The position numbers and the translations under genes were made by a program. From an uncultured Eubacteriales bacterium (GTDB lineage: Bacteria > Bacillota > Clostridia > Christensenellales > Aristaeellaceae): a DNA stretch of 37,048 nt. Positions 1 through 37,048 of this stretch are shown here, in pieces; the stretch's first letter is position 1; each line of letters begins with the position of its first letter. The notes under the pieces were generated by a model that ran no database searches, was not told where the DNA came from, and saw only the letters and a list, made by a program, of their open reading frames with translations. The stretch spans positions 8,966-46,013 of the forward strand of contig CADCJO010000022.1 in NCBI GenBank assembly GCA_902801765.1, written 5' to 3'.

Positions 1-29
1 CACAATCAAGCTGCTTCCGCTATTGAGGT

Positions 30-81
30 CCAGGAGATGAAATCTCCTGGTGCAGGTGCACGAGGGCCGCATAGGCCCTCG
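30..81. repeat. Two adjacent perfect hairpins in the left-edge non-coding stretch
   Basis: Positions 30-38 and 42-50 form a perfect 9-bp stem with a 3-nt loop. Positions 61-68 and 74-81 form a perfect 8-bp GC-rich stem with a 5-nt loop. Neither is followed by a T-run on either strand, so a simple intrinsic terminator is not supported. They lie downstream of the minus-strand spoIVFB gene. The rest of 1-134 shows no gene; the window edge prevents saying whether this is part of a longer repeat. Confidence 0.6.
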
Positions 82-134
82 CCCCGTAGTGTATTAAAGT
101 GCCCATTAAAGCCCTTCCTCTCCGCTGCTCTCTC

Positions 135-1043
135 TTACCGTGTCAGGGTCATCTCCACAGCCGCGGTATGATCATGCGTCAGGATACTGCCCAGGCTTTC
201 GTCGTGGCGGCTGAGAACAGCTTCGCAAAAAGCCTTTTCCTCGATCATACCCAGCCTCGTCATCCCGTCCGGCGACAGCACGTGGATCATGTGGTATTTC
301 CCCGGCGTCAGCCTGCCCAGCAGGGACCGCACCGGCATTTCCGCGCCTGCGGCCACCGTTTCCACAGGCAGCACCATCTGCCGCTCCAGTTTCTGGCGGC
401 GGGCAATCAGGCTGGTAATGTACTTCGCGGTGCCATGCCTGCCCTCCACCGCCGCCGCATACAGCAGATACAGCCCGGCAAAAGCGGGAGCAAACACGAG
501 CTTTCCCTGCAAGGCAAAGATCAGCGTCAGGCCGCAGAGCAAAAGCCCGATAACAGAGGAAGTCAGCATCATTCCCTTTGCCGTTTCCCGGCCGGGAAAG
601 AATCTGTTCAGCCCAATGCGGAGCATCTGTCCGCCATCCAGCGGCATCGCGGGGAGCAGGTTGATCAGCAGCAGCGTCAGGTTAGCATGGATAAAAGCGC
701 CGGTGAGTTCAAAGGGAATCACGCCCCGCCGATACAGAAACGGCGCCAGAATGATCCCGGCCAGATTCGCCAGCGGCCCTGCCGCGGCCAGCAGGAAGCG
801 GGGCAGCGGCGGCGCTGTATTCAGGTTTGTCACCGTCATCAGCCCGCCCAGCGGCGTGATTTCCAGTTCATCGATCCGCAGACGAAACCACCGTGCCAGG
901 AGCAAATGCCCCGCCTCGTGCAGCGCCAGGGCAGCCAGGGAGGGCGCCAGCCTTTCCCCCATGCCGCTTACAGCCCCGGCAATCAGCAGCACCGGCAGCA
1001 GCGGATGCGCGCGGACCCGACAGCCGCCCACCCGCAGCGTCAT
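135..1043 (-). CDS. spoIVFB: SpoIVFB-like site-2 (M50) intramembrane metalloprotease
   Basis: 302 aa membrane protease of the M50 family. The zinc-binding HEAGH motif is at residues 42-46 in a hydrophobic helix, followed by an AAAGPLANLAG segment and the third ligand region NLLPAMPLDGG near residue 130. The C-terminal ~80 residues form a soluble domain (VETVAAGAEMPVRSLL region). In Bacillus, SpoIVFB cleaves pro-sigma-K in the mother cell during sporulation and is held in check by SpoIVFA and BofA. The gene overlaps the upstream spoIVFA-like gene by 4 bp (ATGA), typical of this translationally coupled pair. Start ATG at 1043 has GAGGAAAG just upstream. No sigK or bofA is in the window. The family is clear from the motif and gene pair; the sporulation role is inferred from context. 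Confidence 0.85.
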   Translation of the reverse strand: MTLRVGGCRVRAHPLLPVLLIAGAVSGMGERLAPSLAALALHEAGHLLLARWFRLRIDELEITPLGGLMTVTNLNTAPPLPRFLLAAAGPLANLAGIILAPFLYRRGVIPFELTGAFIHANLTLLLINLLPAMPLDGGQMLRIGLNRFFPGRETAKGMMLTSSVIGLLLCGLTLIFALQGKLVFAPAFAGLYLLYAAAVEGRHGTAKYITSLIARRQKLERQMVLPVETVAAGAEMPVRSLLGRLTPGKYHMIHVLSPDGMTRLGMIEEKAFCEAVLSRHDESLGSILTHDHTAAVEMTLTR

Positions 1044-1693
1044 GGTCTTTCCTCCCCTCGAAGCGAAAGCATGGCCGTCGGATCAATCGCCCGCCCTGCC
1101 CGTCGCACCTCCACCAACGCCTGCTGACCGGCCAGCGCTGTGCCGAGGCAGGTTTGCGCGGTTACCTCGTCCCCTTCCCGGACGCTGACCGACCCAAGGT
1201 TGTAATACAGGCTTTCCAGCCCGTTTTCATGCCGCACCCGCACGACGCGCTCCTCCTCCAGCCCATGCGCCACGCTCATCACCTGGCCCGCCGACACCGC
1301 ATACACGCCCCCATTGTCCGCATTGTAACCCAGATACGGTTCCGTTTCGCTCCACGCGTGAACGACTGAACCGAAGCACGGCGCGGTCAGTTCAGCCTGC
1401 AGATCGGATTCAAAAAACACCGCCATGCTTTCGGGCAGCAGATTGCTCACAAAGCTGATTTTTCCCAGGCTGCTGTCCCAATTGGCGTCGATCATTTGCT
1501 GCACTGCCGTTATCACAGTCTGGCCCGAAGGCAGCTGCGCGTTCCGCACGCCGACCACCATCAGCGTCAGGATGCCGGCAAAGGCGCAGTTTCTCGCCAG
1601 TTTTTCTCCCCAAGAAGGCTTTTGGGCCGCGTGCCGGCAGCCGGCAGCCCGTTCCGGTTCCGCGCTTTCGCCGTGGTTCATGGGCTTGATCAT
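1040..1693 (-). CDS. spoIVFA: SpoIVFA-like / M23-type (LytM-fold) membrane protein
   Basis: 217 aa protein with a charged cytoplasmic N-terminus, one transmembrane segment near residues 34-50 (FAGILTLMVVGV) and a C-terminal degenerate LytM/M23 domain from about residue 105 (GSVVHAW, GGVYAVSAGQVMSV, VRVRHENGLESLYYNL, VREGDEVTAQTCLGTA). The canonical zinc ligands are not apparent, as expected for SpoIVFA, which uses this fold for protein contacts rather than hydrolysis. It is immediately upstream of and 4 bp overlapping with the M50 protease, so the known inhibitor/anchor role for SpoIVFB is the natural inference. Start ATG 1693 is preceded by AGGGGG at suitable distance; ATG 1681 is a possible alternative. 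Confidence 0.75.
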   Translation of the reverse strand: MIKPMNHGESAEPERAAGCRHAAQKPSWGEKLARNCAFAGILTLMVVGVRNAQLPSGQTVITAVQQMIDANWDSSLGKISFVSNLLPESMAVFFESDLQAELTAPCFGSVVHAWSETEPYLGYNADNGGVYAVSAGQVMSVAHGLEEERVVRVRHENGLESLYYNLGSVSVREGDEVTAQTCLGTALAGQQALVEVRRAGRAIDPTAMLSLRGEERP

Positions 1694-1767
1694 TTCAACA
1701 CACCCCCTGTCGCTTCATCCTATGAAACGAAAACGGCATTCATGCTGAAAACTTCTTGTGCGGGGAA

Positions 1768-1796
1768 TTGCTTTTTGCCACAAGGTATGGTATAGT
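1768..1796 (+). promoter_or_regulatory. Putative housekeeping promoter of rnhA
   Basis: TTGCTT at 1768-1773 and TATAGT at 1791-1796 are separated by 17 bp, a few tens of bases upstream of the RNase HI start. The -10 is close to consensus, the -35 only partly so. Confidence 0.45.
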
Positions 1797-1832
1797 TGTC
1801 AGGCATGAATGGACAGGGAGGCTTTGGCAGGC

Positions 1833-2339
1833 ATGAGCGAAACGCTGAAATCAGTTGAAATCTTTACCGACGGCGCGTGTTCCGGCAATCCCGGCCCCGG
1901 CGGCTGGGCGGCGATTTTGCGCTATGGTAATCACGAATTGGAAATCAGCGGCAGCATGCCCCAGACCACCAACAACCGGATGGAAGTGTTCGCCGTCATC
2001 AGCGCTTTGGGTAAGCTGAAGACCCGCTGCAATGTGACGGTGTATTCGGATTCTTCGTACCTGGTGAATGCTTTCAATGAACACTGGCTGGACAACTGGC
2101 AGCGCCGGGGCTGGAAAACCAGCGAAGGCAAGCCGGTGGAAAATCAGGATCTGTGGCGGCTGCTGCTGCTCACCATCAGCAAGAAGGGCCACAGCGTGAC
2201 CTTCCGCAAGGTGAAGGGCCATTCCGACCACCCGGAAAACAACCGCTGCGACGCTCTGGCGCGGGGAGCCATTCAGCAGTACCTTTCCCGCAATCCCGAT
2301 CTGGGCGACCCGGAGCATATGAATATTCAGCACTCGTGA
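1833..2339 (+). CDS. rnhA: Ribonuclease HI
   Basis: 168 aa, a full-length type 1 RNase H that degrades the RNA strand of RNA-DNA hybrids (Okazaki primers, R-loops). The catalytic carboxylates are all visible: FTDGACSGNPGPGG near the N-terminus, TTNNRMEV (Glu), VYSDSSYLVN (Asp) and NNRCDALARG (Asp), together with the VKGHSDHPEN loop carrying the active-site histidine. I chose ATG 1833 because it gives the usual family N-terminus and has GGGAGG at 1816-1821 upstream; an in-frame ATG at 1809 would add 8 residues but places that RBS inside the gene. It is transcribed alone and ends at a strong terminator. Confidence 0.93.
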   Translation: MSETLKSVEIFTDGACSGNPGPGGWAAILRYGNHELEISGSMPQTTNNRMEVFAVISALGKLKTRCNVTVYSDSSYLVNAFNEHWLDNWQRRGWKTSEGKPVENQDLWRLLLLTISKKGHSVTFRKVKGHSDHPENNRCDALARGAIQQYLSRNPDLGDPEHMNIQHS

Positions 2340-2344
2340 AATGA

Positions 2345-2367
2345 CGCCGAGGATTCGGCGCTTTTTT
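2345..2367 (+). terminator. Intrinsic terminator after rnhA
   Basis: A 6-bp GC-rich stem (CGCCGA / TCGGCG) with a 4-nt loop is followed directly by a C and six T residues, 5 bp after the rnhA stop codon. Confidence 0.85.
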
Positions 2368-2368
2368 C

Positions 2369-2397
2369 TTGTAAAACAGGCCGGAACGGTTTATAAT
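2369..2397 (+). promoter_or_regulatory. Sigma-A-type promoter of prsW
   Basis: TTGTAA at 2369-2374 and a perfect TATAAT at 2392-2397, spacing 17 bp, begin right after the rnhA terminator and sit 38 bp before the prsW start. Confidence 0.75.
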
Positions 2398-2434
2398 ATA
2401 CCCGTACCAACCACTGGAAAAGAAGGGCGACGCA

Positions 2435-3145
2435 ATGATCGTGTATTCCTCTGTGCAGTTGATTCTGGTGGCCGCGGCGGTCATCCCGGCCGTGGCCCTG
2501 ATGCTGTATGTGTATAAAGCGGACAAACTGGAAAAGGAGCCGACAACGCTTTTGTGGCGGCTGATTTTGCAGGGAATTATCTCCACGGCTTTGGCTGTGT
2601 TCACGGAGCGTTTAGGCGCGCAGTTGCTTGGCGGCATTTTCAGAAAGAACACGTTCCTTTATCAGATCGTGTTCTATTTCCTGGTGGTCGGCCTGTCGGA
2701 GGAAGGGTTTAAGTACCTGCTGCTCAAGCGCCGCACCTGGGATTCGCCCTATTTCAACTGCCGCTTTGACGGCGTGGTGTACGCGGTGTTTGTTTCGATG
2801 GGCTTCGCGCTGTGGGAAAACATTGATTACGTGGTGATGTACGGCCTGGAGACCGCCCTCGTCCGCGCGCTGACCGCCGTGCCGGGCCACGCCTGCTTCG
2901 GTGTGTTCATGGGCGCGTGGTATGGTCTGGCCAAGTCTCATGAACGGCACGGCCACGCACAGTACAGCAAAACCTGCCGGTATCTGGCGGTCATCTGTCC
3001 TGTCCTGCTGCATGGACTGTATGACCTGATCGCCACGCTGGACCGGAGCGACCTGGCGCTGATATTCATCGGCTTCATCGGCGTCATGTTCGCGGCGGCG
3101 TACCGGACGGTGAAAAAGCTGTCCAGGCAGGACAGATATATCTGA
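2435..3145 (+). CDS. prsW: PrsW-family intramembrane metalloprotease
   Basis: 236 aa polytopic membrane protein of the PrsW (M82, CPBP-like superfamily) group. The conserved blocks are visible in order: an N-terminal membrane helix, YKADKLEKEP after it, the GLSEEGFKYLLLKR motif with paired glutamates near residues 89-90, FDGVVYAVFVSMGFALWEN (second motif), PGHACFGVFMGAWYG (third, His) and LLHGLYDL (fourth, His). In Bacillus subtilis PrsW makes the site-1 cut of the anti-sigma factor RsiW; in Clostridioides it acts on RsiT. No anti-sigma/sigma pair is adjacent, so the substrate cannot be named. AGAAGGG upstream of ATG 2435 fits as RBS. It converges on the sugar transferase and shares a terminator with it. 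Confidence 0.85.
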   Translation: MIVYSSVQLILVAAAVIPAVALMLYVYKADKLEKEPTTLLWRLILQGIISTALAVFTERLGAQLLGGIFRKNTFLYQIVFYFLVVGLSEEGFKYLLLKRRTWDSPYFNCRFDGVVYAVFVSMGFALWENIDYVVMYGLETALVRALTAVPGHACFGVFMGAWYGLAKSHERHGHAQYSKTCRYLAVICPVLLHGLYDLIATLDRSDLALIFIGFIGVMFAAAYRTVKKLSRQDRYI

Positions 3146-3160
3146 CAGCAAGAAGAAAAG

Positions 3161-3198
3161 CGCGGCCATACGGAAGGTTTCCGTACAGCCGCGTTTTT
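3161..3198. terminator. Bidirectional terminator between prsW and sugar transferase
   Basis: CGCGGC pairs with GCCGCG, with an inner ACGGAA/TTCCGT stem, forming a long interrupted hairpin. Plus-strand side is followed by TTTTTATTTTTT; the minus-strand side is followed by a T-rich run, so both convergent genes can use it. Confidence 0.8.
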
Positions 3199-4600
3199 AT
3201 TTTTTCTTTTTTCTGCTTACTTTTTCGTTGTTGATCATACCGCCGAAAAACGTTTGGAACAGGATGCGCAGATCGAGCCAGACGCTCCAGTTTTCGATAT
3301 ACCACAGGTCGTATTTCACCCGTTCCTCAATATCGGTATCTCCGCGCAGGCCGTTGATCTGCGCCCAGCCGGTGATGCCGGGCTTGACTTGGTGCTTGAC
3401 CATATAAAACGGAATCGTTTCCCTGAACCGCTCCACGAAAAACGGAAGCTCCGGCCGAGGCCCCACCAGGCTCATATCGCCCTTGAACACATTCCACAGC
3501 TGCGGCAGCTCGTCCAGGCTGGTCTTTCGCAGCAGGCTGCCAAACGCCGTGCGCCGGTTATCCTCCTGGGTGCTCCAGGCGGTTGTTTCCTCCCCGTTGA
3601 CCTTCATGCTGCGGAATTTGAGCATCTTGAATTCCTGCCGCTTATAGCCGACGCGTACCTGCTTGAACAGAACGGGACCGGGGCTGGACAGCTTCACGCC
3701 CAGCGCGATCAGCACCAGGAAGGGACTCAGCACGATCAGTCCCAGGCCGCTGGCCGCCAGGTCAAACAGGCGTTTGGCCGTCGCCCAGCCCACGTTTTCC
3801 AGCCGGTTCGCCCGCATGTTGATCAGCTTGCTGCGGCCTACGTTTTCGATGACGGGGTTCGCTGGAATAATATCGTTATAAAAAGGAATGACGGAATACT
3901 TGACGCCGTTCTTTTCGCACACGCCAATCAGATCGCGGATGCGTGCATATTCCTCAGGCTCCAGGGCGATGACCGCTTCGTCGATATCCGTGCGGGCAAG
4001 CACTGCGTCCGCTTCGTCGAATGTACCGAGATACGCTTTGGTGTCCTTATGCTTTTCGCCCATATAGCCCAGGAGGCGAATGCCCAGTCCCTGCTCGCTG
4101 ATGACGTCCTCCGCGTACTGCTTCGCCAGCCTGCCGGTGCCGATCACGATTTCCTGCTTGATGTTAAAGCCCCGGTCCCGCAGCCGCTTCATAATCAAGC
4201 GCATGGCGGCGTATTTCAGGCTCAATGCGGCAACGCTTGTGCCATAGAAAATAAACAGCACGCCGCGGGAGAATTCCTGTAAACGGAACAGGTACAGCAG
4301 GAAAGAGCTGATAAGGAGCGTGGCGGTCGTTCCGATCAGGATGATTTTCAGCTTCCATCTCAGCTTTCGCGCACGGGTTGAACCGCCGTAAAATCCGACC
4401 GACATAAAGAAGACGGACAGCGCGACAGAATAAACGAAGGAAGTCAGCAGCATCCGACCGCTGATCGTGGCCATATTGACATAATCCCCGTTCCGCCATA
4501 CCAGCCAGAACCAGGACGAAAAGGCATAGCAGACGATCACCAGCAGAATATCCAGCATCTGGTTCAGTCTGTTGAAAAAAGCCTGATTTTCCCGAATCAT
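3197..4600 (-). CDS. Polyprenyl glycosylphosphotransferase (WcaJ/CpsE-like initiating sugar transferase)
   Basis: 467 aa. The N-terminal half has about four membrane helices (DILLVIVCYAFSSWFWLVW and following) and a Rossmann-like CoA-binding-type domain beginning VIGTGRLAKQY. The C-terminal bacterial sugar transferase domain carries KRLFDLAASGLGL, LKFRSM, TSLDELPQLWNVF, GDMSLVGPRPE and KPGITGWAQINGLRG, the full set for PF02397. Such enzymes transfer a hexose-1-phosphate to undecaprenyl phosphate to start exopolysaccharide, capsule or glycan synthesis at the membrane. The specific sugar cannot be read from sequence. It is an isolated gene: no other glycosyltransferases or flippase are nearby. 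Start ATG 4600 is preferred for the membrane N-terminus, with AGGAGG about 15 nt upstream; ATG 4630 is possible but puts that RBS inside the gene. Confidence 0.85.
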   Translation of the reverse strand: MIRENQAFFNRLNQMLDILLVIVCYAFSSWFWLVWRNGDYVNMATISGRMLLTSFVYSVALSVFFMSVGFYGGSTRARKLRWKLKIILIGTTATLLISSFLLYLFRLQEFSRGVLFIFYGTSVAALSLKYAAMRLIMKRLRDRGFNIKQEIVIGTGRLAKQYAEDVISEQGLGIRLLGYMGEKHKDTKAYLGTFDEADAVLARTDIDEAVIALEPEEYARIRDLIGVCEKNGVKYSVIPFYNDIIPANPVIENVGRSKLINMRANRLENVGWATAKRLFDLAASGLGLIVLSPFLVLIALGVKLSSPGPVLFKQVRVGYKRQEFKMLKFRSMKVNGEETTAWSTQEDNRRTAFGSLLRKTSLDELPQLWNVFKGDMSLVGPRPELPFFVERFRETIPFYMVKHQVKPGITGWAQINGLRGDTDIEERVKYDLWYIENWSVWLDLRILFQTFFGGMINNEKVSRKKKK

Positions 4601-4668
4601 GCCTGCTTTTGTACCCCTCCTGCAAATCATCAGAAAACGGAGCGGACCGACCCGTTTTCCTTCATTTT

Positions 4669-4697
4669 ATAATAGCATAAGTAAACCGCAAAGTCTA
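4669..4697 (-). promoter_or_regulatory. Putative promoter of the sugar transferase
   Basis: On the minus strand TAGACT (4697-4692) and TATTAT (4674-4669) are spaced by 17 bp, about 70 bp before the start codon. Confidence 0.45.
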
Positions 4698-4779
4698 CCT
4701 CAATTTTGCGCCGGTCGCTTTATTCCGAAAAAGATGTTTCGTATCAGGCAATGGCGGATTTGGGCTGCCCCGTTTTTCC

Positions 4780-4807
4780 TTGACAAATCGGGGAAATCCA
4801 TTATGAT
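4780..4807 (+). promoter_or_regulatory. Sigma-A-type promoter of nudC
   Basis: A perfect TTGACA at 4780-4785 and TATGAT at 4802-4807, spacing 16 bp, sit 53 bp upstream of the start codon. The AGGAGG RBS lies 8 nt before ATG 4861. Confidence 0.75.
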
Positions 4808-4860
4808 GGCAGAGGGATGCTTCATCGCCCGCTCAGGAAAGCGCATAGGAGGTTCATGCT

Positions 4861-5715
4861 ATGATTCAGGATATCGCCCCATCCAGGCTGATCAATCGCT
4901 TTGAGCATATCAGTCCGTCTGCGGACAGCGCGGTGATGTTTTTTCAGAAAAACAGGCTGCTCGTATGCTATGATGAAAAGCAGCGGTCGCTTTCCTTCCC
5001 GCGCTATGGGGACGCTTCGGCCAGCGCCATTTATCTTTTTCGGATCGATGACCGGGCATTTTTCCTGGTTTCCGATTTTTCTCCCCTGCCGGAAGGCTAT
5101 TCCTTTCTCAGCCTGCAGGAAATCAGAAGCCTCCCGTTAAGCGGAAACGCGGATATATTTGCCGTTTACAGCGCGTTTCATCTGCATCAATGGTACGCGG
5201 CCAGCCGTTTCTGCGGCGTATGCGGAGGAAGAATGGAGCATGACGCCGTGGAACGCGCCATGTACTGCCCCGCCTGCGGCGCCAAGGTATATCCACGCAT
5301 CAATCCCGCCGTGATCATCGGCGTGACGAACGGCGACAGACTGCTCCTGACCAAATACAAAACAGGCTTTGCCCACAACGCGCTGGTGGCCGGGTTCACG
5401 GAGTTCGGGGAAACGCTGGAGCAAACCGTGGCCCGGGAAGTGATGGAGGAAGTGGGCCTGCGGGTGAAGCATATTCGCTATTACAGGTCCCAGCCCTGGG
5501 GCGTGGCGGCGGATATTCTGGCGGGCTTTTTCTGCCAGGTGGACGGGGACGATGCCATCCGCATGGATGCGTCCGAGCTCAAATACGCTGAATGGGTGCG
5601 GCGGGAGGACATCGTGCTGCAGCCCAACGATTACAGCCTGACCAATGAAATGATGCGTCTGTTCAAGGAAAACAAAGCGGAGTCCTTCTATCTTCGCCAG
5701 GAAATGCCGTTTTGA
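4861..5715 (+). CDS. nudC: NudC-type NADH pyrophosphatase / NAD-cap decapping Nudix hydrolase
   Basis: 284 aa with the three-part NudC layout: an N-terminal NUDIX-like domain, a four-cysteine zinc ribbon around residues 119-140 (CGVCGG ... CPACG), and a C-terminal Nudix domain starting PRINPAVI. The Nudix box reads GFTEFGETLEQTVAREVMEE followed by VGL, containing the REVMEEVG catalytic core. SQPWG after it corresponds to the SQPW substrate motif typical of the NADH-specific subfamily. The enzyme hydrolyses NAD(H) to NMN(H) and AMP and removes NAD caps from RNA. Its last 28 bp overlap the 3' end of convergent comF. The gene has its own strong promoter. Confidence 0.88.
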   Translation: MIQDIAPSRLINRFEHISPSADSAVMFFQKNRLLVCYDEKQRSLSFPRYGDASASAIYLFRIDDRAFFLVSDFSPLPEGYSFLSLQEIRSLPLSGNADIFAVYSAFHLHQWYAASRFCGVCGGRMEHDAVERAMYCPACGAKVYPRINPAVIIGVTNGDRLLLTKYKTGFAHNALVAGFTEFGETLEQTVAREVMEEVGLRVKHIRYYRSQPWGVAADILAGFFCQVDGDDAIRMDASELKYAEWVRREDIVLQPNDYSLTNEMMRLFKENKAESFYLRQEMPF

Positions 5716-6473
5716 CGTTTCCTGTTCTTCTTTTGGCTTCCGCTTCTGTACACCGCCGCGGCAACGCAGAGGGATACGCTGTCCGCCCCGGCATCCATCA
5801 GCGTTTTCGCGCAGGCGCAGGCCGTGCTGCCCGAGGTGCGCACGTCGTCCACCAGCAGCACGCGCAGGCCTTCCGCGTCCTTCACGCAGGAAAACGCGTT
5901 TGCCACGTTGCGCTGGCGCATGGCAAACGGCGTTCTGCTTTGCGGCCTGTGATACCGGTCGCGCCGCAGCAGCTCCAGGGTCGGGATGCCCGTGCGGTCA
6001 GAGATTTCCTCGCACAGCAGCAGGGATTGATTGTATCCCCGTTCCGCCAGACGGAAGCGATGCAGCGGAACAGGCGTGATGCAGTCGAAATCCCTGTCGG
6101 GCAGCGCGTCTGCCATCGCGCTGCCCAGCAGCGGCGCCGCTTCTCCGCACTGCTTGAACTTGAGCTGGTGAATCAGCGTCCGCGCCTCTTTGCCGTACCG
6201 ATACGGCGCGTAGACCTTATGAATCGGTTTCATCATCGGGGAGCGGCAGAAGGCGCAGGGCTTGCCGCGTCTCACCGGGGAAAGGCAGCGCTCGCAGGCC
6301 TCCGGCGGCACCCGCATGCTTTTCAGCTTTTTCCGGCACGCTTCGCAAAGACAGTCCGAGGTGTCGGCCCGTCTGGGGTCGCCGCAGCAAAGGCAGCATG
6401 CCGCACGGGGGAAAAGCCATTCAGTTAGCGCGTTGATCAGCCTTTCAGCCCGCTCCCGAAGCCGCAGCGCCAT
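5688..6473 (-). CDS. comF: ComF-family phosphoribosyltransferase-like competence protein
   Basis: 261 aa. The N-terminus has a double zinc-finger region (CCLCCG, CLCEACRK, CERCLSP, CAFCR) and the C-terminal half is a type I phosphoribosyltransferase fold with the PRPP loop VLLVDDVRTSGSTACACAKTL, preceded by GYNQSLLLCEEI and RPQSRTPFAMRQRNVANAF. ComF proteins are needed for natural transformation, where they act with the ComFA helicase and PriA in handling incoming ssDNA. No comFA is adjacent here. A GGGGGAGA RBS precedes the ATG at 6473; upstream is an AT-rich stretch with a possible TATTAT -10 but no clear -35. The 3' end overlaps nudC by 28 bp tail to tail. Confidence 0.85.
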   Translation of the reverse strand: MALRLRERAERLINALTEWLFPRAACCLCCGDPRRADTSDCLCEACRKKLKSMRVPPEACERCLSPVRRGKPCAFCRSPMMKPIHKVYAPYRYGKEARTLIHQLKFKQCGEAAPLLGSAMADALPDRDFDCITPVPLHRFRLAERGYNQSLLLCEEISDRTGIPTLELLRRDRYHRPQSRTPFAMRQRNVANAFSCVKDAEGLRVLLVDDVRTSGSTACACAKTLMDAGADSVSLCVAAAVYRSGSQKKNRKRQNGISWRR

Positions 6474-6587
6474 TCGCTGTCTCCCCCTCTCATTTTATAT
6501 AATATGATAGATTTCTTTCTATTTTGAGCTGATTCCTGCCATAGTGTGCAAAATATGGAAATTTATCCGGAAAGTATTCCGCAAGCC

Positions 6588-6616
6588 TTGACACGATTGT
6601 ATAAAAAATGTATTAT
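6588..6616 (+). promoter_or_regulatory. Strong sigma-A-type promoter of the GntR gene
   Basis: Perfect TTGACA at 6588-6593, 17-bp spacer, TATTAT at 6611-6616. The predicted start of transcription falls at about 6622-6625. Confidence 0.75.
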
Positions 6617-6621
6617 ATTCC

Positions 6622-6631
6622 TTGTATACAA
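6622..6631. promoter_or_regulatory. Palindromic operator-like site TTGTATACAA
   Basis: A perfect 10-bp palindrome lies exactly at the predicted transcription start of the downstream GntR gene, 24 bp before its GTG codon. FadR/FCD-type GntR regulators commonly bind short palindromes with a TNGT...ACNA core, so autoregulation is a reasonable inference. The -35/-10 spacer also contains a TTGTATA half site at about 6597-6603. Confidence 0.55.
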
Positions 6632-6655
6632 TCCAAGCGTCAAGGAGGAATCATT

Positions 6656-7351
6656 GTGTCTTTTCAGTCTTTCGACACCAGTCTGGAAAGCCGCCCCATC
6701 CGGGACATCGCATATGAACAGTTGAAGCACGCTATTATTACCGGCCAGATTCCCGCCGGTTCCCGCATCGTGGAAACGATTTATGCCGAACAGCTGCACA
6801 TCAGCCGCACGCCCCTGCGGGAAGCGCTGCGTCGGCTGGAGCGGGACGGCCTGGTGGAATATGTGCTGCACCGCGGCGTGGTGGTGCGGGCGTTTACCAT
6901 TGAAGATATCGACGAAATATTCACCATCCGCAACGCCATGATGATGCTGATTCTTCCTTCCATCGTCCAGAACGCGACGGATGAAAAAATCCAGGAGCTG
7001 CGGGACATCCTGAAACAGATGGACGAGGAATACGAGCGCGCCGACGCCGACGCCCTGGCCATCAGCAACCGCCTGTTCCACGGCACGATGGAGCATATCT
7101 CCGACAAAATCCGCATTCTGCGGGTGATCGACAGCCAGGAAGAATATATCAAGCGTTTCCAGGCCACCACCATCGCCTCCGTCGTGCGGCGCAGCAACGC
7201 CCATCAGGAGCACCATGACATGGTGGATTTGCTGGAAAAGCGTGATTTGGAGGGGCTCAAAACCCTGTTCCAGCATCACTTTGAGGAAAGCAAGGAAACC
7301 TGCCTGAACGCCGTTCGGGCAAACAAACTGATCGAAATTCAGGACGAATAA
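6656..7351 (+). CDS. GntR-family transcriptional regulator, FCD (FadR) subfamily
   Basis: 231 aa. The N-terminal winged helix-turn-helix (about residues 15-75) contains IAYEQLKHAIITGQ, ETIYAEQLHISRTPLREALR and LERDGLVEYV with the GVVVRAF wing. The C-terminal ~150 residues are an all-helical FCD effector domain with the expected metal-ligand type residues (NRLFHGTMEHIS, HQEHHDMVDLLEKRD). The start is a GTG at 6656 with AAGGAGG 7 nt upstream; the reading frame extends further upstream, but there it would run through the promoter. FCD regulators sense organic acids, sugar acids or amino acids. The next gene, 14 bp downstream, encodes an oligopeptidase, so peptide or amino-acid control is possible but unproven. 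Confidence 0.88.
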   Translation: MSFQSFDTSLESRPIRDIAYEQLKHAIITGQIPAGSRIVETIYAEQLHISRTPLREALRRLERDGLVEYVLHRGVVVRAFTIEDIDEIFTIRNAMMMLILPSIVQNATDEKIQELRDILKQMDEEYERADADALAISNRLFHGTMEHISDKIRILRVIDSQEEYIKRFQATTIASVVRRSNAHQEHHDMVDLLEKRDLEGLKTLFQHHFEESKETCLNAVRANKLIEIQDE

Positions 7352-7365
7352 CGAGGAGGGTCACC

Positions 7366-9135
7366 ATGGACTGGACGTGGGATTTGACGGTATTGTACAA
7401 AGATTTTGACGATCCCAAAATCGAACAGGATTTTAACCAATTAAAAACGCTGTGCGAAGAAGCGAAGCAGCAGATGGCGCGCACGGATTTAAGCCAGCGG
7501 GAAATGCTGGAAGCCTGCGTCGCGCGAAGCGAGGAAATCGAGCGCCTGATCTCCGGGCTGGGCGAATTTGCCAGCTTGACCCTGGCTGCCGACGCCAACA
7601 ACGAACAGGCGCAGATGCTGATGGACAAGCTGGAAATGTTTTCGGTGCAGCTTGAACTGCTGAATTCCGAGTTTGTGCGCTACATCGGCAGCGTGGACGA
7701 TCTGGAAAAGCTCATTGCTGAAAGCGAAATGCTGCAAAAGGTAGATTTCTTCCTGCGCCGCAGCAAGGAAAGCGCCGCGCATCTGCCCGACCCCGCCATC
7801 GAGGAATGGCTGCTGAAAATGTCTCTGTCCGGCGGCAGCGCCTTTTCCACCCTGCGGGACAAGCTGGACGCCACCCACATGGTGGACTATCGCGGCGAAA
7901 GTCTGCCCCTGGCCGCCATCCGCGGCAAAGCCTACGATCCCGATTCGCTGGTGCGCAAGGACGCCTACGAAGCGGAAATCGCCTCCTATGCCAAGATGGA
8001 AATTCCCATGGCAGCCTGTCTGAACGGCGTGAAGGGCGAAGCGCTGACCATGATCGAGGCCGAGCATTTCGATTCCGTGCTGGATCAGACCCTGTTCAAT
8101 TCCAACATGGACCGGGCGACGCTGGACGCCATGCTGACCGCCATGCGGGAAGCCCTGCCCGCCTTCCGCAAGTACCTGCGCAAGAAGGGCGAAATTCTGG
8201 GTCACAAGAACGGCCTGCCCTTCTACGACCTGTTCGCCCCCATCGCCCCCAAGGGCTATACCCCCAAGATCTATACCATTGAGGAAGCCCGGGCAAAGCT
8301 GCTGGCCGAAATGGGCAAGTTCACCCCCGACATGGCAGCCTTCATCGACCATGCCTTTGAAAACCGTTGGATCGACGTATTTCCCCGGGATGGCAAGGGC
8401 GGCGGCGCTTTCTGCGCCGAGCTGCACGCCCTGGACCAGAGCCGCGTGCTGACCAACTTCACCGGCTCTTTCTCCGACGTGAGCACCCTGGCCCATGAGC
8501 TGGGCCATGCCTGGCACAACCGCTGCATGGCTGGTCTGCCCTTCTGCATGACCGACGCGCCCATGCCCCTGGCGGAAACCGCGTCCATCTTCAATGAAAC
8601 CCTGTTGGCCAACGCCGTGATGGAGCAGGCTTCAAAAGAAGAACGGTTCTCCCTGCTGGAAGGCAATTTAATGGAAGTCACCCAGGTCATCGTGGATATC
8701 CTGAGCCGCTACCTGTTTGAATCCGAAGTGATCGAGCGGCGCAAGGATCACACCCTGTCGGTGAACGAACTCAAGGAAATCATGCTGGACGCCCAGGACA
8801 AGAGCTACGGCGACGGCCTGGACCCCGAAATCCGCCATCCTTACATGTGGGCCTGCAAGACGCATTATTATTATCCCGGCCTGGCCTTCTACAATTTCCC
8901 CTATGCTTTCGGCCAGCTGTTCGGCGCCGGCGTGTTCGCCCAGTACAAGCAGGAAGGCGCGTCATTCGTGCCCAAGTACTGCAAGCTGCTGCGCTCTTGC
9001 GGCTCCGGCATGGTGGCCGACGTGGCGGCCAGCGTGGGCATCGACGTACGCAGCGTGGACTTTTGGCGGGAATCCCTGAACGTGTATGTAAAAGAAATCG
9101 ACGAGTTTATCGCGCTGGCTGATGAATTGATGTAA
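7366..9135 (+). CDS. pepF: M3-family oligoendopeptidase F
   Basis: 589 aa cytosolic zinc oligopeptidase of the PepF/M3B group. The active site HELGH is at residues 377-381 within STLAHELGHAWHN, with the third-ligand glutamate in the downstream MPLAETASIFNE helix. The N-terminal oligopeptidase F domain is all-helical. Length matches the family (about 590-600 aa). It cleaves short peptides and typically contributes to peptide nutrient use or peptide signal turnover. RBS GAGGAGGG lies just upstream of ATG 7366. The gene follows the GntR regulator by 14 bp and precedes the DUF3795 gene by 13 bp, so these form one transcription unit. Confidence 0.93.
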   Translation: MDWTWDLTVLYKDFDDPKIEQDFNQLKTLCEEAKQQMARTDLSQREMLEACVARSEEIERLISGLGEFASLTLAADANNEQAQMLMDKLEMFSVQLELLNSEFVRYIGSVDDLEKLIAESEMLQKVDFFLRRSKESAAHLPDPAIEEWLLKMSLSGGSAFSTLRDKLDATHMVDYRGESLPLAAIRGKAYDPDSLVRKDAYEAEIASYAKMEIPMAACLNGVKGEALTMIEAEHFDSVLDQTLFNSNMDRATLDAMLTAMREALPAFRKYLRKKGEILGHKNGLPFYDLFAPIAPKGYTPKIYTIEEARAKLLAEMGKFTPDMAAFIDHAFENRWIDVFPRDGKGGGAFCAELHALDQSRVLTNFTGSFSDVSTLAHELGHAWHNRCMAGLPFCMTDAPMPLAETASIFNETLLANAVMEQASKEERFSLLEGNLMEVTQVIVDILSRYLFESEVIERRKDHTLSVNELKEIMLDAQDKSYGDGLDPEIRHPYMWACKTHYYYPGLAFYNFPYAFGQLFGAGVFAQYKQEGASFVPKYCKLLRSCGSGMVADVAASVGIDVRSVDFWRESLNVYVKEIDEFIALADELM

Positions 9136-9148
9136 TAAGGAAATTCGC

Positions 9149-9550
9149 ATGAAAAGAGAGCTTGGAATCGCCCGGTGCGGGCTGGCCTGCTGCCTTTGCT
9201 CGGAAAACGTTACTTGTAAGGGCTGCAAGCAGGACGGATTTCTGGACTTATCCTGGTGTCAGGACGCGGCGTGGTGCGAAAACCGCAAATGCGTGATCGG
9301 CAAAAACCTGAACGGCTGCTATGAATGCAGCCCGGCGAATTGCCGGAAGGGCCTGTACGCCGAGAAGATCAAGGCCCGGGCGTTTGCGGAATACGCGCGG
9401 CGTTACGGCGTGGAGGCGTTGCTGGACTGCCTGGAGCGAAACGAACAGGCGGGCATCGTGTATCACCGGGAGGGCATCCTGGGCGACTATGATGATTTTG
9501 CCGATCTGGAAGCGCTGATTCATTTCATTCAGACCGGAAATAAACAATAG
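9149..9550 (+). CDS. DUF3795 cysteine-rich protein
   Basis: 133 aa, with about a dozen cysteines in the first 60 residues (CGLACCLCSENVTCKGCK, WCQDAAWCENRKC, CYECSPANCRKG). This is the DUF3795 pattern, thought to bind zinc or an iron-sulfur centre. The C-terminal half is helical (IKARAFAEYARRYGVEALLDC). The function is unknown; members are small cytosolic proteins frequent in anaerobic Bacillota and archaea. RBS TAAGGAAA precedes ATG 9149. It lies tightly between pepF and the Lrp gene and is co-directional with both. Confidence 0.78.
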   Translation: MKRELGIARCGLACCLCSENVTCKGCKQDGFLDLSWCQDAAWCENRKCVIGKNLNGCYECSPANCRKGLYAEKIKARAFAEYARRYGVEALLDCLERNEQAGIVYHREGILGDYDDFADLEALIHFIQTGNKQ

Positions 9551-9561
9551 GAGAAAACTGT

Positions 9562-10053
9562 ATGCAGAGTTTAAAAGCGCAGATTTTGGAGATTTTGTCC
9601 GAGGATTGCCGCACGCCGCTGGAGCGCATCGCGGTGATGACGGGCAGCGATCTGACCCAGGTCGCGGAAACCGTGGAAGAGCTGGAGCGCGACCGGGTGA
9701 TTTTGCAGTATTCCCCCATCATCAACTGGGACCGCACCGACAAAGAACGGGTGGAGGCCATGATCGAAGTCAAGGTCACCCCCCAGCGGGATATGGGCTT
9801 TGACGCTATCGCGGGCCGCATTTACCGGTTTGACGAAGTCAAGAGCGTTTTCCTGATGAGCGGCAGTTATGATCTGCTGGTGCTGGTGGAAGCCCGCACC
9901 CTGAAAGAACTGGCGCTGTTCGTGTCCGAAAAGCTCAGCCCCCTGGAATCCGTCACCGGAACCTCCACCAGCTTTGTCCTCAAACGCTATAAGCAGGACG
10001 GCGTCATCTTCGTGGGTGAAACGACCGACAAACGGATGGTGGTATCCCCGTGA
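9562..10053 (+). CDS. Lrp/AsnC-family transcriptional regulator
   Basis: 163 aa. The N-terminal HTH (residues 1-55) reads LKAQILEILSEDCRTPLERIAVMTG with the recognition helix DLTQVAETVEELERDRVI. The C-terminal RAM/AsnC effector domain begins at IEVKVTPQRDMGFDAIAGRI and includes SVFLMSGSYDLLVLVEA. Such regulators bind amino acids and control amino-acid metabolism. The stop codon overlaps the GTG start of the following aminotransferase by 4 bp, so the two are translationally coupled and probably functionally linked. RBS AGGAGAAA precedes ATG 9562. Confidence 0.9.
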   Translation: MQSLKAQILEILSEDCRTPLERIAVMTGSDLTQVAETVEELERDRVILQYSPIINWDRTDKERVEAMIEVKVTPQRDMGFDAIAGRIYRFDEVKSVFLMSGSYDLLVLVEARTLKELALFVSEKLSPLESVTGTSTSFVLKRYKQDGVIFVGETTDKRMVVSP

Positions 10054-11234
10054 GCAGCCGATTTGTAAATCCTGCCGTGGCCCAGGTGCCGCCCTCCGGT
10101 ATCCGCCGCTTCTTTGACATCGCGGGCACCATGAAGGACGCTATCTCCCTGGGCGTGGGCGAACCGGACTTTGTGACCCCTTACCACATCCGTTCCGCCG
10201 CCATCGACAGCATCCTGGACGGCGAAACCCAGTACACCCCCAACCGGGGCCTTTTGTCCCTGCGAAAGGAAATCGCTCAGTATCTTTCCGACCGCTTCCA
10301 GGTATCCTATGATCCGGAGCAGGAAATCATGGTAACCGTCGGGGCCAGCGAAGCCATTGACCTGGCGCTGCGTGTGTGCCTGCGGCCCGGGGATGAAGTG
10401 ATCGTGCCCGACCCCGGCTATGTCAGCTATGCTCCCTGCGTCACCTTCGCGGGCGGAGTGCCGGTTCCGGTTGCGACCAAAGCAGAAGATGAATTCCGTA
10501 TCACGCCTGAGGAAATCGAACAGGCCGTTACCGAAAAAACCCGCGCCATCATTTTCCCCTATCCCAACAACCCCACCGGCGCGGTGATGAACAAAGCGCA
10601 GATGCAGGAAATTGCGAACATTGCTGAAAAGCATGACCTGCTGGTCATCAGCGACGAAATCTACGCCGAGCTCACTTATACCGAAGACGAGGACGCGCAG
10701 AAAACCGCCTTTTCCGCCCTGCCCGGCATGAAGGAACGCACCGTGCTGATCAACGGCTTTTCCAAAGCCTTTGCCATGACCGGCTGGCGGTTGGGCTATG
10801 CCTGCGCGCCGAAGGAAATCCTGTATGAGATGAACAAAATCCACCAGTACGCCATCATGTGCGCGCCGCGTCAGGCGCAGGTGGCGGGGATGCAGGCCCT
10901 GAAAAAGAACCGGGAAAACGGCTATGAGGACGTGGTCGCCATGCGCCGCAGCTATGACCGCCGCCGCCGGGTGATGCTGGACGCGTTCCGGAAGATGGGC
11001 CTTGATTGCTTTGAGCCCCGGGGGGCGTTCTATTGCTTCCCTTCCATTCAGAGCACTGGTTTGACCAGCGAGGAATTCTGCACCCGGCTCCTTAAAGAGC
11101 ACAAGGTAGTCTGCGTGCCAGGCGACGCCTTCGGCAAAAGCGGCGCGGGCCATATTCGCTGCTGCTACGCCACGGATATGAACCGGATGCTGGATGCGTT
11201 CAAGCGAATGGAAGCCTTCATCCAATCCCTATAA
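10050..11234 (+). CDS. Class I/II PLP-dependent aminotransferase
   Basis: 394 aa fold-type I aminotransferase of the AspC/PatA-like group. Key features: GVGEPDFVTP near residue 35, VGASEAIDLALR, PNNPTGAV at 172-179, the PLP-contacting Asp in ISDEIYAEL (about 202), and the Schiff-base lysine K239 in NGFSKAFAMTGWRLGY. The exact substrate cannot be assigned; the aromatic/branched-chain and aspartate enzymes all look alike at this level. GTG start at 10050 overlaps the Lrp gene stop, strongly suggesting that the regulator and this enzyme work on the same amino acid. Confidence 0.9.
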   Translation: MSSRFVNPAVAQVPPSGIRRFFDIAGTMKDAISLGVGEPDFVTPYHIRSAAIDSILDGETQYTPNRGLLSLRKEIAQYLSDRFQVSYDPEQEIMVTVGASEAIDLALRVCLRPGDEVIVPDPGYVSYAPCVTFAGGVPVPVATKAEDEFRITPEEIEQAVTEKTRAIIFPYPNNPTGAVMNKAQMQEIANIAEKHDLLVISDEIYAELTYTEDEDAQKTAFSALPGMKERTVLINGFSKAFAMTGWRLGYACAPKEILYEMNKIHQYAIMCAPRQAQVAGMQALKKNRENGYEDVVAMRRSYDRRRRVMLDAFRKMGLDCFEPRGAFYCFPSIQSTGLTSEEFCTRLLKEHKVVCVPGDAFGKSGAGHIRCCYATDMNRMLDAFKRMEAFIQSL

Positions 11235-11261
11235 AACGATCCTTTTTATCAGGAGGAAACC

Positions 11262-13020
<1,759 letters not shown>

Positions 13021-13023
13021 AGA

Positions 13024-13243
13024 TAGTTCTAATACTAAACTCAAGCTAAAAATGTATCAGATTTGGGATGGATTTTACGCCGTGGCTAAGCTGAATGGAG
13101 GGAGGCGTAGCAGCGCTACGTTGACATAGTTTTAGATTGAGTTTAGTATAAGCTCTAAGTTCTCAGTTCTAAGCTGAATGTTCGTTTATCTTTTTTTCCT
13201 TAGAACTTTGAGCTTGGAACTTAGAACTTGAAACTTAGAACTA
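13024..13243. repeat. Heptamer-built hairpin element A (split by a miniature element)
   Basis: Left arm: TAGTTCT at 13024-13030, then (after the inserted element at 13033-13148) AAGCTCT 13150-13156, AAGTTCT 13157-13163, CAGTTCT 13164-13170, AAGCTGA 13171-13177. Right arm: AGAACTT 13202-13208, TGAGCTT 13209-13215, GGAACTT 13216-13222, AGAACTT 13223-13229, GAAACTT 13230-13236, AGAACTA 13237-13243. The arms are reverse complements in register, with strict 7-nt periodicity on both sides of a T-rich loop. The element fills the gap between pyrR and the LeuB-like gene and ends 24 bp before the latter. Confidence 0.8.
13033..13148. mobile_element. 116-bp miniature inverted-repeat element, copy 1
   Basis: The ends are inverted repeats matching at 18 of 19 positions (TACTAAACTCAAGCTAAAA at 13033-13051 against TTTTAGATTGAGTTTAGTA at 13130-13148). 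TAA occurs immediately outside both ends (13030-13032 and 13149-13151), consistent with a 3-bp target duplication. Removing the element plus one TAA restores the heptamer register of the surrounding element A. Inside is a small hairpin CGTAGC-AGC-GCTACG. No coding capacity is seen. A second copy lies at 36263-36387. Confidence 0.75.
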
Positions 13244-13267
13244 TATTACAACAAAGGATGATGCACC

Positions 13268-14209
13268 GTGCGCGCAAAAATCATGCTGCTTTCCTCTACG
13301 GCGCAGGATGAAATCAACGCCGCTTATGCCGAAAAAATCCTCATTGATCTGTCCGCCGCCTTTGATCACACCTTTTCCATGCGGCAGGACAGGATCGGGG
13401 AAAAGGTGAAGGCCGCAGGCGGCGAAAACTTGACGGACAAAACGATCGACGCCTGTCTGAGCTGCCAGGCGGTGTTTGTTTGCGACGCGAACGCGGACGG
13501 GCTGCAGGAGCTGTATGACGCGCTGAACCTGCCGATGCTGGTGCGCTCCTTCTGCGTGCCCGAGGTGCTGTGCGGGCGGCACGAAAAACCGGTGAACCTG
13601 TATGTCGGTTCGGTGTTCTCGATGGATGAGGACACGCTGCGTCAGGCCATTCATTCATCCTTCAGTCTGGCCCAGGAAATGGATGTGCGGCTGTGCCATT
13701 GCGCGCCGACGGGAAAAAGCCAGGCCGATTGGACGGCGGCTATCCGCGTGCAGGAGACTGCTTTCCCCCAGGTGTCCGCCAGCGCGATGACCGCGCCGGA
13801 AGCCATCCGCGGCATGATCACCTCCCCGGAACGGATGGGCATGCTGCTCTGCCCGCCTTATGCCGGAAGCATCATGCTGTCCGCCGGGACCGCGCTGTGC
13901 ACGCATCCCAATATTATCCATGATTTCGCGTTCGATGAATCCATTGGCGTATATACCCCGGTGCTGCCGCCCGACCAAAGCGATGTAGGTCCCTTTGCCG
14001 CGGCACTGGCGGTGGCGAAGATGCTGCGCTGCTCCCTGCATCTGAGCAAGGAAGCGGCCTGTCTGGAAGCGGCGCTCAGCAACGTGATCGTGGGCGGCTG
14101 GGAAACAAAGGAGGACGGCGGCGCGCTTTCCGGGATGGACGTGGTGGAGCTCATCGGCGAACAGATCGCCATGGCGGGCGAGCTGATGAATAAGTCGGGC
14201 ATCGCTTAA
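13268..14209 (+). CDS. Degenerate isocitrate/isopropylmalate dehydrogenase-like protein
   Basis: 313 aa. The order of segments follows the LeuB/Icd fold: an N-terminal strand, GGENLTDKTIDACLSCQAVF (compare the family's Lp..tl..c.daVL), YVGSVFSMDEDTLRQAIHSS at ~112 (compare ytr.Ei.Riar.AF), SPERMGMLLCPPYAGSIMLS at 186-205 (compare P..fDVivt.N.fGDIlSD) and GPFAAALAVAKMLRCSL at 241 (compare ANP.A.IlsaamML). The catalytic and metal-binding signatures are lost: the VDKANVL position reads CAPTGKSQADW (145-155), GDILSD reads AGSIMLS, and HGSAPDIAG reads PPDQSDVG. The family is thus recognised by pattern only and dehydrogenase activity is doubtful. GTG start at 13268 with AAAGGA upstream. The next gene is 10 bp downstream. 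Confidence 0.6.
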   Translation: MRAKIMLLSSTAQDEINAAYAEKILIDLSAAFDHTFSMRQDRIGEKVKAAGGENLTDKTIDACLSCQAVFVCDANADGLQELYDALNLPMLVRSFCVPEVLCGRHEKPVNLYVGSVFSMDEDTLRQAIHSSFSLAQEMDVRLCHCAPTGKSQADWTAAIRVQETAFPQVSASAMTAPEAIRGMITSPERMGMLLCPPYAGSIMLSAGTALCTHPNIIHDFAFDESIGVYTPVLPPDQSDVGPFAAALAVAKMLRCSLHLSKEAACLEAALSNVIVGGWETKEDGGALSGMDVVELIGEQIAMAGELMNKSGIA

Positions 14210-14219
14210 GGGGAAAAAG

Positions 14220-15086
14220 ATGTCTTTATTTTTGAGCGCCTTTTACTTTCCGGGGGAAGAAGCGGAATCCGATTTCATGTTTGGCCTGAAAACCACGTAC
14301 GATCAGTCGGTGTATCCCTACGGCGTTTTGCCGAAGGCGGGCCTGAACGAAATCATTTTCCGCCCGGTCACGATCCTTTACGGCGGCAACGGCAGCGGGA
14401 AAAGCACTGCCCTGAACGTGATTGCCGAAAAGCTGCGCCTGAACCGCAGCAGCGCTTACAACCGCTCCCGTTTTTTCGAGAACTATGTGGACAATTGCCG
14501 GGCCACCTGGGAAGAAGCCATTCCCCGGGGAAGCCGCATGATCACCAGCGACGATGTGTTCGACATGATGCTGGATATCCGCGCCCTCAACGAAGGCATC
14601 GACCGCAAACGCGAAACGCTGAGCGAGGATTATTACGCGCTCAAGCGCGAGCGATTCCAGGTCAAATCCCTGGATGACCTGGAACACCTGCAAAGAATCA
14701 ACCAGGCCCGCAGCAAAACCTTCAGCCGGTTTATCGCCGGCGAATCCGGAAAAAGCGTCCGGGAACGCTCCAACGGGGAAAGCGCCCTGCTGTACTTCCA
14801 GAGCAGGATCGAAATGGACACCCTCTGCCTCCTGGATGAACCGGAAAACAGCCTGAGCCCGGAAAACCAGCTGATCTTAGCGGATTTCCTGGCGGAGTCC
14901 GTCCGCTACTGCGGCAATCAGCTCATCATCAGCACCCATTCTCCCTTCCTTCTGGCCCTGCCCGGCGCGAAAATCATTGACCTGGACAATCATTCCCGCA
15001 TCGTCGGCAGCTGGACAGAGCTGAAAAACCCCAGGGTGTACTTTGATTTCTTCAAAAAACACGCCGCCGAGTTTGAGGAAGATTGA
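14220..15086 (+). CDS. Stand-alone ABC-like AAA ATPase
   Basis: 288 aa soluble ATPase. Walker A GGNGSGKST is at residues 55-63, an ABC-like signature equivalent SNGESALLYF near 183, Walker B LCLLDEPENSLSPENQ near 202, and a switch histidine in IISTHSPFLLALPG. A charged helical insert (EGIDRKRETLSEDYYALKRE, residues 122-141) sits between Walker A and the signature, resembling a short version of the coiled-coil in RecF/SMC-type ATPases. This is the AAA_21/AAA_15-type architecture found alone or with a nuclease partner in OLD-like systems, but no nuclease or TOPRIM gene is adjacent. Function unknown. It follows the LeuB-like gene by 10 bp with RBS AAGGGGAAA. Confidence 0.8.
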   Translation: MSLFLSAFYFPGEEAESDFMFGLKTTYDQSVYPYGVLPKAGLNEIIFRPVTILYGGNGSGKSTALNVIAEKLRLNRSSAYNRSRFFENYVDNCRATWEEAIPRGSRMITSDDVFDMMLDIRALNEGIDRKRETLSEDYYALKRERFQVKSLDDLEHLQRINQARSKTFSRFIAGESGKSVRERSNGESALLYFQSRIEMDTLCLLDEPENSLSPENQLILADFLAESVRYCGNQLIISTHSPFLLALPGAKIIDLDNHSRIVGSWTELKNPRVYFDFFKKHAAEFEED

Positions 15087-15201
15087 TGTTTTTCAGGAAA
15101 CTTTTTTTGTTTTTTTGGATTTAAGGGGTAGCGCAGACGGGATGATTATGGTAAAATACAATGTGGCATAACTTTTATGCTTTTTGGAGGTAAATTACAG
15201 G

Positions 15202-16269
15202 ATGAATCGATTGGAAAAAATGTTCCGGGCAGCGGGATTGGAACCGAACGAAGGCGTACTGATCCATAAGCCGTCCAACATATTTTATCTCAGCGGCTAC
15301 ACCGGGGAAGGCCTGCTGGCGGTGGGTCCCGGCTTCCAGGCCATCATAACCGACTTCCGCTACACCGAACAGGCGGAACGCCAAGCGCCGGGGTTTGAGG
15401 TGCTGATGGTGGAAAAGGGCGTCAGCCACGCCAAGCTGGCCGCAAAGGTGTTCGCCGAGCACGGCGTCAAGGCCGTCCGCTACGAAGACGACCAGGTGAC
15501 TGTCCGTTCCTTTGAAAGAATCAAACAGGACATTCCCGGCGTGGAATTTTCTCCCCTGAACGGCGCGCCCGAAAAGGTCCGCCGCATCAAGGACGAAAAA
15601 GAACTGGCGTTGATCGAGGAAGCCTGCGACATTTCCTGCAAAGCGCTGGACGTTGTGCTGGGCAAGATTCAGCCCGGCATGACCGAAAAGCAATTGCAGC
15701 TTCTGCTGGATTACACCATGCTGGAGCTGGGCGCGGACGCTCTGGCCTTCAATACCATCGTGGCCTCCGGCGTGAACGGCTCCCTGCCCCACGCTATCCC
15801 CAGCGACAAGAAGCTGGAAAAGGGCGAAATGATCACGATGGACTTTGGCGCAAAGAAGGGCGGCTACTGCGCGGACATGACCCGCACCGTCGCTCTGGGC
15901 CAGCCCAGCGCCGAAATGAAAAAGATTTACGACACCGTGCTGCTGGCGCAGGAAACCTGCGAAGCCATGCTGGCTCCCGGCAAATGCTGCTTTGACATTG
16001 ACACGGAAGCCCACAGCATCATCGACGCCGCCGGTTACGCCGGCCGCTTCGGCCACGGCCTGGGCCACAGCGTGGGCATCGACATTCACGAAGAGCCCCG
16101 CCTCTCCCAGCTGTGCCGCGACATCCTGGAGCCCGGCACCACCATCACCGTGGAACCCGGCATCTACGTGCCCGGCTTGGGCGGCGTGCGGATCGAAAAC
16201 ACCTGCGTCGTCACCGAAAACGGCGGACGCACTTTAGTACATGCACAAAAGGCGCTGCTGATCCTGTGA
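15202..16269 (+). CDS. pepP: Xaa-Pro aminopeptidase (M24B)
   Basis: 355 aa. An N-terminal creatinase-like domain (residues 1-125) precedes a pita-bread metallopeptidase domain. The five metal ligands can be placed: Asp in [16 protein letters not shown] (two Asp), His in [15 protein letters not shown], Glu in [13 protein letters not shown] and Glu in [10 protein letters not shown]. Such enzymes remove an N-terminal residue before proline and in Clostridia sit directly upstream of efp, as here (46 bp gap). I chose ATG 15202, which has TTGGAGG 10 nt upstream; a TTG in frame at 15184 lies within that RBS and is unlikely. Symbol assigned by family. Confidence 0.88.
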
Positions 16270-16315
16270 TCGGCCCCTTATGCAAATAGACCAACAAGAA
16301 AATGGAGGAATTACA

Positions 16316-16873
16316 ATGATTACTGCTGGCGATTTCAAAAAGGGCATCACCATCGAATGGGACGGCGGCGTGTGGAACATCGTGGATTTCCAGCACGTGA
16401 AGCCCGGCAAGGGCGCTGCCTTCGTGCGCACCAAGATTAAGAACGTCATGACCGGCGCCGTGGTGGAACGCACCTTCAACCCCACCGACAAAATGCCCCG
16501 CGCTATCATCGAAACCAAGGAAATGCAGTACCTGTACAATGACGGCGATCTGTACTACTTCATGGACCCCGAAACCTTCGAGCAGATGCCCCTGGGCAAG
16601 GACGCCGTGGAAGACGCCATCAAGTTCGTCAAGGAAAACATGAACGTGACCATCCGCTACTTCAAGGGCCAGGCCTTCTCCGTGGAAGCCCCCAACTTTG
16701 TTGAGCTGGAAATCACCAAGACCGAACCCGGCTTCAAGGGCGACACCGCCACCAACAACTTCAAGCCCGCCACCACCGAAACCGGCTACGAAATCCAGGT
16801 GCCCCTGTTCATCAACATCGGCGACGTGATCAAGATCGACACCCGCACCGGCGAATATCTGTCCCGCGCGTAA
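16316..16873 (+). CDS. efp: Translation elongation factor P
   Basis: 185 aa, canonical length. EF-P binds between P and E sites of ribosomes stalled on polyproline and promotes peptide bond formation. The N-terminal KOW-like domain has the loop [15 protein letters not shown], whose tip lysine (about residue 32) is the post-translationally modified residue in Bacillus-type EF-P. The OB domains include [12 protein letters not shown] and the C-terminal [23 protein letters not shown] 16316 is supported by AATGGAGGAA upstream; an in-frame ATG at 16280 would add 12 atypical residues. A 136-bp inverted-repeat element follows. Confidence 0.96.
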
Positions 16874-16892
16874 TGAGAAATTACGAAAATTT

Positions 16893-17028
16893 TCTGGGGG
16901 AAACCTCTCTTTGATACTGCATCGCACGGCCTGCGCTTCGCTTGTCCGCGCTGGAGGTTAGTAGGCGAATGGCTAAATACGCGCCATGCGTCTAAAGCCG
17001 CATGGCTAAAAGAGAGGTTTCCCCCAGA
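16893..17028. repeat. 136-bp stem-loop element with perfect 20-bp inverted ends
   Basis: TCTGGGGGAAACCTCTCTTT at 16893-16912 is the exact reverse complement of 17009-17028. Inside, GCCATGCG (16983-16990) pairs with CGCATGGC (16999-17006), giving a second perfect 8-bp hairpin. It lies between efp and the CD1247-like gene. No T-run follows, so it is not a standard terminator. No open reading frame is evident inside. It may be a palindromic intergenic repeat or a small non-autonomous element; only one copy is in this window. Confidence 0.75.
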
Positions 17029-17112
17029 CCCCTTTCCGAGAAACCCATAAATAAAACGTAAATCAAAATGATTATCCCAACAAGCAGCGTTAAAACACTG
17101 AAGGAGGTTCCC

Positions 17113-17532
17113 ATGAGCAATCTGAGCGATCGGGTATCCTATCTGAAGGGTCTGGCGGAAGGCCTGAAGCTGGACACGGAAAAAAGCGAAGGCAAACTGA
17201 TCGAGAAAATTCTGGAAGCGCTGTCCGATATTACCGCTGAAATCGATTCCCTCCGGGAAGACCATGACGACCTGAGCTCCTACGTGGAAGCCATCGACAA
17301 TGATCTGGGCGACCTGGAAGACGTGGTGCTCGGCGACGACGAGGATGAAGATTTTGACGATGAGGACGAGGACGAAGAAGACGACGATGGACTGGTGGAA
17401 TACACCTGCCCCCACTGCGGCGAGGAAATGACCTTCGAGGTGGATTCCTTCGACTTCGACGAGGATTACCTCTGCCCCAATTGCCATCAGCCCCTCTTCC
17501 CCGAAACCCCGGACGAGGACGACGAAGAATAA
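17113..17532 (+). CDS. CD1247-like acidic zinc-ribbon protein
   Basis: 139 aa. The N-terminal 60 residues are helical (LSDRVSYLKGLAEGLKLD) and match the CD1247 N-terminal domain family. A long acidic stretch (residues 75-95, nearly all Asp/Glu) leads to a C-terminal zinc ribbon with CPHCGEE and CPNCHQPLF (two CxxC). It resembles small RNA polymerase- or ribosome-associated proteins in composition, but its function is unknown. It is commonly found downstream of efp in Clostridia, and that neighbourhood is kept here. RBS AAGGAGG precedes ATG 17113. Confidence 0.8.
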   Translation: MSNLSDRVSYLKGLAEGLKLDTEKSEGKLIEKILEALSDITAEIDSLREDHDDLSSYVEAIDNDLGDLEDVVLGDDEDEDFDDEDEDEEDDDGLVEYTCPHCGEEMTFEVDSFDFDEDYLCPNCHQPLFPETPDEDDEE

Positions 17533-17551
17533 TCTGTTTCTTTCCCATGAA

Positions 17552-17579
17552 CCGCCCGCAATCGCGCGGGCGGTTTTTT
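17552..17579 (+). terminator. Intrinsic terminator after the CD1247-like gene
   Basis: CCGCCCGC (17552-17559) pairs with GCGGGCGG (17566-17573), followed by six T residues. Confidence 0.9.
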
Positions 17580-17649
17580 GCAGACGCATTTTCAAAACCA
17601 GCGTTTTGTGTTATACTTTGCAATGAAAAGCGCCGGGTTCCCTTTGGAT

Positions 17650-17678
17650 TTGACAAATCCGCCAAATGGCGGTATATT
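17650..17678 (+). promoter_or_regulatory. Sigma-A-type promoter of the ppi-zapA-U32-mutS2 group
   Basis: Perfect TTGACA at 17650-17655, 17-bp spacer, TATATT at 17673-17678. The spacer contains a small CCGCC/GGCGG palindrome that may be coincidental or an operator. Confidence 0.75.
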
Positions 17679-17740
17679 ATAGGAAATCAGGGCAGAATCT
17701 CCATCCTGGCTAATCAAACGATATGTGGAGGATAACGGCA

Positions 17741-18265
17741 ATGAGTGAAGTTTTTCATCCGACTTTTGTGATCAAGCTGGAAAGCGGCGGCGAAATGAAG
17801 GGCGAATTATATCCCGAATACGCGCCCCAATCCGTGGGCAATTTCGCGTCCCTGGCCAACAGCGGTTTTTATGACGGGTTGATTTTCCACCGGGTCATTC
17901 CCGGCTTCATGATCCAGGGCGGCTGCCCCAAGGGCACCGGCACCGGCGGGCCCGGCTATTCCATCAAGGGCGAGTTCGTTCAGAATGGCGTGCAGAACCC
18001 TCTCCGGCACACCTACGGCGTGCTGAGCATGGCCCGCGCCATGCATCCCGATTCCGCCGGCAGCCAATTCTTCATCATGACCAGCAATTCCCCCCACCTG
18101 GACGGCGCTTATGCCGCCTTCGGCAAGGTGCTGGAGGGCATGGAATACGCCGACCAGATCGTGAACGTGAAGCGGGACCGCATGGATAAGCCGCTGGAGC
18201 CCCAGGTCATCGCTTCCATCCGCGTGGACACCCAGGGAAATTACTATCCCTTTAATCAATTATGA
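17741..18265 (+). CDS. Cyclophilin-type peptidyl-prolyl cis-trans isomerase
   Basis: 174 aa cytosolic cyclophilin. Diagnostic segments: NFASLANSGFYDGLIFHRVIPGFMIQGG (containing the catalytic FHRV arginine), GGPGYSIKGEF, LSMARAMHPDSAGSQFFIM and YAAFGKVLEGMEYADQIV. The enzyme accelerates proline isomerisation during protein folding. ATG 17741 is preceded by GGAGG at good distance; the frame could begin earlier at 17723 but without an RBS. The stop overlaps the zapA start by 4 bp, so it leads a translationally coupled operon. Confidence 0.94.
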   Translation: MSEVFHPTFVIKLESGGEMKGELYPEYAPQSVGNFASLANSGFYDGLIFHRVIPGFMIQGGCPKGTGTGGPGYSIKGEFVQNGVQNPLRHTYGVLSMARAMHPDSAGSQFFIMTSNSPHLDGAYAAFGKVLEGMEYADQIVNVKRDRMDKPLEPQVIASIRVDTQGNYYPFNQL

Positions 18266-18564
18266 TGCTGCCTAAGCGTGAACGCACCTACACCCTCCGT
18301 GTCGCCGGGAAGGATTACACCATCACCAGCGCCGACGCGCCGGAGCATGTGCGGCGGATGGGCGTGTATGTGGATCGGAAAATCGCCGAAACTGCTTCCT
18401 CCGGTTTTGTCAGCCGGGAGAACGCGGCGATCATCACCGCCCTGTCCCTGGCAGACGAGCTGATTACCGCTCAGGACGATAACACCCGCCTGCGCCGGGA
18501 ACTGCTGGAAGCGAGGCAGGCGTTAAAGCAAAAACAGGAAACAAATCATGCCGATGAATCTTGA
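18262..18564 (+). CDS. zapA: Cell division protein ZapA
   Basis: 100 aa. ZapA pattern: an N-terminal strand pair (RTYTLRVAGKDYTITS), APEHVRRMGVYVDRKIAE, then a long C-terminal coiled-coil (ALSLADELITAQDDNTRLRR onwards). ZapA promotes FtsZ filament bundling at the division ring. The ATG overlaps the cyclophilin stop by 4 bp and its own 3' end overlaps the U32 gene by 17 bp. The order zapA, U32 peptidase, mutS2 is common in Bacillota. Confidence 0.88.
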   Translation: MMLPKRERTYTLRVAGKDYTITSADAPEHVRRMGVYVDRKIAETASSGFVSRENAAIITALSLADELITAQDDNTRLRRELLEARQALKQKQETNHADES

Positions 18565-20890
18565 ACTGCTCGCCCCGGCGGGCAGCATGGACGCGCTGAA
18601 AGCCGCCATGGCCAACGGGGCCGACGCGGTATATCTGGGGGCCGCGTCCTTCGGGGCCAGGGCCAGCGCCGGGTTCGATGATGAAGCGCTCAAGGAAGCG
18701 CTGCGTTACTGTCATCTCCGGCGAAAAAGCATATATGTGACCGTGAACATTCTTGTCAAGGAAAGGGAGCTGGACGGCGTTCGGCAAACCCTTTCCTTGT
18801 TGTCGCATTTAGGGGCTGACGCGGTGCTGGTGCAGGACCTGGGCGTGCTGAAAATCTGCCGGGAAGAGTTTCCCGAGCTGCCCGTTCACGCCAGCACCCA
18901 GATGGCTCTGCATAACGCTTCGGGGGTACGGCTGCTGAAAGAGCTTGGCGCAAAGCGCGTGGTCATGGCGCGGGAATGCGATTTGAACGAAATCCGTAAA
19001 GCATCGGAAGTGGGGCTGGAAATCGAAGCCTTCTGTCACGGCGCACTGTGCGTTTCCTGTTCGGGCCAATGCTTGTTTTCGTCCATGATCGGGGGCCGCA
19101 GCGGGAACCGGGGCCGGTGTGCCCAGCCCTGCCGCCTGCCCTACCAATACCAGGGAAAAAATGGTTCCTGGCTCTCCCCCCGGGATCTGTGCGCCCGGGA
19201 CGAGCTGGACGTTATGGCTGACGCGGGGGTGTATTCCTTCAAGATTGAGGGAAGATTAAAACGCCCGGAGTATGTGGCCGTGGTCACCCGGGCATATCGG
19301 GCCGCGCTGGACGCCGTGCTGGAAGGCCGCTTCTCCCCCGCTGACAAAAGCGAAAAAGAAAGCCTGACCCAGATTTTTTCCCGGGGCGGGTTCACGGAAG
19401 GCTATCCCGGAAGAGATCGGGATGCCGCCGTGATCGACCCCACGCGGGTGACGCCGCTGGGCGTGAGCATGGGCAAAGTACAAAGGGTCTATCAGAAAGG
19501 GAATGCGCTGCTGTGCGACGTGCCGTTGGCTCGTCCTTTGCATAACGGGGATGGTCTGGAAATCGACGTCCAGGAGATTCGCTATTCCGGGCCTGAGGTT
19601 CCGGCTGGAAGCATCGCTGTTCTGCGATTGCGGGAGCGTGTAAGTGTCGGCGCGGAAGTGCGCCGCACGGAGGACGAAAGCCAGCTTGCCGCCGCCCGCG
19701 CCACCTATGAAAATGGTGCAGACCTAATGGCGAATCCCATTTTCTTTGACGCCGTACTGACCGCTTATCCCGGAAAACCGCTGACCTTGCAGGCAACGGA
19801 CGGAGAAAGCGCCGTTACGGGGACGGGCGACGCCGTACAGCCCGCCCAGAATAAATCGCTGGATGAAGGCAGCGCCCGGCGCAGTCTGGAAAAGACAGGC
19901 GGAACGCCCTTCCTATTGCGTCAATTGACCGTGAAAACCGCCGGGGCATTCGTCCCTGCCGCCGTGCTGAACGCCCTGCGGCGGGATACGTTGGAGCAGC
20001 TGGCGCAGGCGCGCATTGCCGCCCAGCCGAGAGACGCTTCTTTCAAAGCGCACTTTGCATCACCCAACAGAACGATTCCCAAGCCGCGGCTGATCGTGAA
20101 AACCGGAGATTTCGGCGAGATTCCGGCGTTATTGCAGTCCGGCGCGGATGAAATCCTGTTCCTGCCCCAGGATTGGCGGAAGGAGTATTTGCTGCCATTG
20201 CTGGAAAAGTGGCCGCGGAAAACCCGTCTCTGCCTGCCCAGCCAACTGTCGGAGAACACGCTGCAATATCTGAAAGCCATTACAGAGCAAAAGCAAATTC
20301 CCGTGTGCCTGTCCAGTCCGGGGCAAATACAAGCATTTGAGACTGGAAGCATGGCGGGAGAAGGTATTCCGGCCATGAATGGGGAAGCTGTGAAAATGCT
20401 GTCCCACCTGGGCTGCGAAAGCGTGACCCTGAGCCGGGAATTATCCAAACAGGATATACTGGACTTGCCGACCAATGTATGTGAACTGATCCTGCCGGTA
20501 TACGGCAGAACCCGGCTGATGCTCCTGAATCATTGCCCCATGCGCACCGCCATGGGCTTGAAACAGAATCGGGAAGAATGCGAAATGTGCAGGCAGGGCA
20601 AGGGCGCCCTGGGAACGGTGCTCACCGACCGGATGAAGGCGGATTACCCGCTGTTCCCGCTGCGGCTGCCGGAAGGCTGTCAAATCGAACTGATGGCAGA
20701 CAGGCCACTGCACCTGGCCGGGCTGCTGAACGGACTGCCGAAGCTGTCCTGGCTGCTTGCCTTTACCGACGAAACGAAAGAAGAACGTTTGAAAATCACC
20801 GCTCATTACGCCGCCCTGCTGCGGGGAGAAACGCTCCCGGCGCTGGATATCCGAGGAACGGCAGGACGGTTTCTGGATGGTGTCCTTTAG
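18548..20890 (+). CDS. Peptidase U32-family protein with DUF3656 (RlhA/TrhP-like RNA hydroxylation candidate)
   Basis: 780 aa. The N-terminal U32 domain begins LELLAPAGSMDALKAAMANG, with the cysteine cluster FCHGALCVSCSGQCLFSSM and GNRGRCAQPCRLPY near residues 155-195, and the signature FKIEGRLKRPEYVAVV. The middle and C-terminal ~450 residues correspond to the DUF3656 region and a second barrel-like part ending with further cysteines (NHCPMRTAMG, CEMCRQG). Relatives in E. coli (RlhA, TrhP) hydroxylate 23S rRNA C2501 or tRNA uridine using prephenate-dependent chemistry; others were named collagenases. RNA hydroxylation is my preferred inference because the cysteine pattern fits an Fe-S cluster. 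It overlaps zapA by 17 bp. Confidence 0.85.
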   Translation: MPMNLELLAPAGSMDALKAAMANGADAVYLGAASFGARASAGFDDEALKEALRYCHLRRKSIYVTVNILVKERELDGVRQTLSLLSHLGADAVLVQDLGVLKICREEFPELPVHASTQMALHNASGVRLLKELGAKRVVMARECDLNEIRKASEVGLEIEAFCHGALCVSCSGQCLFSSMIGGRSGNRGRCAQPCRLPYQYQGKNGSWLSPRDLCARDELDVMADAGVYSFKIEGRLKRPEYVAVVTRAYRAALDAVLEGRFSPADKSEKESLTQIFSRGGFTEGYPGRDRDAAVIDPTRVTPLGVSMGKVQRVYQKGNALLCDVPLARPLHNGDGLEIDVQEIRYSGPEVPAGSIAVLRLRERVSVGAEVRRTEDESQLAAARATYENGADLMANPIFFDAVLTAYPGKPLTLQATDGESAVTGTGDAVQPAQNKSLDEGSARRSLEKTGGTPFLLRQLTVKTAGAFVPAAVLNALRRDTLEQLAQARIAAQPRDASFKAHFASPNRTIPKPRLIVKTGDFGEIPALLQSGADEILFLPQDWRKEYLLPLLEKWPRKTRLCLPSQLSENTLQYLKAITEQKQIPVCLSSPGQIQAFETGSMAGEGIPAMNGEAVKMLSHLGCESVTLSRELSKQDILDLPTNVCELILPVYGRTRLMLLNHCPMRTAMGLKQNREECEMCRQGKGALGTVLTDRMKADYPLFPLRLPEGCQIELMADRPLHLAGLLNGLPKLSWLLAFTDETKEERLKITAHYAALLRGETLPALDIRGTAGRFLDGVL

Positions 20891-20971
20891 AGGGAGAGTT
20901 TGATTGTAGAGATGGATCATTTCCGTTTCTGTGGCCGACAATCCTTACACACTTATTTGGGGGTATGAACC

Positions 20972-23323
20972 ATGAACGACCGCGCCTTGCGGGTGCTGGA
21001 ATTTACCAAAATCCGGGACATGCTGGCAAGCTACGCCCTGTCGGATTCCGGGAAAGCGCTGTGCCAAGAGCTAAAGCCCCTGGAGGATTTCAAGGATATT
21101 AACCGCGCTTTGGATGAAACAGAAGAAGCGGTGGCGACCCTGGCTTACGTGGGCGGCAATCCGCTGATCGCGTTCGCCGACGTGTCGGAATATATCAGCC
21201 TGGCCCAGAAGGGCTCCACCCTGACGCCCCGCGCGCTTCTGCTGGTAGCGGAAACGCTGCGCGCCGCCCGGGCGGCCCGGAACGCCCTGGTGACGGAGAA
21301 GGACAACACGCCCATTATCACGGCTACCGCTTCCCGCCTCCAGCCGCTGCGCCAATTGGAAACGGACATTACCGATGCCATTCTCAGCGAGGAGGAAATC
21401 TCCGACCACGCCTCCCCCGCGCTGCTGGACATTCGGCGGCACATCCGCCAGGTGAACGACCGTATCCGGGAAAAGCTGAACGCCATGGCCCATGGCGCGG
21501 GGTATGCCAAGTATTTGATGGAATCCATCGTCACCCTGCGCAACGGGCGCTACGTGCTGCCCGTCAAGGCCGAAGCCCGAGGCAACGTGCCCGGCCTGGT
21601 GCACGACCAGTCCTCCACCGGCGCGACGCTGTTCATCGAGCCTATGGCTGTGGTGGAAATGGGCAATGAATTAAAAGAATGGAACATGAAGGAACGGGAC
21701 GAGATCGACCGCATCCTGGCCGCCTTCTCCCAGCAGGTGGCCGACAGCGGCGATTTGATTTCCCAGAATCTGGCCATCCTGTCTCATCTAGATTTCGTAT
21801 TCGCCAAGGGCATGCTCAGCCGGGAACTGGACTGCGTGCGGCCCAAGATGAACGAGGACGGTATCATCAACCTGGTACGGGTGCGGCATCCGCTGATCCC
21901 CCGGGACACGGTGGTACCCTGTTCCCTATGGTTGGGGCAGGAGTTCACGTCATTGATTATTACCGGCCCCAACACCGGCGGTAAGACCGTCACGCTCAAA
22001 ACCCTGGGTCTCATGACCCTGATGGCCCAAAGCGGGCTGCACATTCCGGGAGCCATGGGCACAGAGCTTTCCACCTTCGAGGAAGTGTACGCAGACATTG
22101 GCGACGAGCAGTCCATCGAGCAGAGCCTGTCCACCTTCTCCTCCCACATGACCAACATCGTGTCCATCATGAATAAGGTGACGCACCGGGACCTGGTGCT
22201 GTTCGACGAGCTGGGCGCGGGCACCGACCCCACTGAGGGCGCGGCGCTGGCCCAGGTGATTCTGAACGCTCTGCTCAAAATCAGGACCCGCACGGCGGCC
22301 ACCACCCATTACAGCGAGCTGAAAGCCTACGCGCTGTCCACCAAAGGCGTGGAGAACGCCAGCGTGGAATTTGACGTGGCGACCCTGCGGCCCACCTACC
22401 GCCTGTCTATCGGCGTGCCGGGCAAGTCCAACGCCTTTGAAATCAGCCGCCGTCTGGGCCTGCCGGAATACCTGATCGAGGAAGCGAAGGATCTGCTGTC
22501 CCACGACACGATTCGGTTTGAGGACGTGATCGCTAACGCGGAATATCACCGCCAGATCGCCGAAAAGGAAAGGCAGCTGGCCGAGGAAGCCCGGGCAGAA
22601 ACGGTTCGGCTGCGCAACGAGGCCGAAAAACTGTACAAGGATATGGAGGAGCGCCGCGACGCTTCCACCCGCAAAGCGAAGGAGGAGGCCCGCCGGATCG
22701 TGGAGAAAGCTCGGCGGGATTCCGAATCCATCCTGTACGATTTAAAGAAGATGAAGAAGGCGGGCGCAGCCCCCGATCACGAAGTGAACGCCCTGCGAAA
22801 GAAGCTGGAGGAAGGCATCGACAGCCTTTCCGAAGGCTTGAAAACGCCCACCGGCAATTTCGCCGAACCGCCCAAGACCCTGAAGGTAGGCGATATCGTG
22901 GAAATCACCCATCTGAACACCAAGGGCACCGTGCTGGCCATTCCCGACGCCAAGGGCGAAGTGCAGCTGCAGGCGGGCATCATGAAATTGAAAGCCCACC
23001 TGAGCCAGCTTCGCTTGGTGAAGGAAGAAAAGCCCAAGAAAAAGGTGTCCTCCGTATCCGTGCAGACGGGCATGCGCACCGTGCCGCTGTCCTGTGACGT
23101 GCGCGGCCTGGCCCTGGATGAAGCGCTGGAGGAAGTGGAGCAATACCTCGACGAAGCGACCCTGGCCGGGCTGCATGAAGTGACCATCGTGCACGGCAAG
23201 GGTACCGGCATCCTGCGGGAAGGTATCCAGAAGCACCTCAAAACCTATCCACACGTGAAATCCTTCCGCCGGGGCAAATACGGCGAAGGCGAAGAAGGGG
23301 TCACGGTGGTGGAATTGAAATGA
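20972..23323 (+). CDS. mutS2: MutS2: endonuclease/ribosome-rescue MutS paralogue
   Basis: 783 aa, full length. The core and clamp helices precede the ATPase domain with Walker A ITGPNTGGKTVTLK near residue 330, Walker B LVLFDELGAGTDP near 410 and TRTAATTHYSELKAYA. A coiled coil (EKERQLAEEARAETVRLRNE onwards) leads to a KOW-like segment (KVGDIVEITHLNTKGTV) and the C-terminal Smr domain (DVRGLALDEALEEVEQYLDE, VTIVHGKGTGILREGI). The Smr LDLR-type motif reads SCDVRG here. MutS2 suppresses recombination and, in B. subtilis, senses collided ribosomes. The start ATG 20972 has GGGGGTA upstream. Confidence 0.95.
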   Translation: MNDRALRVLEFTKIRDMLASYALSDSGKALCQELKPLEDFKDINRALDETEEAVATLAYVGGNPLIAFADVSEYISLAQKGSTLTPRALLLVAETLRAARAARNALVTEKDNTPIITATASRLQPLRQLETDITDAILSEEEISDHASPALLDIRRHIRQVNDRIREKLNAMAHGAGYAKYLMESIVTLRNGRYVLPVKAEARGNVPGLVHDQSSTGATLFIEPMAVVEMGNELKEWNMKERDEIDRILAAFSQQVADSGDLISQNLAILSHLDFVFAKGMLSRELDCVRPKMNEDGIINLVRVRHPLIPRDTVVPCSLWLGQEFTSLIITGPNTGGKTVTLKTLGLMTLMAQSGLHIPGAMGTELSTFEEVYADIGDEQSIEQSLSTFSSHMTNIVSIMNKVTHRDLVLFDELGAGTDPTEGAALAQVILNALLKIRTRTAATTHYSELKAYALSTKGVENASVEFDVATLRPTYRLSIGVPGKSNAFEISRRLGLPEYLIEEAKDLLSHDTIRFEDVIANAEYHRQIAEKERQLAEEARAETVRLRNEAEKLYKDMEERRDASTRKAKEEARRIVEKARRDSESILYDLKKMKKAGAAPDHEVNALRKKLEEGIDSLSEGLKTPTGNFAEPPKTLKVGDIVEITHLNTKGTVLAIPDAKGEVQLQAGIMKLKAHLSQLRLVKEEKPKKKVSSVSVQTGMRTVPLSCDVRGLALDEALEEVEQYLDEATLAGLHEVTIVHGKGTGILREGIQKHLKTYPHVKSFRRGKYGEGEEGVTVVELK

Positions 23324-23448
23324 GTGATAGGAGAGAGGCGTCAGAAGTCAGGAGTTATATAGTCAAAACATTTACCGCAAGTTGGGCTTAGGCTTATCGA
23401 AAACGCTTTATAACTCCTCACTCCTATCTCCTAACTCGATTGCACTCC
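23322..23448. repeat. Heptamer-built hairpin element B
   Basis: Left arm: GATAGGA 23326-23332, GAGAGGC 23333-23339, GTCAGAA 23340-23346, GTCAGGA 23347-23353, GTTATA 23354-23359. Right arm: TATAAC 23409-23414, TCCTCAC 23415-23421, TCCTATC 23422-23428, TCCTAAC 23429-23435, then TCGATTG and CACTCC. The right arm read backwards gives GTNAGGA units that pair with the left arm in 7-nt register around a ~49-nt loop. It starts at the mutS2 stop codon and ends about 24 bp before the response-regulator start. Confidence 0.75.
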
Positions 23449-23471
23449 TGAATCAAAGGGGGATTATCATA

Positions 23472-24161
23472 ATGAAAGACAGACAGACGATCCTGGTTGT
23501 GGACGACGACCCGAATATTGCCCAGCTGGTCAAGCTGTATCTGGAAAAAGAAGGCTACGAAGTGAACGTGGAAACCCGTGGGGACGACGCGGTGGCCGCG
23601 TTCCAGAAAAACCCGCCGAATCTTATGCTGCTGGATATTATGCTGCCCGGCATGGACGGGTGGCAGGTGTGCCGCGCCATTCGGCAGACGAGCAGCATTC
23701 CCATCATCATGCTCTCCGCCAAGGACGAAACCTTTGACAAAGTGCTGGGGCTGGAGCTGGGCGCGGACGACTATATCACCAAACCCTTTGAAGGGAAGGA
23801 ACTGGCGGCCCGGGTGAAGGCCGTACTGCGCCGCGCCGGTCCCAGTGAAACGGAGAAGGACATTCTTTCCTTCCCCGGCCTTTCCATCAGCCTGGAAAAG
23901 TACGAAGTATACTATCAGGGAAAGCTGCTGGATATGCCGCCCAAGGAGCTGGAAGTGCTGTATTTCCTGGCCTCCCACCAGAACCGGGTGTTCACCCGCG
24001 AGCAGCTTTTGGAGCAGGTGTGGGGCTTTGATTTCTTCGGCGACAGCCGCACCGTGGACGTGCACATCAAGCGACTGCGCGAAAAGCTGCAAGACAGCGA
24101 AACCCTCGGCTGGCAGATCCGCACGGTGTGGGGCGTAGGCTACAAATTCGAGGTGAAGTAA
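23472..24161 (+). CDS. OmpR/PhoB-family response regulator
   Basis: 229 aa. The receiver domain (1-120) shows the acidic pair in ILVVDDDPN, phospho-acceptor Asp at about residue 55 in LMLLDIMLPGMDGW, and the conserved Lys in DYITKPFEGKEL. The C-terminal winged helix (from ~135) has LDMPPKELEVLYFLASHQNRVF, TREQLLEQVWGFDF, DSRTVDVHIKRLREKL and IRTVWGVGYKFE. ATG 23472 gives the family N-terminus with AAAGGGGGA upstream; the frame stays open upstream into the repeat element, which is not coding. It is 4 bp upstream of its cognate kinase. Confidence 0.93.
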   Translation: MKDRQTILVVDDDPNIAQLVKLYLEKEGYEVNVETRGDDAVAAFQKNPPNLMLLDIMLPGMDGWQVCRAIRQTSSIPIIMLSAKDETFDKVLGLELGADDYITKPFEGKELAARVKAVLRRAGPSETEKDILSFPGLSISLEKYEVYYQGKLLDMPPKELEVLYFLASHQNRVFTREQLLEQVWGFDFFGDSRTVDVHIKRLREKLQDSETLGWQIRTVWGVGYKFEVK

Positions 24162-24165
24162 ACTG

Positions 24166-25668
24166 ATGCGCAGCCTGAGCATGTTTTCCCGCCTGCTGAT
24201 CGTATCGCTGGGCGTTATCTTGCTATGCGTCGCGGTGCTGTCCGGATTGTCCTATGTAAACCTGCGGGATTCCAGCATCCGCGCCCGTATGAATTCGCTC
24301 AAAGCCCAAGCCAGGGACATCGGTTATCTGGCCGGACGCAAATCGGAAGACGCGCTTTCCCGCTTTGAAGCCTCCGAAAGCGCCGTCCAGGATCTGATCA
24401 ATTGGAAAGCGCAGCGCATCAGCGAGGAATACGGAGCGTATGTCCGGGTGGTTGAAAGGACGGGGAAAGATTATTACATCAGCCCATCCTGGTCCAACGG
24501 CAGCGCGAAAATCAAAGCGCCCTCCGCCGAACAGCAGGCGGAATATATGTCGCTTGCGCTTCAAGGCCAGGATATCGCGCAGCCGACGGACAGTGACGAA
24601 GGCCCGCAGTTCACGGTGATGGTGCCCTGGACCCAGCATAATCAGCTCAGCGGCCAGCGCACCGTGATGGGCTATGTGCTGATCCAAACCTCCGCCCAGA
24701 CGGTTCACGCCGTGTACCGGGACATGATTTGGCAAACCGCGATGGCGGCCATCGCCCTGTTCCTGCTGTCGGCGGCGGTGGTTTTTTTCGTGGCGCAGCA
24801 AATGACCCGGCCGCTGACCGCCATGGCCGACGCGGCGGGAAAAATGGCCCAGGGTGATTTTGAAGTGCGCACGCCGGAGGAGGGCGGAAAGGAAATCCGC
24901 GCCCTGTCGCAATCCTTCAACCAGATGGCGGCGCAGCTGTCTACGCTGGAACAGTCCCGCCGGGACTTTGTGGCCAATGTATCCCACGAACTGCGTTCTC
25001 CGATCACCTCCATCAAAGGCTTCGCCCAGGGCATGCTCGACGGCACCATTCCGCCGGAAATGCACGGACAGTATTTGCAGGTTGTCGTGGATGAAACCCA
25101 GCGGCTTGCCAAGCTGATTAACAATCTGCTGAACCTTTCCCGGATGGAAAACGAGGAAACGAGCCTGGCGTTCAGCCATTTTGAACTGAATGAGATGATC
25201 CGGCGGGTGCTGATTTCCCGCATGACCCAGATTGATGACAAGAACCTGGAAATCGAAGTGGATTTTCAGGACGATACCTGCTTTGTTCACGCTGACGCGG
25301 ACCAAATTCAGCAGGTGATCATCAATCTGCTGGATAACGCGGTCAAGTATACTCCCTCCCACGGCATGGTGTCCTTGAGTACGCGGACGGAGAAGGACCG
25401 GGTGATCATGCGCATCAAGGATAACGGCATGGGCATTCCCGCTTCGGACGCGCCTTACATCTTCGACCGCTTCTACAAAGTGGACAAGGCCCATACCGTG
25501 GGCAAGGGCACAGGTCTGGGCCTGGCCATCTGCAAGCGCATCATGGAGAGGCACGGGCAGCAGATTCGCCTGGTATCGGGAGAAGGCGGGGCGGAGTTTG
25601 AAATCACCCTCGAAAAGGGAAATGATCCCGGAGGCAGCCATGGAAATACAGGCGCGGGCAAAGATTAA
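24166..25668 (+). CDS. Membrane sensor histidine kinase
   Basis: 500 aa. TM1 is at about residues 8-30, an extracytoplasmic sensor region of ~155 residues follows, TM2 at ~190-210, HAMP at 211-262, HisKA with phospho-acceptor H274 in NVSHELRSPITS, and the HATPase_c domain with N-box NLLDNAVKYTP, DNGMGIP and GKGTGLGLAICKRIMERHG. The pair architecture (KVLGLELGADDY-type regulator with HAMP/HisKA kinase) is ArlRS/PhoPR-like. The signal is unknown. The C-terminal ~10 codons overlap the ispE start by 29 bp, so expression of ispE may depend on kinase translation. Confidence 0.93.
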   Translation: MRSLSMFSRLLIVSLGVILLCVAVLSGLSYVNLRDSSIRARMNSLKAQARDIGYLAGRKSEDALSRFEASESAVQDLINWKAQRISEEYGAYVRVVERTGKDYYISPSWSNGSAKIKAPSAEQQAEYMSLALQGQDIAQPTDSDEGPQFTVMVPWTQHNQLSGQRTVMGYVLIQTSAQTVHAVYRDMIWQTAMAAIALFLLSAAVVFFVAQQMTRPLTAMADAAGKMAQGDFEVRTPEEGGKEIRALSQSFNQMAAQLSTLEQSRRDFVANVSHELRSPITSIKGFAQGMLDGTIPPEMHGQYLQVVVDETQRLAKLINNLLNLSRMENEETSLAFSHFELNEMIRRVLISRMTQIDDKNLEIEVDFQDDTCFVHADADQIQQVIINLLDNAVKYTPSHGMVSLSTRTEKDRVIMRIKDNGMGIPASDAPYIFDRFYKVDKAHTVGKGTGLGLAICKRIMERHGQQIRLVSGEGGAEFEITLEKGNDPGGSHGNTGAGKD

Positions 25669-26479
25669 CTGGACGTTGGACGTGGTGGGCAGGCGCGGGG
25701 ACGGCTATCATATGCTGGATATGCTGATGCAGCCGCTGACGCTTTGCGATACGCTCCGCATTGAACCGGCGGATGCGCTGTCCCTGGGGATCGAAGGGGC
25801 GGACGGTCTGTCCGCGGACGATGATAACCTGATCCTGCGGGCGGCGCGCGCGCTGCAAACAGCAGCGGGCATTGACGCGGGAGCGTCCGTCCATCTGACG
25901 AAGCGCATCCCCATGGGCGCGGGGCTGGGCGGCGGCAGCGCCGACGCGGCGGCAGCCTTGAAGGGCCTGAACGCCTTCTGGGGCATCGGCTACGATTTGG
26001 ACAAGCTGTGCGCAATCGGCGTAAAGCTGGGGGCTGACGTGCCCTTCTGCCTGCATGACGCGCCGCGCCGCGCTCAGGGCATCGGCGAAATACTCTTTCC
26101 CATCGAAAGCCGCGTTTTTCCGCTGGTGCTCATTCAGCCTTGCGAAGCCCTTTCCACAAAGGAAGTTTTTTCTGCCTATCATCAATCGCATATCGCGCCC
26201 CCGGACACGGAAAATGCGCTGGCGGCGCTGGCGGCGGGGAATTTGAATGCGCTGAAAGCGTCGGCGGGCAACGTGCTGGAAAGCGCGTCCATTCCCCTGC
26301 GGCCGCGGATCGCGGAGGCCAAAGCAGCGCTGTATGAAGCGGGCGCGGCCTTTGCCCAGATGACCGGCTCCGGTTCGGTGGTGTTCGGCGCGTTTGAAAG
26401 CAAAGCAGCCGCCGACCAAGCCTTTGAAGCCCTGAAAACCCGGTATCCCGTTTGTATCCGCACCGCAACCGCCTGTTGA
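25640..26479 (+). CDS. ispE: 4-diphosphocytidyl-2-C-methyl-D-erythritol kinase
   Basis: 279 aa GHMP kinase of the MEP isoprenoid pathway; phosphorylates CDP-methylerythritol at the 2-position. Signature segments: ARAKINWTLDVVGRRGDGYH at the N-terminus, the ATP-binding PMGAGLGGGSADAAAALKGL near residue 92, LGADVPFCL, and C-terminal MTGSGSVVFGAFES. ATG 25640 is preceded by GGAGG (5-nt spacing) and lies inside the end of the kinase gene, overlapping by 29 bp. Finding ispE as the third gene of a two-component operon is unusual; it could simply be read-through. Confidence 0.93.
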   Translation: MEIQARAKINWTLDVVGRRGDGYHMLDMLMQPLTLCDTLRIEPADALSLGIEGADGLSADDDNLILRAARALQTAAGIDAGASVHLTKRIPMGAGLGGGSADAAAALKGLNAFWGIGYDLDKLCAIGVKLGADVPFCLHDAPRRAQGIGEILFPIESRVFPLVLIQPCEALSTKEVFSAYHQSHIAPPDTENALAALAAGNLNALKASAGNVLESASIPLRPRIAEAKAALYEAGAAFAQMTGSGSVVFGAFESKAAADQAFEALKTRYPVCIRTATAC

Positions 26480-26494
26480 AAAAGGAGTTTTACT

Positions 26495-27673
26495 ATGCAG
26501 TATCGGAAAGATAAGTACGGTAATCCCATTTCGGTTTTAGGCTACGGCTGTATGCGCTTTTCCACCAAAGCGGGCCGCATCGATCTGGAGAAAACGGAAC
26601 AGGAAATTATGGCGGCGATTGACGGCGGTGTGAATTACTTCGACACCGCTTATGTTTATTCCGGTTCCGAAGCGGCGCTGGGCGAAATTCTGAAGCGCAA
26701 CAGCGCTCGGGACAAAATCAACATAGCCACCAAGCTGCCCCATTATCTGGTAAAGAACGCCGAGAGCATGGAAAAATATTTCCAGGAGCAGTTAAAACGC
26801 CTGCAGACCGATCATGTGGATTATTACCTGATGCACATGCTTACGGATGTAAAAACCTGGGAGCGGTTAAAGGCGCTGGGCGTTCAGGATTGGATCGAGG
26901 AGAAAAAGAAAACCGGCGCCATTCGCCAGGTTGGCTTTTCCTATCACGGCAATTCGGATATGTTCTGCCAGCTGGTGGACGCCTATGATTGGGACTTCTG
27001 CCAGATTCAGTATAACTACATGGACGAGCATACCCAGGCAGGCGTAACGGGCCTTCGGCACGCAGCGGAAAAGGGGCTTCCGGTGGTGATCATGGAGCCT
27101 TTACGCGGCGGCAAGCTTGTAAGGAACCTGCCGCCCGAAGCAGTCAAAGCCTTTACCGATTATCCGGTAAAGCGCAGCCCCGCCGAATGGGCGTTCCGCT
27201 GGCTGTGGAACCAGAAGGAAGTCACCTGCGTGCTGTCCGGCATGAACTCCATGGAGATGCTGACCGAGAACCTCCGCGCCGCCGACGACAGCCGGATCGG
27301 TACGCTTTCCGACAGCGACCATGCCCTGCTGAAACAGGTGTCCGAGGCCATCAACGCCAAAATGAAGGTGGGCTGCACCGGCTGCCGCTACTGCATGCCC
27401 TGCCCGCAGCACGTGGATATCCCCGGCGCGTTCGCCGCTTATAACCGCGTGTTTACTGAAAACAAGCTTGCCGGTCTGCGGGAATACTTTATGTGCACGG
27501 GCCTGCGCAAAAACTCCACAGGCGCCGGCAACTGCGTCCAATGCGGCAAGTGTGAAACCCACTGCCCTCAGCAAATCCCCATCCGGAAAATGCTCCAGGA
27601 CGTGAAGAAGGAGCTGGAAGGGCCGATCTACAAGGTCGGGGTGAAAGCCATCAAATTGGTGATGAAATACTGA
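26495..27673 (+). CDS. Aldo/keto reductase with C-terminal 4Fe-4S ferredoxin domain
   Basis: 392 aa. The AKR barrel (residues 1-275) has GYGCMRFS, the catalytic Asp/Tyr in YFDTAYVYSGSE, Lys in IATKLPHY, and His in DYYLMHML. The C-terminal extension carries two cysteine sets, CTGCRYCMPCPQHVDIP and CVQCGKCETHCPQQIPI, typical of 2x[4Fe-4S] ferredoxin modules. This family is abundant in anaerobic Clostridia and couples carbonyl reduction to ferredoxin-type electron flow; substrate not known. RBS AAAGGAG precedes ATG 26495. Its stop shares a base with the start of the next gene. Confidence 0.88.
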   Translation: MQYRKDKYGNPISVLGYGCMRFSTKAGRIDLEKTEQEIMAAIDGGVNYFDTAYVYSGSEAALGEILKRNSARDKINIATKLPHYLVKNAESMEKYFQEQLKRLQTDHVDYYLMHMLTDVKTWERLKALGVQDWIEEKKKTGAIRQVGFSYHGNSDMFCQLVDAYDWDFCQIQYNYMDEHTQAGVTGLRHAAEKGLPVVIMEPLRGGKLVRNLPPEAVKAFTDYPVKRSPAEWAFRWLWNQKEVTCVLSGMNSMEMLTENLRAADDSRIGTLSDSDHALLKQVSEAINAKMKVGCTGCRYCMPCPQHVDIPGAFAAYNRVFTENKLAGLREYFMCTGLRKNSTGAGNCVQCGKCETHCPQQIPIRKMLQDVKKELEGPIYKVGVKAIKLVMKY

Positions 27674-28620
27674 TGCGGATATACTTTGCTCCCCTGGAAG
27701 GGCTGACCGACGCTATTTACCGCCGGGTGCATCACGCAACGTTCGGCGGGGTGGCAAAATACTTTATGCCCTTTATCAGCCCGTCGTCCTCCCTGTCCTT
27801 TACCAGCCGTCAGCAATCGGACATCGACCCGCGCGAAAACGCCGGGGTTCCCGCCGTGCCGCAGATACTGTGCAAGGACGCCGGGCTGTTTTTGGAAATG
27901 GCAAAGCTTCTCCGGGACGCGGGCTATACGGAAGTCAATCTGAACCTGGGCTGTCCCTCCGGCACGGTGACCGCCAAAGGAAAAGGGGCGGGGATGCTGA
28001 AGGCCCCGGACGCGCTGGCCCGGTTTCTGGATGAAATCTACGCCAAGTCTCCCCTGCCGGTGTCGCTGAAAACCCGGTGCGGTTACGAATCCATTGACGA
28101 ATGGCCAAGACTGTTGGACGTCTTTTTATGCTATCCCGTTCACGAATGGATTTTGCATCCACGCACCTATCGGGAGTTTTACGGCGGCACGCCTCACCGC
28201 GATTTGTTCCTGGAAGCAGCACAAAAAGCCCCTTTCCCGGTGATCTTCAACGGGGATCTGTTCCGCGCTGCAGAATGCCGGGAAATGAGCCGTTTTGATT
28301 TGATGCTGGGGCGGGGGCTGGCGGTCAACCCTGCTTTGGCGCAGGAAACGCAGGGAGGGGACAGGCTGACGATAGAATCTCTGCGTCTTTTCCATGACCG
28401 CTTATACCGGGAGTACCTCAAATGGTGGCCTGAGCATGCCGTGGTCGGACGGATGCACGGCGTGATGTATTATCTCATGCAGGCGCTGGACTGTCCCGCT
28501 CCGGCAAAGCGGGCGCTCAGAAAGTCCTCCGGTGTGGATGAATATGCCGACGCGGCCTGCCGCGTATTCGCGGACAGCGTCCTTCTGCAGGACATTTGTT
28601 TTACCCCGCCCAAGCATTGA
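27673..28620 (+). CDS. dus: tRNA-dihydrouridine synthase family protein
   Basis: 315 aa FMN-dependent TIM-barrel enzyme. It starts IYFAPLEGLTDAIYRR, has VPQILCKD, the catalytic cysteine in EVNLNLGCPSGTVTAKGKGA near residue 94, SLKTRCGY, WILHPRTYREFYGG and FNGDLF. Dus enzymes reduce specific uridines in tRNA D-loops. The position modified cannot be assigned; the shorter form resembles the DusC/DusB-like group in Clostridia. The ATG (27673) overlaps the upstream TGA by one base, so the pair is coupled. Confidence 0.9.
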   Translation: MRIYFAPLEGLTDAIYRRVHHATFGGVAKYFMPFISPSSSLSFTSRQQSDIDPRENAGVPAVPQILCKDAGLFLEMAKLLRDAGYTEVNLNLGCPSGTVTAKGKGAGMLKAPDALARFLDEIYAKSPLPVSLKTRCGYESIDEWPRLLDVFLCYPVHEWILHPRTYREFYGGTPHRDLFLEAAQKAPFPVIFNGDLFRAAECREMSRFDLMLGRGLAVNPALAQETQGGDRLTIESLRLFHDRLYREYLKWWPEHAVVGRMHGVMYYLMQALDCPAPAKRALRKSSGVDEYADAACRVFADSVLLQDICFTPPKH

Positions 28621-28671
28621 TGCGTTTATGCGCGGGCGGTTTGATCTTCTCCTGCCAGGCAGCGGATGCTT

Positions 28672-28983
28672 TCAGCAGCCTTTTCTTCCGCTTCGGTGAT
28701 CTTCAATGGAACATGCGCCTGGCGTGCCGTATTCGATCAGGCCGGCGTCCGCCGGATCGATGGAAATCCTGCCGTCCTCAAACACGAAGGCGGGAATGCC
28801 TACATCGCCGATTTCCTTGCAGTGATCGAACACGGGGCTGCTGTCCCGAAGGCGGGTAAAAGCGCTCATGTTCCGGATGTTCTCGCCAATGTTGATGTAT
28901 TCAAATTCGTCTTCCCGTCCTTTGATCTGCTCGTGGACATAATCGCAATAGGGGCAGGTTGGCATTCCGTAAATCTTGATCAT
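28672..28983 (-). CDS. Glutaredoxin-like thiol-redox protein
   Basis: 103 aa. A thioredoxin-fold domain begins MIKIYGMPTCPYCDYVHEQI with the redox CPYC at residues 10-13, followed by FEYINIGENIRNMSAFTRLR and the cis-proline in VGIPAFVFEDG. The tail GTPGACSIEDHRSGRKGC adds two cysteines. I start at ATG 28983, which fits the family and has GAAGGAAG upstream; the frame is open to 29037 but that part looks unrelated. Another frame stays open from about 28743 to 28641 (minus strand) with normal codon use, so a frameshift near the 3' end cannot be excluded. The gene converges with dus, 51 bp apart. Confidence 0.78.
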   Translation of the reverse strand: MIKIYGMPTCPYCDYVHEQIKGREDEFEYINIGENIRNMSAFTRLRDSSPVFDHCKEIGDVGIPAFVFEDGRISIDPADAGLIEYGTPGACSIEDHRSGRKGC

Positions 28984-29078
28984 GTTTGCAGCTTCCTTCT
29001 CTTCTTCATGTATCGCATGCTGATCTGACGGATGCACGGTATTTGGGGGAGAAACGGTGTCTCCCTTTCAGCAGTCTT

Positions 29079-29107
29079 ATTATACATGAAAAAAGCGCTG
29101 TTGTACA
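29079..29107 (-). promoter_or_regulatory. Putative promoter of the glutaredoxin-like gene
   Basis: On the minus strand TGTACA (29107-29102) and a perfect TATAAT (29084-29079) with 17-bp spacing, about 95 bp upstream of the start codon. Confidence 0.5.
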
Positions 29108-29256
29108 CGATTATCAAAAGAATGAATCGGAAGTTCCGGTTTGCGGCTTGATAGAACAGACCGTATCATTTCAGCCGTCACTGCGCGGCTGCATTCAGCC
29201 CATTTTTTTCCAACACTGCGATCGGGAAACGGATAGGCACGATGATGCGATCCGCA

Positions 29257-29306
29257 GCAAGCGGAGAGACGATTTTGAAGCAAGCGGAGAGATGATTTTG
29301 AAGCAA
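29257..29306. repeat. Two 23-bp tandem repeats upstream of polA
   Basis: A 23-bp unit beginning GCAAGCGGAGAGA occurs at 29257-29279 and 29280-29302, differing at one base (C/T), and a third partial unit GCAA follows. It lies in the 408-bp gap between the divergent glutaredoxin-like gene and polA, about 30 bp upstream of the polA -10. The rest of that gap (29108-29256) contains no gene I can support. Confidence 0.8.
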
Positions 29307-29310
29307 TTTC

Positions 29311-29339
29311 TTTTCATTTCCCGTGAATCGTGTTATAAT
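29311..29339 (+). promoter_or_regulatory. Putative promoter of polA
   Basis: A perfect TATAAT at 29334-29339 preceded by a weak -35 (TTTTCA, 29311-29316) at 17 bp. It sits 52 bp before the polA ATG. Confidence 0.5.
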
Positions 29340-29391
29340 AAAATGAAATTTTATCCCTGTCGGAGAATGCTCCGGCTGACGAGGTGATTGT

Positions 29392-31932
29392 ATGCGGGAA
29401 ACGCTGCTGGCTGTGGACGGAAACAGCCTGATGCACCGGGCTTTTTACGCCGTTCCCCTGCTGGATACAGACGGCATGTATACCAACGCGGCCCACGGTT
29501 TTTTGGCGATGCTGTTCAAGGCCATGCAGGAGGTGTCGCCGCGGTATATTGCCGTCGCCTTTGACCTGCCAACGCCCACGTTCCGCCACACCGCTTACGC
29601 GGATTACAAGGCGGGCCGCCGCGCCATGCCGGAGGAGCTGCGGCCCCAGTTCCCGCTGATCAAGGAAATATTGGGCGATATGAAGCTGGGTGTGCTGACC
29701 AGCGAAGGCTATGAGGCTGACGACATTCTGGGCACGCTGTCCCGAAAATGCCGGGAAAACGGGCTGGACTGCGTGCTGCTCACCGGCGACCGGGACGCGC
29801 TGCAATTGATCGGCGATGGGACAAAGGTGCTGTTCACCCGCAAGGGCATCACGGAAAGCACGCTGTTTGATTCCGCGGGCGTGAAGGAAGCCTTCGGCGT
29901 CACCCCCGAGCAGGTGACGGACTGGAAGGGCCTGATGGGCGACGCCAGCGACAACATTCCCGGCATTCCCGGCGTGGGTGAAAAAACCGCCGTCAAGCTG
30001 CTCAATGAATACGGCACGCTGGAAAACGTGCTGGCTCATGGAAATGAAATCAAGGGCAAGCTGGGGGAAAAAGTGCGGGACAACGCAGAGCTAGCGGCTT
30101 TCAGTAAAGACCTGGCCACCATCCGGCCCACCGCGCCGATTGCATTTGATCTGAACGCGTTTGATATTTCTCATATGTCGGAAGGCCTGCCCACCCTGCG
30201 CAAGTATAAGCTGAACGGCATCGCCGAGAGGCTTGGCAAAATGGCTTCCGGCGCGGAGACTGCCGCCGAATCGGACGAGGAACAGGCGGAGTTTGCCGTG
30301 GAAATCCTGCGCAGCGCGGATGAAATCTCCGCCTTCCTGCGTTCCATCCAGGGACAGAAAGCAGCGCTTCACGTCTCCCCCACCCGCCTGACCATTGCCG
30401 GGCCGGGACGCTTGGGCGAAATCCAATTGCAGCAGGATATGCTGTCGGAAGGTCTGCTGCCCGATGAAGCCTGGCAGGCGCTGAAACCGCTGCTGTCCGA
30501 AAAGCTGTACGTCCATGACGGAAAAGCCCTGCTGCATCTGCTGGCCGATATGAATCTGCCCTTGCCCCAGTTCGCCTGGGATACCATGCTGGGGGCATAC
30601 TTACATAATCCCCAGGAGAAATCCTACGCTCTGTCCCAATTCGCCCGGAATGACGCCGCGGGTGTGCTGGTCTTGGCAGAAAAGCAGCAGAAGCAACTGG
30701 AAGCGGAGGGCATGACCGCCCTCATGCGGGACATTGAAATGCCTCTTTTGTACGTGCTGTTCGACATGGAACAGGCGGGCTTCCAGGTGGACGGACAGGT
30801 GCTCTCCGAACTCGGAAAAGAATTCACCCGGCAGGCGGAGGAATTAAAGGAAGAAGTGTACAGGCTGTCCGGCGTTTCCGGCTTCAACCTGAACAGCACC
30901 CAGCAATTGGGCAAGGTGCTCTTTGAAACCCTGGACCTGCCCCACGGCAAAAAGACAACAAGAGGCTATTCCACCGACGCGGACACTTTGGAAAAGCTGG
31001 TGGATCTGCACCCCTGCATTGCTCCGATTTTGAAATACCGCCAGGTGGTGAAGCTGAACAGCACCTACATCGACGCGCTGCTGCGCAAGATGGACGCTAC
31101 AGGCAGGGTGCACAGTTCCTTCGATCAGACCGGCACCGCCACGGGCCGCATTTCCTCCAGCGAACCGAATTTGCAAAACATCCCCGTCCGCACAGAGATG
31201 GGCCGGGAGATCCGCAAGGCGTTCATCACCAAGCCCGGCTGCGTATTGGCCGACGCGGACTACAGCCAGATCGAGCTGCGGGTGATGGCCCACTTCTCCG
31301 GCGACCCCGCCATGGTGGACGCCTTCCAAAAAGGCCAGGACGTTCACACCCGCACGGCGGCGGAGGTCTACGGCGTGCCCATGGAGGAAGTGACGCGGGA
31401 AATGCGCTCCAGCGCCAAGGCGGTCAACTTTGGCCTGGTCTACGGCATCAGCGAATTCGGCCTGGCCCGGAACATCGGGGTCAGCCGCAAGCGGGCCGGG
31501 GAATTCATTGCCCGATACTTTGACCGCTATCCCGGGGTCAAGAAATTCATGGACGAAGCGGTGAAGGAGGGCTATGAAAAGGGCTACGCCGTCACCATGA
31601 TGGGAAGGCGGCGGCAGCTGCCGGAGCTCAAAGCCAGCAACGCCAACACCCGGAACTTCGGCGAGCGCGCCGCCATGAACACGCCCGTCCAGGGCACCGC
31701 GGCGGATATCATCAAGCTGGCCATGGTGCGGGTGCACGACGCGCTGAAAAAAGAGGGCTTACAAGCCCGGCTGATTTTGCAGGTGCACGACGAGCTGCTG
31801 ATCGAAGCGCCCAAGGAAGAAGAAGAAAACGTCACCCGCATCCTGCGGGAGTGTATGGAGCAGGTATACCGGCTGTCCGTCCCGCTGGTGGCGGAGGTTA
31901 AAACAGGAAACAGCTGGTATGAAACAAAATAA
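29392..31932 (+). CDS. polA: DNA polymerase I
   Basis: 846 aa. The N-terminal 5'-3' exonuclease/FEN domain (1-290) shows VDGNSLMHRAFYA, AFDLPTPTFRH, GYEADDILGTL, LTGDRDALQLI and LMGDASDNIPGIPGVG. The middle region (300-470) has the 3'-5' exonuclease fold position but no DxE motif where FxFDTET would be, so proofreading is probably lost, as in many Bacillota Pol I. The polymerase domain has SSEPNLQNIPVRTEMGR, motif A DADYSQIELRVMAHFSGD, motif B RSSAKAVNFGLVYGISEFGL and motif C LQVHDELL. It fills gaps and removes RNA primers. ATG 29392 has ACGAGGTG upstream. coaE follows, as in many Bacillota. Confidence 0.96.
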   Translation: MRETLLAVDGNSLMHRAFYAVPLLDTDGMYTNAAHGFLAMLFKAMQEVSPRYIAVAFDLPTPTFRHTAYADYKAGRRAMPEELRPQFPLIKEILGDMKLGVLTSEGYEADDILGTLSRKCRENGLDCVLLTGDRDALQLIGDGTKVLFTRKGITESTLFDSAGVKEAFGVTPEQVTDWKGLMGDASDNIPGIPGVGEKTAVKLLNEYGTLENVLAHGNEIKGKLGEKVRDNAELAAFSKDLATIRPTAPIAFDLNAFDISHMSEGLPTLRKYKLNGIAERLGKMASGAETAAESDEEQAEFAVEILRSADEISAFLRSIQGQKAALHVSPTRLTIAGPGRLGEIQLQQDMLSEGLLPDEAWQALKPLLSEKLYVHDGKALLHLLADMNLPLPQFAWDTMLGAYLHNPQEKSYALSQFARNDAAGVLVLAEKQQKQLEAEGMTALMRDIEMPLLYVLFDMEQAGFQVDGQVLSELGKEFTRQAEELKEEVYRLSGVSGFNLNSTQQLGKVLFETLDLPHGKKTTRGYSTDADTLEKLVDLHPCIAPILKYRQVVKLNSTYIDALLRKMDATGRVHSSFDQTGTATGRISSSEPNLQNIPVRTEMGREIRKAFITKPGCVLADADYSQIELRVMAHFSGDPAMVDAFQKGQDVHTRTAAEVYGVPMEEVTREMRSSAKAVNFGLVYGISEFGLARNIGVSRKRAGEFIARYFDRYPGVKKFMDEAVKEGYEKGYAVTMMGRRRQLPELKASNANTRNFGERAAMNTPVQGTAADIIKLAMVRVHDALKKEGLQARLILQVHDELLIEAPKEEEENVTRILRECMEQVYRLSVPLVAEVKTGNSWYETK

Positions 31933-31944
31933 ACTGGAAATTGA

Positions 31945-32076
31945 GATCAGAGGCAGGTTAAGAGTGCAGAGTACAGAGTTCAGAGTACAGATTCATTTGT
32001 GTTTCCACACGATCATTCGCATTGTGGAAAAACAAGATGATCTGTACTCTGCCCTCTGAACTCTGTACACTGATCC
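31945..32076. repeat. Heptamer-built hairpin element C
   Basis: Left arm: AGAGTGC 31961-31967, AGAGTAC 31968-31974, AGAGTTC 31975-31981, AGAGTAC 31982-31988, AGATTC. Right arm: GTACTCT 32044-32050, GCCCTCT 32051-32057, GAACTCT 32058-32064, GTACACT 32065-32071, then GATCCCT. GATCAG near 31945 also pairs with CTGATC at the far end. The loop holds its own hairpin TTTCCACA/TGTGGAAA. It occupies nearly the whole polA-coaE gap and stops just before the coaE RBS. Confidence 0.8.
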
Positions 32077-32091
32077 CTTCAAGGTGATGAA

Positions 32092-32691
32092 ATGAGCAAA
32101 TATGTGATCGGCCTGACCGGAGGCATCGCCTGCGGCAAGAGCAATTTATCCAAAGCACTCAAGGCAAACGGCGTCCCGGTGATCGACGCGGACGAAATCT
32201 CCCGCGCGCTCACGGCAAAAGGCGGCGCCGCGCTGCCCGCCATCCGGGAGCGATTTGGGGACCGGGTATTCGACGGGGACGAGCTGAACCGCCGGGCATT
32301 ATCGGACATTGTGTTCAGCGATCCCAAGGAGCGCGACGCGCTGAACGGGATTCTGCATCCCATGGTGCTGGATGAAATCCACCGGCAGATGGACGCCATC
32401 GACGGGCCGGTGGTGATGGACGTGCCGCTGCTGTACGAAGTGGGCATGGATGCCTGGTGCCAGGAAATCTGGTGCGCTTACGTGCCGCAAAAGGAGCAGG
32501 TGCGCCGCGTGCGCAAGCGGGGCGCGATCACCTACAAGGAAGCCCTGCGCCGCATCCATTCCCAGATGCCGGTGATGGAAAAGCGCCGCCGCGCCGATCA
32601 CGTCATTCGCACGGAGGGCTCCAAGGAAGAAAGCGCCGCCATCGCGCTCGGGTTATGGCGGAACGCAGTGGAGAAGCTGGAGCGCGGCTAA
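32092..32691 (+). CDS. coaE: Dephospho-CoA kinase
   Basis: 199 aa. CoaE phosphorylates the ribose 3'-OH of dephospho-CoA, the final step of coenzyme A synthesis. The P-loop GLTGGIACGKSNLSKAL is at the N-terminus, then VIDADEISRAL, the LID/CoA region ALNGILHPMVLDEI, VMDVPLLYEVGMDAWCQEIW and VRRVRKRGAITYKEALRRI. RBS AAGGTGATG directly follows repeat element C, so the RBS lies at the foot of the hairpin. Confidence 0.93.
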   Translation: MSKYVIGLTGGIACGKSNLSKALKANGVPVIDADEISRALTAKGGAALPAIRERFGDRVFDGDELNRRALSDIVFSDPKERDALNGILHPMVLDEIHRQMDAIDGPVVMDVPLLYEVGMDAWCQEIWCAYVPQKEQVRRVRKRGAITYKEALRRIHSQMPVMEKRRRADHVIRTEGSKEESAAIALGLWRNAVEKLERG

Positions 32692-32693
32692 GC

Positions 32694-32791
32694 CATGCTT
32701 GGAGCGTTCAGAGCGGAGTGCAAATCGTTTGGATTTGTTGAGAATATCTGTATTTCTTTAGAAGCATGAACTTTCATCCGCCGCTCTAAAC
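32694..32791. repeat. Imperfect hairpin in the coaE-slt gap
   Basis: GTTCAGAGCGG (32706-32716) pairs at 10 of 11 positions with CCGCTCTAAAC (32781-32791). CATGCTT (32694-32700) also matches AAGCATG (32763-32769), but this would cross the main stem. A 7-nt periodicity is not evident, so I do not group it firmly with elements A-D. The gap 32692-32815 holds no gene. Confidence 0.5.
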
Positions 32792-32815
32792 ACTTTATGA
32801 TTCAGGAGTTCCATC

Positions 32816-33541
32816 ATGAACGATATTCCAACCCCATCCGTTCCCTATTCCGCGCCGCCGCCCCAGCGCAACCGCCGTTCGGGACGCACCCAGGGCCGCC
32901 ATGCCAAAGCGAAAAAGCCTCCCTTGATTACCTGGTGGCAGGCCTTGATTCTAGCCGCGCTGGTCGGTGTGATCGTGTATCAGGCGAGCCAATTGACCCA
33001 GGCAAACGCGCGGCTGAAAGCGCTTTACGAGACGCGGGAGCAGGAGCGGCAGCGTTACGAAAACACCGTGCAGGCCCACAAGCCGAAGTACCGCGACCTG
33101 ATCGAGCGGTACGCATCGGAATATAATCTGAACCCCGCCTACGTGTCGGCAATCATCAAGCAGGAAAGCGACTATAACCCGCGGGCGGTGAGCAGCAAGG
33201 GTGCCATGGGTCTGATGCAGTTTATGCCGAACACTTTTGACTGGGTCGCCCCCAACTGCGGCATCAAAAAGACGGATCTGGACGCGGTGTATGAACCGGA
33301 AAACGCCATTAAAATGGGCTGCTATCTGCTGCGCTATATCATCCGCCAGATTGGCAGCGACGACCCCATCCTGGTCGCCTGCGCGTATCACGCGGGCTGG
33401 GGCACCGTGCCAAGCTGGATTCAGAATTATTCTTCCAATGGACAAACATTGAAGGTGTCCGAAATTCCCAAATCCGATACGCAGACCTACGCGGGAAGAG
33501 TGGTGAACAGCTATGCGATCTATTTACAGCACTACTATTAA
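32816..33541 (+). CDS. Membrane-anchored lytic transglycosylase (GH23)
   Basis: 241 aa. A basic, proline-rich cytoplasmic N-terminus (residues 1-38) precedes one transmembrane helix (WWQALILAALVGVIVYQASQ, ~41-60) and a coiled segment. The SLT domain spans ~98-235: LIERYASEYNLNPAYVSAII with the catalytic Glu in KQESDYNPRAVSSKGAMGLM, then QFMPNTFDWVA, AIKMGCYLLRYI and VACAYHAGWGTVPSW. The enzyme cleaves peptidoglycan glycan strands, giving anhydromuropeptides. Here it would be fixed in the membrane facing the wall. RBS CAGGAG precedes ATG 32816. Confidence 0.9.
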   Translation: MNDIPTPSVPYSAPPPQRNRRSGRTQGRHAKAKKPPLITWWQALILAALVGVIVYQASQLTQANARLKALYETREQERQRYENTVQAHKPKYRDLIERYASEYNLNPAYVSAIIKQESDYNPRAVSSKGAMGLMQFMPNTFDWVAPNCGIKKTDLDAVYEPENAIKMGCYLLRYIIRQIGSDDPILVACAYHAGWGTVPSWIQNYSSNGQTLKVSEIPKSDTQTYAGRVVNSYAIYLQHYY

Positions 33542-33543
33542 AA

Positions 33544-33640
33544 AAGAGTCAGAGAGTACAGAGAATCAACAGCAAAAAGCGAGGGAGCATAACGCGTCGA
33601 CCATATCCTCTGTACTCTGTACTCTGTACTCTGAATTCCT
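33544..33640. repeat. Heptamer-built hairpin element D
   Basis: Right arm: three exact tandem GTACTCT units at 33612-33618, 33619-33625 and 33626-33632, then GAATTCC. Left arm: AGAGTC, AGAGAGTAC and AGAGAATC at 33545-33567, the reverse-complement word with irregular spacing. It uses the same word as element C 1.5 kb upstream. The element lies between the lytic transglycosylase stop and the mature part of the oligopeptide-binding protein, and overlaps the open frame of the latter. Confidence 0.75.
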
Positions 33641-33656
33641 TTCCCCCACTAAACTG

Positions 33657-35210
33657 TTGCTTCGTTTTTTATCTTTCATCCTTGCCTTGACGCTTCTCTG
33701 CCCTCCCGCGCTGGCTACAACCATGGACGACATTCTGTCCCTGGGCATGATTTCTGTCAAAACGCAGTACCTGAACCCCCTCCAGGCGGAGGAGCGGGAA
33801 TTTCAATCCCTGACCGCGCTGGTATACGAAGGACTGTTCTCCCTGGACGACGACTATATGCCCAAGCTCTGCCTGGCCGCCTCCTGCGACTCCACCACGG
33901 ACGGGAAAAGCTGGACAGTGCGCATCCGGCCCGACGTGTATTTCCACGACGGCCAGCAGTGCACCGCCTACGATGTGGAAGCCACCATCAACGAAATCCT
34001 GCGACTGGCGGAAATGGGTCTGGGGCAGTACAATCAGCTGAAATACATCATCAGCAAAGTGTCCGTCAACAGCGCCGAATCGCTGCAGATCAGCGTCAGC
34101 CGCCCTTACTTCGCGGTGCGCTTCGCTCTCACCTTTCCGGTGCTGCCCCGGGATCAGGTGCAAGCCGCCCAGCCCGCCGGAACCGGCCCCTTCAAGGTCG
34201 ATCAGTTCCTGCCCGCCAACACGCTTCACCTTTCCGCCAATGAAAACTACTGGAACGGCGCGCCCACGGTGAAGGGCATCAACGTGGAATTCAAGGCCAC
34301 CAACCGCGAGCTGATCATGGACTACGAATATAACCGCGTGGACGCCGCCATCACCCGCAGCGCCTCCGCCGGGCAGTACCAGACCGGCCTGACCAACCTG
34401 AACATCGCCTACCGCACCCGGCAGCTGGAAACGCTGCTGCTGAACGACAGCGCAAGCGCTTTCCCCCTGAATAATGTTGAAATCCGCAAGGCGGTTCGTT
34501 ACGCCATCGACTTTGACAACATCGCCAATACGGTGTACATGGGCATGGCCAAGCGGACGGATACCCCAATGCCCGCGGGTACCTGGATGTACAAAGACAA
34601 CGAAGAAGCCTATTCCTACAACCCGGACAAAGCCCGGCAGATCCTGGACGAGCAGGGCTGGAAATCCAACCCCAACCGCGACAACGGCGTCCGGTATACC
34701 ACGGTAACGGAAAGCGGTCAGCAGAAAGAACGGAAGCTGGTGCTGGGTCTGTACGTGTATGAGGAGCAGGAAAACTCCGTTCGCGTGCAGGTGGCGGGCA
34801 TGATCAAGGATTATCTGGCCGCCGTGGGCATCAGCGTGCATATCGAAAGCGTCAGCTTCGCCACTGCCGCCGCCCGCCTGAAGGCCCGAAACTACGACAT
34901 GGCCATCGCCGCCTTCCAAATGGACGTGGTGCCCGATCCCGGCTTCCTGCTTATGCCCGGCAACACCGGCAACTACACCGGCTACCGCTCCTCCGCCATG
35001 GATAAGCTGTGCAAAGCCATGCGCGAAGAAAGGGAATTCAGCCAATACAAACAGCTGCTCTGGGACATTCAGGATCAGTTCTGCCAGGACTGCCCTTTCA
35101 TCTGCATGTGGTACCGTGCCGGGGCACTGCTGACCCGGAAAGTATTCACCACCGTCCGCGATGTGCGGGAGCCGGAAATTCTCCGCGGCATTGAGGATGT
35201 GGGCAGGTAG
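33657..35210 (+). CDS. ABC-transporter oligopeptide/solute-binding protein (SBP_bac_5)
   Basis: 517 aa from TTG 33657. A signal peptide follows (LRFLSFILALTLLCPPALA), then a family 5 solute-binding domain: YEGLFSLDDDYMPKLCLAAS, KSWTVRIRPDVYFHDGQQCTAY, GTGPFKVDQFLPANTL, NNVEIRKAVRYAIDFDNIAN and KARQILDEQGW. No lipobox cysteine is seen at the cleavage site. The start is uncertain: the frame is open back to ATG 33513 (565 aa), inside the transglycosylase gene, but then repeat element D would be translated ahead of the signal peptide; TTG 33657 gives a normal secretion signal but lacks an RBS. No permease or ATPase genes accompany it, so its partner is elsewhere or it is a sensor-type protein. 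Confidence 0.85.
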   Translation: MLRFLSFILALTLLCPPALATTMDDILSLGMISVKTQYLNPLQAEEREFQSLTALVYEGLFSLDDDYMPKLCLAASCDSTTDGKSWTVRIRPDVYFHDGQQCTAYDVEATINEILRLAEMGLGQYNQLKYIISKVSVNSAESLQISVSRPYFAVRFALTFPVLPRDQVQAAQPAGTGPFKVDQFLPANTLHLSANENYWNGAPTVKGINVEFKATNRELIMDYEYNRVDAAITRSASAGQYQTGLTNLNIAYRTRQLETLLLNDSASAFPLNNVEIRKAVRYAIDFDNIANTVYMGMAKRTDTPMPAGTWMYKDNEEAYSYNPDKARQILDEQGWKSNPNRDNGVRYTTVTESGQQKERKLVLGLYVYEEQENSVRVQVAGMIKDYLAAVGISVHIESVSFATAAARLKARNYDMAIAAFQMDVVPDPGFLLMPGNTGNYTGYRSSAMDKLCKAMREEREFSQYKQLLWDIQDQFCQDCPFICMWYRAGALLTRKVFTTVRDVREPEILRGIEDVGR

Positions 35211-35292
35211 CTGTGCGCCGCTTCCTGAGGCTCCGTTCGGTTAAGTGATGATTCCTGACCGTCCCGCATAAGCTGTTGCAGGGGGTGATCGG

Positions 35293-35547
35293 ATGAGCCT
35301 GTCCGAGCTGCGCACGAAGGATGTGGTCAACACATTGGACGGTAAGCGCCTGGGGAAAGTCATGGATATCGAATTTGATGAACGCGACGGCCGCGTGGAG
35401 GCGCTGGTGGTGCCCGGCGAATTCAAGGTTGGCAATGTGATTCGCGGAGAAAAATGCGGGGTCGTCATCCCCTGGCAGCGCATCTGCAAAATCGGTGAAA
35501 ATGTGATCCTGGTAGAGATTGGGCCGGAAGATCTTCTGGATGAATAA
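35293..35547 (+). CDS. YlmC/YmxH-family PRC-barrel sporulation protein
   Basis: 84 aa, a single PRC-barrel domain: SELRTKDVVNTLDGKRLGKV, DIEFDERDGRVEALVV and WQRICKIGENVILVEI. The family is conserved among endospore formers (YlmC/YmxH); its role is not well defined. RBS AGGGGGTG precedes ATG 35293. It stands between the solute-binding gene and nrdR with an AT-rich gap after it. Confidence 0.85.
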   Translation: MSLSELRTKDVVNTLDGKRLGKVMDIEFDERDGRVEALVVPGEFKVGNVIRGEKCGVVIPWQRICKIGENVILVEIGPEDLLDE

Positions 35548-35584
35548 AAAATGAAATGATTTTGAAATAATTTCGTAAAAATTA

Positions 35585-35613
35585 TAGACAAAACGAAAAA
35601 AAAAAGTTATAAT
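35585..35613 (+). promoter_or_regulatory. Sigma-A-type promoter of nrdR
   Basis: TAGACA at 35585-35590 and a perfect TATAAT at 35608-35613, 17-bp spacing with an A-rich spacer. The predicted transcription start falls at about 35619-35621. Confidence 0.65.
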
Positions 35614-35614
35614 T

Positions 35615-35645
35615 ATGCCGCGAAGCATAAAATGCTCCGCGGCAT
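35615..35645. promoter_or_regulatory. Strong inverted repeat at the nrdR transcription start
   Basis: ATGCCGCG (35615-35622) pairs with CGCGGCAT (35638-35645) and AGCAT (35624-35628) with ATGCT (35632-35636), with a 3-nt loop and one mismatch. It overlaps the predicted start of transcription. It may be an operator, a 5' stabilising hairpin, or a terminator for the preceding gene, although no T-run follows on the plus strand. Confidence 0.6.
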
Positions 35646-35708
35646 TGTTCATTGAATCATCAGCTTATGTGCAAGAAACAAAGGATATGACGAAAAGGAG
35701 GAAGCGCT

Positions 35709-36182
35709 GTGAAGTGCCAGTTCTGTAATTGTGCCGACAGCCGCGTGGTGGATTCCCGTCCCACCGACGACGGCAATTCCATCCGCCGCCGCCGTGAATG
35801 CATCAACTGCGGCAAGCGGTTCACCACCTATGAAAAAATCGAGGTACAGCAGCTGCTGGTGATCAAAAAGGACAACTCCCGCGAGCTGTTCGATCCCAAG
35901 AAAGTTCGCAGCGGCATTATCGCGGCGTGCCACAAGCGGCCCGTCAGCGCGGCGGAGATCGAAAAAATTGTCAATTCCATCGAACAGCTGGCGTACAACA
36001 ATTTGCAGGAAGAAATCACCACCCGGCAAATCGGCGAAATGGTGATGGAATCCCTGCGCAAGCTGGACGAGGTGGCGTATATCCGCTTCGCGTCCGTCTA
36101 CCGCTCCTTTACCGATATACCCACCTTTATGCAGGAATTGAAAGCGCTTGTGAGCGATAAAGATGAGGAAGATAAGGCGTGA
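35709..36182 (+). CDS. nrdR: NrdR transcriptional repressor of ribonucleotide reductase genes
   Basis: 157 aa. The N-terminal zinc ribbon reads CQFCNCADSRVVDSRP then CINCGKRFTTYE (four Cys), followed by the ATP-cone domain (VIKKDNSRELFDPKKVRSGI). NrdR senses ATP/dATP and represses nrd operons at NrdR boxes. GTG start 35709 has AAAGGAGG at 7-nt spacing. It is monocistronic, with a promoter and a strong terminator. No nrd gene is in the window. Confidence 0.95.
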   Translation: MKCQFCNCADSRVVDSRPTDDGNSIRRRRECINCGKRFTTYEKIEVQQLLVIKKDNSRELFDPKKVRSGIIAACHKRPVSAAEIEKIVNSIEQLAYNNLQEEITTRQIGEMVMESLRKLDEVAYIRFASVYRSFTDIPTFMQELKALVSDKDEEDKA

Positions 36183-36200
36183 CCCTTTCCCCTGTCTTCA

Positions 36201-36240
36201 ACAGCCGGTTTTGCTGATCATGACAAAACCGGCTGTTTTT
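36201..36240 (+). terminator. Intrinsic terminator after nrdR
   Basis: A perfect 12-bp stem ACAGCCGGTTTT (36201-36212) / AAAACCGGCTGT (36225-36236) ends in a T-run. Confidence 0.93.
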
Positions 36241-36262
36241 TATTCGATTTCCGAATTATTAA

Positions 36263-36387
36263 TACTAAACTCAAGCTAAAAATGTATCAGATTTGGGATG
36301 GATTTTACGCCGTGGCTAAGCTGAATGGAGGGAGGCGTAGCAGCGCTACGTTGACCGGAAGATGATATAGTTTTAGATTGAGTTTAG
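36263..36387. mobile_element. Miniature inverted-repeat element, copy 2
   Basis: Nearly identical to 13033-13148 over its whole length, with an 11-bp extra stretch (CGGAAGATGAT) just before the right inverted end. The left end is intact (TACTAAACTCAAGCTAAAA at 36263); the right end stops at TTGAGTTTAG, missing the final TA found in copy 1, and IS sequence begins at once. It lies 23 bp after the nrdR terminator. Confidence 0.75.
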
Positions 36388-37048
36388 AGTCTGTTTCTAA
36401 AAGCATACCCACCCGAATTATGCAAGAAGTATACGGATACAGGCCAAATGGACAAAAGCCAAGAAGCGATCCGCGCGTTTGTTATAGCGGGTAGCTACGC
36501 GGCGGAATTCCTTCAGCTTCAAGAAAAACGTCTCCACCAAATGTCGTTCCTTGTAAAGCCACCAATCCACGAACCAGGGATCGGATTCATTGCTCTTGGG
36601 AGGGATGCAGAAATCAGCGCCGATATTGGCGATAAACTCCCGCAATTCCCATTTCCCGTAGGCTTTGTCGGCTAAAACAGCCATCCCAGGACGCAATTTG
36701 ACCGCTTCCAGTATCTCCTGCGCGACCTTTACGTCATGCACGTTCCCAGCAGAAAGCTGAACATGAATCGGGTTGCCAAGAGCATCCACGACAGCATGAA
36801 TCTTGGTGCTTCTGCCGCCCCGACTGACCCCGATGCACTGATTCTTTTGGGCAGGATTTTCTTCCGCCTTTTGGCTATCATCCTCCCCCTCTCTCGGCAC
36901 CCGCGCTTGCCTTGTGTGCCTTGATATAGGTACTATCTATACTGATGTCTAAAGTGCTCCCCATGTCAAGGACAATCGAATTTGCGACAATAGACTACAG
37001 CGAAAAGCCATGATAGAATAGAACTGCCAGCAATGGAGGATAGGGCAA
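36388..37048 (-). mobile_element. IS5-type insertion sequence, cut by the window end
   Basis: The sequence from 36388 starts AGTCTGTTTCTAAAAG, a typical IS5-family end, and contains a minus-strand DDE transposase. Only one end lies inside the window; the other terminal repeat and the N-terminal part of the transposase are beyond 37048. Confidence 0.7.
36418..36900 (-). pseudogene. IS5-family transposase, C-terminal part; frameshifted relative to its upstream part
   Basis: 160 codons covering CIGVSRGGRSTKIHAVVDAL, the second catalytic Asp in MAVLADKAYGKWELR and the catalytic Glu in KERHLVETFFLKLKEFRR. The first catalytic Asp lies in another frame upstream (minus strand 36964-36878: DISIDSTYIKAHKASAGAER), which ends at a TGA. 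The two frames join if one base is removed from the five-G run (CCCCC on plus at 36885-36889). The upstream frame also has an in-frame TAG at 36997-36995. Either a programmed frameshift produces the active protein or the gene is decaying; the extra TAG favours decay. Confidence 0.7.

Follow-up and report, generated by a model that had tools for sequence, protein, structure and literature searches.

The hairpins reported here are less novel than had been supposed, as convergent pairs of heptamers have been published for Xanthomonas and paired arrays for Geobacter. In the parts of the papers on which we draw, the GGGAATC heptamers of Xanthomonas form 70 convergent pairs in Xcc and 75 in Xac, are intergenic, have the nearer of their two flanking ORFs on the 5' side (28 nt away on average) and mostly have co-directional gene neighbours (PMC4692102). 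The "global regulator binding sites" of Geobacter metallireducens, classes 1–3, are described as three to five tandem units of ~7–9 nt, mostly with a partner array on the other strand, the distance between the two varying, and they fall into several families within one genome; class 3 (MTYCTGA) is heptameric, class 1 sites have insertion sequences at a fixed distance, and the families were, in the text available, not recognised in G. sulfurreducens, its sister species (PMC2700814). At a single locus, the P6b stem of the Nostoc trnL intron is built of class I (TDNGATT) or class II (NNTGAGT) heptamers, one word having repeatedly given way to the other there, and its unpaired loops are the more variable part (PMC4476775). 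The TAACTGA repeats of Beggiatoaceae and cyanobacteria are intergenic arrays (2–6 units in BOGUAY) with a patchy distribution across phyla and a position near gene boundaries (PMC4679880). As far as the sections drawn on extend, the papers on scattered bacterial heptamer repeats leave their origin open.

REP and REPIN elements lie near stop codons and are mobilised by RAYT, and we know of none with heptamer arrays. They are short, dispersed intergenic palindromes of high copy number (PMC3116915, PMC3733652), REP having a GTAG or CGTC tag beside a palindrome of 20–40 bp (PMC3733652). The DNA analysed here, hereafter the window, is a stretch of 37,048 nucleotides from a rumen bacterium.

Results

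An earlier note had proposed that four gaps in the window share a two-arm heptamer architecture, and all four do have convergent heptamer arrays in two arms (Table 1). Its description of the first locus as a single hairpin from 13024 to 13243 must be corrected, as the hairpin there is preceded by an unrelated dispersed element. With the latter as query, 43 BLAST alignments, a figure that includes the query and counts several pieces per copy, were obtained in 1.21 Mb of the organism's own sequence, and one in 0.74 Mb of the congener G019, whose DNA is ~85% identical to that of the own genome. The further claim that each locus has a different word did not survive the genome-wide search, in which the AGAGTAC and AGAACTT types recurred and only the word of locus 2 was rare, its two genome matches both being at locus 2 itself.

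Table 1. Heptamer hairpins and adjoining dispersed element in the window (flanking genes named from Pfam).
Feature	Coordinates	Strand	Word	5' arm	3' arm	Neighbours or remarks
Dispersed palindromic element, not a heptamer hairpin	13031..13148	.				BLAST copies
Heptamer hairpin 1	13149..13242	.	AAGTTCT/AGAACTT	~13149-13173	~13199-13242	GTG start codon downstream at 13268
Heptamer hairpin 2	23327..23437	.	AGTNAGG/AGGAGTN	~23327-23358	~23410-23437	MutS2-type gene / response regulator gene
Heptamer hairpin 3	31957..32073	.	AGAGTAC	~31961-31995	~32041-32073	polA / coaE
Heptamer hairpin 4	33545..33633	.	AGAGTAC	33545-33568, short and imperfect	~33606-33633, clean	SLT-domain gene / SBP_bac_5 gene

The heptamer hairpins are real, and the period of seven is special. 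In 434,389 bases from this genome, a scan blind to the word returned 47 arrays of period 7, together with 15 inverted pairs, whereas periods of 4, 5, 6 and 8–12 gave no inverted pair in the same bases. The concern that shuffled sequence might show a similar periodicity was not borne out, with no inverted pairs and 2, 2 and 0 arrays in three Markov-1 randomisations. When the same bases were scanned for hairpins first, 22 of 63 had a best period of 7 at ≥0.6, all other periods remaining below 0.6. The tandem heptamer arrays are mostly intergenic, as in the STRR/SSR-7 class, and in two samples, 825 kb of the own genome and 391 kb of G019, an inverted partner lies at most 260 bp away from 79 of the 100 non-coding arrays.

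According to gene calls from a home-made codon model, 40 of 58 elements lie between co-directional genes, six between convergent and six between divergent genes, and six overlap a called gene. A stop codon precedes the element by 34 nt or less in 37 of the 40 co-directional cases, and elements are fewer between divergent genes (6/52) than are gaps of 100 nt or more (88/428). Because of the co-directional genes and the position right behind a stop codon, the elements are probably transcribed, as had been suggested for the window loci. The part of that suggestion concerning the next start codon is less secure at locus 4, where an ORF is open through the hairpin from 33513 and the start downstream is therefore uncertain.

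Two word types turn up at dozens of unlinked loci, and also in several species. At up to three mismatches, three tandem copies of AGAGTAC matched the genome 71 times and three of AGAACTT 143 times, the control giving none in either case. The idea of a shared architecture without shared sequence is correct in that the words differ, but some sequence is common to the elements: loop ends have a W-rich motif, and the 5' arm (with margins of 7–8 nt) contains AGT in 97 of 100 elements and ACT in none of the 100 from the two genome samples. We claim this AGT rule for the genus only. Of 29 congeners, 15 lack the AGT-period-7 pattern. Among 398 Bacillota, 125 genomes matched an AGT-period-7 pattern, with at least 10 matches in 42 and more than 100 in six (the last two counts tallied by hand from the table of pattern matches), and the backward control exceeded the pattern in seven of the 42 and was raised in others. 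Hairpins were called in 10 of 20 stretches around such matches in other Bacillota, at a looser threshold (0.55) and with several calls doubtful; the other 10 had none. Words without AGT also exist, namely GATTTGG at L189 and AATGCAG at L254. AGT as a universal anchor was rejected on account of the high backward control and of words without it, including GGGAATC of Xanthomonas.

The elements are ~90–130 bp long and consist of two convergent arrays, mostly of three to four heptamers each, around a loop that measures 45–52 nt in 22 of 39 members of the AGAGTAC family. In the two large families the arrays have 2–6 units; four are present in the 5' arm of 27/47 AGAGTAC and 25/43 AAGTTCT elements, and the most frequent number in the 3' arm is three (21/47) and four (28/43), respectively. 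Unit number is thus mostly confined to a narrow range, yet one AGTAGGC array has ~11 units, and unit-sized gaps occur between orthologous elements. Taking the best of three registers, the variable base of one arm matched that of the other at 0.568 in 47 AGAGTAC elements, identical to the value for permuted arms, and at 0.614 against 0.640 permuted in 43 AAGTTCT elements. This result indicates that one arm was not templated on the other, and an origin of the second arm by inverted duplication or template switching was rejected on the same ground. We also withdrew an apparent avoidance of perfect stems (AGAGTAC, 30/116 in one register), an effect that the register search removed; in the stems as found, 65/129 and 66/116 variable bases are complementary.

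Most loops are mutually dissimilar, including those of the apparently young AGAGTAC family. When 96 loop cores were compared after trimming, similarity was clearly above background in two pairs from non-orthologous loci and marginal, at a score of 14, in two more pairs; the others were unrelated. Loops shared by unlinked loci with unrelated flanks are those of L213 and L215 (score 19) and of L252 and L257 (18), where 6000 shuffled draws never exceeded 12; L335:17236 reaches a marginal 14 with L252. A cluster that includes L369 and L011 stood out in untrimmed loops; in another comparison it scores 13, the 99.9% background being 12, and it is absent from the trimmed-loop list of scores of 13 or more. 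It was withdrawn.

Comparison with G019 covered 28 distinct orthologous gaps in which at least one of the two genomes has an element, classed by eye and then by script. Nine have the same word and nine different words (eight by script and one mixed case read as different), eight are empty in the other genome, a presence/absence polymorphism like that of MITEs, and two fall elsewhere. The pattern withstood the comparison with relatives, which might have shown ordinary diverged sequence instead. The AGAGTAC family is involved in seven of the eight empty-gap cases, and AAGTTCT accounts for five of the nine same-word cases. In the different-word gaps a hairpin was called on both sides in six of nine, the loops of the two genomes are unrelated, and several elements lie, in a by-eye reading, within ~10 nt of the same flank position. 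From the window itself, the mutS2 gap of hairpin 2 holds an AGAGTAC hairpin in G019 instead, and hairpins are lacking from the G019 polA-coaE gap (14 nt) and slt gap (54 nt). Presence, absence and other words all occur in the last two gaps across congeners, and polA and coaE overlap, leaving no gap, in 31 of the 44 loci listed.

The nine same-word pairs differ at 31/328 aligned positions in the arms and 105/408 in the loops, a contrast that is partly circular since arms were defined by pairing in one genome; the arm rate is below the loop rate in seven pairs and higher in two. Alignment gaps are equally frequent in arms (43/371 columns) and loops (54/462). Target-site duplications were unreadable in four filled/empty comparisons, the flanking intergenic DNA being too diverged.

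Several sources of the elements were considered. RAYT (Y1_Tnp, PF01797) gave no match in the one genome searched, which is 81% complete, the control being positive in 5/14, and a RAYT/Y1 transposase was rejected as mobiliser on that basis. RVT_1 (PF00078) is present in 6/29 congeners, and is absent from 7/11 element-rich congeners in all (70 or more AGT-period-7 matches), the own genome being one of the seven and three of them being >90% complete. A reverse transcriptase source (telomerase-like, DRT10) was rejected, as RVT_1 is not associated with element richness. Among the 21 unpaired arrays in the 825 kb and 391 kb samples, we noticed neither a gene between distant convergent arrays, as an autonomous copy would have, nor an array pair around a transposase gene. 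With phage in view as a source, two pattern scans for candidate viral contigs returned 22 and 23 stretches, and a hairpin scan of these 45 found elements with many words in 12.

Discussion

The heptamer hairpins form families, each with its own word and in many copies, all in one orientation; they are present or absent at orthologous sites, where an array of another family may stand instead, and are placed just behind stop codons. We favour, at a probability of about 0.55, the reading that they are several families of short non-autonomous interspersed repeats, MITE- or REP-like, which spread by insertion of whole elements. It is based on their copy number against zero controls, the specificity for period 7, the frequent pairing of arrays, presence/absence in gaps, loop sharing at unlinked loci, the mismatch contrast between arms and loops, and the proximity to stop codons. 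Whole elements would have been inserted in successive waves, AAGTTCT being the older family, mostly shared, and AGAGTAC the younger, with mobilisation in trans by a putative enzyme. Once in place, they would be co-transcribed stem-loops at 3' ends or between genes of an operon, and from this position we infer that they may function as RNA stems. Selection on the stem, through mRNA stability or the coupling of translation, may keep the arms, or an array-binding protein may do so, the loop being left to drift. Where a gap has different words in the two genomes, there would have been re-insertion into a few tolerant gaps, or a newer family would have replaced an old element.

Neither RAYT nor RVT_1 was found in this genome (81% complete), which counts against whole-element insertion, and mostly dissimilar loops are unexpected if copying was recent. 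That arms have alignment gaps as often as loops do, together with the smaller loop sharing, weakens this reading and strengthens one in which the hairpin stays in its gap and its arms are rebuilt to another heptamer word, by slippage, template switching between arms or ectopic gene conversion with other elements. Such in-place rebuilding, which we regard as rather unlikely, would account for the nine different-word gaps, the similar flank positions and the unrelated loops within a family, and at 10% independent occupancy the binomial probability of at least 9/19 is 3.6e-5 (8e-4 at 15%), a calculation that assumes equally tolerant gaps, which they are not. Against it, the agreement of variable bases between arms is no higher than after permutation, and swapped gaps with unrelated loops fit replacement of the element better than conversion of its arms only. 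The original proposal of a mechanism that makes or converts arrays agrees with the word changes at orthologous gaps; that nothing is copied is not supported, given the wide recurrence of two words, the shared loops and the eight empty gaps. Somewhat less probable still is that what is conserved is architecture and not sequence, a stem of ~4 convergent heptamers (AGT anchor and variable base in each word) being maintained at a gap while the word is exchanged; selection or a conversion machinery would then read the period of seven and not the letters, and one general sequence-free element would take in the stem of the Nostoc trnL intron, the array pairs of Xanthomonas and Geobacter and the Clostridia hairpins described here.

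By analogy with Geobacter metallireducens, for which IHF/HU has been proposed (PMC2700814, in the part drawn on), paired arrays could bind an oligomer of a nucleoid or global regulator protein on DNA. The limited variation in the number of units and in the spacing of the arms suits such sites, as do the fewer substitutions in arms than in loops, but placement behind stop codons and depletion between divergent genes do not, several words would need several proteins per cell, and the appearance of whole elements in new gaps would be unexplained, so that we consider protein binding improbable as the explanation and an added function at most. Far less credible is a telomerase-like process in which a reverse transcriptase, copying a short RNA template, extends the two 3' ends at a break by heptamers and leaves convergent arrays with a fresh filler loop on each occasion, even though DRT10 produces tandem-repeat DNA (PMC12632851, in the sections drawn on) and such a process would explain the invariable orientation of words relative to the loop, family-specific words, unmatched variable bases and unrelated loops; its difficulties are the distribution of RVT_1, loop lengths that look too uniform for filler DNA and the two loops common to different loci. 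It is equally hard to regard the hairpins as ordinary intrinsic terminators or chance repeats. They can form stems behind stop codons, but direct inspection of the sequence found no T-run after the 3' arm at any of the four window loci, where a G+C-rich stem followed by a T-run is thus not seen, an Rfam search of the window returned no family at gathering score, and inverted pairs were absent from shuffles and other periods.

This genus offers what the cited sections do not: several word families per genome, related species of which some carry the elements and some do not, and orthologous gaps, in the tens, in which elements are shared, absent or replaced. The origin, spread and word change of heptamer repeats become testable by comparison of close strains, and the probably transcribed stems behind stop codons are a set for testing effects on operon expression.

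Comparison with known systems

REP and REPIN elements are mobilised by RAYT, which was not found in this genome (81% complete). TAACTGA repeats are, in the parts of the account used here, direct repeats, mostly upstream of start codons and with one inverted case (PMC4679880), whereas the arrays described here form inverted pairs. The Xanthomonas GGGAATC repeats share with our elements the convergent array pair in many copies, found here for 79/100 arrays, but have a single G-rich word, for which a G-quadruplex is discussed (PMC4692102), against several words per genome here. They also lie mostly between the same genes in both species, and a change of word at one site does not feature in the sections consulted (PMC4692102), in contrast to the 9/28 gaps with different words reported here. 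Closer to those word swaps is the proBA gap of Geobacter, which holds another repeat in the sister species (PMC2700814). The Nostoc trnL stem, cited in the earlier note as a precedent, is an apt one, being heptamer-built like the hairpins here and having two alternative words; it is one locus in a group I intron, with no genome-wide family described in the portion of the source used (PMC4476775), whereas the hairpins of this genus are dispersed.

Word Families Among the Heptamer Hairpins

A word-agnostic scan of 434,389 bases, comprising 20 stretches and the window, found 47 arrays and 15 inverted pairs at period 7 and no inverted pairs at any of the periods 4, 5, 6 and 8–12. The shuffled-sequence check proposed by an earlier note on this DNA, carried out as three Markov-1 randomisations of the scanned sequence, yielded none, versus the 15 in the real sequence. 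The two-arm heptamer architecture which that note had described at four gaps (loci 1–4) was borne out by convergent arrays in all four. At locus 1, for which it had given 13024–13243, the heptamer hairpin stands as one part of a composite, the other being an unrelated palindromic element (Table). Its proposal of a different word at each locus did not hold: AGAGTAC in three copies with ≤3 mismatches had 71 matches genome-wide and AGAACTT in three copies 143 (control 0 for both), while the locus 2 word matched only at its own two arms, indicating populous families plus a rare word. Without the use of any word, 100 elements were found, 53 in 1.21 Mb of the window's own genome and 47 in 0.74 Mb from G019, which among the congeners has the closest coaE (95% protein identity; DNA ~85% identical over aligned parts). 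They comprise AAGTTCT (26 own, 11 G019), AGAGTAC (15, 24), AGTAGGC (8, 3), GTAGGA-type (2, 8), AGTNAGG (1, 0) and other-word (1, 1) elements.

Table. Positions of the window hairpins, other repeats and related observations
Feature	Position	Observation
Locus 1 hairpin (AAGTTCT/AGAACTT)	window 13149–13242	Neighbours (Pfam): phosphoribosyltransferase and Iso_dh-domain genes
Locus 2 hairpin (AGTNAGG)		Neighbours (Pfam): MutS2-type gene and response regulator
Locus 3 hairpin (AGAGTAC)		Neighbours (Pfam): polA and coaE
Locus 4 hairpin (AGAGTAC)		Neighbours (Pfam): SLT transglycosylase and SBP_bac_5 genes
SBP_bac_5 frame	window 33513–33657	Open through hairpin 4 from ATG 33513, which overlaps the upstream gene; alternative in-frame TTG start 33657, 3' of the hairpin
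Separate dispersed ~120-nt palindromic element	window 13031–13148, ~36260–36387; L364:13453, L068:2970, L224:5452, L238:1934, others	
Second intergenic palindrome family	window 16892–17027; L070:12529, L071:2535, L065:3792, others	(C)TGGGGGAAACCGCTCTTTG plus reverse complement; many copies
Further palindromic repeats	L070:9836, L081:7813, L082:4820	TGTCATCCCGAGCG-type
The same, in heptamer-hairpin loops	L068:7757, L353:10761	As if inserted
Interrupted arrays	L068:17274–17365 vs L199:13098–13431	A different repeat (GTAGGGGCGGAT...) interrupts G019's GTAGGA-type arrays; this different-word gap thus also acquired a second kind of element
GATTTGG hairpin	L189:4494–4638	Pyrinomonadaceae MAG (another phylum); chance find in the polA-based locus set
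AATGCAG hairpins	L254 (IMGVR_UViG_3300009529_001865, filed as viral), five places	Loops 3–12 nt; compact variant of the same design

Anatomy and Placement of the Elements

The 5' arm, taken with margins of 7–8 nt, contains AGT in 97 of the 100 elements and ACT in none. Arrays of the two large families have 2–6 recognised units, mostly 3–4, the mode being 4 except in AGAGTAC 3' arms, where it is 3. Loops of the AGAGTAC family range from 9 to 94 nt, with 22 of the 39 at 45–52 nt, and in 36 loops the ends, read inward, carry a weak W-rich motif (T-N, about five A/T, G) beyond which similarity ends. Each heptamer word has one free base, and its match between arms (best of three registers) was no better than that between arms drawn from different elements (0.568 observed versus 0.568 for 47 AGAGTAC elements; 0.614 versus 0.640 for 43 AAGTTCT elements), so neither arm was copied from the other. 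Within the stems as found, 65/129 (AGAGTAC) and 66/116 (AAGTTCT) free bases are complementary, and therefore about half are unpaired. An inverted partner lies within 260 bp of 79 of the 100 non-coding arrays found in 1.22 Mb from the two genomes; the other 21 lack one.

The four window loci fold as RNA at -28 to -78 kcal/mol, with the additional element at locus 1 counted in the value of -78. A T-run 3' of the hairpin is absent at all four, and Rfam returned no family at gathering score over the window. The gene context of 58 elements was co-directional in 40, convergent in 6, divergent in 6 and overlapping a called gene in 6; background gaps of ≥100 nt in the same sequence numbered 264, 76 and 88 in the first three classes. 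Of the 40 co-directional elements, 37 start no more than 34 nt from the stop codon upstream, a placement that may partly result from keeping clear of the next gene's ribosome-binding site.

Turnover at Orthologous Gaps

The comparison of orthologous gaps that the earlier note had called for was possible with G019, since both flanks of 38 of the 100 elements were located in the other genome's sample, giving 28 distinct gaps. Scripted classes assigned 9 to the same word, 8 to different words, 1 as mixed, 8 as empty and 2 as something else; the mixed gap (AGTAGGC versus GTAGGA) was read by eye as different, making 9 different-word gaps. Six of these have a called hairpin in both genomes, and in three the other genome has an array without a hairpin call. 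The locus 2 gap holds an AGAGTAC hairpin in G019, and the hairpins of loci 3 and 4 are absent there from gaps of 14 and 54 nt, respectively. The AGAGTAC family looks younger than AAGTTCT, because it is involved in 7 of the 8 empty gaps and AAGTTCT in 5 of the 9 same-word gaps.

Other relatives (stretches L120–L198, from a scan covering 80 of 97) show similar variation. The polA–coaE gap carries AGAGTAC hairpins in the window and L124/L098 and AGTTGAG hairpins in L125/L102 and L139/L099; the two genes overlap in 31 of 44 congener loci among the matches listed, some genomes being counted twice. In the slt gap the word is AGAGTAC for the window, L122/L096 and L121/L097, and L136/L094 has a GGAGAGG-type array there. 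Under independent gap filling, at least 9 different-word cases in 19 would have P = 3.6e-5 at 10% occupancy and 8e-4 at 15%, values weakened by gaps being unequally tolerant.

In the nine same-word pairs, mismatches affect 31 of 328 aligned arm positions and 105 of 408 loop positions (arm rate lower in seven pairs, higher in two), and gap columns take an equal share (43/371 and 54/462). Sequence comparison thus indicates that arms are held or homogenised more than loops in sequence, but in length they are not. When 96 trimmed loop cores were compared, two non-orthologous pairs (L213/L215, score 19; L252/L257, score 18) clearly exceeded the shuffled maximum of 12, which argues that whole elements were copied at least there, contrary to the earlier suggestion that simple copying was not involved. 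Two further pairs were marginal at 14 each (L335:17236/L252 and L068:17274/L214:2006), and most loops of the young AGAGTAC family are mutually unrelated. The ~120-nt palindromic element differs from the heptamer hairpins in its conserved interior and highly identical copies; it probably represents a recent expansion, as BLAST gave 43 alignments in 1.21 Mb of own sequence (61 pieces), a count that takes in the query itself and several fragments per copy, and 1 in 0.74 Mb of G019.

Distribution, Possible Origin and Precedents

Of 29 congeners, 14 show the AGT-period-7 pattern, with 2 to 333 matches each (backward control 0–16), and the other 15 have none; a search of 60 genomes, own counted, found the AGAACTT word in 8. 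Across 398 Bacillota the pattern is patchy, with matches in 125 genomes and more than 100 in six; several of the matching genomes also have a raised backward control. In 10 of 20 stretches around matches in other Bacillota a hairpin was called, several of these calls being doubtful.

We favour, at a probability of roughly 0.55 overall, the reading that the heptamer hairpins are dispersed, non-autonomous, MITE/REP-like families, which would insert into intergenic gaps, be transcribed there and be retained through their stems or via a binding protein. As for a mobilising enzyme, no RAYT was found in the own genome (81% complete), and 7 of 11 element-rich congeners lack reverse transcriptases.

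A search by title and abstract start, with most subscription journals outside its scope, found no description of such heptamer elements in rumen Clostridia. Convergent pairs of heptamer arrays have been reported for Xanthomonas (PMC4692102), and paired arrays for Geobacter metallireducens (PMC2700814); in the trnL stem of Nostoc heptamer words replace each other (PMC4476775), and Beggiatoaceae and cyanobacteria have TAACTGA arrays (PMC4679880). The kind is therefore already known; what is new is its genome-scale form, with several words, high turnover and exchange of one word for another.
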